Below are positions 1-64,000 of a stretch of 64,000 bases of DNA, piece by piece. Location of the stretch: assembly GCA_026004795.1 (NCBI GenBank), contig BPJV01000008.1:62001-126000 (forward strand). Reading direction: 5' to 3'. Origin of the DNA: Pirellulaceae bacterium. GTDB lineage: Bacteria; Planctomycetota; Planctomycetia; Pirellulales; Pirellulaceae. Made by a program: the position numbers and the translations under genes. The notes under the pieces are model-generated. The model ran no database searches and had not been told where the DNA came from. It saw only the letters and a list, made by a program, of their open reading frames with translations. The first letter of the stretch is position 1; every line of letters begins with the position of its first letter.

Positions 1-1
1 C

Positions 2-727
2 TACAATCTTGATCCCAATCGCAAAGGGTTTGGCTATGGGGTGGACGGCGCCATGACGCGCTTCGTGCGGGTTCCTGGTCGATGTTTGCACCATGTTCCC
101 GACGAGGTGTCATTGGGCGATGCTGCGTTGACCGAGCCGTGTTGCGTGGCCTATTCCGCCGTGGCTGTAAACGCGGAAATACTACCCGGCGATCGAGTGG
201 TGGTGCTGGGGCCCGGCCCGATTGGACTGCTCTGCGCGGCAATTGCCCGATTGCGAGGTGCCGAGGTAGCTGTGGTCGGTTTACCCCGCGATGCGGCCCG
301 GATGGCCATCGCCGAGCAGCTTGGTTGTCTGCCGCTTTCCCCTGCCGAGGCAACTGCGTGGGCTCAGCAGCGCGACGGTCTGGGATGCGACGGAGTGGTG
401 GATGCGGCAGGGGTATCGGCCACGCTCCAATCTGCGATGGAGATGGTGCGTCCGGGGGGATGGATCAGTAAAGTTGGTTGGGGACGTGATCCCCTCGGTT
501 TTTCGCTCGATCCGCTGGTGCAAAAGAACGTTAAATTGCAGGGCAGCTTTTCTCATACCTGGGCCACCTGGGAGCGCGTCCTGCAATTGATGGCTAGTGG
601 TGCCTTGCGTGTGGCAGCGATCGTGGGGGGCCGCTGGCCATTGGAACAATGGCATGAGGCTTTTGAGACCATGCATGCGGGGCGTATTGCCAAAAGTGTG
701 TTGGTCGTCGATACCACGGCGAACTGA
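2..727 (+). CDS. Zinc-type (MDR family) alcohol/polyol dehydrogenase, 5'-truncated by the window edge
   Basis: This is the C-terminal part of a medium-chain dehydrogenase/reductase, similar to sorbitol/threonine-type dehydrogenases that oxidise a secondary alcohol with NAD(P)+. The frame is already open at base 2, so the true start lies upstream of the window. Visible are the LTEPCCVAYSAV segment (the family's EP-x-A/S-V-x-H/Y-A-V region), the Rossmann motif VVVLGPGPIGLL, a G-x-DGVVDAAG strand, and the family's usual C-terminal half with WPLEQWHEAFETMHAG and KSVLVV. The N-terminal catalytic zinc ligands would be outside the window, so metal dependence is inferred from the family. Substrate cannot be assigned. 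The next gene is convergent, only 25 bases away. Confidence 0.85.
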   Translation, partial: YNLDPNRKGFGYGVDGAMTRFVRVPGRCLHHVPDEVSLGDAALTEPCCVAYSAVAVNAEILPGDRVVVLGPGPIGLLCAAIARLRGAEVAVVGLPRDAARMAIAEQLGCLPLSPAEATAWAQQRDGLGCDGVVDAAGVSATLQSAMEMVRPGGWISKVGWGRDPLGFSLDPLVQKNVKLQGSFSHTWATWERVLQLMASGALRVAAIVGGRWPLEQWHEAFETMHAGRIAKSVLVVDTTAN

Positions 728-752
728 AATCCACTTTTCCGCGGTAGAGCGA

Positions 753-1403
753 TCAGTTCAGAACTTGGTATAGCTCCCAAGCTTCTTCCATGAGCTGCTT
801 TATTTTTTCCGGCTTGGTTCGACGTCCGCGGCGGTAGAAGAGGAAAGTGTCTCCATCCGCTTCGACGTGTACGTCTGGCCATTTCAACCAAGCCCGCCGA
901 CGCTGGGCGGTGAAAAATGCTCGCACGGCGTCTTCATCCGGCGCACGTAATGAGAATGCTGAAGAGAATTCGGGATCCTCGTCGAAGTCGATGTCGCTCA
1001 TGCCCACCAGTTCGCCGAATCGGTGCAGCCAGGTTTCGGGGGCCAACGTGAACTTGGGCAGCATCCTATCGTGGGCACGCACCATCACTACCGACTGGTG
1101 GTAGGTTGACGAGTTCTTCCCTCCACCGCTGGAAAACTTGTGATCAAAAAGAACAATTCGCAAACGCCCAGAATCGGCAACGATCACATTGTGCGACTTG
1201 CGCGAATGACCAGTACGCCCCAAAGAAAACTGATTGAATGTATGCGCATCATCCGGCTCCAAACGGTTCGCAAACTGGACTCCCAATTCGGTGGCCACCT
1301 GCGCCAGCGACCTCGTGCGTCGCTTCTCGTGCAACCGGATGAGCAAGAACCCCAACGCCATCACCACGATAATGATGACCCAACCAGTGATTTGCCAATC
1401 CAT
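753..1403 (-). CDS. Small membrane-anchored hypothetical protein
   Basis: This 216-aa protein has one N-terminal membrane segment (about residues 7-23, GWVIIIVVMALGFLLI) followed by a basic stretch (HEKRRTR) and a soluble domain of about 185 residues, so the domain is probably cytoplasmic. I recognise no catalytic motif. The soluble part contains the stretch RIVLFDHKFSSGGGKNSST and ends in a predicted helix, KIKQLMEEAWELYQVLN. The start is supported by AGGA about 10 bases upstream of the ATG. It is divergent from the esterase at 1551, sharing a 147-base intergenic region, and convergent with the dehydrogenase. Function unknown; probably a lineage-restricted family. Confidence 0.7.
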   Translation of the reverse strand: MDWQITGWVIIIVVMALGFLLIRLHEKRRTRSLAQVATELGVQFANRLEPDDAHTFNQFSLGRTGHSRKSHNVIVADSGRLRIVLFDHKFSSGGGKNSSTYHQSVVMVRAHDRMLPKFTLAPETWLHRFGELVGMSDIDFDEDPEFSSAFSLRAPDEDAVRAFFTAQRRRAWLKWPDVHVEADGDTFLFYRRGRRTKPEKIKQLMEEAWELYQVLN

Positions 1404-1550
1404 CCGACCAATATCCTATTTTGCACATCCTGCCGAGCCCTCGTTGCCAGGTATAATAGCGGCGACGGGGAGGCATCGTCCACGTCACTCGCCCCACCGT
1501 TACCATGTTCCTTTCCTTGCTGTTCATGCGATCCTTGAGGAAACCAACCT

Positions 1551-2441
1551 ATGCAACGTTTGTACCTCGTGTGCTTGTGCCTTATTCCCTTTGCCGTAAC
1601 GGCGCGAGCTGATGACAGTCAATACAAACTTGGACCGGACTCGATGGTTCAGCCCGATGTCCCGCAAGGGAAAGTCAGCGAACATGTCTGGCGAAGCGAG
1701 ATCTTTCCAGGCACGATCCGTCGCTACTCGGTTTACGTCCCCGCCCAGTATGACGGTTCCCAACCAGCGGCAGTCATGGTTTTTCAGGATGGTCACGCGT
1801 ACGTCGATCCCGATGGCCAGTTTCGCGCTACCGTGGTGATGGATAACTTGATCCACGCCGGGGATATGCCCATCACCATAGGAATATTCATCGATCCGGG
1901 CCACGTCGGTGACGACTTGCCGGAGGAGCGAGGATGGCGGCCGACACCATCGAATCGTTCTTTCGAGTACGACACGCTGTCGGACCAGTATGCCCGGTTT
2001 CTTCTCGAGGAAATCCTCCCGGAAGTCGGAAAGGAGAATCGGTTGACGGAGAATCCCGAGTTGCGAGCCATTGGTGGCATCAGCTCTGGAGGCATTTGTG
2101 CGTTCACCGTGGCCTGGGAACGGCCTGATGCGTTTCGCAAGGTATTGAGTCATGTGGGGAGTTTTGTCGATATTCGCGGTGGGCATAATTACCCGCCCAT
2201 GATTCGCAAATCGCCGCGCAAGCCGATCCGTGTCTTCCTGCAAGATGGTAGCAACGACCTGGACAATCGGTTTGGGAACTGGGCGCTGGCGAATCAACAA
2301 ATGGCTGCCGCACTGAAATTCAAGGACTACGATTACCAGTTCGTGTTCGGCGAAGGAGGCCATAACGGAATCCACGGTGGAGCTATTTTGCCCGATTCGC
2401 TTCGTTGGTTATGGCGCGATTGGGAGACTCAGCAGCCGTAG
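1551..2441 (+). CDS. Secreted esterase of the putative-esterase (Fes/IroE, esterase D) family
   Basis: This is a 296-aa alpha/beta-hydrolase with a Sec signal peptide (residues 1 to about 20, [20 protein letters not shown]), so it acts in the periplasm or outside the cell. The nucleophile elbow is GISSG with Ser178, in the context [10 protein letters not shown] histidine at about 271 in [11 protein letters not shown] and the acidic stretch [11 protein letters not shown] fit the rest of the triad. The early strand VYVPAQYDG...VMVFQDGH is typical of enterochelin-esterase-like proteins, which in planctomycetes often hydrolyse plant or algal esters. That substrate class is inference. The start is backed by GAGGA about 9 bases before the ATG. 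A perfect TATAAT at 1452-1457 lies upstream but has no good -35 partner. Confidence 0.85.
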
Positions 2442-2688
2442 GCTCTCTCTCCCGAGACGGCGGCGCTGCGGCACTCCGTTCCCACAGAGTGAAGGAAGTT
2501 GTCGCACCTGCATTGCGCGGCGGCGCTAGCACGCATGCCCTGCAGCAGCTTGATCGACCATGGCAGTCGTAAAGGTGGAAACGGCATGGCGCCGTCGAGC
2601 GTACCGTGGTTGGAGGGCTGCCTGCGCAGTCGACTTTGCAAACTCGGGCATCGACATTTCTTCACCGACGCGTTGGCTGGCAGCGGTT

Positions 2689-4032
2689 TCACCATAACAT
2701 CAACTGCAGGATTACCACTGCCGCACCGCAGAGATAGCCGACAAGAGCCAACGGAGTGATGCGGCGCAGGTACCAGAGAAAGTCGATGTGCTCGATCCCC
2801 ATGGCGGCTACCCCGGCGGCAGAACCGATGATCAAGCAACTGCCGCCGGTGCCCGCGCAATAAGCGAGCATCATCCAGAAGTCATCATTGGTAGGCAATT
2901 GATACATCTCAATCGCCGCCGCCACCAGCGGCACGTTATCCACCACCGCCGAGATCAAGCCGATCACCAGGGCGAGAATAGCGCGATTGGGCAACATCTG
3001 GTCCAGCCATTGGGACGCGTGGTGCAGGCTGCCACATGCCGAGAGAGCTCCGACGGCCAGGAGAATCCCCAGGAAGAAGAGTATGCTGGACATGTCGACG
3101 CGGCGCAGCGCGGCCAATACCCCAGTACTGGAGCGTGTGGCTTCGTCCATGGTATGGCTGATCATCTCCGATAGCAGCCACAGCAAACCGAGGCTGAGCA
3201 TCATCCCCATGTAGGGAGGAAGGTGGGTGAGTCCTTTGAAAACGGGAACGCTAATCAGCCCTGCCAATCCTGCACTGAGAAATACCCATTGATGCCATGG
3301 CTCGATCGATTTTTCGTCGTTGGCTTCCGGGCGCTGCGGACGCTGTACTTCCCCCCGCATCGTCCACGTCATGACCAACAGTGGGACGAGCAAACAGACG
3401 GCGCTGCCGAGCAGTAGTTCCTGCATCACCGCGACCGTGGTTATCTTGTGTTTGATCCACAACATGGTCGTGGTAACGTCACCGATGACGGTCCACGCAC
3501 CCCCCGCGTTGGCGGCGATCACCACCAGGCCGACAAAACGCAACCGGTCCTCACGGTTGGCGATCAGTTTCTTCAGCAGCGACACCATGACGATCGTCGT
3601 CGTCAAATTGTCGAGGGCTGCCGACATAAAAAAGGTCAAGCCTCCGACGGTCCACAGCAGACGGCTCTTGCGGCGCGTGCCGATACGATCGGTGATCAGC
3701 GCGAAACCCTCGTGCGCGTCAACCAGCTCGACAATCGTCATCGCCCCCATCAGAAAGAATAAGATGCTGGCGATTTCTCCGGTCAGCTTCAGGTGCTGAT
3801 TCTCGATAGCGAAATGCAACGCTACGTCATCGACCTGCTCCTCAGACGCTTCGACGCGAAACCACTGCGGAATGGCATCGTCGCTTAACAGCCCGTGGAC
3901 ATCGACCACGTAGAGCGTCCAACAAAGAACGCCAATGACTAAAGCCGTGGCGGCTTTGTTGATCTTCAACCGGTGCTCCAATGCGATGCACAGGTAGCCA
4001 AGGATGAAAATGCTGATGATGACTACAAGCAT
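2689..4032 (-). CDS. nhaD: NhaD-type Na+/H+ antiporter
   Basis: This is a 447-aa polytopic inner-membrane protein of the ion-transporter (IT) superfamily; NhaD proteins exchange cytoplasmic Na+ or Li+ for protons. Evidence is the length, 10 or more hydrophobic segments, and NhaD-like signatures: FFMSAALDNLTTTIVMVSLL, VVIAANAGGAWTVIGDVTTT, and the C-terminal-half counterpart GLISAVVDNVPLVAAA followed by CAGTGGSCLIIGSAAGVAAMG. Each half of the family carries one such Asp-Asn motif. The loop after the first TM pair (DAIPQWFRVEASEEQ) is typical of this group. A GAGG lies 7-8 bases before the ATG. It is divergent from the Tat-exported protein at 4315. A marine or saline habitat would fit, but this is inference. 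Confidence 0.9.
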   Translation of the reverse strand: MLVVIISIFILGYLCIALEHRLKINKAATALVIGVLCWTLYVVDVHGLLSDDAIPQWFRVEASEEQVDDVALHFAIENQHLKLTGEIASILFFLMGAMTIVELVDAHEGFALITDRIGTRRKSRLLWTVGGLTFFMSAALDNLTTTIVMVSLLKKLIANREDRLRFVGLVVIAANAGGAWTVIGDVTTTMLWIKHKITTVAVMQELLLGSAVCLLVPLLVMTWTMRGEVQRPQRPEANDEKSIEPWHQWVFLSAGLAGLISVPVFKGLTHLPPYMGMMLSLGLLWLLSEMISHTMDEATRSSTGVLAALRRVDMSSILFFLGILLAVGALSACGSLHHASQWLDQMLPNRAILALVIGLISAVVDNVPLVAAAIEMYQLPTNDDFWMMLAYCAGTGGSCLIIGSAAGVAAMGIEHIDFLWYLRRITPLALVGYLCGAAVVILQLMLW

Positions 4033-4314
4033 GGTGGGGCCTCACGTTTGGTAAGCGGCGCCTTCGATAGATGGCCAAAGCATCGCAGCCGAAGTTCTCG
4101 ACCGGAGGCATGGTGTCAAGGTAGCAATTTGCCGTGGCCTGTCGAGGGTGCGACGATCTGGCTGACAACGGTTGGGCTTGCGCAGGCCACCGCGGCGGAT
4201 GATAGACTGGAAGCCGACAAGTTACCGCCTCTGCAGAGGAGGGCGACGGGCCGCCGCGCTGAAGATCCCCCAGCAACCGGTGGCCCATGGTTCCTGTTGC
4301 AATGGAGACTTTCC

Positions 4315-5937
4315 ATGAAACCCCACGACTTCCGGAGTCAGTTCAGGGACTGGCCCTATGGGCAGACGCGTCGCCAAGCGGTCAAGGCATCGGCGGCGGC
4401 TGGGGCCGTGGCATGGTTGGGCGGGGTTCCTGCTGGCGCGTCCACGATCGATGGGGACACGCCAGCGGGCGAATTCACCAACCCGATCGTCGAAGAGAAT
4501 AAGTTGCCCGGGACTACTGCCTGGCAGTTAACCCGTGTGTGGGTTAATGAAGGCAGCTATCGTACCTCATTGATCGAAGGCTATTGTTCCCACCAATCGG
4601 TCGCCGCCGGAGAGGTGCTGCACCTCTTTGTCAGTACCAAGCCGGCGCGGAAGTACACTTTGGACATCTACCGCATGGGATACTACGGCGGGGCTGGCGG
4701 ATGTCACAAGTTGACGTTGGGGCCGCTACAGGGAACAACCCAGCCGGTTCCTGAAATGGGACCGGCACCGCGACGGTTACGAGAGTGTCGGTGGGAACCC
4801 GCGGTCACGTTGCAGATCCCGCCCGAATGGACGAGTGGCGTCTACTTGGGAAAGTTGACGACAATTCCGCTTTCCCGTCATGAACCGTATTGGCAGAGCT
4901 ACGTCATCTTCATCGTTCGCGATGCACGTCCCGCCGACCTGTTGTTTCAATGTAGCGACAATACGTGGCAAGCCTACAATCGTTGGCCCGTCAACGAGTC
5001 GTTGTACACGCATCCAGACGGCGCGCATGCTCCAGAGGTGGCGGTAAGTTTTGACCGGCCTTATGGAAAATATGTCCAGATTCTTGACCATCCCTTGTCG
5101 GTTGGATCAGGAGAGTTTTTGTTGTGGGAATTCCCCCTCTGCTACTGGCTCGAGCAGCACGGTTACGATGTTACCTATGGCGCCAATCGTGACAGTTGCC
5201 ACACTTCGTTTCTGCAGCGGTGCAAAGCGTTTCTCAGCGTGGGGCATGACGAGTATTGGGACGCGCGGCAGTATGCAGCCGTCCGGCAGGCAATGGAAGC
5301 AGGCATGTCGCTTGTTTGGCTTTGCGGCAACTCGGTGTTCATCGACTCGCCGTTCGAGCCGTCTGCCGACGGTCGCCCCGATCGTATCATCTGGCGACGT
5401 GGTTGTTACGGGGAATTGCGCAAGGACGAACTCGACTCCTACGCTTCGCTGTTTGCCGGTTTGCAATCCACGGCTCCGGACGAGCGGACGATCATGGGCG
5501 TGCGAAGTGTGGTACCTTTCAACGGGGGAGGAGATTGGACATGCCGGGCTCCGGATCACTGGATTTTCGCAGGGACTGGCATGCAGCGCGACGAGAGCAT
5601 TCCAGGCTTGGTGGGCTGGGAGCATCACGGCGAACCGGACCGGCAGCTCCCTGATATGCAGGTCGTGGCCGCAGGACCCGTGTGGACCAACGGGACGCGA
5701 GAAGGACGTTACGAGGCGGTCGCTTTTCGTGGTCCTCGAGGCAATGTCGTGTTCAATGCGGCGACCGTGTATTGGGCTCAGGGACTGGCCAGCCCACCGG
5801 GGCATGTCCTCCCCTGGTCGCATTACACCCGCCCGCATGGCCCCGATCCGCGGGTGCAGCAGATCACTCATAACGTGCTGCGGCGGGCCATCGAGACGGC
5901 CACCACGCCGTCCCCTTCGACCGTGCCGGCGCGATGA
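4315..5937 (+). CDS. Tat-exported protein related to the N,N-dimethylformamidase large subunit
   Basis: This 540-aa protein begins with a Tat-like leader: TRRQAVKAS, then a weakly hydrophobic AAAGAVAWLGG and an AGA-type cleavage region, so it is exported folded. The body resembles the C-terminal domain of the N,N-dimethylformamidase beta subunit. It has an early beta domain (VSTKPARKYTLDIYRMGYYGG), the segment SVGHDEYWDARQYAAVRQAMEAG, WLCGNSVFID, and the C-terminal RGNVVFNAATVYWAQG. The fold and family are recognised; amidase activity on a given substrate is not established, and no small subunit is next to it. The frame stays open upstream to 3973, but the Tat leader and GGAG nine bases before this ATG decide the start at 4315. 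Confidence 0.75.
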   Translation: MKPHDFRSQFRDWPYGQTRRQAVKASAAAGAVAWLGGVPAGASTIDGDTPAGEFTNPIVEENKLPGTTAWQLTRVWVNEGSYRTSLIEGYCSHQSVAAGEVLHLFVSTKPARKYTLDIYRMGYYGGAGGCHKLTLGPLQGTTQPVPEMGPAPRRLRECRWEPAVTLQIPPEWTSGVYLGKLTTIPLSRHEPYWQSYVIFIVRDARPADLLFQCSDNTWQAYNRWPVNESLYTHPDGAHAPEVAVSFDRPYGKYVQILDHPLSVGSGEFLLWEFPLCYWLEQHGYDVTYGANRDSCHTSFLQRCKAFLSVGHDEYWDARQYAAVRQAMEAGMSLVWLCGNSVFIDSPFEPSADGRPDRIIWRRGCYGELRKDELDSYASLFAGLQSTAPDERTIMGVRSVVPFNGGGDWTCRAPDHWIFAGTGMQRDESIPGLVGWEHHGEPDRQLPDMQVVAAGPVWTNGTREGRYEAVAFRGPRGNVVFNAATVYWAQGLASPPGHVLPWSHYTRPHGPDPRVQQITHNVLRRAIETATTPSPSTVPAR

Positions 5938-6122
5938 GCGCACCCCATCCGGTTTGGGCGATGCGGTAGGCAAGCCGAGGAGCCACACGCGGGTGCGGTC
6001 GCGTCACCCAGCGCCTGCGGTTCCGTCCCCAACGCTTCGCCGCCGGGCCTTTGCTGGAGCATTGCTTCTCGCTGGCATGCTTCACCAGGCGGCTACCGGG
6101 AATGTCGGTAAACGTAGAATTG

Positions 6123-7094
6123 CTATGCGTAATTGGGCGTTGGGGGACGATAGTGGCTCAGGTCGATCGACTTGAACCAGGCAATCGTCTTTTCCAACCC
6201 CTCGCGCAGCGGCACGGTTGGTTGCCAATCAAGCTTCTGCTGAGCAAGCGTGATGTCAGGCCGACGACGCGCCGGGTCATCGGCAGGCAGCGGCTGATGG
6301 ACGATCTTGACGTCGGCTCCAGTCAATTCGATGACCAGCTCAGCCAGTTCTCGGATGGTAAACTCTCCAGGGTTTCCGATGTTGACGGGACCGACGAAAT
6401 CGTCGGGACCGTTCATCATGCGGATGATCCCTTCCACCAGGTCATCGCGATAGCAAAACGACCTCGTTTGCGAACCGTCGCCGAAGATGGTGATGTCTTG
6501 GCCAGTCAAAGCCTGACGGATAAAGTTCGAGACGACGCGCCCATCGTAAGGATGCATGCGCGGACCATAGGTGTTGAAAATCCGCACGATGCGCATATTC
6601 ACTTTGTTCATGCGGTGATAGTCCATGAACAAGGTTTCCGCAGCACGCTTTCCCTCGTCATAACAGGCCCGCGGACCGAGTGGGTTGACATTGCCGTTGT
6701 AGGTTTCCGGTTGCGGATGAACCTCCGGATTGCCGTAAACCTCTGAGGTGCTCGCCTGCAAAACCTTGGCCCCACAACGTTTGGCCATGCCCAGCATATT
6801 GATGGCTCCCATCACGCTGGTCTTTACCGTCTTGATGGGATTGTACTGGTAGTGACCGGGAGCCGCAGGGCATGCCAGGTTGTAGATCTCATCAACCTCA
6901 AGGAAGATGGGTAACGTCACGTCGTGACGAATCAATTCAAAGTTCGGTTTGTCCAACAAGTGAGAGACATTGGTTTTCTGGCTGGTGAAGAAGTTGTCCA
7001 GGCAGATGACGTCATGGCCTTCATCAACCAATCGTTCGCAAAGGTGCGAACCAAGAAACCCGGCACCTCCGGTAACCAAGATCCTCTTTATCAT
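6123..7094 (-). CDS. UDP-glucuronate decarboxylase / NAD-dependent epimerase-dehydratase (extended SDR)
   Basis: This 323-aa extended short-chain dehydrogenase most resembles UDP-xylose synthase, which converts UDP-glucuronate to UDP-xylose with tightly bound NAD. Seen: the NAD-binding GGAGFLG (9-15), the UXS-type segment [20 protein letters not shown], the catalytic serine region STSEVYG, the YDEGK catalytic pair (Tyr145, Lys149), IFNTYGPRM, and [12 protein letters not shown]. The start at 7094 is chosen over an upstream in-frame codon because of an almost perfect Shine-Dalgarno that overlaps the stop codon of glgC. The two genes form an operon making activated sugars, probably for surface polysaccharide. 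dTDP-glucose 4,6-dehydratase is the main alternative. Confidence 0.88.
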
Positions 7095-7102
7095 GCTCGG
7101 CG

Positions 7103-7110
7103 TCTCCTTT
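7103..7110 (-). promoter_or_regulatory. Shine-Dalgarno of the decarboxylase gene, overlapping the glgC stop
   Basis: On the minus strand the sequence reads AAAGGAGA and lies 8 bases before the ATG at 7094. It overlaps the glgC stop codon (7109-7111). This fixes the start of the downstream gene and suggests translational coupling. Confidence 0.75.
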
Positions 7111-8416
7111 ACCCCATCGTCCAATTGTCCGCCAGGACTGCCGACTTGACCAGGATGGGGATTCCATCGCGGATATAGATCGGGTCGTAATCGGTACTTT
7201 CGTCCACGTCCGGCAATGGTTGAATGCGCACGTTTTCGCCAATGTGGACATTCTTATCAATGATCGCGCCGTCGATGACCGTCCCCGATCCAATTCCCAT
7301 CGGGGGGCGCCCGGCGCGGAGGTGCTGTTCTACCTCCTCGTCGGTATCGAAAAAGTCAGCGCCCATGACGATGCTGTTGCGGATTACGGCGTTTTCACCA
7401 ATGAGACTACGTAGACCAATGATGCTGTTCTCGATCACCGTTCCACTGCCAATGCGACATCCGTCGGCGATAAGACTGTTTTCAATCGAGGCACCTTCCA
7501 CGATGGTCGGGGGCAAGAACCTCGGGCGGGAGTAGATCGGAGCGTGGGGGGCTACGAGGTCGAAAGGAGGGTCCGGCTGGGCGAGTGCCAGGTTGGCTTC
7601 GTAGAAGGCGCGAATCGTTCCGATGTCCTCCCAGTAGTCGTCGAAAAGGTGTACTTGGACATGCCGAGAGCGAATAGCGGCCGGAAAAACCTCTTTTCCG
7701 AAATCCCGATACGGTGTCTTCTCTAGAACCTCAAACAGCAAGTTGCGGTTGAAAATGTACAATCCCATGCTGGCCAGACAATCGCGTCCCTGGCTGGGCA
7801 CTCCTTGCGCATCGATCCACTGGGGATCCATCCGCACCAATTCCAGCTCCTCGTCTGTCTGTGGTTTTTCCAGGAATCCGGTCACCCTGCCTTTTTCGTC
7901 GCATCGCATGATACCCAAAGCCGATGCCGCGGTGCGTTCTACCGGGAGAGCGGCAATCGTAACATCAGCCCCCGACTCAATATGAGTCTTCAGCATGGCA
8001 CGATAGTCCATGCGGTAGAGCTGATCGCCGGAGAGGATCAAGATGTGGTCGATGTTCTTCTGGTCCAAGTGCGGCAAGTTCTTTCGTACGGCATCGGCCG
8101 TTCCCTCATACCAATCGGTTCCCCCCTCCATCGTTTGCTGCGCCGCCAATACATCGACAAACCCACCGGAAAACATGTCGAAGCGGTAGGTCTTTCGCAG
8201 GTGCTGATGCAGAGAATTCGAGAGGAACTGCGTCAGCACGAACATCTTGTTGATGCCGCTGTTGATGCAGTTAGAGATGGGAATGTCGATCAAGCGGTAT
8301 TTTCCGGCCAACGGCACGGCCGGTTTGGACCGGTACTTGGTGAGCGGATACAAACGTGTTCCGCGACCACCACCGAGAATCAAGGCCAATACTCTGCGCG
8401 GGTCAATGCCAATCAT
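7109..8416 (-). CDS. glgC: Glucose-1-phosphate adenylyltransferase (ADP-glucose pyrophosphorylase)
   Basis: This 435-aa enzyme makes ADP-glucose from ATP and glucose-1-phosphate, the committed step of glycogen synthesis. The N-terminal nucleotidyltransferase motif [13 protein letters not shown] is followed by [20 protein letters not shown], then [18 protein letters not shown], and a C-terminal left-handed beta-helix with hexapeptide-like [17 protein letters not shown] and [10 protein letters not shown]. Length is normal for the family. GAGGA nine bases before the ATG at 8416 favours this start over the GTG at 8422. It is the first gene of a two-gene operon with the decarboxylase. The GH57 glucan enzyme at 53608 could act on the same polymer. 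Confidence 0.95.
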
Positions 8417-8791
8417 CCACACGTTTCCTCGAGACTAGCGACAAGGGTCGATGACGAATGCCCTAGTGTAGTGGAAAGATGCCGCTTCGATAACAGGGCT
8501 AGGAGCTGCCCCAGGCAACCAATCTCGATTAGATCAGTTCAGCGCCCACCGAAGGGTGAGCGTCCTTGAAGAGGCCCCGAAAAGGGGGCCATGGGGCCGC
8601 ATTGCCGACTGGTAGCCCTGCCCGCCGAATGTGTTGGCACGGCAGGCGCGCGGTGCAGCACTTTTTTCCGAGCGGTAGCCCGTCGATAAACGGTACAGTT
8701 CGGGTAAGGTGACCATGCAACCTCCTGGCGATCCAATCGGAGCGGCAGCGGCCAGCTTGAGTCGGTGCCGCCCCGGCAAACGCCACCTCAC
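8417..8791. other. Gene-free stretch between giant B and glgC
   Basis: These 375 bases hold no convincing gene. Short minus-strand open frames here lack a recognisable product or ribosome binding site. It contains the candidate glgC promoter and a GC-rich hairpin at 8573-8590 (GGCCCC, loop GAAAAG, GGGGCC) about 200 bases past the giant B stop. The hairpin has no T-tract, so it may or may not terminate transcription. Confidence 0.5.
8490..8518 (-). promoter_or_regulatory. Candidate sigma70-like promoter for glgC
   Basis: On the minus strand TTGCCT (8518-8513) and TGTTAT (8495-8490) are separated by 17 bases, about 75 bases upstream of the glgC start. Each hexamer matches the E. coli consensus at 4 of 6 positions or fewer, so this is a weak prediction. 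Confidence 0.25.
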
Positions 8792-11700
8792 CTATTCAAG
8801 TTCCCCGAAAAAGGCATCCCATCCATCGCGCAAGTCGTCCAGCGGACTCAATCGTTCCGCGATCAACGCCTCCAATGCCGACTCCTCTTCCTCTTGATCG
8901 CCGGCAAGCCAATTCCAGTCGCTTGCGGACGACGATGCTCCCAGCACACCTTCCTCTCCTCCGAAGCGATCGGCCTGGACGACTTCCACGAGCGAATCGT
9001 TCAGCGCTGCCTGAACCTCGCGCAGCACTTCTTCCGCCACCGTCACCAGGATCTGTTCCGGGGTCACCATCGTGACATAGGTTTGGGTGCTCGCTTCAAC
9101 GGGCGATTCCCCCTCTCCCCCGGCCGTCGTAGAGTTGAGGAAATTGATTACCAGCAACGCGTCCAACGGCGTGACGAATTCGTCCCCGTTTACATCGAGA
9201 TACGGCGGAGGAGTAAAGGGGGGATCGATGTTCGGTAGGAAGGTCTCGTTGCCTTTATTCAAATAGTTGATGACCAACAACGCATCGATCGGCGAAACGA
9301 AACCGTCATCGTTGACATCCATGTTACCCGCCGGATTCTGCCACCGACTGTTTTGCACATTCACGGTAACTTGCGCTACGTTCGAGACGGTGCCAAGTTC
9401 ATCACGGACCACGTAGGAGAACCGCACCGTGCCCGAGAAATCGGTGGGAGGAGTGTAACGAATTGTTCCATCGGGTTGCGGTTCAGCCAAACCTCCAGGA
9501 GTGGGATTAACGACGACCTGCACCGTCGCTGGATCGATCGTACCGTCGACGTCACTATCATTGCTCAACACTTGCACGTCGACCGGTTCATTCTTGAAGG
9601 TAAAGGCGATGTCGTTATTAGCCACTGGAGCTGTGTTCATCGCCAACGTCACCGTCGCCTCATTGGACACGTTTCCAGCAGCATCCTTGACCGTGTATCC
9701 CAACGTATCTAAACCGCGGTAACCCGGGTTGGGAGTGTATTCGATCACTCCGGTTTGGTTGACCACCGCCGTGCCATGCAGTGGCAGGGTAGTAATCACT
9801 ATCGTGCGTGGATCGATCGATGAGTCGATGTCGGTGTCGTTATCCAACACCGGCAGCAAACGGGTCTGACCGACACCGATGGAGTAAACGTCATCGCGTG
9901 CGATGGGCGGATCGTCGATGCCGTCGACTTGAATGGTCACGACTGCCGGACTGCTCTCGGCGTCGGACGCATCCCGAGTGACGTACGAGAAGCTATCGAT
10001 GACGTTTTGCCCAGACGTTAGCTGCTGAATCGTAGCCACGCCGGTCGGATCGTAAGTAAAGGAACCATCCTCCTGGATAACCACTACCGCACCCAGCGTC
10101 GAGGTGAATGTTCCCGAAACTGCTCGCAACGCGTCATCCGGCAGGTCCACATCCGTGTCGTTGGCCAGCAGACCAGGCGCAGGGACCGATAGCACGCTAT
10201 TCTCATCGATGGCATAGGCATCTGCCTGCGCAATGGGCGGATCGTTGACCGGTTGAATCACGATGGTGAACGTCTGCTCTGCGGAGGTATTCTGGTGCAG
10301 GCCTCCTGACGGGCCGCGGTCGGTCGCCTTGACTCGCACCACAGAACTTCCATGGGCATTGGTCGCGGTGGTGAAGCGCAATTCACCGGTGGCCGTGACA
10401 TTGGGTTGGACCGAGAAGATGGCCGGATTCTCCACATCCACCGTGAAAAAGATCTCTTGTCCTGCCTCATCCAAAGCCGTCGGTGGACTATTGCGTAATC
10501 CAGCGGCTGCGGCGATGCCGGTGGCCCATGCCGCCGAGTAGGCTCCACTGTCTTCATCGACGATGACGTTGGCACCAGCGGTGAACACGGGTGGATCATT
10601 CACGGGGACAATGGAGATAGTGAAGCTCTGAGGAGCCGAGCGATTCACGTGCGGTGCCGTACCGGGGCCATCATCAACTGCCACCACCGTCACCACCGTC
10701 AATCCATTCGCGTCCGGGGCCGGGGTAAATCGCAGCGTGCCAGTGCCATCGACCGTCGGAGGCACAGCAAAGAGCGAGGGGGCATCGCTGGTTACCTCGA
10801 AACTGACCGTCTGCGTGGCATGCTCATCCAGGGCGGCGGGTGGCCCGGCCAGAATGTTCGTCGCCCACCCGTTGACCACAACTTCGCCGGCATCCTCGAC
10901 CACCGTCTGGTCGGCGCCACGGCTGAACTGGGGGGCATCGTTAACGCCGGCGATCGAGATCGAGATCGTTCCCGATCCGCTCCGTGGAGGAGTTCCGTTG
11001 TCGGTCACCACATACACGAAGCTATCGCTACCGACAAAATTCGCTGGCGGGGTGTAGGTAAAGGATACGATCTCCGTGCCCATGAATACCGGCACGATGG
11101 TCCCCCCTTGCCGACTGGTACGCTCGATCTGCGTGATGCTTAGCGACTGCGATAGCTCGTCCGATGTTGGACCGGGGACGTCGCCAACCAAGACATCGCT
11201 GGCATTGATGGTAACCGGTGCATCTTCGGAAATAACTTGCGTAAAGGCATCCGCGACGGGCGGGTCGTTAACCGGAGTGACATTGATTGTAAATGTTCGC
11301 TCCTCCGAGACGTTCTTATTCGGCGGCGGCGAGTCCAAACCGCTATCTCGCAACCGCACCCGCACACGCAGATCAGCGTTCAGGCTATTTACGTTGGGGG
11401 CTGTTTGGAAGGTCAGCGTCCCATCCGCGGCGATGCTCGGTTGCACCACGAAGACGGCGGGATCCATCGCCACGACCTCGAATTGCACGAACTGATTGTT
11501 CTCGTCGTCGGTACCCACTGGCCCGCGACGCACGTTGGTTGCGAACCCACCGACGTTCTGCAATCCCGCATCCTCATTGACGGTCACGGAGTTGGGAACG
11601 TCGAACACCGGGGCGTCGTTTATCGGTGTGAGGGTAATGGTGAACGTGCGCAGATCGGTCGTGTTGGAATTGGGTGGAGGCGATGAAGCTCCGTCATCCA

Positions 11701-14700
11701 ACAGCCGTACGACAACCAACGTGGTACCGTTCTTGTGCTGGGCGGTCTTGAAGGTCAAGGTGCCGCTGGCATCGATTGTTGGCTGCACATCGAACAGTTG
11801 CGGGTTGCTTACCGATACGATGTCGAAGCTCAGGTTCTGCGTCGCTTCGTCCGTAGCGGTCGCCGGTCCCGGAACGGCATTAGCCGCAAAGCCGACGATC
11901 GACGTCTGGCTCACTCCCAAAAACTCTTCGACGTCCTCGATCACCGTTACCGATGGATTGGGGATCGAGAAACTGGGCGGATCGTTTACTGGCGTCGCGA
12001 GAATGGTGAACGTCTGCTCGGGCGACGTATTGTTGTCTGGAAGTGGACCGGCTACGCCATCATCTTCCAGATAGACAATGACACGCAAATCAGCATTCAA
12101 GTCATTGACGTCAGGACCAGTTTGATAGATCAACGTTCCATCGGCGGCGATTTGCGGTTGCACCGTGAATTTGCTTGGATCGACCGCGCGAACATGGACC
12201 GTGAACGTCTGCCCGGTTTCATCGGTTGCCGTCAACGGCCCTGGACGCAAGCCGGTGGCAAAATTGGGGATGGTCGTCAACCCTTGGTCCTCGATCCCCG
12301 CGACCGTTGCAGGCACGGTAAACTCCGGCGGATCGTTCACCGGTGTCAAGTTGATGGTGAACGTCTGGTCCGGACGCGATTGATTCTCGTCGCCATTACC
12401 GGTCGAACTATCCGGACCGTCGTCAAGCAAGTGGACAACAACGATCGCTTGGCCATTCTGGTCCGCTGCAGTAACAAACGTCAGGTCACCGGAAGGGGTG
12501 ATCGTCGGTTGTACGGAGAACAACGACGGGTCGGAGACGGATACGGTGACGAAGGTCAAATTCTGCTTCGTGGCCGGCAACGTCGTCTCATCGATCGCCG
12601 TGACGGGGCCGGCCACGATGTTGGTGGCAAATCCAGGAATCACTGTAGGGTTGATCCCCGTAACCTGTTCCTGATCTTCGAACACCGTGACTTCCGGAAC
12701 CGGGATGTCGAAACTCGGTGCATCGTTGACCGGTGTGATCGACAGCGTGAAGGTCTTTACCGTCGTATCCACGTCCAATGGATGAACCACCCCGCCATCG
12801 TCCATCAAGGCAACTTCCACCCGCAAGTCGTGACCGGTCGCGTTGTTGACATCAGGGGCCAGTTCAAACGTGAGGGTTCCGCGACCTGTCACCTGATCCA
12901 GGACGATCGCCGGTTGCCCGGTCGCCGTGAAGGCAGTCGGATCGAGTGGGGTTACTAGAATACTCAACGTTTGAGCTGCCAGTTCATCATCGGCAGAGGT
13001 CGGTCCCGGCCGCGCGTCGGTGACGAAGTCCACGATACTCTGCGGCCCCGGATCCTCGAGCAGATCAATGGTGTCTGGAATGGTGAACTCTGGCGCGTCA
13101 TTAATCGGTGTGGGCAAGATGGTAAACGTCCGAGGCGCTGCCGAGTTGATGTTGCGAGGCACGCTAGTGCCCCCGTCGTTCGCACCGGAATCGACGGCGA
13201 TGACTTCCACCAGAATCGGTGTGAACGGCGCGGCTTGATTCAAATGCGGAACGAGTTCATAAGTGAGCGTTCCTGGACTGGCATCGTCGGTACCGGTTAT
13301 CGTAGGCAAAGTGACGAACTGCGACGGATCCAATGCCGTCACGGTGAAGGTGACGATTTGATTTTCGCCGGGGGCCACCGGTCCGGTCGCTTCGTCCGTG
13401 GCGGCTGCCGGGCCGGGCAGGATGTTGGAGACAAATCCCGGAACCGTGACCAGACCAGCATCTTCGTCCGAAGTATGCGTCAGCGGCATGTCGTATTCAG
13501 GCGGATCATTCAGTTCGGCCACGTCGATGGTGAAGGTCTTCGTGGTGCGATCGACCCCACCCAAGGCCGTACCGCCATCGTCGGTAATCGTCACCTCGAC
13601 GACGAAGTTATGGCCGGTATTGCGATTGGCATGAGGCGCCGTTTCATAGACGAGATCGCCGCTGATCAAATCAATGCTTGGGTATCCCGTGGCAGTAAAG
13701 GATGCGGGATCTGCCGCAATGGTCACCGTCAAGTTCTGTACGGCTTCATCCAGAGCTTCCACCGGCCCCGGTCGCAGCCCGGTCAAGAACCCACCCACCG
13801 TAACCACGCCCTGGTCTTCCAAAGCGGTGACGGTATCCGGAATATCAAATTCCGGTGCGTCGTTAATGGCGGCGGGCAAGATGGTAAATGTCACCGGTGC
13901 CGATTTATTGACGTCTCCCTTGGGAGTGCCATCCAATCCCGTGTCAACCGCCACTACCTCCACCAAGATCGGAGCGAAGGGAGTGACACGATTCAACTGC
14001 GGCACCAATTCGAAGGTCAAATGTCCGGCTCCCAGCGGATCGGTGGTACCGGTGATCGAGGGCAAGGTGACGAATTGCGACGGATCCAACGCGGTGACTT
14101 GGAAGCTGACCTGCTGATCCTCGAAGATCAACGCGGGGCCGGTTCCCTCGTCGGTTGCCTCCACCGGACCGGGACGAATATCGGTGAGGAAGTTGTTGAC
14201 CGTTACCAAACCGGCATCTTCGACGATCGTCGGGGCGAGAGTCATGTCGAGTTCCGACGGCATGGTGAACTGCGGCGCGTCGTTGACCTCCGTGATGTGA
14301 ATGGTCAACGTGCTGGTGTCGGTCAACGGATTGGCGTCGCCACCAGCGACACCGCCATCTTGAATCGTCAGCTCGATCAATACCGGTCCATCAATGTGGC
14401 TGTTGTAATGTGCCGGCGGCGTGAAGGTCAGTGTATCGTTGACCACGGACACGCTACCTCCAGAGACGGCTGCCGCCGGACCAAGGATCACGGCATTGAT
14501 GACGGTGAGCGTCTGTCCCAGTTCGTTGATCTGGGACGGATTACCGAAGATGCCTTTGAAATCGTTAGCGGTGAAATCGGATCCGGGACGAACGATCGTT
14601 TCATCCTCGAGGATGGTGATCTCATCATCGATCGCCGTGGGAGAATCATTGACCGGCTCTACGGTAATCACCACCGTGGCCGGGACGGCACTCTTGAGGC

Positions 14701-17700
14701 GATTGTCGATCGCGTAGTAGACGAAACTGTCCGTCCCGAAGAAATCAAAATCGGGTGTGTACACGAACGAACCATCGGATTGTAAATCCAAAGTGCCATG
14801 TTCCGGTGCCTTCACCGGTTGAATGCCGGCAGTAAATGGATCCTCGTCCCGGACGCTGATCGACGCACTATCGCTGTCGGTATCGTTGGCCAGCACGCCT
14901 GGCGCGCTAACCGTCAGTACGGAATCTTCCAGAACGGAGTAAGCGTCATCGACGGCAACCGGCGGCAACCCAGCGACGATCTCAATCAGGTGATCCTCGA
15001 CTTCACCGCCGATGCCGATACCGGTCAGGTCGAGATTGCCATTGGTGCTCAAGCGGAAACGACTGGTTGTAAAGCCGATGGCAGCACTAGCAGGAGTCGA
15101 AACCATGATCGTCGTCTCACCTGCCTGAATCGGCATGTTGGCGACGATCCGTTCCCCAGAATCATTAAAGTCACCATCGGCGTTCCAATCGAACCAGGCA
15201 TCCAGTATCCCGGGAGCAGTCGCTGTTACGGTTACCGGAACCGCTGGAGAGGCAGCATTGAATATCCCACCGAACCGCACTCCATCCTCGTCATCCCCTT
15301 GGATGGTCAACGTCCTGCCGTCGGTCAACGCGGGGCCCAGCGACAGCAGCCCCCCGGTCACACGTGCATTGATCGCATCGGCGAATGCCTGAACAATCTC
15401 CTCCGCCGTGGCCGTACCCAAATCGGATACAGTCACTGGAACATTCGCCACCCCAACTGCTGCGTCGACTGTTGGGTCGCTCAGCTCGAACACGACGACC
15501 TGGCCTTGACCGTCACGCAACGTCAACGTTTGACCGTCGGCGTAGGAGAATGCCGTCTCTGTGGGGAATACCAGGTCGAAAGTGCCGATGGGGAGCCGCA
15601 CCACGCCCGGTGCCGCGGACAGATCGATATAGTGATCGCGCGTTCCGCCGAGATTGACGGTAGCACCAGCAGCGAAGGCGGAAAGATCCGTGATGTCACC
15701 TGCCAACACGGCCGCATTGATGCTTGCTGCCAGCGCCGAGGCAACGTCAGCTGCTGAGATCGCCGCAGACAGGTCCACTGGGATCACCGCACCGCTGGAT
15801 ACCGACGCGTCGGTATCGAACTCAAAGATTACCGTCTTGAGAATCGCATCCGTGATCGTAATCTGCTGACCATCCAACACTCCAGGTGCAGGGACTTGCA
15901 ACGACGCCGGCCCGCGAGTGCCGATGGTGATATTGCTGATTGTCGATCCCAACCACGCGCTTTCATTGTCGTCGCCCCTGGCCGCTGGGCTGTGCACACC
16001 ATCGGGATCCCCGTCGGCGAACGCACCGAGGAACAATTGGGGAGCGTCGATGGGAAGCAAGGTGTGGCGAGCACCATTTTGGGACTGCATGGTCAACGAA
16101 CCTGTCCCCGGAGCGTCGCCGTAATCGACCTGGACTTCCGGCATCAGAATCGTGAACTGAGTCAAGGAAGTGGGGCGATTGGCCAACAATGTGTTCCCAG
16201 CAATGTCCTGAATGGCAGGGATCGCAGTAGCGGTGAACAGCGCCGGAGTTCCGGCATCGATGCTGGTCGCACCGTTGACCATCACCGCTAAATCGCCGAG
16301 CAAATAGGCTGGTTGGCCCCCGAACGCGGCGTTGATGCTGGCCATCATGGCCGCGGCCATCTGGTAGCGACTGTACGTCTGACTGAAGGGAACAGCCACC
16401 GTTCCCGCGGACGCACTTTGATCGCTATCGAACTCGAACGTGTGCGTCGTCCCACCGATGGTGACCGAGAACTGATCACCGTCGGCGACACTTACTCCAT
16501 CCGGAGCGATGATGCGCATCGCCTGTTGATTGTTCAGCGTGATCTCGTATACCGAATCGGGCCGCCAAAGTCCCGACAGTGGTGTCAGGCGGATGTTGCG
16601 ACTGTTGGCATTGTAACCGAAGACGTAATCGATGCCGGGTTGCAACAAGCGACCATTCTCCGTCAACGTCACCGAGTCGGCGGTGACCGTGGCCGCATTC
16701 GGTCCCGTTCCCCCTCCGCTCTCCTCCAATAACAATGAGAAGAACGCGAGGTTGCCCGATTCCAGCCGAATGTTCGTGACCGTCCGATCTCGATCCACGT
16801 TCTCCGCATCGTTATCGATCGGTTGCAACAAGACTGCCACTGGACCGAAGAAGTCTGCTCGATCGTACGCCCCGCGATCCTTGAAAACGTTGGCGCCGAG
16901 GCCAGGCGGTGTATTGACCGTCGGATCGTCCACACGCCGCTGACCGACGATATCTAGATCGGGGGCCAACGCCGGACTGGGGGGCAGCGCCAGCGACGAC
17001 TTAACCTGCGTCAGGGAGGCGTGTTCAGCCAGGGCTTCTAGCGAACTATCGATCGCCGGCGATCCGTCGACCAGGTAGAAAATCGACGCACTGGCGTTGA
17101 CGAACGGATCGCTCGCCGAAGTCAGGCGGAACGACTCGGGGGCACCGCCTGGTGTGACGTTCGTATTGTTGGCGTGGTAGAAATTAGCCCCTAGAGCGAA
17201 GGTGCTCTGCGCACCTCCCACATCGATGCCGACCGAGTTATTGGCCAAAATGTTGTTGATGATGTTTGGCGAGGCTCCCTGCTCGACACGTATTCCGGTA
17301 CCACTGCCACCACCGTAGATCGTATTGTTGACCACTCTGGCAATGGTGCTGGGCCGCATCACGTCCTGACCATGAGCCGGGCTGGGATTGACGGCATCCC
17401 CACTGATTAGAATGCCACCGGTCGAATTCTCATCCAGCACGTTATTGATCAGCACGACTCCCGGCGCCAATTGATTGGCATTGTTCGTCGGATAGTAGAC
17501 CGGGGAACCTGGGGAGGGAGCACCAGCACCACTGCGCGGCGCCGCGTCGACCACGATCCCCCAACTGCCGCTATTGCGAACAGCCGTAGAGCTGATCACG
17601 ACCATGCCCTGATCACGCAAGCGATTCTCGTCTCCATGGTCCTCGCCGAACGGCGTGAAATCATTTCCCCACACCACCGCGGACAGGCCCGGCACACTGT

Positions 17701-20700
17701 TCAATTGCGTTGACCCTAAGCGGTTGAACGCGGCAGGACCATGCAGCTCGACCGTCGAGCCATTACTCCACACGCTTGCAGAAACACTCAGATTCAATTG
17801 CACCACGTTGGAATTGATCGCATCACGGATCTTGGCGGCCACCTCGCTGGCGCGATCCGAGGCGAAAATGCTGATTGGAACGGTTCCTGGCTGAGTTCCT
17901 TGAGCGGGATCGTTCGGTCCGTTGATCACGTCGAATTCAAACGTGACCTCCCGCATTCCATCACTCAAAGTAAACGTGGCTGCGTCTGGGATGGCCGCAG
18001 CATTGTCGACCGAAATCCCGATACTACGCGTCAAGCGATCATTGGAATCGAAAGTTCGGGCTAGCAGCAATTCATCATCATTGACGGTGAATCCGTAATC
18101 GGCAGCCGTGCGGATCTCCAGTTGGTAGCGACCTACTTCGATCTCATCGATGCCCCAACCACTCGGTTCGTACTGCAGGTTATTGGTGAAGAAGCCAGCG
18201 TTATTGACAAGATTCGGAGTGGTGATCGGCGGGTTGTTGACAACCGCTTCGCCGCGTTCGGCCAAGCCGATGAGGATGTCATCGATGAACAGCCCTTCAA
18301 AGGCATTGTCTTGGCCGCGCTCATCGGCATTGTTCAACGCCGTGTTGCGAACATCGGCGCCAAACTGATCTCCTGGCAACCGATTGGCCACGACGAGTGG
18401 CCCGGCATTGGTCACCTGGTACTTCAACAGCCGAACCGTCTCGCCATAAACGGGCCAAACATCGAGATTGGTTTGCTGACCGGCTGCATTGAACGTGGCC
18501 GCCAAGGCCTGGCGAACTGCGTCGCGCACCGCCGCGGCTGAATCGGCATGAGTAATTGGCACGCGCACGTTCCCCGCCGCGACTCCGGGAATGCCTTGAA
18601 TCGTCGCCGGGGGAAGTCCCGTCTGGGAATACGGCAATCCACTGGGGGCATCGACGTTGATGATGTTCCGTCGTTGCGGATTGACCACACTAGTAAAGGG
18701 CAACTTCAATCGTACGCGGTTGGCAATCTGCTCCGGCGAGTCGGTGGGCGAGTAGAAGATGTTCGTACCAACATTCGAGCTTTGCGAGAACGTGTACGTT
18801 ACCCCAGCTACGGTCAGCGAATCTCCCTCATCGATGCTCGCACCTCCGGGCAGATTCAACACCAAACCCAAGTCGAACTCGAACGTTGCATTTTGCGCAA
18901 GTGGTTGATCAACGCTCGCAACACTAAACGTCGCGCCATCATCGAGCTTCCAGCCCGGAACTACTTTAAGTTCGACGCCTCCGCGGAGCGGATCGGCCGA
19001 GCGGAAGGTGCCTCCCGTCGAGAACTCGAATCGCAGCTTGACATTCTCCTGTCCGGCGAAGGCTGCCAGCGAAGCGCGCACCTGCCGCCACGAATCGGGG
19101 GCGCCGTTATCACCGACGTCAAACGCCTCTTGGACCATCAAGGGGCGGCCATTGGCATCGACATTACCGCTGATGTTGACGTCGAATTCATCCTGTCCGT
19201 TGGTGAAATTGCCGTTGATCGCCGAGTTGTTCGTGCTGAGCAGAACCCACTGCCCGTCTTCTCCGGCGGCGTAGACACGGAACGCGTCGAGCATGCGTTG
19301 GTTGTCGGTCAGATCGCTGTTTTGTCCCTGCGTCTCCAAGTAGTAATTGAAGTACAGCATGGGAACATCGTCGATCGAGTAATCGCTCAGATCGATCGGC
19401 AGACTCTCGATCGCCCCATGAGCGCCACCAGGCAGGTTGTAAGAATTGTCGTACACGGCATGAATCGGATCCCAGTCGCCAAGTTGCCGGAATGCAGTGT
19501 TATCATTGTTCGCATTCTCGAAACCGAAATACAGACTGTTTTCACCGTTTTGGTTCTGTGGCCGCGCATTGTTATGGGTGGCGGGACGACCGTGTCCAGA
19601 GTCGCCTCCGCGGGTATCGGTCAAGTGCCACAGGTTGACATCGAGCGGCGAGAAATCCACTCCCTGAATTCCTGAACCCAGCGCCGCCACGTTCGATTTC
19701 ACCTTGTAATTGGCGCCAGGGAAAACAGGTTGCAAATTCCCCGCCGTATCAAACGCATAGATCGTTCCGTCAGTGGTAGTCCCGAATAGGATCTGTGAGA
19801 ATCTCCCCCCCTCCAAGTTCTTCGGTCCGATCGTCAGCCCGGTAAACGCGACGGGAAGTGTTGTTTCGGGATCCACAATGGTGGCAATGGGGAATTGGAA
19901 ACGACTGCCGAGGGGCTGCGTTCCATCACCTACATTCATTTCGAAAAGCTCCCCATCGTCGCTCACCGCGTAGAGACGCGTTGGCGTCGCCGCCAACCCC
20001 GTGACGGTGGCCAAGGGGTCCGCGGTGATCAATTCGAAAAACTCGACATCCTGCGTTCCCGCACCCTGCGTACGGAAGTTACCTTGTCGATCCTGGACGC
20101 CTGCCGGGTTGATCACCGAGCCGTCCGTAGGATTCAACCGGTAAACGTAGTTGGTTCCCCAAACAGGTCGGTTGGAAATCAATTGACGGCCAACGGGGTT
20201 GTTGTTGGCATCAAGAAACGCCTCGTGGAAGATCCGATTTTCCCCGCGATGGGCAACGCCGAACAGGCGCAGATTGCCCGAGTCGACTTCCGCGGCATTG
20301 GAATAAAAAGTCAAACCCTCGAATTGCATGCCGTCGCCGACTTGAGCATTATTCTTGGTGCGCTGACGCACTTGGAAATTGCCGTTGTTGTCAATTTCCG
20401 TAGTAAACGTTTGCAATCCGGAATTGCCCGCCGAACTGGTGCCCACATTGCCGGCATGATCGATCAACAAGAAGTTGCCGTTGTTCGCATCGGTGTCGAA
20501 GCCTTGAGTATTGATTTCATACCCCACCAGGCGGCCGTCCGGTGACATGGCCAGGTCATGCACGCGAGCAAAATCGCTACCCACTTCCGCTTCGATGGCA
20601 CCGGTGAAGGCATTGGCCAGCAGCAGACGCGAACCATTGCCTTGATTACGAACGACATACGTCGACACGTCGGCCAGCGTGAACGGCACCGCGTTGGTCG

Positions 20701-23700
20701 TGGCCAGGGTGCTACCGCTAAACGCCACCTGCTTCGGTCCGTTCGCAGTCTCCGCGTAGGTGGCATTGTCGAAACGATCCACGACGATACGTTGGACGCT
20801 GTCGATCGGTTCCAAACGGACTAGCGGTTCGGCTGGATTGGCTTCCATGTATTGGCGCAATTCATGCGCCACCAGGGAGTTGTTCGTTACAGCGACCAAG
20901 TACTCGCCAGGCAACAACTCCTGTGCTCCGATGAACGGATCCTTCGTGCCGAACGAACCGCGACTGAAATCGTCGACATCCCCGAGATTTTGCCCGGGGC
21001 GAGGCCGGTCATCGGAAATATCCGAGTCGGTGCCGACGAGCACCAACTGAAACTCGTCGTCCGTTTCCGTTGAGGGATCGTTGGGGTTGAATCGAAATAC
21101 CCACAGCGTCGTGTTCGGTCGACCATAAGCATCGGCGTAATCGATGTCGAAACTGACCGACACATGGGGATCGCCTTGCTGCAAATTCGGATGAGAAACC
21201 GTGAATCGATACCAGTCGACGTTCGCGGCCCCAGCCAATTCCCCAGCTACAGAAACGCCCGCACGGTCCGACGCCGCAATATTTCCCACATACACGGTGT
21301 CGGCAGGATCGAACAGCGGCGGCCCGCTCAACTCGCTACCAGTACCCAACAGCGGCGAGTGGCGAGGTAATCCGATAACTTCGATTCCGGCCATCGCGTA
21401 CCGTACATCCGCGTAGCGAATGGTCGACCCGCCGATTTCATCGGTTTGCTGCATGCGGATTTGCATCCGATACGCGCCGGCGGACAAACCGTCGCGCAGT
21501 CGCGAAGGATCTTGTAGATTGGTCGCCGGGTCACCAGGTTGGAGGTTGCTGCTGCGCACGCGCACGAAGTACTTGCTGGGATTGCCCTGCACGCCAGGGA
21601 GCACCACCCGCAAGCCGGCATCCAAGGGGTTGATCGACTGGAAGTCCTTGGCCACCGGTGCTGCCGTACCGGGCAACCAGGTATTTCGCGGGGCATGGGT
21701 ATCACGTTCCAACACATTGACGTTCTGAGTAGGAATCGCGGCGGGATCGACAAAGGCCACCGCTCCGGTCTGAGACTCGTTCAACGAATTGTCCGATTGA
21801 GCGATGATGTTCCCTGCTTCATCAATCAACTCGATAACCGTATCCAGTCCCATATCGGTGCGATCGATATCGAACCATACGGTAGTCCCCGCCGTGGCTT
21901 GAAAACTGTAGACGTCCAAGTCGCCCGGGGAGGCGATGGTGCCGTGTACCGTAAACCCGAGCCGCAGGTTTTCATCACCGGCTCGCATGTCATTAGCCAA
22001 AGCTCCCAAAGGTTGGGCCGAAAGCGTATCGTCGTTCGTACCCACATCCTGGATGGCTTCCGGTTCCAGCTCGATGGTCGTGTCGACATTACGATCGTTC
22101 GATTCAGGATTCAACCGAATCCCGCGCCAGTCTCCCGGCTGGGCGACGGAAGAGCCGTCGCCGTTGGTGTCCAATTGAGGCAAGCCATCGGGGCGGAATC
22201 CTGTTCCTACCGAGTCGTCGCGCAAACTGGTCATGAATACCGGAAATCCGGGGGTACCGAGGATCTGCAGCGAGCCACCGATACGGTCGGGAATATCCAA
22301 TGGTAGTCCCGATGCGGTAATCCCTGCACCGTTCCCTAGTTTCACAACCAGGCTCTCATTAGCACTGCTCTGCAATCGCAGACCGCCATACGTGTGAAAA
22401 TCGGGCACGACGATTTCACTTTCCAGAATATGCACGATATCGGTATCGTCCCACACCGACTCGGTGGTCAAGGTGGCACCTCGCACCCGCATGCCGTTCA
22501 AACCGTTCAGGGCAAGTTTATTCTCGCGGACCAAGGGGCCATGGTTGCCTGTTCCCCCTGCCATGCGGTCCGAGCGGCCTGTCTCTCGTCCCCAATCCTG
22601 CAACGGAACTGCTTTGAGCGAATTGGCATCGATACTGATGACCGCCGTGCCGGTGGCCGAGTTGTTTTGGATGATATTGTTGACGATGATCGGCTGGCTG
22701 CCGCGAACGAAGATCACGCTGGCATCGTGACTGCCGCGACCGACGCGAAGACTGTCCTGATTACCCCCCTTGCCCGATGCATTGTTCTCGATGGTCGAGT
22801 TAGCGATCCGCGCCCGCGATTGGTGTACCTCGATCGCATTGAAACCCGCGAATCCTCCAGGAACGCTGGTGACTCCACCGCCGTACGTAATCAGCGCGTG
22901 GTCGACGCTGAGCGATGTAAAGTGACGAGCCAGCAGTCCCCCCCAGTCGCCTGGCGCAGGAGTTGACGCGGTACCGTCATTGTTCGTGTCGAAGGTGCCT
23001 CCGGCCCCGTAACGATCGTCCTTACGACTGGTCAACACGACCTGTTGCTGCGCGTTCCCCTCGACGATCAACTGCGAACTGATTCCCGCCTCGATCCTCG
23101 CGCCGAACGATTTGACAATGATTCCCGGATCGATGGCCAAGCGAGCATCGGTACGTGCACGACGCAGCGCAGTTGCCGTTGGATCGGCTAGCGTCACGCC
23201 GAGATTTTGACCACGATCGATAAAGCTGGTGGACGACTTATCGATCTCCGCCACCAACGTATAGGGGGCGGCTCCTCCGTTGGCGCTACGGTAGATACGG
23301 CGGCCGACGAATTCGCCTGTTGCGACTGGCAGATTGTCCAATCGAACTCCGCCACCGGAGCCTACCGTCACGTCCAAGGTCGCATTGCTGGGAATCCCCT
23401 CCGCCCCATACAGGTCGAAGAAGGTAATCCGGTAGTTGTACGATTCTCCTGGAGTGAGTGCACCGGAGGCAGGGCTGAAGCTAACCAGATCGACTGCCGG
23501 TCGACGAGTTTCCAACATCGGACCACCGGGAGTACCGCGGATGATCAGGTTTTCACCCAATACATGCGTGATGTCCGTGTCGTCAAAGCGTCCAGGAAAA
23601 TCGAGCGTATCGATGACCGAACCGGCTGCCGTTTCCACGCGAATAAACAAACCGTTGGTCGAATTATTCAACAATGTATTGCCGCGAATGTCCGGCCCCA

Positions 23701-26700
23701 CGCGCTCATAATCGGAGCGGAAAGTACCGAAACGCTGGTACCGTGGTTCGGTGAACGTCGTCTCTTCGAAGCTGTTCGGATCGGCCGATATGGCCGAATC
23801 GGCACTCATGGTGATGCGATTGTGCAACAACGTCGGGCGCGACTCGGTCAAATGGATGGGATTGATCGTGGGACTGGGGGTCTGCACCGTGATCTGGCCC
23901 CCGCCGTACCGCATATCGGCATTGCCCACGTAATTGAGGAAGATTCCCAAACGCTCGTAACCTCCGCGTCCCTCGCGGCGATCGACATCGTTACGAAACT
24001 CGATGCCCCCCCAATCGCCCGGGTTTGGTGAAGTCGGCAGTGGATTGGTGTCGATGCCGACCGACTCATCTTTGTAACTGGTGAAAAGGACGCTTTGCTG
24101 AGGTGTGCCGAGGACCTGCAAGGCCGCAAAGGAATTGTCTAGCCCTGCGGCACGACTACCGACCACGAAACGGCTGCCTCCCATCTTGAAGATAGCGCCG
24201 GCATCGATCATGGCCGTCACTCCACGCGGCACCTCGAAGCGAATGCCATCGGCCAGTACCTGATTCCCCACGCCACCGCGTCCGATTTCATACGCGCGGT
24301 TGTCCGCTACGGTGGCCACATCACCGTCCGCTCCCAAAGAACCGGTGATGCGTACGATGTCCCCGGGCGCTACGGCGGCCATCGCCGCCGGAATCGAATT
24401 GAATGGACTGGTGGCCGCCCCGGTCGATGTTCCTTGGAAATCCTTGTTGACGTAGACAGTCTTCGCCGCGCCCGGCGCTGCTACGTCAATCGGCGCCGCC
24501 GCGCGGAACCAGAAATTGAAATTCCCCCCGGCGACACCGTCCCCATCACCGTCCAACGGTGTGCCCGAAACATCGACGATCGTGGTGGTCTCTTCGGGCA
24601 CGAAATCGATCCGCAACTGGTACTCCCCTTGGCTCACGCCTCCCGAACCGGTGTTGGTGATCCGGGGATCGAAATCCTCGTTGCCCAGGGTAGTCACTGC
24701 GACGTAATAGGTGCCTTCATCCAGTTGCGCGCGGATCAGGGAGTCGGAGCTGAAGTAGTCATTGTTGGTAGCCACGATCTCCAACCCACTGGCCGTTTGT
24801 TTCATCAAGGTCAAGTGGGTGTCGGCCAGAGAGCTGTTGGCCAGACGTTCGGCGATCGTCTCGATGGCGACAGTGCCTTTTACACCCGCCGGCACATCAA
24901 ACTTGTACAGATCGACGTCCTTGTTGTCCGGGCGGTATCCATGCTGGCCGTGGACAACATCGTGGTCACCAGGGAAAATCTCCTCTAAGACGCTGCCGCT
25001 GGCAGACAACGCCGTGGTGCTTCCCATGATCGTGCCGTCGGGAAGTTCATAGGTATGCCCCAGCCCGAGCATGTGGCCGATCTCATGCAATGCGACGTAA
25101 AAGAAGCTGAACTGCCCCCCACCGAAACTTTGTAGCGTCAGTTCGTTAAACCAGTTTTCGGCACCGTCCATGATGGCCAGACCGTTGAGGCTATCGACCG
25201 ATGCCACCCCAAGCACGCCACCCGGTTCACTGACCACACCGTTGGGGAACGGGTCCCCCACGACCACTTTCATTCCCTGGCTCTCCGACTCTATGAAGTC
25301 GATCCCCAACTGCGCTCCGTAGAACTCGAAGATCTCACGTACGCGGTCCATCTGCTCTGGCGTGATCGACGTGTACAGCGGCTGGCCGAAAGCATCGACG
25401 CCGTATGGCTGGTCGAGCAAGAAGGTATAGTACGCTTGGGTGATCAACTGGGAGTCATCCTCGAATCCGCCCAAATGGTTCTGATCCTGGATATCGCGAT
25501 GGCCAGGTTCGTAATTGGATCCAGGATAATCTAGGAGCAACGAATTGCTGACGTTGATCAACGACTCGGCCACCAGAGCCGACACGGCACTGGAACCGCT
25601 GGAAATGGTAAAGCCATTGGCCGACAGATCAAATGCTCCGTTAAGGAAACCAGCAGGATCCGCGGCAGGGGCGATCGTGGGAATCACGGGAGGATTCGTC
25701 GCAGAATTGACCGGCACATTGCTACCGACGCGCAGTCGGAACGTGCCCACTCCACCGGCTAACTGATCGATCGGTTGGTCGAAGGTCAACACGGCACGAT
25801 CCAATGCCGGATCGTAGCTCACCGACGTCGGCAAGAACACCTCATCATCACCCGGATGGACCGTATCCCGAGTGAGAATCAACTGGTAGAACTCCGGCTT
25901 GACGACCGTGGGGTCGGCGGAACTACCGGTCGTCGTAACTGCAGTATGATGCAGGTCGTCGTCATTGAAATAGACCTCAATCTGCTCCCGCGCCTGAACC
26001 AGCGTACCGCCGGGTTGAACCGTCACCGGTTGCGGGACGACGGCGATCACCTGAGCGCCAAGCTCGAGGTCGAACAAAAGTGTGTCGCGATCGGTCCCCG
26101 GAAATCGCGGCTTGAGTGTTTCCCCCTTGATGTTGCGGACCGCCGTGATTCCTTGATCGGGATCATCCTCTGCAAACACTTCAATGCGATAGAGGTCATC
26201 GGGGAGCGTCTCGGCGAACCGCATGATCACCACGCGATCGGACTCACCGAAACCGATCCAACCAGGCGTAATCACCACCTCATCACCGTCGGTAAAACTT
26301 CCGTCCTTGCCAGCCCGCGTCACGCGAATTCCGGAAAACGTGGCTGGATCGATCGATTGGGAGCCATCGAAACGGAAGGTCAGTTCATTGGGAGCGACGG
26401 TAAGCTCATTGGTCCTGTTGAAGCTGAAAATCTCTCCGACATTGGGCGCCACGGCCAACAAGCGAGGCGGCGTGGCGATGGCATTGGGATCTACAATCCC
26501 TTTCAGCGTGATAAGCAAATTGTACATCTGCGGATCGCTGCCGGAGCCGTCAATGCGGAGAAAGTAATCCCCAGCGGCAGGCAAGTCGAGATCCACCAAT
26601 GCTTCAGGATTACCGATACTGGCTGCGGAGACGTCCGCCAGTTCGTTGCCCGACGCATCGAACACTTTGAAGCTCAAATCTTGATTGCGCTGCGTATCGA

Positions 26701-27784
26701 CCGTAGCCACCGATCCATCCTGCGGTCCCACGTCGTAGGACAGGCCGAAGGACTCGAGCGTCACGGACAGCTTCGCCGATGAGATGACGGAGAATTTGTA
26801 CCAGTCGGTGTCGTTGTCCGCATCCAGCGAGTTGCCGGTGACGCGCTTCAATCCGTTACCCAAAGTTCCCAGATCGGTGGCCGCTCCCTGCGAATCATTC
26901 GGCTCGGCCGGGTCACCATACAACTGCTGCCCACCCAGGATGTCATCGTGCTGAGCCCCCAAAAATGCCAGGGAGATCGTGGGTTCCATCAGTTTGGTCT
27001 GATCGACCGGAATGACATGCCCCAGCCCGATACCGTGTCCGGCTTCGTGCATCAACACATTGTTCAACCCACGATTCTCTCCCGTGGGACCGTCGGCCAC
27101 CTGGAAGTACCACACGTCGTTGGTGTCGATGATCATATCGCCGTCGTAGCCGGCATTCCCGCCACCCATCGGATAGTAATTGAATGCCAGAACGCCGAAG
27201 TTGCCATCGACTGGACGGCCAGCAATGCGCACGTCGCCACGAACCCCAGCCACGCCCCGATTGCTACCACCGATCGGCACGCCATCATCGTTCGGTTCAT
27301 AGACGAACTGCAGGCCCGTCACTTGACTCCACCGCTGGTATGCCCGTTCGAAGATGCCGAACCATGGTCGATTTTGCAGTGGTCCGCTGCCGCCACCATA
27401 GATGCTATCCATGAACGCAATCAGATTGCTCGGCGTATTGTTGTCCGCATCAGCGATCGTGCCGTCGGGAGCGATGCTCCAAGTAATGACCGCCGGGTCG
27501 CCCATATTGGGACTTGGTCCGCCGACCGGATCGGTCCAGCGGGATCCTTGGAGATTGACGGCATCCCAGTGTTGTCCGTCGCCGCCGGTATGGAATTGTT
27601 CCAGCACCTGTTGCATGTACTCGGTGGGAGTTCCGGGGGCGAACACCGGATCGTAGTGGAGCATATCCGCCGCCAACAGTTCGCGCCGTTCCAGGCTCTC
27701 CAACAGTGCGCGGCGCAGTCGTGTGCGACGCAAGCATTTGTCAATCCAAGAGGAGCGTGAACGTGAAGAGACTTGGCTCGCCAT
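8792..27784 (-). CDS. Giant B: 6330-aa modular surface/secreted protein with two metzincin domains and a dockerin-like C-terminus
   Basis: The N-terminus is basic and ends in LLESLERRELLAAD (27-40), a planctomycete-type sorting box rather than a normal signal peptide. Approximate domain order: metzincin 1 with HEAGHGIGLGH (246-256) and Met-turn TKLMEP; prepeptidase-C-like domain; Ig-like region; metzincin 2 with HEIGHMLGLGH (900-910) and Met-turn GTIMGS; second prepeptidase-C-like domain; beta-helix-like region (about 1115-1850); more prepeptidase-like repeats; beta-propeller-like region (about 2330-2740); a second parallel-helix-like stretch; GEVED domain interrupted by two inserted modules (about 3885-4270); about 16 cadherin/VCBS-like repeats (about 4270-6145); dockerin-like EF-hand pair (about 6150-6220); acidic tail. 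GGAAGG about 10 bases upstream fixes the start. Likely a calcium-dependent cell-surface or extracellular protein; adhesive or proteolytic function is inference. Paralogue of giant A. Confidence 0.9.
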   Translation of the reverse strand: MASQVSSRSRSSWIDKCLRRTRLRRALLESLERRELLAADMLHYDPVFAPGTPTEYMQQVLEQFHTGGDGQHWDAVNLQGSRWTDPVGGPSPNMGDPAVITWSIAPDGTIADADNNTPSNLIAFMDSIYGGGSGPLQNRPWFGIFERAYQRWSQVTGLQFVYEPNDDGVPIGGSNRGVAGVRGDVRIAGRPVDGNFGVLAFNYYPMGGGNAGYDGDMIIDTNDVWYFQVADGPTGENRGLNNVLMHEAGHGIGLGHVIPVDQTKLMEPTISLAFLGAQHDDILGGQQLYGDPAEPNDSQGAATDLGTLGNGLKRVTGNSLDADNDTDWYKFSVISSAKLSVTLESFGLSYDVGPQDGSVATVDTQRNQDLSFKVFDASGNELADVSAASIGNPEALVDLDLPAAGDYFLRIDGSGSDPQMYNLLITLKGIVDPNAIATPPRLLAVAPNVGEIFSFNRTNELTVAPNELTFRFDGSQSIDPATFSGIRVTRAGKDGSFTDGDEVVITPGWIGFGESDRVVIMRFAETLPDDLYRIEVFAEDDPDQGITAVRNIKGETLKPRFPGTDRDTLLFDLELGAQVIAVVPQPVTVQPGGTLVQAREQIEVYFNDDDLHHTAVTTTGSSADPTVVKPEFYQLILTRDTVHPGDDEVFLPTSVSYDPALDRAVLTFDQPIDQLAGGVGTFRLRVGSNVPVNSATNPPVIPTIAPAADPAGFLNGAFDLSANGFTISSGSSAVSALVAESLINVSNSLLLDYPGSNYEPGHRDIQDQNHLGGFEDDSQLITQAYYTFLLDQPYGVDAFGQPLYTSITPEQMDRVREIFEFYGAQLGIDFIESESQGMKVVVGDPFPNGVVSEPGGVLGVASVDSLNGLAIMDGAENWFNELTLQSFGGGQFSFFYVALHEIGHMLGLGHTYELPDGTIMGSTTALSASGSVLEEIFPGDHDVVHGQHGYRPDNKDVDLYKFDVPAGVKGTVAIETIAERLANSSLADTHLTLMKQTASGLEIVATNNDYFSSDSLIRAQLDEGTYYVAVTTLGNEDFDPRITNTGSGGVSQGEYQLRIDFVPEETTTIVDVSGTPLDGDGDGVAGGNFNFWFRAAAPIDVAAPGAAKTVYVNKDFQGTSTGAATSPFNSIPAAMAAVAPGDIVRITGSLGADGDVATVADNRAYEIGRGGVGNQVLADGIRFEVPRGVTAMIDAGAIFKMGGSRFVVGSRAAGLDNSFAALQVLGTPQQSVLFTSYKDESVGIDTNPLPTSPNPGDWGGIEFRNDVDRREGRGGYERLGIFLNYVGNADMRYGGGQITVQTPSPTINPIHLTESRPTLLHNRITMSADSAISADPNSFEETTFTEPRYQRFGTFRSDYERVGPDIRGNTLLNNSTNGLFIRVETAAGSVIDTLDFPGRFDDTDITHVLGENLIIRGTPGGPMLETRRPAVDLVSFSPASGALTPGESYNYRITFFDLYGAEGIPSNATLDVTVGSGGGVRLDNLPVATGEFVGRRIYRSANGGAAPYTLVAEIDKSSTSFIDRGQNLGVTLADPTATALRRARTDARLAIDPGIIVKSFGARIEAGISSQLIVEGNAQQQVVLTSRKDDRYGAGGTFDTNNDGTASTPAPGDWGGLLARHFTSLSVDHALITYGGGVTSVPGGFAGFNAIEVHQSRARIANSTIENNASGKGGNQDSLRVGRGSHDASVIFVRGSQPIIVNNIIQNNSATGTAVISIDANSLKAVPLQDWGRETGRSDRMAGGTGNHGPLVRENKLALNGLNGMRVRGATLTTESVWDDTDIVHILESEIVVPDFHTYGGLRLQSSANESLVVKLGNGAGITASGLPLDIPDRIGGSLQILGTPGFPVFMTSLRDDSVGTGFRPDGLPQLDTNGDGSSVAQPGDWRGIRLNPESNDRNVDTTIELEPEAIQDVGTNDDTLSAQPLGALANDMRAGDENLRLGFTVHGTIASPGDLDVYSFQATAGTTVWFDIDRTDMGLDTVIELIDEAGNIIAQSDNSLNESQTGAVAFVDPAAIPTQNVNVLERDTHAPRNTWLPGTAAPVAKDFQSINPLDAGLRVVLPGVQGNPSKYFVRVRSSNLQPGDPATNLQDPSRLRDGLSAGAYRMQIRMQQTDEIGGSTIRYADVRYAMAGIEVIGLPRHSPLLGTGSELSGPPLFDPADTVYVGNIAASDRAGVSVAGELAGAANVDWYRFTVSHPNLQQGDPHVSVSFDIDYADAYGRPNTTLWVFRFNPNDPSTETDDEFQLVLVGTDSDISDDRPRPGQNLGDVDDFSRGSFGTKDPFIGAQELLPGEYLVAVTNNSLVAHELRQYMEANPAEPLVRLEPIDSVQRIVVDRFDNATYAETANGPKQVAFSGSTLATTNAVPFTLADVSTYVVRNQGNGSRLLLANAFTGAIEAEVGSDFARVHDLAMSPDGRLVGYEINTQGFDTDANNGNFLLIDHAGNVGTSSAGNSGLQTFTTEIDNNGNFQVRQRTKNNAQVGDGMQFEGLTFYSNAAEVDSGNLRLFGVAHRGENRIFHEAFLDANNNPVGRQLISNRPVWGTNYVYRLNPTDGSVINPAGVQDRQGNFRTQGAGTQDVEFFELITADPLATVTGLAATPTRLYAVSDDGELFEMNVGDGTQPLGSRFQFPIATIVDPETTLPVAFTGLTIGPKNLEGGRFSQILFGTTTDGTIYAFDTAGNLQPVFPGANYKVKSNVAALGSGIQGVDFSPLDVNLWHLTDTRGGDSGHGRPATHNNARPQNQNGENSLYFGFENANNDNTAFRQLGDWDPIHAVYDNSYNLPGGAHGAIESLPIDLSDYSIDDVPMLYFNYYLETQGQNSDLTDNQRMLDAFRVYAAGEDGQWVLLSTNNSAINGNFTNGQDEFDVNISGNVDANGRPLMVQEAFDVGDNGAPDSWRQVRASLAAFAGQENVKLRFEFSTGGTFRSADPLRGGVELKVVPGWKLDDGATFSVASVDQPLAQNATFEFDLGLVLNLPGGASIDEGDSLTVAGVTYTFSQSSNVGTNIFYSPTDSPEQIANRVRLKLPFTSVVNPQRRNIINVDAPSGLPYSQTGLPPATIQGIPGVAAGNVRVPITHADSAAAVRDAVRQALAATFNAAGQQTNLDVWPVYGETVRLLKYQVTNAGPLVVANRLPGDQFGADVRNTALNNADERGQDNAFEGLFIDDILIGLAERGEAVVNNPPITTPNLVNNAGFFTNNLQYEPSGWGIDEIEVGRYQLEIRTAADYGFTVNDDELLLARTFDSNDRLTRSIGISVDNAAAIPDAATFTLSDGMREVTFEFDVINGPNDPAQGTQPGTVPISIFASDRASEVAAKIRDAINSNVVQLNLSVSASVWSNGSTVELHGPAAFNRLGSTQLNSVPGLSAVVWGNDFTPFGEDHGDENRLRDQGMVVISSTAVRNSGSWGIVVDAAPRSGAGAPSPGSPVYYPTNNANQLAPGVVLINNVLDENSTGGILISGDAVNPSPAHGQDVMRPSTIARVVNNTIYGGGSGTGIRVEQGASPNIINNILANNSVGIDVGGAQSTFALGANFYHANNTNVTPGGAPESFRLTSASDPFVNASASIFYLVDGSPAIDSSLEALAEHASLTQVKSSLALPPSPALAPDLDIVGQRRVDDPTVNTPPGLGANVFKDRGAYDRADFFGPVAVLLQPIDNDAENVDRDRTVTNIRLESGNLAFFSLLLEESGGGTGPNAATVTADSVTLTENGRLLQPGIDYVFGYNANSRNIRLTPLSGLWRPDSVYEITLNNQQAMRIIAPDGVSVADGDQFSVTIGGTTHTFEFDSDQSASAGTVAVPFSQTYSRYQMAAAMMASINAAFGGQPAYLLGDLAVMVNGATSIDAGTPALFTATAIPAIQDIAGNTLLANRPTSLTQFTILMPEVQVDYGDAPGTGSLTMQSQNGARHTLLPIDAPQLFLGAFADGDPDGVHSPAARGDDNESAWLGSTISNITIGTRGPASLQVPAPGVLDGQQITITDAILKTVIFEFDTDASVSSGAVIPVDLSAAISAADVASALAASINAAVLAGDITDLSAFAAGATVNLGGTRDHYIDLSAAPGVVRLPIGTFDLVFPTETAFSYADGQTLTLRDGQGQVVVFELSDPTVDAAVGVANVPVTVSDLGTATAEEIVQAFADAINARVTGGLLSLGPALTDGRTLTIQGDDEDGVRFGGIFNAASPAVPVTVTATAPGILDAWFDWNADGDFNDSGERIVANMPIQAGETTIMVSTPASAAIGFTTSRFRLSTNGNLDLTGIGIGGEVEDHLIEIVAGLPPVAVDDAYSVLEDSVLTVSAPGVLANDTDSDSASISVRDEDPFTAGIQPVKAPEHGTLDLQSDGSFVYTPDFDFFGTDSFVYYAIDNRLKSAVPATVVITVEPVNDSPTAIDDEITILEDETIVRPGSDFTANDFKGIFGNPSQINELGQTLTVINAVILGPAAAVSGGSVSVVNDTLTFTPPAHYNSHIDGPVLIELTIQDGGVAGGDANPLTDTSTLTIHITEVNDAPQFTMPSELDMTLAPTIVEDAGLVTVNNFLTDIRPGPVEATDEGTGPALIFEDQQVSFQVTALDPSQFVTLPSITGTTDPLGAGHLTFELVPQLNRVTPFAPILVEVVAVDTGLDGTPKGDVNKSAPVTFTILPAAINDAPEFDIPDTVTALEDQGVVTVGGFLTGLRPGPVEALDEAVQNLTVTIAADPASFTATGYPSIDLISGDLVYETAPHANRNTGHNFVVEVTITDDGGTALGGVDRTTKTFTIDVAELNDPPEYDMPLTHTSDEDAGLVTVPGFVSNILPGPAAATDEATGPVAPGENQIVTFTVTALDPSQFVTLPTITGTDDASPGTLTYELVPHLNQAAPFTPILVEVIAVDSGANDGGTSVPRNINSAAPRTFTILPTPINDAPEFTIPDTIDLLEDPGPQSIVDFVTDARPGPTSADDELAAQTLSILVTPLDPTAFTATGQPAIVLDQVTGRGTLTFELAPDVNNATGHDLRVEVALMDDGGVVHPLDVDTTVKTFTLSITPVNDAPSFDIPVPEVTVFEDQEQVTGINPTVIPGFATNIVAGPVTAIDETTLPATKQNLTFVTVSVSDPSLFSVQPTITPSGDLTFVTAADQNGQAIVVVHLLDDGPDSSTGNGDENQSRPDQTFTINLTPVNDPPEFTVPATVAGIEDQGLTTIPNFATGLRPGPLTATDETGQTFTVHVRAVDPSKFTVQPQIAADGTLIYQTGPDVNDLNADLRVIVYLEDDGVAGPLPDNNTSPEQTFTILATPVNDPPSFSIPNPSVTVIEDVEEFLGVSQTSIVGFAANAVPGPATATDEATQNLSFDIVSVSNPQLFDVQPTIDASGTLTFKTAQHKNGTTLVVVRLLDDGASSPPPNSNTTDLRTFTITLTPINDAPVFDVPNSVTVNEDAGLQNVGGFATNVRRGPVGTDDENNQFVQFEVVAMDPAVFVVQPSIAADGTLTFQTAPNVNSLNADLRVRVRLRDSGLDSPPPNKNVSEERTFTINVTPVNDPPVADAFTQVISEDAPVTINASDVLVGDVPGPTSDELSQSLSITQIERTSRQGGTIVPVFMGTEIVSFTYTPPANFVGSDSFVYVVTDNGTPPRSGSGTISISIAGVNDAPQFSRGADQTVVEDAGEVVVNGWATNILAGPPAALDEHATQTVSFEVTSDAPSLFAVPPTVDGTGTLRFTPAPDANGLTVVTVVAVDDGPGTAPHVNRSAPQSFTISIVPVNDPPVFTAGANVIVDEDSGAYSAAWATGIAAAAGLRNSPPTALDEAGQEIFFTVDVENPAIFSVQPNVTATGELRFTTATNAHGSSVVRVKATDRGPSGGLHQNTSAEQTFTIVIQPVNDPPIAQADAYAIDENSVLSVPAPGLLANDTDVDLPDDALRAVSGTFTSTLGAVVVIQEDGSFTYDPTGVATIQQLTSGQNVIDSFSYVTRDASDAESSPAVVTIQVDGIDDPPIARDDVYSIGVGQTRLLPVLDNDTDIDSSIDPRTIVITTLPLHGTAVVNQTGVIEYTPNPGYRGLDTLGYTVKDAAGNVSNEATVTLAMNTAPVANNDIAFTFKNEPVDVQVLSNDSDVDGTIDPATVQVVVNPTPGGLAEPQPDGTIRYTPPTDFSGTVRFSYVVRDELGTVSNVAQVTVNVQNSRWQNPAGNMDVNDDGFVSPIDALLVINYLNKGNETFLPNIDPPFTPPPYLDVNGDEFVTPLDALLVINFLNSTTAGGEGESPVEASTQTYVTMVTPEQILVTVAEEVLREVQAALNDSLVEVVQADRFGGEEGVLGASSSASDWNWLAGDQEEEESALEALIAERLSPLDDLRDGWDAFFGELE
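9125..9335 (-). other. Dockerin-like EF-hand pair of giant B
   Basis: Two calcium-loop repeats, DVNDDGFVSPIDALLVINYL and DVNGDEFVTPLDALLVINFL, are separated by a Pro-rich linker. They match type I dockerin geometry (D-x-N-x-DG ... DALLVINYLN). Giant A has the same pair at 28205-28415. Classical cohesins are not evident nearby, so the partner is unknown. Confidence 0.85.
9345..14970 (-). repeat. Tandem cadherin/VCBS-like repeat array of giant B (about 16 units)
   Basis: Units of about 90-125 aa each start near (V/I/L)ND(A/P)P and carry ED-x-G shortly after. About ten of them share a motif of the form (R/x)PGP-x2-A-x-DE roughly 35-45 residues in, for example LRPGPVEALDE, ILPGPAAATDE, LRPGPLTATDE. 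The last three units are of the more common type with VLANDTD or LLANDTD. Giant A has only about six such units at the equivalent place, and none with the PGP-DE motif. Confidence 0.8.
14980..16130 (-). other. GEVED domain of giant B, interrupted by two inserted modules
   Basis: The domain opens with VDYGDAPGTGS and NGARHTLLP, runs to RGDDNES, and resumes about 215 residues later at DDEDGVRFGG, then DAWFDWNADGDFNDSGERI and the closing GGEVEDHLIEI. The inserted stretch (about 15305-15955) holds two copies of the FEFD-type module. In giant A the same domain is continuous. Confidence 0.7.
19560..20800 (-). other. Beta-propeller-like region present in giant B only
   Basis: Residues about 2330-2740 contain repeated blade-like strands such as HDLAMSPDGRLVGYEI, VTGLAATPTRLYAVSDDGEL and ILFGTTTDGTIYAFDTAGNL. 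Giant A, at the matching place after its last prepeptidase-like repeats, has only a short segment. The fold assignment is by eye. Confidence 0.5.
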
Positions 27785-27797
27785 GCGAAATTACCTT

Positions 27798-27829
27798 CCA
27801 AAATCAAATAAAATGAAGACGTATCTTCA
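27798..27829 (-). terminator. Terminator-like hairpin between the two giant genes
   Basis: On the minus strand TGAAGA-TACG-TCTTCA (27829-27814) is followed at once by TTTTATTTGATTTT. It lies 74 bases after the giant A stop and 29 bases before the giant B ATG. The stem is only 6 bp and A/T-rich, so termination is probably partial at best. It could lower giant B transcription relative to giant A. Confidence 0.4.
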
Positions 27830-27902
27830 GGAAGTCCCAATAGTCCGTTGCCTGATGATCGCGCGCGACGTCAAACACATTGCGCTTCGATCATCCACAT
27901 GA

Positions 27903-30900
27903 TCAATCGTTCCACTCGTCATCCCCCAGCAAATCCGTCAACGCCAGGTCATACTCGGTGGCTCCGTCCTCGGACGCCATAGCCGATTTCCGCTCATCGA
28001 TCCAACTGGTGTCGACCAGCGATACTGGATCCAAGTCGTTGAGGTCGGCGAACAACCCACGATTGGGTGAGCGATAGGACTGCGCCATGCCGGCATCGTC
28101 CCCGTCGGCGGCTTGCATTGGCAAATGGACATTCCATCGCTCGGCTTGCACATCGATCGAACCACCGACCGCTCCAGCCCAGGAGGGATCGACCGTGGAC
28201 TCGCCCTCGCCACCTGCTCTCGAATTTAACGCATTGATGACAATTAGGGCATCGAGCGGAGTAATAAAATTATCGCCGTTAACGTCGCGGTACGGCGGCG
28301 GAGAGGGCAACCCTGAAACAGGACCGCCGCCGGAAAGGTTCAAGTAGTTGATCACCAACAAGGCGTCGATGGGAGAGACAAATCCATCCGCATTGACATC
28401 CATGGCCTCAATCGGATTTTGATGCAACGGTGGTGGCGGAGGATCGATGGTGATGGTCACCGTGGTCACCTGGCTGGCCGCCTGGCCATCAAACGCACGA
28501 TACGTAAAGCTGTCGGTGGTGCGTCCACTATTGAAATCGTGCGCGTAGGTGAACGTTCCATCTGCATTCAACTGGAACGACCGGGCGAATTGCGGGCCGT
28601 CGACCAGTTGCACCGTTAGAGTGTCCCCTTCCGGATCGAAATCATTGGCCAACACACCGTCATCGGCTGCTGAACCGTTGATGCCACGCGGGTCGGTTGT
28701 CGTCAGCACCTGGCCTTGCTTAACCGAGTAGGAGTCGGCGTTGGCCGAGGGAGGATCGTTGACCGGATTGACGACCAAATTGAAGGTGTCGGTGATGCTC
28801 AGGCCGGCCGAATCGGTGGCCCGCACGGTGATCACGGCGACGCCAGACTGGTTCTGCGTCAGACTCAGCGTCAACGTGGTGTCATTGATTGTGGGGGTGA
28901 CCAACAGAGGATTGGTGTTGCTAACCACACTGAAGGTCAATTGATCACCGTTGAGGCTGACGTCCGGATCGAAGAAATACTGCGGTGTCAGCACGATTTG
29001 CGGTGCGGGCGCATCTTCATTGACGGTGATGTCTGGTAAGGTTGCCGCCAATCGCGGTGCGTCATTGACCGGCGTGACGGTTAGGGTCAGCGTGTCGGTG
29101 ATCGATTCGCCCGCTTGGTCGGTAGCCTGTACCTCGATCAACGCCGATCCGTTCTGATCCGCCGACAATTGCAACTGGAGTTGGCCACCGGAAATTACTG
29201 GGGTTACCAACGCGGCGTTGGTATTGCTGAGCACCGTGAACGTCAATACGTCGCCACTGGTCGCCACATCGGGATCGACGAAAACGGCATTGAGGTCGAT
29301 CGAGCGAACGGGTTCGTCTTCCTCCATGACCACCGTGCCAAACGGGGAGGCGACCGTGGGCGCATCATTGACGCCCACGACGGTGACGGTGACCGTCCCC
29401 ACTCCATCTTGCGGATCCGGTTGCCCGCCACTGGTGCCGTCGTCACGAACCGTGTAGGTAAAGGTATCGGTGCCGACGAAGTTGAGCGGCGGCGTATAGG
29501 TAACAATCCCTCCACTGGCGACGACGGTGCCGCCGTTAGCGCTTTGCGCCGACACGCCGACGAACGTCAACTGTTGTCCGGATTCATTGGCTGGGCCCGC
29601 GCTGTCGTTGGCCATCAGGTCCGCAACGCTGATCGACGCCGGCGTATCCTCCAGCGTGGCCATCGAATCACCGTTGGCCATCGGGGGGTCGTTCTGATCC
29701 AACACCGTGAGAAACACCGTTGCCGTTGTGCTCTGCGGGGCTGGTATGCCTGCCGTCGTGCCGTTATCGGTAACCTGATAGGTGAACTGATCAGGGCCGC
29801 TATAGTCGGTAGGTGGAGTGTAGATGATGCGTCCACCGGCCAGCGTGACCGTTCCCCCCTGTTGCGACACCGCGTCCACGGCAGTAACGGTCAAGCTTTG
29901 GGTAGTCTCGTTCGGCCCGGCCGTGTCGTTGGCGGTCAGTACCGACTGGTCGATGTCCAGCTGCTGATCCTCGTTGACGGTCAAGTTGTCATCACCGGCA
30001 GTAGGTGGATCGTTGACTTCCCGCACTGAGATGGTGACGGTGCCCAAATTGTTGGAGCTGAGCAACCCATCGTTAACGCGATAGGTGAAGGTGATGTCAC
30101 CGAAGAAATCGGCCGGTGGTGTGTAGGTGAAGGTGCCGTCCGGATTGAGTGATAACGTGCCGACGGCCGGCGGATCGACGAGTTCCACCAGCAGCGGATC
30201 ACCCTCTGGATCGGTATCGTTGGCAGCGATGCCGTCATCGATGGTGAAGCTTGGCGTCACCGTGCCCGTCGGATCGGTGGTGACCAGGCTGGTGTCTTCA
30301 TTGATCTCGTAACGGTCATCGGCCGCCGTGGGCGGGGTACCCGGAACGAGGGTAACGGTGTAATCCTCCACTTCCCCGTCGACGGCCAGACCAGTGGGCA
30401 ACAGACCTCCGCTGGTGCTGCTGCGGAAACGGGCGTAGGTCGTGGTGGCCGTTGTCGGCATGGGGATATTTGCTGGTACTGTTACTAAGAAGGTGCGTGT
30501 CAGTCGCGAGCTGTCAAATCGCGCTCCGGCGAGAATGCGCTCACCCGGATCATCCCAATCTCCGTCGACATTGAAGTCGATCCACGCGTCGACGTATCCG
30601 GGAGAAGAAAGGGTGACCTCGACCGAGGTAAACACGTGGGGATTGAACGCTCCGGCAATATTCAGGTTGGTGCCGAAGACAATTCCGTCATCGCTGTCCC
30701 CATCGGCCGCCATCGTCGGTTGCCCATCGAGCTCGGCAGTAATCGCACTGCCCAAAATCGCTGCGTTGCCAACCACATGGCGAGCGCCGTCATGGGCATG
30801 TTTGGTCGGATACCGTCCTGGAGTGGCTTGCACCGGATCGGGCGCATCACCGTAATCCAGCCCCACGCCGGGCATCAGGATCGTGAATTCCGTCTCGTTG

Positions 30901-33900
30901 TTGATGCGATTGGGTTTCAGGTTATTCCCCGCTACGTCGGCCACGCCCCGCAGGAAGAAAGAGTCGATGTTCGCATCGACGGTAACGGCATTCTCCACAA
31001 ACAGCGTGTCACCACCGCGGTCGATAGCCACCAACGGAGTATGGAGCGCCTGTTGAATCGCGTCCAGGATAGCCCGTTTCATGTCGCTGCCGGTGAAGCT
31101 CGGATCCTGAACGAAATGAACCGCCTTGGCTCCACCCGGAACCCCACTGATGCGCAGCGATGGGGCTCCCGATATATCAAAGCGATGCGTCGGTTTCGCA
31201 TCGAATGCCAACGTGCCATCGGCCAACACATCGACCGTCAAATCCAAGCCGGCCCCCTCTACGGCTGCCTTGATCGCCTGGCCGAGCGTCTGCCGCGTGC
31301 CATTGGTAAAGCTGAAACGGACCGGGACATTCGAGGAACTAACGCCGTTGTTGCGATCCACGTCCTCCAACTCGAAGGTGACCGTCGTGGTGCCGTTGGA
31401 AATCGTGAACGTCTCTCCGTCACTGGCCACTGCCTGGTGCAAGGTCAACAACGTTGCTCCCAGATTGACGTTGCTGGCCGGCAGATTCCCCAGGATCAGT
31501 TGGCCGTTGCCCAGGTCGGTAGCTTGAATCCCCAGAGAAGATCCATTGACGGAATTGACAATCGATGCCGCAATATCATTGCGCGTGCTCAGCAAACTGT
31601 AGGGAACGACCACATTGCCCGGTGCCGACGGCCCGCTATTGTCCGCATCGAACTCGAATCGCACGGTGCGACCATTCGCGGTGATGGAGAATGTGCTGTT
31701 TTCCACAATATCACCGGCTCCCCGCGTAGGCACGGTGAGAACCAATGGACCGTTAATCTGCATTTGGGTGTTGGAGCGAACTCCGGGCGTTCCGAAAACA
31801 GCCAACGAGGGGGAGCCGCTTACATCGACCACATCTCCTACAGCACCGCCTAGGATAATGTTGCCGCGTCCCAAGTGGACTGGTGACAGTCCTAGACCGC
31901 TGGATGCCACCGCCGCGACGATCCGGCCGGCAATCGTGCTTTCGTCATCCTGCGGATCGACGACAATCGCTACGTTCCCCGGTGCTACGTTGCCCGTGTT
32001 GGTGAATTCAAATGTTTGGGCCGAGCCGCCAGCAGCTATCGTGAAGGTGTCTCCGGCATCGGGGGTGCGCGAGACTCCGACCACCGAGATCAAGGAATTG
32101 ACATTCGTCACCGCGCCGCTGGCAGGCAGGCCCAGGTAGAGCAAGTCATCCGACAGCACCTGCGGCATGACCGACAATCCACTGGAGCGAATCGCATTGG
32201 CAGTGGCAACGGTCAGATCGCGCATGGTCAATGCCGTGCTGATATCGATGGCCACTGCGGCGGTAGACACATTGCCGTCGGTGTCATACTCAAACGTGAT
32301 GGTGCGTGCGCCGTCGTTGATCTGGAACTGCTGACCATCGGAGACACCTCCTGGTCGGGGACCTAAGGGAGGCATCTGGAGAGCCAGCGTGGTAGCTGGC
32401 TGATTCAATGCCGAGAAGGTCGTATTGATGCGCACACCCGCCGACGCCCCAATGAATACCGTCCCGGCATCGACCTTCGAGGCCACTACCGGTAGGCCGG
32501 AACCCTGAATGGCAAGAACAAGCGCATCACTGATATCCTCTTGTGCAGCGCCCAAGATAAAAGGAATCGCTACGTTACCGGCAAGCACATTGTTGTTGCG
32601 GTCAAACTCAAACGTGACCGACTGGCTGGCCGTGGAAATGGTGAAGCGATCACCGTCGTCGACGCCACCGAAACCACCACCAGCGAGCGGTACCAGCAGA
32701 TTCAAACTTTGTGGTACCTGCAAGCGGTAACCACTCTCGTACTCGAAAACAACCTCACCACCATTGGTGTCGACAATCGTGAAGGTATCCCCATCCTGCA
32801 CGGTATCTCCCGCCGGGGCCACCAACACGAATCGATCTCGGTTGTTGATCGCGATCTCATAGACGGACGATGGCTTCCACACCCCGGCCAAGGGGGTGAG
32901 GATGATCTCATCACGCGTAGAATTGTAAGCAAACGTGTAGTCGATACCTTCCACCAACATGCGGCCATTTTCAAAGACCACGACGTTCGCCCCAACGGTA
33001 CGCCGGTTACCGTCCGGAGCGCTGACCACAGTATCGTCGTTAATCCCGAGCCCAAAGAAAGGATTGGTCGGCTCGTTTCCATCAGCTAGTTGCAAGCGGA
33101 ATTCGGAGTAAACCCCAGACCGCAATTGAACGACCGATAGCGCCGGATCAAGGTCGATCAACTGCGCGTCGTTGTCAATCGGGTTCAGCAGGATGGCGGC
33201 CGGCCCCACATCGTCGGAACGCTCGATGGCACCTCGATCCTTGAAAACATTCTGTCCCTGCCCTGCCGGGGGCGCGACATTCGGATCGTCGACGCGAAGT
33301 TGGCCCGCCAGGTCATAGTTGGGGGCACTGATGGGAGCACGAGGAATTCCCACGGCGTCCTTGACCACCGTCATGCTGGGACGATCGGGCAGGACATCGA
33401 TACTGCTGTCCACCAAGGGAGAATTCGGGGCCGGTAGGAAGTTTCCAGCCTGCGCGTTGACGAACAAACGGGTGCCGTCGGCGATATCGAAGTTGAAGTC
33501 AAGGGACGTGTTGGGAACATTGGTCGGAGTTTGCTCGATGCCCGTACCGAAACGGACATTGGTCGTCGCTGGCTCATCGTACTGGAAGATCGAACCACCC
33601 AATACGACCTCTCCCGGCTTCAGCACCAAATTGGGATTGTCCGTACCGTACGGGGCCAAGCCGCCGGTCAGCGGGAAACGTCGCGACTCTTCGGCAATCA
33701 CCGGGGATTGCAGGTTGAAGAACACATTATTGAGAATCGTCGGACTAGCACCCCGCGATGCCAGCACCCCCGTCTCCGGGAGCAATTGGTCGAGATTGTT
33801 ATTCTCGTTGGCGTCCGGATCCACCAGGATCGCGCCGTTGCCATCGATATATGCGGCGTTCTTGACCACCACGAACTTTTCCGTGGTGCCATCGCCAACT

Positions 33901-36900
33901 GATGTGAAGGACAAAGACGTGGTCGACAACCGGTCGTGTCCAATTCCTAGATTGCTCATCGACACGATTACCGTCCGAGTGCTACCGATCGTTCCTCGGG
34001 CAAACAGTCGACCATCAACGCGCCGGGGGAACAACTCAATCCCTTGATTGATCTGCCAGAAGGGGCCACTGAGCAAGCGCTCCACCTCCCGCTCGCTGAG
34101 ATGGTTGAAACCGAGTCCGCTAACTAGATTCGTATCCCACGTGGCGAATTCTCCGAGGAACGTGGCAATGTCACCTACGATGGTGTTGAAGGGAGCATCG
34201 ATTACCCCGGCCAGACCCCCCAAGGGAACGGCATGCACCGGCGGCAGTGGATTGGCCGTACCCTTGTCGCCATTGGGCAGATTCTGAGTGTTGGGGATAG
34301 CCGGTTGTCCGCCTGCACCACCCTCATTGATCGCTTTGGCGATGGCTCGCGCCACGTCCGGAGCTCTCCAATCCGCATCGATATTGATCGGTATGTTGTT
34401 GGGGTTGGATGGGCCGCCCCCTCCCAAGACGAACTCGAAGGTTCTCCCAGCGCTTCCCGTCGTGCCGATATCAGGGACACCGTAGACCGTGAAGGTGTCC
34501 CCACTCTGGTAAGCACTGGCATCCTGAGCCGTGATGACGAATTCCTGCAAATGACGTGCGGAGATGGTAATCGTGTAACTGCCCGTCGTCGCACCGGCAA
34601 CGCGATTGGCGAAGGATAACGGATTGTAGTCGGTGTTTCCAGCAGAACTAATTGCTGCGTAATAAACGCCTGGTTTCAATGCCGTGAAGTCGGCATACGG
34701 ATCGAGGCTGACTGCCTCGCCCGGTGCCGGATCGTTATCGCTGATCGTTCGCACCGCCCCGCTGGCATTGCGGAATTCTTGAATCCGGCCTTGCGCATCG
34801 AAAATGCGCAGCACCGAATCGAGTCCGCTGCCGTTGGTGTCGACATCGATGATCACGCGCTCACCAAGCCCCAGTTTGAACTGGAAGAAGTCGACATCGG
34901 CCGCCGCACCGGCGATCGCGGTTGTGGTAACGGAATCACCGATCACCCCGGTCGCCGTGTATTCGAGCGGATTGTGACTGGTTCCCTGCCATGTTTGAAT
35001 GGCATCGGCGATCGTGTCGTTCGGCTCCTGAGTGGCCGCCTCGCCATTGAAACTGGCCCGCCCATCCTTACCAATGATGGTGTTGTTAACGATGCGGGCA
35101 TGGGGTTGCGGGGCAGCCCCCAAGTCCAACGGTCGAATGTCGAAGGGATTGCCACCGCCGGCCGCATTGGCGAACACGATGTTGTTTACTCCCTCCAGGT
35201 AAACCGCTGGCCGGTTGTAATACTCAGGATAGATCCCACTGTTGATGTTCGCAGGGGCTCCTGAGACCGGGCCAAGCAGGCTTTGTGCCACCGTGGCGCG
35301 TACATGCTGCGTCGTGCCATTGGTGACAAAAATGCTTCCGAGAATCGCATCCCGCACCGCATGCATCGTTTCCATGGCGCTGGTGGCGAACGCCACCAAT
35401 GGGTTGCCGGTACTACGGGTGTAGAAATCGCCTCCCTCTTCACGGTAGTAGATGGGCACGGCATTGGCGGAGACACCATTGCCTTCAACCTGTCCACTAC
35501 CGAAGGTCGGTGCTCCGGTTCCCGCGCCGGCCATGTCTTCGAATTCGAACCGCAAACGCATGCGGTCGGAATCGATGATCAGGGCGTCCCCGTCATCCAG
35601 AAAAGCACCAAAATGATCCGGGTTCTGAGCGTTATTAACCGTCGCTGAGTTATCAGTTGGCGGGATCTGTAGCGGTGTTATCATCCAAATGGGCGATTCT
35701 CCGTCAATCTTCACGCCCCCTAACCCGCCTTCTTCAAGAAGGTTGTTTTGGACGACAACGCCAGGCACGATACCGCCAGCGACCGCATTGTTCAGAACAG
35801 GCAGGTTGCGCACCGCTTGGACACCGACCAACGGCGGCTTGTCTTGAATCATTGAGCGAGAAAATGGCCCGAACACTCCGTTGTCGGCCTCGGAATCTCG
35901 AGGATCGGCTAGTCGTTCGGCGGGCTGACTCCAAATCCCGTAATCGCGTGATTCGCGAATCGTGTTGTTCTGGATGATCACTTGGCTCTGAGCGCGCTCG
36001 ATATTGCGGTCGCTCCAACCGGTGTGCTCGATGACCTGCAGCGCACCGGCCGGGTTGGCAGCCGCGATCGTGCGTACTCTAGCTCGCCCGAACAGATTCA
36101 CCTTGGCATCGGTGCCTGCTGGACCGGTGGCCACTCCTCCACTGGAGGCTGCCCGCACACTCAATTGCGATTGCACCGCCGAGCTATTGATTACTTCACG
36201 GATCTTGCGAGCGATGACGTAGCTGGGGTCGCTGGGACTGAAGTTGATGGCGATGTTTCCGAGGCTGACGCCCCCCGACGAATTGAATTCGAAGACCAGC
36301 TCCCGCCCTCCGTCGCTGATAGCGAACCGATCACCATCAGTGAGATCCGCACCCGACGGCGCTACGATGGAAGTCTGATCGTCCAAGCGATCATTCGTGT
36401 CCCAAGACTGGGTCAAAATAGGAGCGCCGAAGGTGTTCGATTGGAAAAACGTCTCGGCCAGGCGCACCTCGAACTGGTAAGCACCGGTAGTGGTCATCGA
36501 CGATGGGACCTGGATCGGCGCGTAGGTCGGGTTGGGTTCGGCCGACATGACGCGCGCCCCGTTTTGCAATCGGACGTGGACATCACTGACCTGCACCGAC
36601 GTCGGATTGTCATTCCGAGTCGCAAACTCGACGAAAATGTCTGCCGGATCCGGCGGCCCCGCCGGGAACAGGTCGGCCCAGCGGTTGAGACTGATGACCG
36701 CTTCTTGCGGTGATCCTCCCGTCAACACAACCTCGGTCGGTCCGGCGTTATTGCCATCGGTGGTTGCCACGCGAATGCGTTGAGCGCCGACAACGACAAA
36801 CACATCCAGATTGCCGCTGTTGACCTGATAATCGAAGACCAGGTTCGGGCTGTCCTGCGCCGCGCTATAAGTCCGCAGGTTGAAGGTACGCGTGACCGCA

Positions 36901-39573
36901 GATTGTTGCTGCCCCAGAAACGCACCGCTCAAGAGGATAGGATCGCCCCCGGAACCGATGCGTTCACCCCGCTCGGCAAATCCAATGATGACGCGATCCA
37001 GTGCCGTGCTGGGATTACTTCCACGGAACACCAATCGCAATCCGTCTTGTCCGGCAAAGTTGTAGCTGAACAGTTGATTGGCTAGATCGAGCTTGATCGA
37101 GTTGCTGCCAGCGCTCAAGACAGGAAGACCGGAAACGGCGTTGGTGGTGGCAATCAACGTCTCGTTACCATTGGCATCGCGAACGTAGATCTCGAAAGTC
37201 CCACCGGGATGGTTGTAATCGACATAGGCGGTCGGGAGATCAGCGGCCGTGTAGCTACCCAAACTGAACGGCGCCGATACGATCTCACCGCCGGGGCCCA
37301 GTGTCTGACTGGGGAGAAAATTCTGCACCACCGGGGGAGCCGCGGTGGTCACCCCAGGGACGTACTGCGTATCCACAATCCGGCGAATCGAATTGATCGG
37401 CTCGGTGCGCACAGGATTGAGAAGTTTGGCACGAGGCTGATACGCCGCCGAAGAAACCGCGATCAAATAGGTTCCAGGAGCCAAAGCGATGGGACCGATG
37501 TACGGGTCCTTCGTACCCGCCGAACCGCGCGACAAGTCGTGCTGGTCCGTCCCTGCCAATGGTCGCGCTTGGTCCTCCGCGATGTTACTACCATCACCGG
37601 AGTAGATCAGTCGGTATTGCGACTCGCCGAAAAACGTGGTGGAAGATTCCTCCTGGAAGATGTTGATCGACGTATCAGCTCGATTGAAGCCATCGGCATA
37701 ATCCACGTCGATCACGATCGGCACCATGCCGCCGACCGAGTTGATCACGTCCTCTTGAGAGATGTCCAGTCGGTAGAAGTCGACATCCTGTGTCGAGCTG
37801 ATCGTTCCCGCAACGCTGATTCCTCCGAGAGCCGTTTCCAGGATGTTGCCGATGTATTGAGGCCGCGCACCAGTCTGGCGCTCGAATGGAGTACCGAACA
37901 ACGGACCGACTGGTGAGAGTCCCTGAGCGGAATCGTTGTTGGCATACGTTTGGCCACTTCCCGGGAAAGCATTGCCGGCACTCTCATCCTCAGCGATCTC
38001 GCCCATCAACGGCGACGTACCAGGCAATCCGACGACGCGGATGCCATTCATCGCGTAACGAATATCGGCGTAACTAACCGTCGACCCGGCGAACTCCTGT
38101 TCCTCGCGCAGACGCACTTGAACCATGTAGCTGCCATCGCTCAAGCCACCTGCCGGATCGGTGATGTCACGTCCGGCGCTGCGGACACGGAAGAAGTAGG
38201 TACTGCGGCTACCTGCCGCTCCGGGCAACACCACACGGAATCCAGGATCGCGGGGATTCGTCGTGCCATCTTCCTTGACCGCCCCACTGGCAGTCCGCCT
38301 AACCTGACCGATGCGCTCGGGGAGCGGGTTGACGGCGTTGGCAGAGATCAGATTGGACACGAAAAGGCTGGACGGATTATCCGCCTCCACCGTACTGTTG
38401 ACGCTTCGTGCCAGCAGCCGTCCGTTGGGATCAAGCATTTCCAGCACAAGATCGGACGAAGGATCGGTGGCATCGATATCCAACCACACCATCGTCCCCG
38501 CCACGCCGGTAAAACTGTACACGTCCACGTCACCCGGCGCGCTGAGCGTTCCCTCGACGGTGAAACCAAGTCGTAACGCCTCACTGCTTTCCTTGACATC
38601 ACCGGCCAAGTCTCCCAGGAACTGAGAATTGCTCGTGGTGGCATTCTGTCCTGGCGCCGCGGCATTGGGGCTTTCCAGCTCCAGTGTTATGGCGACATTG
38701 CGATCGTTGGAGAATTGGTCGAGCAAAATGCCTCGCCAATCTCCCGGTTGAGGAATCGAACCGATTCCATCGTTGTTGGTGTCGGTCTGCGGCGTGCCAT
38801 CGGGCTTCAACCCAGCTCCCACCGTATCGTCTTTAAGACTGGTGAGAATCACCGGAAATCCAGGCTGCCCCAAGATGTGGATGGTGCCCCCGACCCGATC
38901 GGGACCCGTCGACAGATCACCGATGGCCGATAGCCCCGCCCCCAGGTAGCGATTGAAGTTCGACCCATACCCAGCGAACTTCACCACCAACGATTCGTTG
39001 GGAGCGCTTTGCAGTCGCAGTCCCCCTTCATGCTCCAGATTGCTGGTAAAGATTTCGTTGGTAACGACGTGCACGATGTCCGTGTCATCCCACACGCTGG
39101 CCGTGGTCAGAATCGCGCCACCGCGGATCTTCAGGCCGTTCAAGCCGTTGTTCTCCAGGCGGTTGTCACGCAATAACGGGCCTCGATTGGTATGGTACTG
39201 ATCATGTCGGTCGGCCGCACCGGTCTGTCGGCCGGGGTCTCCTTGCAGATCATCGACCATGCTGTTGACATCGATTTCGATCGGTGGCGCTACATTGTCG
39301 ACAAACGTGTTGCCGATGATGACCGGCTGGGCGCCGCGGACGAAGATGGTAGCCGGTGCATTGCTCAATCTACCGAACCGCGTCCCCGGTCCTTGGCCGC
39401 CAAAACCATTGTCGTTGTTTTCAAAGATCGAATTGGCGATGCGTGCGTCGGCTTGATGGATTTCAATCGTATTGAAGGCTCGGAAGGTACCCTCGATCCG
39501 AGTCACGCCACCACCATAGGCGAAACGTGCATGGTCGACGCTCAAGGTTGACGTCGGAGCCATGTAGATGCCA
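27903..39573 (-). CDS. Giant A, C-terminal portion (frame after the frameshift)
   Basis: This continues giant A from about residue 1793 of a joined 5682-aa product. It begins at GGIYMAPTSTLSVDHARF, which follows directly on the DW-G of the N-terminal portion and matches giant B's GGLLARHFTSLSVDHAL. The same frame stays open to 39782, but that extension is nonsense by homology. Order: rest of the beta-helix-like region, prepeptidase-C-like repeats, more helix-like segments, FEFD-type modules at about 36020-36350, 35330-35610 and 34320-34520, a six-copy FEFD array (31130-32800), a continuous GEVED domain, about six cadherin-like units, a dockerin-like pair and an acidic tail ending LLGDDEWND. 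No initiation site is seen at the 5' edge, so it is not expected to be an independent gene. Confidence 0.85.
28205..28415 (-). other. Dockerin-like EF-hand pair of giant A
   Basis: The repeats DVNADGFVSPIDALLVINYL and DVNGDNFITPLDALIVINAL are nearly identical to those of giant B and occupy the same position, just before an acidic C-terminal tail of about 110 residues. Confidence 0.85.
28430..30340 (-). repeat. Cadherin/VCBS-like repeat array of giant A (about 6 units)
   Basis: Units open with PPTAADDRYEINED, NDPPTAGDDNLTVNED, NDPPMANGDSMATLED, NDAPTVASPFGTVVMEED, NDAPRLAATLPDITVNED and NDPPSANADSYSVKQG. Two carry VSNTNP/A-LLVTP-type strands. Such repeats usually form calcium-stiffened rods. 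Confidence 0.8.
31130..32800 (-). repeat. Six-copy array of an unnamed ~95-115 aa module (FEFD-type) in giant A
   Basis: Each unit starts near DG-x2-F-x-I and carries a T/V-x-F-E-F/Y/L core (VTFEFDRNN, ITFEYDTDG, QTFEFTNTG, VRFEFDADN, VTFELEDVD), then a (G/S)NV-x-(I/V) strand, an amphipathic helix with A-(I/V)-x3-G-x-G-L, and a closing strand such as SLAVFGTPG or SLRISGVPG. The first copy is incomplete. Giant B has a single copy at the same site (16250-16495). I cannot name the family. Confidence 0.75.
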
Positions 39574-42500
39574 CCCCCAATCTCGTGGCGCGGGCGTCGT
39601 GGTGGAACCATTGTTGTTGGTATCGAACGTACCGCCAGCGCCGACCGTATCGTCCAGGCGGCTCGTGAATACGACGGGCATCCCGTCGGTACCTTCCGCC
39701 AAGATGGTGGCGCCAAAAGTGGCCTCGATGCGCGCCGCTTCCAACTTGACGACGGTGCCGGGATCGACGACCAAGGAGGCATCGAGCCGGGGGCGCTTGA
39801 CCGCCAACGCTTCCAAGCTCAACCGAGTGCCCAACGAACCACCGTTGTCAACAAACGAGGTGAAGCTGCTGCTGGAGGAATCTGGCCACTCTGCCACCAG
39901 CAAGTAAGGGCCTTGCCCATTGGGGGCGCTGCGGTAGATGCGACGCCCTACGTAACCGGTCAGCGTGGCAGGAAGGTTGTCCAAGCGGATGCCGCTGTTG
40001 GCCGCTACTGTCAAGCTGTTGGTCGGATGAGAAGCCAGGCCCTCGCGACCAGCGGCGTCATACATTACCACGCGGTAGTTGTAGGTGCCGTCCAAAGAGC
40101 CACCAGCCTGCGCGGTCAGAGTCACCCCGCTGACATTCGCACGATCGCGAACGAGAATACCACCCACCGTGCTGCCGTCATCGAAATAGGTGCTGGAGGT
40201 ACGATCAAGAATGGCGACCAATTCGTACGGGCCAGCGCCACCGGGTCGACTGCGATAAAGCCTACGGCGAACGAAGTCACCGGTGGCAGCGGGGAGCCCA
40301 GCCAGGTGAATCGCATTGTGCGTGGCCAGTAGATTCACGTCGATCGTCGCATCCGACGGCAGGCTCTCGTAACCGTTGGCGTCGACGAAGGACATCTTGT
40401 AGTTGTAAACCCCAGGCGGCAACGAGCCGCCTTGATCGATGGCTAGCGAGACAGTACTCAGGCTGGGACTTGTATTGTCCAATAAAGGTCCACCGACGCT
40501 GCCGCTGACCACCAGATTCTCGCTAATTACGTGGACGATATCGATGTCATCGAATCGCCCGGGTACGGTAAGCGTCTCCGTGGTGCCAATAGCAGGTGTG
40601 GTGACGCGAATGAACAGGCCATTGATCGAATTATTGACCAGCCGATTGCGGCGAATCTCCGGGCCCACCCGGTCGTAACCACTGGTGAATTCCCCTCGTG
40701 CCTGGAATTGGGGTTCGTGGAAGTTGGTCTCCCGGAAACTATTCGGCAGCGCGCTCATCGCCGCGTCGGCACTGAATTGCACCAAGTTGTCGGTTATGGT
40801 CGGACGCACCTCCAACATTTGAATCGGATTTACTGTGCGTTGCACCGAATCGATGACAACCTTGCCGCCGCCATACCGGATATCCGCGTGGTTGACGTAC
40901 TGCAGAAAAATGCCTTCGGATTCGATCGACGTGCGTCCGGCGTCAGCATCGATGTCACCGCGGAAGTTGAGGCCTCCCCAATCACCGGGACTGGGGGAAG
41001 TCGACGGCGCATAGGAGTCGAAACCGATCGCTTCATCCATCCATGAGGTGAAGTACACCGACCCGGCTATACGGTCACCACTGGCCGAGCGCAAAGCGCG
41101 TCCGTTGGCATCGAGCAGGAACGGAGTGCCCAGCACCTGCAACGCGGAGCCCGAGCGATCGACATTCAGATTGGTGCTTCCCACGTTGATCGACGCCTGG
41201 CGCAACTTGAAGACTGCTCCCGCGTCGATCATGGTGATGACTCCGTGGGGCACATTCATCGCACTGCCGTCCGCGAGCACCTGTCCGGGCAATAACCCCA
41301 GGCCGATCTCGTAGGCGAAATTGTCGCTCAAGGTACGGATATCACCGTCGGCCCCGCCATTGCCCACGATGCGCACGATGTCCCCGGGATGAGCTGCCGC
41401 GAACACATTGGGGACTCCGCTACCGGCGATATTGTTGAAGGGCCGACTGAGGCTGCCGTCGGCGGCCGGGCCTGCGGACTTGTCCACAAAGAGCGTTCGT
41501 CCCAGCACCTCGATGGAAGTCAAGTCCTCGGACAACGTGATGACCTGTTCACCGGTCAACGTTATCGACGCTCCGTTCTGAACGGCGGAGACGCCGAGGC
41601 TGCCCTGCGCGTTGATCGCCGCAGCTAACTTGCTGGCAATCGTTCCGCCTGGATCGGTGGATGAAATCGGGATCGCAATGCGGCCCGGGGAACTGGGCAC
41701 TCCGGTGGAGGTGAACTCGAACACGCGTTGGGTTCCATTGAAACCACGCACCGTGACCAGTCCACCATCAACCGAACTTCCCGTTCCACCGACGTTGACT
41801 ACGCGATGCAGCGGTCGCGTCTCGAACCAGAAGTTATGGACACCGCCGGGGACGCCATCGCCATCGCCGTCGATGATAACCGCTGGCGTGTCCCCCATTG
41901 CCACATCGCGAATGGCGTCTGAGGTGTCCACCGCAGCACGGAAGGTGACGCGCAATTCGTATTGCCCCTGCGACTTGCCCCCGCTACCGCTATTCTCGAC
42001 CACCCCGTTGTAAGCATCGTTGCCACTAGCGCTCACACCGATGTAATAAACCCCGGACCCGAGCGACTGCCGCAGCATCGAATCGGAACTGAAGTAATCA
42101 TCGTTCTGGGCCACCAACTCCATCCGCCCACCGGTCAACACCACGGGATTCTGATCGATCGAATTCCCGCCCACGGCGGTGGTCGGAGCCCCGGTCGCCA
42201 AGCGAGCCCTTACCAGGCGGCGCGCCGCCGGATGGTCATTGATCGCGTCGACGACTTCACCAACCGTGGTCAACATACTGGGGTTGGAGTTCAAGTCGAT
42301 CCCGATGGCATTGGGAAAAACAAGGATGCCCGGCGCGGAGCTGTCGGAACGATTGGTCTGGGTGAAAAAGATGCGCAACTGGTTGCCCAGCGGTCCTTCG
42401 GCCACGGCTTCGAATTCAACCCGCAGGCTGTTGCCGCCACCGAGCGTGGTGCTGGCCGTCGCCTGCACCTGCCGGAACAACTGCAGATGCGTGTCCAACG

Positions 42501-44952
42501 AGCTGCTGTTCGACAGCCGTTGGGCAAATGTCTCCGCAGTGAACACCCCGACCCGGTCGCTCCCCAAGTCGACTTCGAAGCGGTAAAGATCGATGTCGTT
42601 GCTGTCTGGGCGATACAGATGCTGGCCGTGCAGGATGTCATAATTGCCAGGAAAGATCGGCTCGTACGGTTCGTCGTTGGCATTCAACTGCCCGTCGTTT
42701 TGATCGAGCAGCGGTCCGCTTCCGGAAAGAAATACGGGATCCATCCGCATGAGCGTGGTCTCGGGCAAGTTGCCCGCATGCTCCAAGCCGAGGACCATCC
42801 CGATCGCCGCCGCCATGCGTCGTGAGAAATTCCCCGCGTAATCGTTTTCCCAGTTCGCGCTGGCCGACATCACGATCAGCGAGTTTTCGAAGGTAGGATC
42901 GATGCGCGTGCCGAACTGCAACGCAAATTCGGTAACTACACGCGTACCAGGCACGGGACGCAACCCGCTCAATTGGCCCAGGGCGATGGTGAGTCCCGAA
43001 TCGGCGGTCTCGACGAATTGGACGCCGACGTATTTGGCCCACAATTCCAGCGCTTCCCTGGCTCGCGCCTTCTGCGTCTCCGTAATCGAATTGGTCAACG
43101 GATTGCCATTGACATCGACCGCATACTGCGAGCGGAAGTTGTAATAGATCGTGGTAATGCCCGGTGTGGAATCCGCGCCGAACGCATCGTTGATATGGTC
43201 TTCGAACTGATTCGCATTCTGAGGCAATTGCCGATGACCAGCATCATCATTGGCGCCAGGCAGGTCGAGAACAAAGGGCTGCGGATCGATCGACGACGAC
43301 AGGATGAGGCTCGTCTGGTTCTGGATGCCGGAGCCGACGATCCCCAGGTTCATCGACGTATCGAAAGTGCTGCCCAGGCCAACCAGCGTCAGCGGGGAGT
43401 AGGAAAGCGAACGATTGCCCACGACCGCCGTGCCGTCGCTCCCGGCTTCCAGCGTCGCCTCGACCAGCGTGTTGGAGGCGGAAGAGGTGTTGATCAGATT
43501 GACCAACTCCTGGGCGGTCAGATTATTACGCCCCATGTCGACCGTAATCGTCCGACCACTGGCTGTTACCGTCGGATTGCCACTACCACTGTTGATAAAC
43601 GCTACAGTGATGCCGTTGCCACCCTCGCCAACCTCTTTGGCCGTCAAACGCAATTTGACGGCGCCATCAGTATTCAGGTCCGATATCACGTTGGCCGCAG
43701 CATTGATGCGACGCGGGACAATGGGCACCGACTCGCGCGTACCAATGCGCAAACGGAACGCACCGTCAGCGCGGGTCGAGGAGACCAGTTTGGCAATGTC
43801 ATCGGCAAATTTGAGCGTCGCCGTGTTATCAACGGCATTGTAGGTTACCGATATCGGTAGAAAGCGCACATCGTCCGTGTTGCGCACCGTATCGGACGTA
43901 TAGAACAGTTGATAGAACTCGGGGTGCTCGGCAGATGCGGGAGTAGGGTTGCCGTTGACATCGTTCTCGATATGCAGCTTGTCCCCGTTGAAGTAGACGA
44001 CGATCGTATCCCGCAGTTGTTGCAGTGACCCGTTGGCTTGACGCACCACCGGTTGCGGAACCACGGACACCACTTGAGGGCCCAGGTCAAGACGGAAGTG
44101 GATCGTCTCGGCACGTGAGCCGGACGTACTGGGCTGGAAGAATTCCCCCGCGGTGTTTCTTAATCCGACGATGCCCAAGTTCGGATCATCGAACCCGAAC
44201 ACCTGAATGCGATAGTCGTCGTCGGGAAGCGCCTCGGCAAATCGTACGCGCACCTCGTTCTCGTTCGGCGCGTCCCCGACCAATACGGCTCCGGGAGTGA
44301 TCGTACGGTCACCGGTCGCCGACAGCATGATCGGCGCGAACTGGTTAGCCGGCACCTGGCCCAACCGCGCTGAGGGATTCCCGCCGAGCAGCTTGGCAGA
44401 AACCTTGCCGCTAACTCCAGGTGTGCCATTGATCGCGGCGACAAGCTGCGACGCCGTCGTGGGCGATGCACTGTTGACGTTCAGCGTGATGTCGATGGAG
44501 TTGCCCGACGACGAGATGGCCGGCGCACCTGCCGCCCCTAGATCCGCACGGCTAACGTTGACCGTGTAGCTTTGGCCAGGCTGAACGGCCGTCAACAGGA
44601 TGCTTGCTTTTCCATTGCTGCCAAAATCGCTCTCCGCGGTAGACAAGCCAAAGCTACCGTCCCCGCCCGCAGCCGTGATGCGGATTCCCGCTAAAGTGGC
44701 CGGATCGATCTGCTGGGCATCGTCAAAGCGAAACACCAGCTCTCGGGGGGCAACGGTCTGCACGGATCCATCGGCTAGCAGATCACTCGTATTTGGCTGA
44801 ATGCCAATCAACTGGGGCCCCACCGCCAACAACTGCCGTTGCTCCAGATTCTCGACGAGCAGCTCCCGCATGCGGCGACGCTTGGCTCGTGAGGCATTCG
44901 AGTTGGCGACCGAAAAGCGAGATTTTGCCAATGAAGACTTACGATTGGCCAT
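39463..44952 (-). CDS. Giant A, N-terminal portion (modular surface protein; ends early at a frameshift)
   Basis: The 1829-aa frame starts with a basic leader and LVENLEQRQLLA (32-43), the planctomycete-type sorting box. It lines up with giant B from B residue about 440 on, so giant A lacks B's first metzincin unit. Order: Ig-like domain, a degenerate metzincin domain with AAIGMVLGLEH at 715-725 where an active enzyme has HEXXHXXGXXH, a prepeptidase-C-like domain, DGDGDG calcium-type loop, one FEFD-type module (41500-41775), and the beta-helix-like region. Three copies of a second inserted module lie at about 44300-44520, 43375-43710 and 42130-42465. Real coding stops at about 39578; the last 38 codons are out-of-frame. 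A weak AAGG precedes the ATG. Confidence 0.85.
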   Translation of the reverse strand: MANRKSSLAKSRFSVANSNASRAKRRRMRELLVENLEQRQLLAVGPQLIGIQPNTSDLLADGSVQTVAPRELVFRFDDAQQIDPATLAGIRITAAGGDGSFGLSTAESDFGSNGKASILLTAVQPGQSYTVNVSRADLGAAGAPAISSSGNSIDITLNVNSASPTTASQLVAAINGTPGVSGKVSAKLLGGNPSARLGQVPANQFAPIMLSATGDRTITPGAVLVGDAPNENEVRVRFAEALPDDDYRIQVFGFDDPNLGIVGLRNTAGEFFQPSTSGSRAETIHFRLDLGPQVVSVVPQPVVRQANGSLQQLRDTIVVYFNGDKLHIENDVNGNPTPASAEHPEFYQLFYTSDTVRNTDDVRFLPISVTYNAVDNTATLKFADDIAKLVSSTRADGAFRLRIGTRESVPIVPRRINAAANVISDLNTDGAVKLRLTAKEVGEGGNGITVAFINSGSGNPTVTASGRTITVDMGRNNLTAQELVNLINTSSASNTLVEATLEAGSDGTAVVGNRSLSYSPLTLVGLGSTFDTSMNLGIVGSGIQNQTSLILSSSIDPQPFVLDLPGANDDAGHRQLPQNANQFEDHINDAFGADSTPGITTIYYNFRSQYAVDVNGNPLTNSITETQKARAREALELWAKYVGVQFVETADSGLTIALGQLSGLRPVPGTRVVTEFALQFGTRIDPTFENSLIVMSASANWENDYAGNFSRRMAAAIGMVLGLEHAGNLPETTLMRMDPVFLSGSGPLLDQNDGQLNANDEPYEPIFPGNYDILHGQHLYRPDSNDIDLYRFEVDLGSDRVGVFTAETFAQRLSNSSSLDTHLQLFRQVQATASTTLGGGNSLRVEFEAVAEGPLGNQLRIFFTQTNRSDSSAPGILVFPNAIGIDLNSNPSMLTTVGEVVDAINDHPAARRLVRARLATGAPTTAVGGNSIDQNPVVLTGGRMELVAQNDDYFSSDSMLRQSLGSGVYYIGVSASGNDAYNGVVENSGSGGKSQGQYELRVTFRAAVDTSDAIRDVAMGDTPAVIIDGDGDGVPGGVHNFWFETRPLHRVVNVGGTGSSVDGGLVTVRGFNGTQRVFEFTSTGVPSSPGRIAIPISSTDPGGTIASKLAAAINAQGSLGVSAVQNGASITLTGEQVITLSEDLTSIEVLGRTLFVDKSAGPAADGSLSRPFNNIAGSGVPNVFAAAHPGDIVRIVGNGGADGDIRTLSDNFAYEIGLGLLPGQVLADGSAMNVPHGVITMIDAGAVFKLRQASINVGSTNLNVDRSGSALQVLGTPFLLDANGRALRSASGDRIAGSVYFTSWMDEAIGFDSYAPSTSPSPGDWGGLNFRGDIDADAGRTSIESEGIFLQYVNHADIRYGGGKVVIDSVQRTVNPIQMLEVRPTITDNLVQFSADAAMSALPNSFRETNFHEPQFQARGEFTSGYDRVGPEIRRNRLVNNSINGLFIRVTTPAIGTTETLTVPGRFDDIDIVHVISENLVVSGSVGGPLLDNTSPSLSTVSLAIDQGGSLPPGVYNYKMSFVDANGYESLPSDATIDVNLLATHNAIHLAGLPAATGDFVRRRLYRSRPGGAGPYELVAILDRTSSTYFDDGSTVGGILVRDRANVSGVTLTAQAGGSLDGTYNYRVVMYDAAGREGLASHPTNSLTVAANSGIRLDNLPATLTGYVGRRIYRSAPNGQGPYLLVAEWPDSSSSSFTSFVDNGGSLGTRLSLEALAVKRPRLDASLVVDPGTVVKLEAARIEATFGATILAEGTDGMPVVFTSRLDDTVGAGGTFDTNNNGSTTTPAPRDWGWHLHGSDVNLERRPCTFRLWWWRDSDRGYLPSLQYD
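39574..39578 (-). other. Frameshift site in giant A (one extra G in a run)
   Basis: The minus strand has GGGGG where four G would keep the frame, giving DWGG-IYMAP instead of DWGWHLH. Removing one base makes 44952-27903 exactly 5683 codons with no internal stop. Giant B has the homologous DWGGLLARH without interruption. Confidence 0.9.
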
Positions 44953-45133
44953 GAACCAGCCCTTGATAACGGGTGAACCCTAAACGCATAACTTCTCCCT
45001 AACCCCATGGGTGGGAGATGTCGACGTATTCGAAAGTAAAAACTTGGTATGAAGAACCACCGCTTTGAGGAGTTTTGCAGGGACGGCATGAACAGTGGGA
45101 AGTATGCCGAGCCCACAGAAGGCTTGAAGATCG

Positions 45134-45161
45134 ATTATAATTACGCCCCACAGGGTTGCAA
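45134..45161 (-). promoter_or_regulatory. Candidate promoter for giant A
   Basis: On the minus strand TTGCAA (45161-45156), a 16-base spacer and a perfect TATAAT (45139-45134) lie about 180 bases before the giant A ATG. The -10 sits in a palindrome (ATTATAAT), so it also reads TATAAT on the plus strand, but no plus -35 fits. Confidence 0.35.
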
Positions 45162-45812
45162 ATTTTACCGGTGAGGAGAATTCGGCAGAGTGGGGAAGGC
45201 GTCTGCCGATCTCCAGCCCATGGTCAGCTTGGGGGCGAATCCCGCGGCAACTCGGCGGAAACCGGCACGCCGGTTGCACCTGGAATGCGATCACTCAGCC
45301 GTCAATTGCTTCCTCTGTCTGTTGGCAGGGATAGACCAACATTCCATGGGATCCCTGGCGTCAAGCCTACAGCCCCTCCGGACGCACGTTCACGTCTCCA
45401 CTTGGATAACTTCTGCTGTCAAAAGTTCCCAGGAAATCGTGAGATGGCTTGCTTGCTGCTTCAGCCCTTACTGCCGGGCAACTCCGGATGAGTCGTTCAG
45501 GGCGTCAGGAGCCGCGACAGTGACAAGATCTCAGGCCCCGCAAAGATGCCGCCAGTAGCTCGATCACCAACTGCGCTCCCACCGACGATCGCGTCGGTCG
45601 GCCGGGCAGAGGGACAATCTTGCCGAGGGGAAGAGGGCAATGGGGCGAGCGAGAGGAAAGTGGTGAAGAGGAATCGTGGCCATGTTCGAGGACGATGCAG
45701 CGCCCCCCAATTAGCGCCCGGGGGGCCGATGCCGTGCGGCCGGCAGAAGCCATGACGAGCAGGACGATGAGCGTGAAGGATCTTTAGTGGCCCCGCAGGC
45801 TCCCATCAAGGG

Positions 45813-45835
45813 GTACCACGAGCGGTCGGTGGTAC
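45813..45835 (-). terminator. Stem-loop after the coiled-coil protein gene
   Basis: GTACCAC (45813-45819) pairs with GTGGTAC (45829-45835) around a 9-base loop, starting two bases after the TGA stop at 45838-45840. No T-tract follows, so it could be a weak terminator or an RNA-stabilising hairpin. Confidence 0.3.
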
Positions 45836-45837
45836 TG

Positions 45838-47307
45838 TCAAGGTTGGCCGACGAGAGATTCGAGTTGCTTACGGTACGCCTGAATCGTGCGATACAGTTG
45901 ACTAATGCGAGACTTGAGCGAAGTCGTCTGTTGCTCGGCTTCTTGCACCTCTTGTTCCAGAACGGCAATTTCCTGCTGGTAGCCGTTGAGGTCGTGGGTC
46001 AGCTTCTGGCTTTCGACCTGCCGAAACGCGATCTGCTGCTGGGCATGCTGCAACGCATCCTGGATGTCTTGGGACTCGGCTTGGACCAACCGCGTCGTCT
46101 GATCGACTTCCGTTTCGCGGATCTGTAATTCCTTAAAAGCTTCCAAATAGGCATTGAGCGGTCGCACGTAGATGCGTTGCACCAATTCTGCTACCCCACT
46201 GTCGATCAACCGCTGCGCGGCTTCGGCTTTGAGGACGATGATTTCGTCGTTCATCTCCGGAGTCAACGTCACCGTCCCCTTCTCGCCTTTCTCACTGCGC
46301 TTCAACCGCACATCGATTGCCCGCCCGGTGGAGTCGAAATAGCCGCGCTCGTTGGCATTAGCCACTTCCTGCGAGTCCACCTCGACCTCATGATTCTTCA
46401 GGATATTCACTTGAACCCACACGACTTCGGGAGGATCCTGTTCCGTCGCCCGCTGGCCGTCCCGCAGGTAGCTTTGGATAATCTGTTCCCGGCGCGTCTC
46501 GTCCGCAATCCCGGCGAACAACTGCCGGATGGTCTCCTCATCCATGCGGCCGAAGATTGCCTCCTCGGTAGGCTGAGATCCTGGAGCGGCAAAAACCTCG
46601 TGCTTGTCCAAGGGGAGCAATTCGTAGAGTGTCCACGTCGGGTAGGCGCCGCTGTTGATCGCTTGCGTCTGCGAAGCGCGCAGCGGTAGAGTCGGTTCCA
46701 GTTGTACCAATCCCCCCTGACTTTGCGTCACCCGAAACTCGCCCAAGTAGACCTTGGGAATGGGAATTCCCTCTTCGTTCACTTCCTCTCCGAAAGCGTA
46801 GAGGACCGTATCGGGTAGGAGACTCTCACTCGCTTCGGCAGCCGGTTGGGCAGGTGCCGCCTCGGCGGTCGGGTCAACCAACTCCTCGGCGGCTGGTTCC
46901 TCCGCGGTCAACTCCAGCTGATAACCGTTGCCGGCCGCTTGGATGAAGTTCACGCCGCGCCACACCCGCCCACGATCGGCCGTAGTGCGCTCCAGCATGC
47001 CCTTGGCCGGTATCACTGCCTCCAAATTCAGTGACGTGACATCGAAGTTGCCATAGAGCAACTGTTGCGTGCGCGCCTCGGCGGTCTCTGCAAGCTCTTT
47101 GTTCTTGAATGCCTCCTGCGTGAACCGAACGCGCGTTGTCTCGACTCCAGCAGCAAAAAAGACAAACACCCACGCTTCGATGAATAACACCGACAAAAGG
47201 ATCGTGTGCAACACGCCCCAACGCTTCGCCGATACGGCGACGAAGTAGCCGAACGCGATCAAGGAGATCAAAATCAAGACGAGGATTAGGATGCCACCCA
47301 AGGTCAT
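45838..47307 (-). CDS. Two-TM membrane protein with long coiled coil, function unknown
   Basis: This 489-aa protein has two N-terminal membrane segments (about 4-24 and 34-54), an Ala/Glu/Pro-rich low-complexity stretch (about 140-160, EEPAAEELVDPTAEAAPAQP), a soluble middle domain, and a C-terminal coiled coil of about 110 residues rich in Gln and Glu (ALQHAQQQIAFRQVESQKL, VLEQEVQEAEQQTTSLKSR). I recognise no enzyme motif. It is divergent from the TolC-like gene with 565 bases between them, and a coiled-coil membrane protein beside an outer-membrane channel could hint at an envelope complex, but that is only suggestion. The start has weak ribosome binding support. Confidence 0.7.
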   Translation of the reverse strand: MTLGGILILVLILISLIAFGYFVAVSAKRWGVLHTILLSVLFIEAWVFVFFAAGVETTRVRFTQEAFKNKELAETAEARTQQLLYGNFDVTSLNLEAVIPAKGMLERTTADRGRVWRGVNFIQAAGNGYQLELTAEEPAAEELVDPTAEAAPAQPAAEASESLLPDTVLYAFGEEVNEEGIPIPKVYLGEFRVTQSQGGLVQLEPTLPLRASQTQAINSGAYPTWTLYELLPLDKHEVFAAPGSQPTEEAIFGRMDEETIRQLFAGIADETRREQIIQSYLRDGQRATEQDPPEVVWVQVNILKNHEVEVDSQEVANANERGYFDSTGRAIDVRLKRSEKGEKGTVTLTPEMNDEIIVLKAEAAQRLIDSGVAELVQRIYVRPLNAYLEAFKELQIRETEVDQTTRLVQAESQDIQDALQHAQQQIAFRQVESQKLTHDLNGYQQEIAVLEQEVQEAEQQTTSLKSRISQLYRTIQAYRKQLESLVGQP

Positions 47308-47872
47308 GTTTGGTCCAGTCCCGAATTGGTAAGGCTATGACAGACGAGTTACGAGGCCCCGGTCGGCGGGTCAGCGGCCGGGTGAGCCGATGGATATGAC
47401 GGGAGATTAAACTCTACAGACTTCCTATCTTACTTGCAAACTGGCGAAAGATGTAATCGTTTTTTCGTTTCGGACGCCGGTTTTTCATTTTCCAGCAAGC
47501 CAACGGTGGGCCCCAAGTCGGGGCGGCCGTCACCACTGAAATAATCCCTACCCCCGTCTCACTAGGTGTCGTGCCTTCTCCCCGGTGTCGCGGTCGGAGC
47601 AGCAGTCACCATGCCGGCCCAAAAAGGGGGCGCAACGCCCCCAGAGCCGACCCAGTTGGCCACTCGCCATGCTCGCACGAATTCATTGCACGCGAGGAAC
47701 CTGGGAAACCGCGGTGAATTGCGGCGAATAGCAAGAGCAGGAGAGATGCGGCGACCGGCATATCGATTAACTTTGCGATGAAGTGACCAACTGTCACCAC
47801 CCGAACAAAAGGCAGTGCCCCCATCATCTTTTTTGGTTCATTCAAGGGTACCGCTCCAAGGAACGAGGCGCC
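47308..47872. other. Divergent intergenic region
   Basis: These 565 bases separate two divergent genes and must hold both promoters, but I could not pick convincing -35/-10 pairs. A T-rich patch lies at about 47459-47495. The frame of the TolC-like gene is open upstream to a GTG at 47783, but that extension has no ribosome binding site. Confidence 0.4.
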
Positions 47873-50800
47873 ATGGTTTCCCGCCACCGTTATCCCATGC
47901 CAACACGCCGTCGCACCTGTCGCCTATCACTCGCTCGGCTGCTGAACGTTGGCTTACGTAATCTAAAGCTTGGGGCCCTCGGTGTGGCCCTTGCCAGCGG
48001 AACCATTATTAATGGTTGCACCAGGCAACAGTATCGATGCAAGACGGACACGGAAGCTTACTATTTGCTCGATGAGAAAGTGGCGCAAAGCCTCGAGCCC
48101 AACACGGCTCTCTATCGAATCGAGGTTGACCCCCGCAGCCGCATGTTCGATCCGTTCAACCCCGATCGACCACCGATGCCCGAGGACGATCCCCAAGCCA
48201 ACCTGTTTATGCAACGGGTCGATGGCAAAAAAGGTTATCCGCTTTGGGAAGCCAACGGACGGACCAATACGCTCGAAAACCCGCATTGGTGGGAGTACCT
48301 GCCCCTGGATGAACGAGGAGTATTGGTGCTTGACTTGAACGAAGCGGTACGAATCGGCCTGATCCACTCGCCTACCTACCAGTCGAACCTGGAGGAGCTC
48401 TATCTGTCGGCACTCGATGTCAGTACCGAACGTTTCTTACTCGACTCGCAATTCTTTGGAGGTTGGCAGGGGACATGGACCACCGATGGCCCCCGTCGAG
48501 GAAATCCATCGACTCCCAACAGTAGCACGACGTTCACCACGGGTCCCTTCAGCCGCTCCGCGCGCCCGCTGGTGATGCGCAAACAGTTCGCCACGGGGGC
48601 CGACTTGATCGTCGGTTTGGCCAATTCGATTACCTGGCAGTTGGCCGGCCCGAATGACCAGTCGGCCACGAGCCTGATTGATTTTTCCCTCATTCAGCCG
48701 CTGTTGCGTCAGGGTGGACGTGACGTTGTCCTAGAGCGTCTGACGTTGGCCGAACGCACGCTGTTGGCCAATGTCCGCGCCTTTGAGCGGTTCCGGCGGG
48801 CCTATTACATCCAAATCGCTACGGGAAGAAATCCAGACACCTCGCCACGACGACGGGGCGGCGTGTTCGGCGGGGCCGGGTTGGGCGGCTTTGATGTCCT
48901 GGGATCGGTCTTCAGCGGCGGAGGTGGAGGCGGCGGAGGATTCGGCGGTGGTGGTAATCCGGGTTCGGGAGGCTTTCTTGGCTTGCTGCAACAACAGATC
49001 AATATCGCTAACCAAGAAGAGAACATCGTGCGACTCCAGGACCTCTACTTACAGCTAGAGGACACCTATCGCGAGTTACTGATGACCATGCCGGAGAACC
49101 AGACGGAGATCCCCTCGCAGCAGATCCAGGTCGCTCAAGCGTTGCAAAACATCTACAGCGCTCAAACTTCCTTGCTCAACCAACAGTCGCAGTACCAATC
49201 TGCGCTGGACTCCTTCAAAGCTGTGCTGGGCTTGCCGCCCTATTTGTGCATTGAAGTGAAAGATGATCTGCTTGATCAGTTCAAGTTGATCTCCCAGGAG
49301 CTGCGCAACCGACGCACCAAGATCGCCGCCGATCGAGCGGCCATCGGTCAAGTCAACTCGGCGGTGTTGGCGATGAGTCGCACCGAGGTGGACGAGGCCA
49401 CCGGCAATATGATCCGCGTGTTACCGCAGAGCGCCGAATTGACCGCGCAGTTGGAAATGCTGGTGGGTAGATTGAGACCGCTGGGAAGCACCATCCAGAA
49501 CGTGCTTAACGAAGACGTTGCGCAGATTCGCGAGGACATCGAGCGTTTGCGCAGTCGCATCCCTGAGCGACGCCGTCAGTTGGATCGTCTCCAGGAAGTC
49601 GTGCGACGAGAGCAGGGGAACATCTGCGGCCTGTTGCCCTTGGGGGATTTCAACACCAGCTTCTTGGAGGGAGAAGGACTCGAGCAGTTGCCCGAGGAGT
49701 TGTTGGCGGAATTGGACAAGTTGGTCGCCAAGCTAGAAGGACACGCGGAAGCGTTCGAGCAGTTGAATCTAGAGCTCGATCGCGTGACCAACCAGCTCGA
49801 GGCTTACGCCAGTGATCGCGAGCGTTTCGTTGACGTCAGCGAGACGATCATTCTGGGATCCCAAGACCTGGTCGCAGCGCTGAATGAAAGTGTTTTGACG
49901 GCGCAGTTGATTCAAGCACGCGCCCGAACGGAATCCGCCCTGTTGCCGGAGATCGATATCGAGCCGCATGAGGCGGTGGAGATCGCCCGGCGCAATCGTC
50001 GCGACTGGTTGAACAATCGCGCCAATCTGGTCAACTCCTGGCGATCGATCGAGGTGGTGGCCGATGACTTGGAAAGCTACCTCGACTTTACCATCACCGG
50101 CGATGTACAGAATGTCGGTGACAATCCGTTGGCATTTCGGAGCACCACCGGCCGCCTCCGCGTCGGCCTGACCTGGGACGCTCCCATCACGCGGCTGCAG
50201 GAGCGGAACAACTACCGGCAGGTACTGATTCAGTACCAACGGGCTCGACGTTCGCTCTACCAGTACGAGGACAACATCTGGGCCTCGATGCGATCGACGT
50301 TGCGCACTGTGCGCCAGAACCAGTTGTCGTTCGAGATCCAGCGTTTCGCAGTGCAAAATGCGGCGCTGCAAATCAGTGTGAATGAGGACATCCGGTCGAT
50401 CAACGAAACGCTGGGTCAGGTTTCCGGACCGACCGCGGCACGGGATGCCGTTCAGGGGCTACAAGCCTTCCTGGCTACGCAAAGCGATTTGATCGGTATC
50501 TTCGTCCAATTCGAAGCCATCCGCCGCAGTCTGGATCTGGATCTGGGAACGATGGAAGTCGATGCGGAGGGGATTTGGATTGATCCGGGGCCGATTCGTG
50601 TCGACACCGTCGGCGGCGGCTTGGGCGACGCCATCCTCGACTACGGATTGACTGCCGAGGAAAAACAGCTTCGGCGCCAAGTCGTGGCGATGGGACAGCA
50701 GCCAGTCGAATTCGCGCCGACCGAGACGTCACCGGTTACACCGCTTGAAGAGTTCCGCCGGAGACTTGCCAGCGTCCGCGCACGCTGGCCGTGGTCCAGC

Positions 50801-51358
50801 GACGAAGCGACGCCTCAGACGCGTCCTGCCCCGTCGGTCATGGCTCCCGAAGCGCCAGCATCTCACCTTCCATCCCAGAGTGTGCGGCGCGCGGATTCAC
50901 CCGGCGGTACCACACCATCGCCAATCATACCGGCAGCATTGTCGCGTCCCAGCGGAACGCACAAACGCACGAATACCGCCTACGCGCTACCTGACTCGAC
51001 TAGGGACGAAGGCTTGATTGTGGGGGATCTCCTCGAGGGGCAAAGCGGCTTCACACCTGCATCTGGCCGTACCACTGCTCCGGGCGGTCCCCACGACGTA
51101 AAGTCCGATTCGGAAAGCGTTACCGGCCCGGCCCACACGCTGCAACGGGGCAGCTCATCACGGGCGGCCCTGCACCGGCGACCGGCTGCGCCCGTGGAGG
51201 TGGAGGAGCCGATTCCCGTCTCCGTGGCTCCGTATCGTCACCTCCCTCCCTCCGATGTGCCGGATAGTTATCCTCGCCGTAGTCTCAGCAATCTGTTCGC
51301 CCCATTGCGAAACCTGGGCCCGTTTGCTGCCGGCTCGACTCGGACCGACGTGGAGTAA
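47873..51358 (+). CDS. Very long TolC-family outer-membrane lipoprotein
   Basis: This 1161-aa protein has an Arg-rich leader, a hydrophobic segment and a lipobox-like IINGC with Cys49, so it is probably lipid-anchored. The core looks like an outer-membrane efflux protein: LDLNEAVRIGLIHSPTYQSN opens the first repeat, DIEPHEAVEIARRNRRDW the second, and both are followed by long helices ending in beta strands such as GLTWDAPITRLQERNNYR. Normal TolC proteins are about 450-500 aa. The extra length comes from a Gly-rich insert (about residues 335-365), an added coiled coil between the two repeats, and a Pro/Ser/Arg-rich C-terminal tail of about 190 residues. AAGGA about 10 bases upstream fixes the start. 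No membrane-fusion protein or pump is next to it. Confidence 0.8.
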   Translation: MVSRHRYPMPTRRRTCRLSLARLLNVGLRNLKLGALGVALASGTIINGCTRQQYRCKTDTEAYYLLDEKVAQSLEPNTALYRIEVDPRSRMFDPFNPDRPPMPEDDPQANLFMQRVDGKKGYPLWEANGRTNTLENPHWWEYLPLDERGVLVLDLNEAVRIGLIHSPTYQSNLEELYLSALDVSTERFLLDSQFFGGWQGTWTTDGPRRGNPSTPNSSTTFTTGPFSRSARPLVMRKQFATGADLIVGLANSITWQLAGPNDQSATSLIDFSLIQPLLRQGGRDVVLERLTLAERTLLANVRAFERFRRAYYIQIATGRNPDTSPRRRGGVFGGAGLGGFDVLGSVFSGGGGGGGGFGGGGNPGSGGFLGLLQQQINIANQEENIVRLQDLYLQLEDTYRELLMTMPENQTEIPSQQIQVAQALQNIYSAQTSLLNQQSQYQSALDSFKAVLGLPPYLCIEVKDDLLDQFKLISQELRNRRTKIAADRAAIGQVNSAVLAMSRTEVDEATGNMIRVLPQSAELTAQLEMLVGRLRPLGSTIQNVLNEDVAQIREDIERLRSRIPERRRQLDRLQEVVRREQGNICGLLPLGDFNTSFLEGEGLEQLPEELLAELDKLVAKLEGHAEAFEQLNLELDRVTNQLEAYASDRERFVDVSETIILGSQDLVAALNESVLTAQLIQARARTESALLPEIDIEPHEAVEIARRNRRDWLNNRANLVNSWRSIEVVADDLESYLDFTITGDVQNVGDNPLAFRSTTGRLRVGLTWDAPITRLQERNNYRQVLIQYQRARRSLYQYEDNIWASMRSTLRTVRQNQLSFEIQRFAVQNAALQISVNEDIRSINETLGQVSGPTAARDAVQGLQAFLATQSDLIGIFVQFEAIRRSLDLDLGTMEVDAEGIWIDPGPIRVDTVGGGLGDAILDYGLTAEEKQLRRQVVAMGQQPVEFAPTETSPVTPLEEFRRRLASVRARWPWSSDEATPQTRPAPSVMAPEAPASHLPSQSVRRADSPGGTTPSPIIPAALSRPSGTHKRTNTAYALPDSTRDEGLIVGDLLEGQSGFTPASGRTTAPGGPHDVKSDSESVTGPAHTLQRGSSSRAALHRRPAAPVEVEEPIPVSVAPYRHLPPSDVPDSYPRRSLSNLFAPLRNLGPFAAGSTRTDVE

Positions 51359-51404
51359 TAATACGCTAGAGACTTGCGAATGACGCTTACCTGACTTCGC
51401 CTAC

Positions 51405-51423
51405 CTCCGGTGCGGAGCCGGAG
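51405..51423. terminator. GC-rich hairpin between convergent genes
   Basis: CTCCGG pairs with CCGGAG across a 7-base loop, 47 bases after the TolC-like stop and between two convergent genes. There is no T-tract, so a terminator role is weakly supported. Confidence 0.25.
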
Positions 51424-51527
51424 ATAAAGGCCGCGCCCCGTGATCGCCCGGTGTGGCTGCCGACGGTCAGGATTGCCGACCAGCGCGCCGACGAACGCAT
51501 CTGCCTTCGGGACCCACTAGGAGCCGA

Positions 51528-52548
51528 TCAACGATCAGGGGCAGAGGAACGGTCGGCAGCTAGAAAACGAGAGATCGCGGACGCATCTCCCAACGCGATC
51601 AGACGGTCCCCCACCTGGAGCAGCGATTCTCCGGTCGGCGGGATCTCGATGCGGCCATTTGCCCGTCGGATCGCCACGACGACGATTCCGCGGTCTTGGA
51701 AATCCGTGTCCTTGAGCCGTTGGCCTACATAGACGGATTGGGCGTCCAATCGCAACTCGGCAAGATCAATTGCCGTACCTAGCGAAGAGAATACTTCGAA
51801 AAAATCTTCGACACTTGGATTCACCATGAATTGTGCCATGGTGCGAGCGCCGGCGGCATGCAAGCAGACGACGCGGTTCGCCCCGGCGCGCTCCATCTTT
51901 TTCGCTGCCGCCTGGTCGGTCGCTCGAGCGACGATTTGCAATTGGGGGGCTAGCAGACGAGCGGAAAGGACAGTGAACAAGTTATCCGCATCGGCATCCA
52001 TAACCACCGCGATACCACGTGCCCGCTTCACTCCTGCCGACTCCAATACGCGATCATCGGTGGCGTCTCCGGAAACGAATTGCCATCCCAGTTGGTCGCA
52101 TTCTTCGAGTACCTTGTCATCGCGATCGATGACGACAAACGGTTTCTGTTGGTGATGCAGCTGTTCCCCCAACGCGTGTCCCATTCTCCCGCAACCACAG
52201 ATGATGAAATGATCCTGCAATGCACCCAACGCTCGCATCATATCTCTCCTCTTTAACCAGCCGGTCAATTGCACGCGTACGACCATCTCACCGAGCTGGA
52301 CTACCGCGAACAGAAAAATCCCCAACCCAGCGATCAAATAGAGCATCAGGAACAGCTGGCTGGCGCTGCTCAGCGGATGGACTTCGCGGTACCCCCACGG
52401 TGCTGAGGGTTATCACCGTCATGTAGGCCGCGTCGAGCAGCGACCATCCCTCGAACAGCCAAAACCATAAGATTCCAATCAGGGTGAGGATGGCGAGCAC
52501 GAGCACGATGCGGAACGCGCGATACCAAGCAATGGAATCACGTTCCAT
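51528..52548 (-). CDS. Potassium channel with RCK (TrkA-N/TrkA-C) domains, frameshifted in this sequence
   Basis: Correcting one base joins two frames into a 339-aa 2-TM potassium channel. The N-terminal part has TM1 (about 13-31), a pore helix and the selectivity filter STVG-YRE; the second part continues with TM2 (LFLMLYLIAGLGIFLFAV), a Rossmann-type RCK_N domain opening FIICGCGRMGHALGEQL with VVIDRDD, and a C-terminal TrkA-C-like domain (GQRLKDTDFQDRGIVVVAI). Such channels gate K+ flux by ligand or ion binding to the RCK ring. The start at 52548 has GAGGA 9 bases upstream and overlaps the aldo/keto reductase by 11 bases, suggesting coupling. As read, the first frame stops at 52288 after the filter and the second opens at 52346. 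Confidence 0.85.
52392..52396 (-). other. Frameshift site in the potassium channel (one extra G in a run)
   Basis: The minus strand has GTGGGGGTAC, giving TVGVPRS; four G give TVGYREV, a normal potassium selectivity filter, and continue into the second frame without loss. Confidence 0.9.
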
Positions 52549-53455
52549 GGCTGCGGTCCTCAGTTGCCTTTTGCCATCGACGACGAATCTCGGCGACCAA
52601 TTCGTCGGACAATGGCCCACGCGCCGCCGCCTGAATGTTCTCCTGCAAGTGCTCCAGATTACACGTTCCCACGATGGTCGTATCGCAGGCAGGATGACTC
52701 AGGGTAAATCGCAACAGGAACTGGGCTCGGGTATGGTCCGGCGGCCTGAGCTCATCCAGTCCCATGCGTTCCCAAAGCCGGTTGAGCGCTTCCCGTTGGA
52801 TTTCCGCATCTGGGCCCCCATGAGCGACTCCTCCGCGAACGATGACCCCCAGTCGGGAATCCGATGCGGCTCGCATCACCGAATCATGTTCTTGCTGCAA
52901 AGCCGAATAGGGGAGCTGCACCGTCTCCCAAACGTCCGCTGACAAATGTTCCTCGACTTCCGGCAGACTGGTGGAGATGCCCAGATGGCGGATTTTACCC
53001 TCCTCGCGAAGTCGCAGGGCGGCGTCCAGTGCCCCGGAATGCTGGTGGTCCTCCCACCGTCCGCCGTGAAACTGCAATAAATCAATGACATCCGTGCGCA
53101 GGCGTCGCAAACTTTCCTCCACATTTGCGCGGATTACCGCGGGCGTCCACTGATGGCGAATCTCCAGATGATCCTCGTGCTGAACCGGTGTGCAACCACA
53201 CTTGGTTGCCAGCAAGAACTCGTGCCGACGATGCGAAAGGTAACGTCCGATTCTTTCCTCAGCGATGCCGTAATCGGGAGCCGTGTCCAGAAAATTGATG
53301 CCTGCGTCCAAAACTGCATTCAACACCCTGGATGCCGCGGCTTCGTCCACGACGCGAACGCCCCAAGTTCTCGGCCCGCGCAATCCCATCGTGCCGTATC
53401 CGAGTTGGGTTACGGTCATCCCCGTTCGGCCCAGTTGACGCTGCGGTATCTCCAT
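52538..53455 (-). CDS. Aldo/keto reductase family protein
   Basis: This 305-aa NAD(P)H-dependent oxidoreductase has a TIM-barrel and reduces carbonyls; the substrate is not identifiable. The catalytic tetrad is complete: Asp57 and Tyr62 (FLDTAPDYG), Lys85 (LLATKCG) and His130 (DLLQFHGG). The C-terminal TIVGTCNLEHLQENI fits the cofactor-binding end. A strong GAGGAGG sits 6 bases before the ATG. It is the first gene of a two-gene unit with the potassium channel. Some channel beta-subunits in animals are aldo/keto reductases, but this protein resembles bacterial soluble enzymes and I would not press that link. Divergent from the GH57 gene. Confidence 0.9.
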   Translation of the reverse strand: MEIPQRQLGRTGMTVTQLGYGTMGLRGPRTWGVRVVDEAAASRVLNAVLDAGINFLDTAPDYGIAEERIGRYLSHRRHEFLLATKCGCTPVQHEDHLEIRHQWTPAVIRANVEESLRRLRTDVIDLLQFHGGRWEDHQHSGALDAALRLREEGKIRHLGISTSLPEVEEHLSADVWETVQLPYSALQQEHDSVMRAASDSRLGVIVRGGVAHGGPDAEIQREALNRLWERMGLDELRPPDHTRAQFLLRFTLSHPACDTTIVGTCNLEHLQENIQAAARGPLSDELVAEIRRRWQKATEDRSHGT

Positions 53456-53607
53456 GCTCGCCTCCTCACGCGCGTTCCCATAGAAAAAACTTGTCGGAAA
53501 TTAGCGATTCTGCCGATAGCAGCAGTTGGAACACCATCGAGCAATACGCTCGCGGTCTCGCGTCATGCCGCCCCCAATGGGGTCCTCTCTACGATCGAAT
53601 TGCCATT

Positions 53608-55827
53608 ATGAACGAAACGCATGCCAACTTTTGCCTGGTCCTGCACAATCACCAACCGATTGGCAATTTTGATGATGTGGTGGAGCACGCCTATCGGGAC
53701 AGTTACCTTCCATTCTTGGAAGTGTTTGCAGACGTCAAGTATGAACCACTCAAAATGTCACTCCATACTAGCGGCCCCTTGTTGCTTTGGCTGCAGGAGT
53801 GTCATCCGGAATATGTCGATCAGCTCCGCGCTCTAGTGGCCGCCGGACGCATCGAGATCTTAGGCGGCCCCATCTACGAACCGATCCTGCCCATGATTCC
53901 GCCTCGGGATCGGTACGGCCAGATTCGACGTTATACCGATATTCTCGAGGAGATGTTCGCGACGCGTATCCGCGGAATGTGGATCCCGGAGCGGGTGTGG
54001 GAATCCACGTTGACGCCCGACCTGGTGCGAGCGGGCATCGAGTTCATCGTGTTGGACGACTATCACTTTAAAGCTGCCGGTTGGGAAGAATCGCAATTGA
54101 CCGGCCACTACCTGACCGAGGATAACGGCGCGGTACTCAACGTCTTTCCTGGCAGCGAACGACTTCGTTATCTGATCCCCTTCGCTCCGCCTCATCAAAC
54201 CATCGAGTATCTGCGGTCGATCGCCGAACGTCATCCGGGGGCGACGCTGGTTTTCGGCGACGATGGCGAAAAATTCGGCACCTGGCCCGATACGAAGCGC
54301 CATGTCTATGACGCAGGTTGGCTGCGTGCCTTCTTCGATGCGCTGTTGGCCAATGCCGACTGGTTGCGTAGCAGTTTGCTTGGCGAGATCGTGCACAGGG
54401 AACCACCGCGGGGCAAGATCTATCTGCCGGACTGCAGTTATCGGGAGATGACGCAATGGGCTCTCCCCGTAGAACGCCAACAGCGTTATGAACAGCTCGT
54501 CCAGGAACTGCAACACCTGCCTCAATGGCCGGAGCTTACCAGCTATCTCCGAGGCGGCAACTGGCGAAACTTTCGCGTCCGCTATGCCGAAGCCAACGAG
54601 ATGTACGCGCGAATGATGGAGGTCAGCCGGCGACTCGAGGGAGCCCGCAGAACCTGCGGAGATGCCGAACTGTTGAACGAGATCGAGGATCACCTATACC
54701 GTGGTCAATGCAATTGTCCTTACTGGCACGGAGCGTTCGGCGGACTTTATCTGCCCCACCTCCGCAGCGCAATCTACCATCACTTGATCAGCGCCGACAA
54801 TCTGCTTGACTACCTGGAGCATGGCCGTGGCCAGTGGGTTGACGCCACCAGCGAGGATTTCGACTTGGACCTGAAGACCGAGGTGCGTGTGGCCAGCGAT
54901 CAGTTCATCACCTACCTGGCTCCCTGGCGCGGAGGGATGATGTATGAACTTGACTTCCGGCCGCTCGGGCACAATTTACTGGCTACCATCCAGCGACGCC
55001 CCGAAGCGTACCATGACAAGCTACTCCAGCAGCCCCCACCGGGAGGAAGTGCCGACGATGCCGCAGGTCTGGGGGAGAGCGTCGTCTGCAAGCAGCAAGG
55101 TCTCGGTCAGCGCCTGCTGTACGACACCTATCCCCGCAAAAGCTTCATCGAGCACTTTTTTGATAACGATGCTACCGGAGCCATGGTGAGCGACGGCAAA
55201 GCCATGGAGAGAGGTGACTTCCTCAATCAACCCTACGTCGCGCGACTTCGTCGCTCCGCCTCCAAGGTGCAGGTGCAAATGGTCCGGGAAGGCAATGCCT
55301 GGGGAGTGCCATTGACGATTACCAAGGCACTGACCGTAACGGCGGGCAGTCCCGTTCTGGAGGTGGTCTACCTGGTCGAGGGTCTGCCACCGGAACGCGA
55401 GTTTCATTTGGCAGTTGAATGGAATTTTGCGGGCATGCCGGGCGGTGCAGACGATCGCTATTTCTATGATCTGTATGGTCGGTCACTGGGAGAGCTGTCC
55501 AGCCGACTCGAGCTGGCCGACACTCAACATCTGGGGCTGATCGACGCATGGCGGGGAATCGACGTGCTGATCAACCTCAGCCAACCGGCGGGGATATGGA
55601 CCATGCCGGTGCAGACGATTAGCCAAAGCGAAGGCGGTATCGAGATGGTCCATCAAAGCGTGTGCGTCATGCCCCACTGGTTAATCCGTGGTGACGCGGA
55701 GGGGCGATGGGCGGTGCAAATGCAGTTGCGAATCACGCGCGGTCGTCAGCCATGTGTGGTTGCCGAACAGGTGACCCAGACGCTGGCAACCCCTGCCTCG
55801 CCACCCACACTCCAACCGGCACCATGA
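53608..55827 (+). CDS. Glycoside hydrolase family 57 alpha-amylase / 4-alpha-glucanotransferase
   Basis: This 739-aa cytoplasmic enzyme (no signal peptide) acts on alpha-1,4-glucans. It opens with the GH57 signature LVLHNHQPIGNFDDV. The nucleophile is Glu128 in MWIPERVWE and the acid/base is in LVFGDDGEKFG (Asp218/219), matching Glu123 and Asp214 of the Thermococcus litoralis transferase. Downstream are SYREMTQWALP and CNCPYWHGAFGGLYLPHLR, then a C-terminal beta domain of the DUF1926 type. Length fits the 4-alpha-glucanotransferase/amylase subgroup better than branching enzymes. The frame stays open 276 bases upstream, but homology starts at this ATG, which has no clear Shine-Dalgarno. It probably takes part in glycogen turnover, with glgC elsewhere in the window. 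Confidence 0.92.
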   Translation: MNETHANFCLVLHNHQPIGNFDDVVEHAYRDSYLPFLEVFADVKYEPLKMSLHTSGPLLLWLQECHPEYVDQLRALVAAGRIEILGGPIYEPILPMIPPRDRYGQIRRYTDILEEMFATRIRGMWIPERVWESTLTPDLVRAGIEFIVLDDYHFKAAGWEESQLTGHYLTEDNGAVLNVFPGSERLRYLIPFAPPHQTIEYLRSIAERHPGATLVFGDDGEKFGTWPDTKRHVYDAGWLRAFFDALLANADWLRSSLLGEIVHREPPRGKIYLPDCSYREMTQWALPVERQQRYEQLVQELQHLPQWPELTSYLRGGNWRNFRVRYAEANEMYARMMEVSRRLEGARRTCGDAELLNEIEDHLYRGQCNCPYWHGAFGGLYLPHLRSAIYHHLISADNLLDYLEHGRGQWVDATSEDFDLDLKTEVRVASDQFITYLAPWRGGMMYELDFRPLGHNLLATIQRRPEAYHDKLLQQPPPGGSADDAAGLGESVVCKQQGLGQRLLYDTYPRKSFIEHFFDNDATGAMVSDGKAMERGDFLNQPYVARLRRSASKVQVQMVREGNAWGVPLTITKALTVTAGSPVLEVVYLVEGLPPEREFHLAVEWNFAGMPGGADDRYFYDLYGRSLGELSSRLELADTQHLGLIDAWRGIDVLINLSQPAGIWTMPVQTISQSEGGIEMVHQSVCVMPHWLIRGDAEGRWAVQMQLRITRGRQPCVVAEQVTQTLATPASPPTLQPAP

Positions 55828-56011
55828 TGAAGTAAGCACCACGGTCGCCACTGCCGGATGTGCCTCCGCCATCGCTCTCCGCTCATCGGCCACCCGCGGT
55901 GTGTCGCAGCCACGGTGAGCAGCCCGTGCGGCATCCTCCCAATCCGCCCAACGTCGGATTCGGTGCCAATTCGGCAGCGATCCTTGGCGAACACCGCGGA
56001 GCTGCCCACGG

Positions 56012-57136
56012 TTAGTCCTGTGCGGAGGTCGCTTCCCGGGGAGATACCTCAACTGGTGGTTGGAGATCGAAAAACCGTCGTCGCGGGTCGATCGCAGCGC
56101 GCAAGCGATTCACGAGCGGAAGCCAAGGCAGGTGGCCAACCATGTTCAAGTGGTCGGCAGGCCCGCGAATCTGGACAGCACTAGCGCCGTGACGCAGACA
56201 ACAGGCGTGCCAACGAGCAAGGCCCCCGTCGTCGGCTTGGCACCACCAGCTTTCGGTAAAGGCCGCCCACGCGGCTTGGCACTCGATGCCGGCATCAGCG
56301 GCCGCTGCCAACAAGCGAGGAAACGCATCCGAGGAGTGCACGGCACGCCACAAGCGATGTCCGGCGAGCGTCTGCATCCACCTAGCGCTGCAGTCCCACC
56401 GTGCCTCGTCGCCATCTTCCTGCTGCACTGCGCCGGGCAACCATTCGACAATGCGACGTACGACGCGAGGTAAACTGGCCGCTGGAGCAGCGAATTGAAT
56501 ATCCAGGCGGCCAGATGGAGTCCAGCAGGTGGCGGCCAGCGGCAATGGTTGGCCAGCGATGCGTTGTACTGCCCGCAGTCCGTCCTCGGCGGAGAGCCCG
56601 GCGACCGTCACCGTACAAGAGGCGGGAGGACGGGGAAGAATCTTCAAGGTTGCTTGGGTAAGGACGCCCAGCCGACCGTAGCTGCCGACCAAGAATTTGG
56701 GCAGGTCGAACCCGGCGGCGTTCTTAACTACCTTCCCGCCACCCCGGACCAACTTTCCCAATCCATCGACGCACTCCACTTCCATGACGAAATCGCGCAG
56801 GCGACCGAGGAGCAGCTGACGAGGACCAGAAAGCCCAGCAGCGATGGTGCCTCCCAAAGTGGCGCCGAAGTCGACGAACAACGGGTCGAACGGCAACCAT
56901 TGCCCATGCTCAGCGGTTGCTTGGCACAATTCGCTCATCGTCGTCCCTGACCACGCCGTGATCAAAAACTCCGAGGGATCGTAACTGATAATTCCTGCCG
57001 GCAAAGCATCGAGGTCGATCCAATCCGCCTCGATCGCCTGCGGTACCAGCGCATCTTTCGTTACCGCCCCCCGTACCGCGATCGGGGCCCGGCCGTGCTG
57101 GATGCGCTGACAAATCTCGTCGACCCGCTGGTTCAT
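56012..57136 (-). CDS. FAD-binding oxidase, GlcE-like (glycolate oxidase subunit)
   Basis: This 374-aa protein belongs to the FAD/FMN-containing (vanillyl-alcohol-oxidase type) family and is closest to GlcE, an accessory subunit of glycolate oxidase. Visible: VRGAVTKD..., ISYDPSEFLITAWSGTT, then LPFDPLFVDFGATLGGTIAA, GLSGPRQLLLGRLRDFVM, and KVVKNAAGFDLPKFLVGSYG, which are the FAD-binding pieces. AGGA seven to eight bases before the ATG at 57136 favours this start; ATGs at 57175 and 57217 in the same frame have weaker sites. glcD and glcF are not adjacent. The downstream gene (GH57) is convergent. Confidence 0.85.
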   Translation of the reverse strand: MNQRVDEICQRIQHGRAPIAVRGAVTKDALVPQAIEADWIDLDALPAGIISYDPSEFLITAWSGTTMSELCQATAEHGQWLPFDPLFVDFGATLGGTIAAGLSGPRQLLLGRLRDFVMEVECVDGLGKLVRGGGKVVKNAAGFDLPKFLVGSYGRLGVLTQATLKILPRPPASCTVTVAGLSAEDGLRAVQRIAGQPLPLAATCWTPSGRLDIQFAAPAASLPRVVRRIVEWLPGAVQQEDGDEARWDCSARWMQTLAGHRLWRAVHSSDAFPRLLAAAADAGIECQAAWAAFTESWWCQADDGGLARWHACCLRHGASAVQIRGPADHLNMVGHLPWLPLVNRLRAAIDPRRRFFDLQPPVEVSPREATSAQD

Positions 57137-57241
57137 CTCGATCCTACTTGCCTCTGATTTGCTAACGCCGCGCATCGCCACCGGTGGGCATGCATGGCGA
57201 GCCCGGAAGCGGGCCATTGAGCAACATGGTGCACCTGGGGC

Positions 57242-58948
57242 TCATGTATCGATGATGTCGGTGGCGGACACCACCGGCCGCTGATTCTCTTCGACATTCT
57301 GTTCTTCGCGCCACGGTTTGTTCTGACGGTAGCTTTCCAGTTCTTGTTTCAGTTGTTCGAGCTGCTCGTTCTCCTCCTGCTCACCAAGCTCCACTGCCTT
57401 GGCGGCCCACTTACGCGCGTTGTCGAAATCCCCCAGCTCCGCGTAGGCGGCGGCCAACGTGCTGAGGATATGGGGGGCCTCGAATTTGGTTACCTCAGCG
57501 GCCTCCAGGGCCAGTTCCAAAGCGCGCTGACCATCACGGATCGAATCATCGGGCGAGGTCGACAACACCCAGGACAGGTTGTTCAATAGCCCGCTGTAGT
57601 CGAGGTCGGACTGTACCGCTTCATCCCCCAATTCGACTCGTTGCTTTTCCAGCAAATCGATGGCCTGCTGATAATCGTCGATGGCCGAACGATGTTCGGA
57701 AATCGACAACTTGGCGTCACCTCGCAATCGGTAGGCACGCCATGCCTCTGGATTCTGCTTAATCAACTGGTCGAGCAATTCGATGGCCTTGCGCGGTCGG
57801 TTGTCCATTTGATAGTAGGCCGCCAACTGCATGACCCACGCTTCGTTGGACGGGTTGAAGCGAACCAACAGTTCCAAGTCCGCGATGGCGTCGGCATACC
57901 GCTTCTGCGCTCCGGCGATGATCGCTCGCAGCAGTACGCCCTGCACATTGTTGGGCTCGATCAACAGGGCCGTGGAGACGTCATGGTTGGCCTTGTCATA
58001 TTCGTCCTGCTGCAGATAGATCTGGGCACGAGCCAAATAGCTGGCGATGTCGTTGTCGTCCAGTTCGATCGCCTTGTCGAGATCCGCCAGCGCTTCCTCG
58101 TATTTTTCCTGCATGACATAAACTCCCGACCGTGCGCGATACAGCGCTCCGTTTTCGGCATCCTGCTCGATGCGCTCGCTGAGCAGAGCGACCGCCTCAT
58201 CGACTTTGTCCAGCCCCAACAGGGACTGCACGGCGGCTTGCAGGGCAAACACATTATCCGGTTCCCGCTCCAGCATCTTCCGCGCATCCTCCAAGGCCTC
58301 TTCCATTTTGCCCATGGCAATTTGCAGTGCGATGCGCGCTTGCCACGCCTCGGTATTCGTCGGGTCGGTAGCAATCGCCTCCGCTAGATCCTTGAGCCGG
58401 TCCTCGTTGGATTCTCGCAGCGCCGCACGCAACAGCAGGGCCTTGGCGCGATCGACCGGTGCATCCTTGAGCAACTCGATGGCTTTGTTGACATGTTGCA
58501 GTGCTGCATCGTGGTTGCCGCCGGGAAGTCGCTCGAGCTGAGCGATCAACAAATGGGCTTGAGCCAGTTCCGGATTGGCGTCGATTGCTCTACGCAGGTC
58601 CGACATGGCCTGCCGTCGTAACTGACGCATCAAACTTGGGTTGCGCGCCACACGGGGAATCTGCTGGATCATCAATTCGGCCCGCTGCAAGGCGGTCGCT
58701 GCCAGAATCTGTTTGGCTAGCTTGGCGTTGGCCTCGTCGAGTCCTTCTTCGAGCGCTTCTTCGCACAACCGGATCACCTTGCCCAAGTCGTCTGGCGTTC
58801 GCGCCGACAACTTCAACTCGGTTGCCTCATCCAGCTTTGCTTGACCTTCGTTCTCGGCCCGCACCAGGCCGATCGGGCCCCACAGGCTCAAGCAGAGCGC
58901 GAGCATCCACAGCGCCTTACCGGCGAGCGGTGAGTTCTGTCTTGGCAT
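57242..58948 (-). CDS. Exported tetratricopeptide-repeat protein
   Basis: This 568-aa protein has a signal peptide (residues about 9-32, KALWMLALCLSLWGPIGLVRA) and is otherwise almost wholly helical TPR repeats, about ten or more. Examples: ALYRARSGVYVMQEKYEEAL, DIASYLARAQIYLQQDEYDK, AHILSTLAAAYAELGDFDNA-like near the end (as APHILSTLAAAYAELG). It ends with a Glu/Gln-rich helix and a short VVSATDIIDT tail. Probably a periplasmic scaffold; no catalytic part is seen. AAGGA about 10 bases upstream decides the start at 58948 over in-frame codons further up. Confidence 0.85.
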   Translation of the reverse strand: MPRQNSPLAGKALWMLALCLSLWGPIGLVRAENEGQAKLDEATELKLSARTPDDLGKVIRLCEEALEEGLDEANAKLAKQILAATALQRAELMIQQIPRVARNPSLMRQLRRQAMSDLRRAIDANPELAQAHLLIAQLERLPGGNHDAALQHVNKAIELLKDAPVDRAKALLLRAALRESNEDRLKDLAEAIATDPTNTEAWQARIALQIAMGKMEEALEDARKMLEREPDNVFALQAAVQSLLGLDKVDEAVALLSERIEQDAENGALYRARSGVYVMQEKYEEALADLDKAIELDDNDIASYLARAQIYLQQDEYDKANHDVSTALLIEPNNVQGVLLRAIIAGAQKRYADAIADLELLVRFNPSNEAWVMQLAAYYQMDNRPRKAIELLDQLIKQNPEAWRAYRLRGDAKLSISEHRSAIDDYQQAIDLLEKQRVELGDEAVQSDLDYSGLLNNLSWVLSTSPDDSIRDGQRALELALEAAEVTKFEAPHILSTLAAAYAELGDFDNARKWAAKAVELGEQEENEQLEQLKQELESYRQNKPWREEQNVEENQRPVVSATDIIDT

Positions 58949-59152
58949 CGTCTTGGTTCCTTTCCCACGAGTCATGAGTCCATCGAAAGCTCTCTCGATT
59001 CTACCACCAGCCATCGTCTCCCGTCAGCCGCCTGTCGTGCGAACTCGTGCCGGCCGCTCAGGCTCCCACCATGACGGTGCGTTAAGATGGCTGTTGGTTC
59101 GCCACGGAGCCAGTGCCATCGGGAAGACGCTCGGCCCACCCCAAGGGCCATT

Positions 59153-61432
59153 CTATGCACCGGAGGCATGCAGTCGAATTCTTGCCTGCGGCCCTTGGCG
59201 TGGCGTGGTGCGACCAATACACTTCGGTTGATACCCTAAGACGCGTGCCATTTCTAAGAAGGATTCGCGCAACGGCTCGGGAACCCCGATCAGGAATCCG
59301 CCACAGGTCTGCGGGTCAAAAAGGCCAGCGAACTTGGGAGATGCTTTCAGTTCGGGCGTTGAGTCGATGGCGCGAGACGCGGTCCGGTTCGCCGGCGCCA
59401 GGGTGCTTTCCATCCCGGCCGCTATCAGCGCACATGCCCCAGGGAGCAGTGGAATCGCCTCCAACCACAGCGTGGCATCGACACGGCTGGCCTCCAACAT
59501 CTCCAGCAGATGGCCGGCAAGTCCAAATCCCGTTACGTCAGTCGCCGCAGTGACGCCTAACTCGACCACCGCCTGCATCAAATCGGATTGGGGCTGGAGC
59601 ATCGATGCGATCAGCGCGTCATAGTACGAGGCGGAGCAACGAGCCTGCATGTGCGCCGCCAACAACACGCCCACCCCTAGCGGCTTGGTCAGAAACAACC
59701 AATCCCCAGCTTGCAACCCTCCTTTGGACAATGGTGTCCTCTTCATTCCCCGGCCGAGGACCGCCAAACCGACCTCGGCCCGTGGCCCCTCGACCGTGTG
59801 GCCTCCAACGAGTTGCGCACCGAGTTGTTGCAACTGTTGGACGACTCCCGCCACGACAGCCGTTAAAAAACGGTGCTGCGCCGTCGCTGTCCCCTCCGGG
59901 ACCACCAACGTCAGCAAAGCGTGACTTGGCCGTGCCCCACTGGCCAACAAGTCGCTACAGGCATGGATGGCCGCTATCTTGCCGCTGATAAACGGGTCCG
60001 GAAGCGGGAGGGAGAAGAAGTCGGTTGATGCCAGCAGCGGAGACTCTCCCCCTGCGTCAATGGTGGCCGCGTCGTCGAGCCGCGACAACGACAGGTCGCT
60101 CAGCGCACGACGAAGTGTGGTAGCGCCAACCTTGCACCCACATCCGCGACAGGGCATGACACGTCCCCTCGGCATGGCATACCGCTCTGCAGCATGTTTC
60201 TGCATGAACCGCTGATCAATCCGCAGTTTCCAATGCAGGGCCCATCGGCCTGCGAAGGCGAACCGATGCCACTGGCCCACCGCCGTACCGTCACCAACAT
60301 TGATTAGTCTGAGGAAGCTGCGCTGCGGTTGGAACTCCTTCAACCCAGCCGTTGGATGGTTGGCACGCTCGGTTGATGGGGCGCGGTCGCTGGCCGCAGT
60401 TCCTTCGTCGATCCGTGGCTCGCCACGCAAAAACAATTGGATGTTGCGCCACAGTATCGGGCCTTGGCGCACGGCGTACACCCCCGCCTTCGGTACGCTC
60501 CTCCCCCGGATCGATCCCGTATCCCCGACGACAAAGATGGGGTCTCCGGAACTGACCTGCAGCGTCGGTTCGGTCAACAGAAAACCGCGCTGGTCTTTGG
60601 GGAGATCGATCCTTTCCAGCTCCGGTGGTGGAGAGGCGCCGGTAGCCCAGATGACCAGATCACCTGCTACATGACGGCCGTCATCCAGCCACACGCCGTC
60701 AGGCTCCACCTGGGTAACGACAGCGCCGGTTAACGTGTGAATCTTGCGCCGGTTCAGGATGCGGTGAATATGGCTTCTAGTGCTGGGGGCAAGGTCTTCC
60801 GCCAGGACGCTGCCACGCGTGATGAGCGTCATGCCGACATGATCCATCCCCTCACGGCGAAGAAAGTGGGGTAGGCAGCAGGCGATTTCTATCCCCGCCA
60901 CACCACCACCGACGACAATGACTTGCAACGGCCGATCGGCACTTCCCGGTCTACGCTGCGCGTCCACCGGCGTGGACGAGGTATCGCCATGCAACGCCGC
61001 CAACCGCGCGCGCAGTCGTGGCAGAAAGGTCTGCATCGGTTTGATCTTGATCGCCCAACGGTCCGCTCCTTCCACCTCTGCCGTGGTGGGCACCGAGCCA
61101 ATCCCTATGGAGAGGACGTCGTACGACAGCGGCGCGCGACGGGAAAAGAGAATCTGGCGTCCGATGCGATCCAAGCCAACAAACCGGTCGATGACCAAAG
61201 TCGCCCCGACCGCCGCGCATAAACGCACCAGGTCGATCTCCATGGCCGCCTCGGGAACCTGTCCGGCCAAGACGGCCGGAAGCATCCCGGAATAGGTGGC
61301 CACAGGAAAGTTGCTAACGCAAACCAACTCCCAGTCGGCCGGGCGTTGCATGCCCCACATCCGCAGGATGTGCGCGTTGGTGTGCCCGGCACCGAGTAAC
61401 ACAACTCGACGACTGGGCAAACGCTCCTCCAT
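59153..61432 (-). CDS. selD: Fused NADH-dehydrogenase-like FAD protein and selenide, water dikinase
   Basis: This 759-aa fusion has an N-terminal pyridine-nucleotide-disulfide-type oxidoreductase (residues about 1-400: VVLLGAGHTNAHIL, VIVVGGGVAGIEIACCL, DLVIWATGASPPPEL, FVVGDTGSIRG) and a C-terminal SelD (about 420-759), which makes selenophosphate from selenide and ATP. The SelD active-site motif is GCGCK with Cys431 and Lys434, corresponding to Cys17 and Lys20 of E. coli SelD; it is the Cys, not the Sec, form. ADTTGFGLAGHL-type motif appears as TDVTGFGLAGHLLEML. Such fusions are known in other bacteria and some eukaryotes, and the redox part may supply selenide. ATG at 61432 lies 17 bases after the selA stop; GAGGA is close to it. 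A TTG at 61471 is an alternative start. Confidence 0.92.
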   Translation of the reverse strand: MEERLPSRRVVLLGAGHTNAHILRMWGMQRPADWELVCVSNFPVATYSGMLPAVLAGQVPEAAMEIDLVRLCAAVGATLVIDRFVGLDRIGRQILFSRRAPLSYDVLSIGIGSVPTTAEVEGADRWAIKIKPMQTFLPRLRARLAALHGDTSSTPVDAQRRPGSADRPLQVIVVGGGVAGIEIACCLPHFLRREGMDHVGMTLITRGSVLAEDLAPSTRSHIHRILNRRKIHTLTGAVVTQVEPDGVWLDDGRHVAGDLVIWATGASPPPELERIDLPKDQRGFLLTEPTLQVSSGDPIFVVGDTGSIRGRSVPKAGVYAVRQGPILWRNIQLFLRGEPRIDEGTAASDRAPSTERANHPTAGLKEFQPQRSFLRLINVGDGTAVGQWHRFAFAGRWALHWKLRIDQRFMQKHAAERYAMPRGRVMPCRGCGCKVGATTLRRALSDLSLSRLDDAATIDAGGESPLLASTDFFSLPLPDPFISGKIAAIHACSDLLASGARPSHALLTLVVPEGTATAQHRFLTAVVAGVVQQLQQLGAQLVGGHTVEGPRAEVGLAVLGRGMKRTPLSKGGLQAGDWLFLTKPLGVGVLLAAHMQARCSASYYDALIASMLQPQSDLMQAVVELGVTAATDVTGFGLAGHLLEMLEASRVDATLWLEAIPLLPGACALIAAGMESTLAPANRTASRAIDSTPELKASPKFAGLFDPQTCGGFLIGVPEPLRESFLEMARVLGYQPKCIGRTTPRQGPQARIRLHASGA

Positions 61433-61449
61433 CGTTCCTCGCCTAAGCT

Positions 61450-62883
61450 CTAGGTTGTAGCGACCAAGCAACTTGCCACACGCCGTGCCACGGCATCGAT
61501 CTGGGCATCCTCCACCGTCCGCACATCCAGCAGCACGCGATCGTGTTCACACCGCGCCAGGATGGGTGGTTGGCCGCATCGCAGGGAACGCGTCACCCGT
61601 TCGGGGTGCTGCACCCGCAATGCAACCGCGTGGCTAGGCAAGCTGACGGCAGGTGCCGCGCCACCTCCGACCTCCGAGGTGACGGGCACGACGGTGATCT
61701 GCCCACGGTCTGCCTGCGGAGTACACCGGTCACTTCCGCCTACCGCGGCGGTGAACGCACGCAAGAGCGTCTCATGGAGGGAGTGTGCTCGCTGCTGGAG
61801 TTCCTGCGACGAACGCGTCAGCATGCGAAAGACGGGGATGTCATCGAGAGCCGCGGAGAGATGAAGTTCCAGGGTCGCCTCCAAGGCGGCCAACGTCAAC
61901 TTGTCCACCCGCATCGTCCGCATCCAGGGATGCCGTGCCAGGCGATCCACCCAACCAGCGCGGCCTACGATCAACCCCGCTTGGGGGCCGCCGAACAATT
62001 TGTCGCCACTGAACAGCACAAGATCCGCACCGGCAGCAATGCTATCCTGAACAACAGGTTCGCCAGGCAATAAATGGGGCAGCCGGTGGACCAGTCCACT
62101 ACCCACATCATCGATTAACGGAACACTCGGAGGCAGTTGCAAGCCTGATGCCAATTCGGCGATCGTCGGTTCTGTCGTGAATCCAAGTTGAGCAAAATTG
62201 CTGTGGTGAACGCGCATCACCGCAGCGGTTTGTTCTCCGATGGCGTGGCGGTAATCGTGCACGTAGGTACGATTCGTCGTCCCCACTTCGCGGAGAATGG
62301 CGCCGGCCGACTGGAATACTTCCGGCAAGCGGAATTTGCCGCCGATTTCAATCAGTTGCCCGCGCGATATCACCACTTCTCGTTGGCAAGCGATGACGTG
62401 AAGGACAAGGAGCGTCGCGGCAGCGCAGTTGTTCACCACCAGGCTCGCCTCGGCACCGGTCAGCTCACAAAGCAACCGTTGTACCCGTGCACCCCGCTGG
62501 CCCCGTTTTCCCGATGTCAGGTCGAGTTCCAAATTGGTACTTGCGGCCGCCGACACCATCCGTCGTATGGCTCGATCCGCTAGCGGAGCGCGCCCCAGAT
62601 TGGTATGCAAGATGACCCCGGTCGCGTTGACAACTTCCTGCATCGTGGATCGGCACTCCTGTTCGGCAAGCTGTCGAATGCGCTCCACCACCCAATCGCT
62701 TGGGGTGACGCCAGCACTCTCTTGGGCCGGATTCCGCAAGCCGCTGCGACATTCGTCGAGCGCCTGGCGAATCCAATGACGCACCTGCCAGCGCCCGAAT
62801 CGCTCGACCAGTGGCACCATGTCGGCACGGGTCAGCAACCGATCCACTTTGGGCAGTTGTGGCAGCAGTTCGTGAGGTTCCAC
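61450..62883 (-). CDS. selA: L-seryl-tRNA(Sec) selenium transferase
   Basis: This 477-aa PLP enzyme converts Ser-tRNA(Sec) to Sec-tRNA(Sec) using selenophosphate. Seen: N-terminal LLPQLPKVDRLLTR, typical of SelA, then VVNATGVILHTNLGRAPLA, EVGTTNRTYVHDY, PLIDDVGSGL, and the PLP lysine in FSGDKLFGGPQAG at residue 295, the same number as in E. coli SelA. GTG at 62883, eight bases after AGGGG and five bases after the upstream gene's stop, is the best start. It forms an operon with the fumarylacetoacetate-hydrolase-family gene before it and selD after it. SelB and tRNA(Sec) were looked for and not seen in the window. Confidence 0.93.
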   Translation of the reverse strand: MEPHELLPQLPKVDRLLTRADMVPLVERFGRWQVRHWIRQALDECRSGLRNPAQESAGVTPSDWVVERIRQLAEQECRSTMQEVVNATGVILHTNLGRAPLADRAIRRMVSAAASTNLELDLTSGKRGQRGARVQRLLCELTGAEASLVVNNCAAATLLVLHVIACQREVVISRGQLIEIGGKFRLPEVFQSAGAILREVGTTNRTYVHDYRHAIGEQTAAVMRVHHSNFAQLGFTTEPTIAELASGLQLPPSVPLIDDVGSGLVHRLPHLLPGEPVVQDSIAAGADLVLFSGDKLFGGPQAGLIVGRAGWVDRLARHPWMRTMRVDKLTLAALEATLELHLSAALDDIPVFRMLTRSSQELQQRAHSLHETLLRAFTAAVGGSDRCTPQADRGQITVVPVTSEVGGGAAPAVSLPSHAVALRVQHPERVTRSLRCGQPPILARCEHDRVLLDVRTVEDAQIDAVARRVASCLVATT

Positions 62884-62888
62884 AGCAA

Positions 62889-63752
62889 CTACCCCTGAAC
62901 GACCGGATTTACCAAAGAACCAAGCCCCTCGATGGTGACCTCGCACTGATCCCCGGGACGCAAGAAACGCTGCGGCGCGCGGGCCATGCCCACACCCGAC
63001 GGAGTGCCGGTGTAGATCACATCACCTGGTTCCAGTACAAAACACCGCGTCATGTACGCGATCAAGGCAGCGGGCCGGAAAATCAATTGCGAGGTATTGG
63101 AGTCCTGCAATGTCTCGCCGTTGATTTTCATGGTGATGCGCAGGTTGCAGGGATCGGCGATATCGGCTTGGGGAATCAGGTACGGCCCTAGGGGAGCGAA
63201 TTTGGGAAAACTCTTGCCCAACAACCATTGACCGCCCGGGCGCCCTCTCTGCCAGTCGCGGGCGGACACGTCATGGCCACAGGTGTACCCGAAGATGTAC
63301 TGCTCGGCTTCCTCTTCACGCACCTGCCAAGCGCGCTTGCCGATCACGACCACCAACTCGGCCTCGTAATCCACCTCGTTGCTCACCTGTGGTAGGGGAA
63401 TGGCTTCCCCGGGATTGCATAGTGTACCAGGCAATTTGTTGAAAACGACTGGTTCGGTGGGGATCTGGGCACCAGTCTCCAGGGCATGATCGCGATAGTT
63501 TAAACCAATGCAGATGATCTTCCCGCCTGAGCGTACGGGAGTCAGAATCTTGCAGGAGGAGTCGAGCACGGGGGCGTCGGCGATCAAGCTGGGTAACTGC
63601 GACGCCAGCGAATCCCATTGCTCGATAGCATCCATCAACGTGGGACAGGTCGCCAATAGGCTACCTACATCACGAACTGTCCCATCTTCCTCTACGCCCC
63701 ACGTTTCTTGTTCAGCTCCGTCCCTATTGGTTGCCAACCGCACCAGACGCAT
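62889..63752 (-). CDS. Fumarylacetoacetate hydrolase family protein
   Basis: This 287-aa enzyme belongs to the FAH family, which hydrolyses or decarboxylates acylpyruvates and related keto acids with a divalent metal. Seen: [35 protein letters not shown], the metal-binding [42 protein letters not shown], and the closing [15 protein letters not shown]. The start at 63752 gives the usual family length and has AGGTAGGA just upstream; the frame continues 50 codons further up without homology. Its stop is 5 bases from the selA start, so it is cotranscribed with the selenium genes, a link whose meaning is unclear. Confidence 0.9.
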
Positions 63753-64000
63753 CGTCCTACCTTTCTCTGCCAGGGAAACTTTACTCGGAAGATAGGTGAT
63801 TGTCGACGATTCTGCGGACCAATCAATCAGACCAACAGGTGACGCCTTCCGAAGTTTCCCGTCTCGTCCGGTCACACGAGACGATAGCACGGACACTGCC
63901 AATCACGGGTACTGCCAATCACAGACACACCGACGCAGCCGGGGGTAACCGCGTGAGCCCAACCCGTATGGCAACGATCGCTGGAGGAGGCGTCGACGAT

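Follow-up and report, generated by a model that had tools for sequence, protein, structure and literature searches.

Genomic context and architecture of the giant genes

The window, the whole 64,000-nucleotide stretch of DNA analysed here, belongs to a 5.6 Mb Pirellulaceae genome in 17 contigs, which is referred to as G000 in the comparisons; the relatives that carry names are mostly Pirellulaceae and other planctomycete MAGs. It contains two giant paralogous genes in tandem, arranged head to tail on the minus strand and designated UP (27903-44952; A in the original prediction) and DN (8792-27784; B), and all features of the two genes given below are on this strand. DN is one open reading frame (ORF) of 6330 aa that encodes a matrixin (M10) domain, PPC, a reprolysin-like domain, FEFD modules, GEVED, cadherin-like/Big_9 repeats and a type I dockerin, and its beta-helix matches Pfam below the cut-off. 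UP comprises an N-terminal ORF (P0003, 39463-44952, 1829 aa) with three GN-x-I modules, one FEFD module and a weak Planc_extracel match (planctomycete extracellular N-terminal motif; 16 bits, cut-off 25.5), and a C-terminal ORF (P0002, 27903-39782, 3959 aa) with a beta-helix, PPC, an FEFD array, GEVED, cadherin-like/Big_9 repeats and a type I dockerin. The view of A and B as giant paralogues thus stands as far as their tandem arrangement and co-linearity are concerned, but A consists of two ORFs in different frames, which meet at a run of G (39570-39582). Relatives carry UP as one intact open frame, so this break would stem from an error in sequencing or from a recent lesion.

In both UP and DN, the type I dockerin forms the C-terminus (53.2 and 51.5 bits against a Pfam cut-off of 22.9), and Planc_extracel was not among the Pfam matches of DN at E<=0.5. 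The products are giant modular, dockerin-ended proteins with protease domains and probably a role in adhesion or as a scaffold, with secretion as well as this role being predicted by analogy with giant Stieleria proteins (PMC7717043). Neighbouring genes encode a GlgC-like nucleotidyl transferase (7109-8422), a 1191 aa ORF with no Pfam match (47783-51358), a glycosyl hydrolase family 57 protein (53332-55827) and a pyridine nucleotide oxidoreductase with AIR-synthase-like domains (59153-61471).

Comparison of UP and DN

BLASTP blocks above 45 bits between UP and DN are co-linear as far as the repeat region (UP/DN residues 218-449/505-735, 526-828/714-996, 940-1004/997-1061, 1152-1600/1108-1532, 1593-2527/1417-2334, 2824-3087/3218-3464 and 3821-4074/3551-3787), and the few off-diagonal blocks stem from internal repeats. 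This confirms that the large domains follow each other in the same order, and the alignment anchor proposed at residue 45 of A and residue 440 of B fits as well (UP 27-101/DN 419-497). The differences between the two proteins consist of modules of ~75-110 aa with clean edges; a lack of clean insertion boundaries, which the original prediction had named as a point that would speak against it, does not apply, as exemplified by UP 828 and 940, which flank DN 996|997. At the DNA level, same-strand blastn of the two genes retrieved only three repeats of 48-66 bases with 80-86% identity.

All three GN-x-I modules are located in the N-terminal part of UP. The first (44317-44604, P0003 117-212) corresponds to 8 residues between the flanking blocks in DN (497-505), the blocks flanking the second (43378-43656, P0003 433-525) overlap in DN, and those flanking the third (42127-42429, P0003 842-942) directly abut there. 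No GN-x-I module above 10 bits was identified in DN, in agreement with the earlier count of three modules in A that are absent at the matching sites of B. The modules occupy the same three places in all six same-genus UP proteins with complete N-termini, and among the eight same-genus genes at the DN position only that of G013 contains one, at another site. GN-x-I modules yielded no firm Pfam match; the first two weakly resemble Flagellin_IN and domain II of the phage tail sheath, and a remote link of these modules to phages is possible.

HMM searches identified eight complete FEFD modules, one divergent module and one split module in UP, and four complete modules and one split around a divergent guest in DN, which agrees with the predicted numbers of about ten and five. 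In UP, these are UP1 (41548-41775), UP2 (36087-36344, P0002 1147), the divergent UP3 (35295-35600, P0002 1395), UP4 (34305-34511) and a split host (P0002 2328-2350 and 2887-2933), whose N-half (32733-32801, HMM positions 1-21) and C-half (30984-31124) enclose an array of five guest FEFD modules (32445-32663, 32127-32345, 31845-32063, 31485-31709 and 31197-31430). DN encodes a split host, consisting of an N-half that ends at TFEFD (18872-18949, edges placed by eye) and a C-half (18404-18583) around one FEFD-type guest (18584-18871), followed by DN2 (17738-17992, DN 3265), the intact DN3 (16265-16489, DN 3766), DN4 (15641-15880) and DN5 (15293-15544). Nesting in the window is therefore restricted to one guest level, with five modules in one host in UP and one in one host in DN. 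The earlier reading had overlooked that a single loop of FEFD modules receives further FEFD modules.

UP2 and DN2 share a site, as do the split UP host and DN3, whose flanks match the outer flanks of the two UP halves, and these sites are thus ancestral. Consequently, the proposal that modules occupy sites that differ between the paralogues holds for GN-x-I but not for all FEFD modules, and the alternative that modules are ancestral to both paralogues applies to some of them and not to others. Ten FEFD modules of the window share 26-36% identity with the first of the 11.

Age and distribution of the family

Homologues were detected in 40 of 60 genomes, including the window's own, with a 250 aa core as query. 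UP and a gene at the DN position occur in tandem in ten relatives, eight of the same genus (G002, G005, G006, G009, G010, G011, G012 and G013) and two of other genera (G024 and G025), with one gene cut by a contig end in four of them (G002, G005, G012 and G024); G020 and G027 contain three giants in a row. In a 40-row tree, UP proteins of several genera form one clade (support 99/95), and therefore the UP lineage predates these genera. A third paralogue family, C5, constitutes a clade of its own (100/99), and the grouping of DN is less firm (37/89). The genes at the DN position in G010 and G005 form a separate branch and represent a DN-like but different paralogue. These genes (L029-L032) encode FEFD arrays of seven (G010) or nine (G005) modules, which look nested in another host. 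The window's genome also encodes a third giant of the C5 family (L037, G000:C5:83223-98390), which contains two GN-x-I modules near its N-terminus and nests of its own.

The five-module array of UP is identical in pattern in all nine same-genus UP proteins read, out of 15 same-genus genomes including the window's. It is preceded by the host N-half in all nine and followed by the C-half in eight, the ninth sequence stopping at a contig end. Across the phylum, where up to 19 candidates were scored in each genome, FEFD modules were identified in 21 of 294 sampled genomes, one of the 21 being that of the window. In another family (f43), each genome has one or two FEFD modules, carried by open frames that measure about 500-1850 aa, and these may represent the ancestral, un-nested setting of the domain.

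Gain and loss of domains within the genus

Alignments of nine UP and six DN proteins of the same genus revealed orthologous empty and filled sites between species, the very comparison of flanks in relatives that had been proposed as a check. The guest in the split DN host is present in G000, G006, G009, G011 and G013 as well as in the genes that occupy the DN position in G005 and G010, and absent in G012 (seven of eight filled), where the host FEFD reads straight through without interruption. G012_DN is placed among filled relatives, as sister to G000 and G002 (98/93), and by eye its flanks resemble those of its sister. Of 46 related loci, all 28 that were listed look filled by eye, five of these 28 being copies of genomes already counted, with a possible bias towards filled sites as the query alignment was itself built from these. 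Hence, the guest was most likely lost in G012.

Five of nine same-genus UP proteins (G002, G010, G011, G012 and G013) contain an insert of ~450 aa, consisting of a subtilase (Peptidase_S8; 169.2 bits in Pfam for the G010 copy) with its prodomain, followed by PPC. The loci that carry it are, in numerical order, L023-L024, L025-L026, L029-L030, L039 and L040. It is absent in the other four (G000, G005, G006 and G009), and the empty site of the window lies approximately at 34893-34919, ahead of the PPC domain core. Because G000 and G002 are sisters (100/99) that differ in this insert, the subtilase must have been lost, gained or exchanged more than once. UP of G025 also encodes a subtilase, in other surroundings.

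Among the six aligned DN proteins, that of G013 (L026, residues 4207-5001) is alone in having three inserts, each 105-127 aa long, within the region of cadherin-like repeats. They comprise one GN-x-I and two FEFD modules, the latter pair resembling the array of G005 and G010. No near-identical copy of these inserts was present among the giants fetched, with best outside matches of 48.8, 73.8 and 89.4 bits. Furthermore, the number of cadherin-like repeats varies between same-genus proteins, and G006_UP lacks about 230 alignment columns.

The original prediction of short coding cassettes that move in and out of giant genes was borne out with respect to clean in-frame edges and to empty and filled sites within one genus, but movement as a current process found no support, given the conserved five-module array and the fixed GN-x-I places. 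As UP predates the genera, its sites are stable within the genus, and DNA repeats are few and short, the modules look like old domain insertions and losses rather than active cassettes.

Nesting of FEFD half-domains

Separate HMMs for the two halves of the FEFD module were retrained for sensitivity, since earlier, less sensitive profiles missed N-halves. Across 101 sequences, they matched 595 N-halves (>=4 bits) and 740 C-halves (>=5 bits), compared with 5 and 15 in reversed sequences. For the counts, ten near-copies were removed from the 101 sequences and then further same-genus UP, DN and C5 rows, giving a set of 80 proteins with near-copies removed and a set of 58 with one representative per same-genus group. 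A single loop accounts for most of the breaks in the 80 proteins, with 53 of the 93 N-only matches ending at HMM positions 20-24 and 113 of the 153 C-only matches beginning at positions 19-30.

When orphan halves are read as opening and closing brackets, the 349 halves of the 58 proteins (133 N, 216 C) leave 115 unmatched, compared with 160.7 +/- 10.1 in shuffled orders (none of 5000 as low). The 80 proteins leave 166 unmatched compared with 220.8 +/- 10.6 (none as low), and the direction is the same with all proteins. Many C-halves stay unmatched because N-halves are harder to detect than C-halves. Strict tokens give a nesting depth of at least two in 57 of 91 proteins and at least three in 17, with a maximum of six in L091; very lax thresholds recover the first N-half that the strict tokens miss there, and L091 then reads seven N followed by seven C (depth 7).

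Ten deep nests, hand-picked after the first token run, were re-read at very lax thresholds, and seven of these are balanced. Besides L091, these are L093, L094 and L095, with five N followed by five C-halves (depth 5), and L089, L090 and G030, with seven of each half in balanced order (depths 6, 5 and 6); one further opening past the close in L091 and G030 was counted as the next stretch. The remaining three (L087, L088 and L103) miss a balanced count by one or two halves. Two of the ten nests, L093 and L095, are near-copies of each other, and the outer levels are homologous between nests. By sequence, guests act as hosts in turn in the relatives, over five to seven levels.

Covariation and structure models

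A mean-field coupling model was trained on 362 uninterrupted modules and applied to the split halves of six balanced, non-duplicate nests. Nested (mirrored) pairing scored above both the permutation mean and same-order pairing in all six nests at three settings (combined z 3.09, 3.59 and 3.99), although fewer than 5% of permutations scored as high at all three settings in only two single nests. These six tests are not independent, since the outer levels are homologous and the training set included modules from other parts of the same proteins and from related nests. The combined z had been 2.87, with three of six nests near zero, in an earlier run that still included the innermost pairs, which are trivially adjacent, as well as a near-copy of one nest; both were taken out for the final run. 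In that run, true partners scored above 81% of wrong partners when genomes or loci were held out, with orthologues from other genomes still in the training set.

The full pattern of the UP array was available in nine of 14 rows tried. In four of the nine genes, including that of the window, the host N-half scores best with its own C-half among the six candidates; in two genes, the own C-half comes fourth. Nested pairing lost to shifted pairing in two of the nine and exceeded it in the window's UP. Covariation in the UP array thus points in the right direction but is weak.

An AlphaFold2 model of the DN host with its guest (197 aa, 22 sequences) reached a pLDDT of 96.2 and a pTM of 0.89. It contains host strands at residues 4-7, 19-24 and 32-38, the complete guest, and then a host strand (140-143), a helix (150-165) and two strands (183-186 and 189-193); the guest repeats the strand and helix order of the host with two more strands. 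Judged by its confidence values and its strand and helix order, the model fits one FEFD-type module sitting inside another in DN, and the two host halves may fold as one domain. For the five-level nest of L094 (6 sequences), the model was of moderate confidence (pLDDT 69.2, pTM 0.50) and placed hairpins first and five long helices after them, which is consistent with nesting but not proof of it.

A proposed route to nested giant proteins

Based on these observations, we hypothesize, with a probability of roughly 80%, that UP and DN are old tandem paralogues that diverged by rare in-frame gain and loss of whole domains, and that the loop between beta2 and beta3 of the FEFD domain takes other FEFD domains as guests, resulting in true nesting. 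The domain would consist of a beta hairpin, a loop and a beta-alpha-beta-beta unit, with the guest entering the beta2-beta3 loop immediately behind the FEFD motif; this guest would usually be a further FEFD domain or several of them in tandem. Reuse of the same loop would place N-halves in series, followed by C-halves in mirrored order. A host could stay folded provided that the ends of its guest lie close together, and the conserved strands at guest start (LxLxVPxGG) and end (xGxPGV) may pair with each other. The halves may pack as one domain in every nest, and repeated insertion would then create a side arm off the main chain, running out through the N-halves and back through the C-halves. 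Selection would be expected to maintain the balance of the brackets, as a half without its partner should fail to fold. At the DNA level, the underlying events might be illegitimate recombination or exchange with alleles that lack the guest. We also lean, with less assurance, towards the broader reading that a small extracellular domain serves as its own standard insertion site and so builds recursive proteins with brackets to seven levels, which are likely branched, with nesting that sister species continue to gain and lose.

Exchange is the alternative that deserves most weight, although we rate its chances somewhat below even, and it is compatible with nesting. In this view, the presence and absence patterns would be recombination tracts, produced by gene conversion or by horizontal exchange with guest-free or guest-bearing paralogues or alleles. 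The repeated absence of the subtilase, in G000 next to its sister G002 and again in G005, G009 and G006, is more easily explained by exchange than by repeated exact deletion, and a different DN-like gene occupies the DN position in G010 and G005; the flanks of G012_DN, on the other hand, look like those of its sister. An unlikely arrangement is one in which the chain swaps domains or closes into a ring, so that the first N-half and the last C-half complete neighbouring modules and not each other. The HABAS domains of RNA polymerase, the closest precedent, have been called partly domain-swapped (PMC11515920), and the two UP genes in which shifted pairing wins would fit, but mirrored pairing exceeds same-order pairing in every deep nest modelled, and the UP host N-half of the window prefers its own C-half.

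It is very unlikely that modules were lost differentially from a long tandem array present in the ancestor, which would make the orphan halves decayed modules instead of split hosts. Tandem arrays do exist (five modules in UP, seven in G010 and nine in G005), and G012 demonstrates the loss of a single domain. However, N- and C-halves are ordered and mostly balanced in the deep nests, tend to be broken at a single loop, are conserved throughout the genus and covary as nested pairs, and the DN model of host and guest is of high confidence; the order, balance, breakpoints and covariation of the halves led us to drop this explanation. The view of small in-frame elements actively hopping between giant genes, as originally envisaged, appears the least probable of all: it accounts for the clean-edged empty and filled sites within the genus, but not for the scarcity of same-strand DNA repeats within and between UP and DN, the low identity among FEFD modules, the constancy of the UP array or the G013 inserts, for which the giants retrieved contain no near-identical copy. 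With the DNA repeats wanting and the sites old, active cassette mobility was dropped as the main process.

Relation to known systems

The nesting proposed for FEFD domains has a precedent in the recursive insertion of HABAS domains into HABAS domains in Si3 of the beta' subunit of cyanobacterial RNA polymerase (PMC11515920), and a survey that counted 48,551 domain insertion events likewise reports six-level nesting in this enzyme (PMC13114784). The principle of recursive self-insertion is therefore not new. As in FEFD, a small beta domain is inserted recursively into its own copies there, with six levels reported, but Si3 belongs to an intracellular enzyme and another family, whereas FEFD is a beta-alpha-beta domain with no Pfam match, found in giant proteins that look secreted, with five to seven levels by sequence and guests whose presence varies within a single genus. 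General searches by fold and sequence gave no significant match to a PDB chain, and no Pfam match at the modules, that would identify FEFD as HABAS. What is added to the RNA polymerase case is the family, the setting, a possible seventh level and presence or absence within a genus. Insertion surveys use classified domains, and since no Pfam match or solved relative of FEFD was found, it may well be uncounted in these.

In FEFD proteins, nesting depth spans 0 to 6 or 7 in a natural series that includes orthologous sites with and without guests, and on which it could be tested how domains insert, which loops accept them and how much-interrupted chains fold. Linear annotation of such giant proteins, with halves taken as separate small domains, would be misleading. 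No description of self-nesting in planctomycete proteins was found in the literature searched, most subscription journals being outside its reach.

Giant cadherin-like/tandem-95/matrixin proteins have been listed for Stieleria varia (Pla52n_17480-17500) with a predicted role in adhesion or as hydrolases (PMC7717043). By annotation these resemble UP and DN, as giant genes with consecutive locus tags and similar domains, and the accessible parts of that paper give domain lists without a comparison of paralogues, an FEFD module or nesting. The Planctosome hypothesis of a cohesin/dockerin peptidase complex in freshwater planctomycetes (PMC6461901) likewise concerns planctomycete proteins with dockerin and peptidase domains; as far as the available text describes them, UP and DN are larger and differ in architecture.

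FEFD modules yielded no firm match in Pfam (UP and DN), NCBIfam (UP only), PHROGs, PDB sequences or Foldseek, including no match to a PDB fold (best E 1.6). Single GN-x-I and FEFD modules weakly matched Flagellin_IN (E 0.012; 16.3 bits against a curated cut-off of 22.7) and Phage_sheath_domII (E 0.078; 13.9 bits against 31.4), and one of the 11 FEFD modules matched a PHROG tail sheath family (5.5e-5), although the whole proteins are unrelated to phage tail sheaths and to proteins with Flagellin_IN. In addition, Foldseek searches of BFVD returned fold matches to phage proteins, and the one at E<=0.001 is an uncharacterised phage protein.
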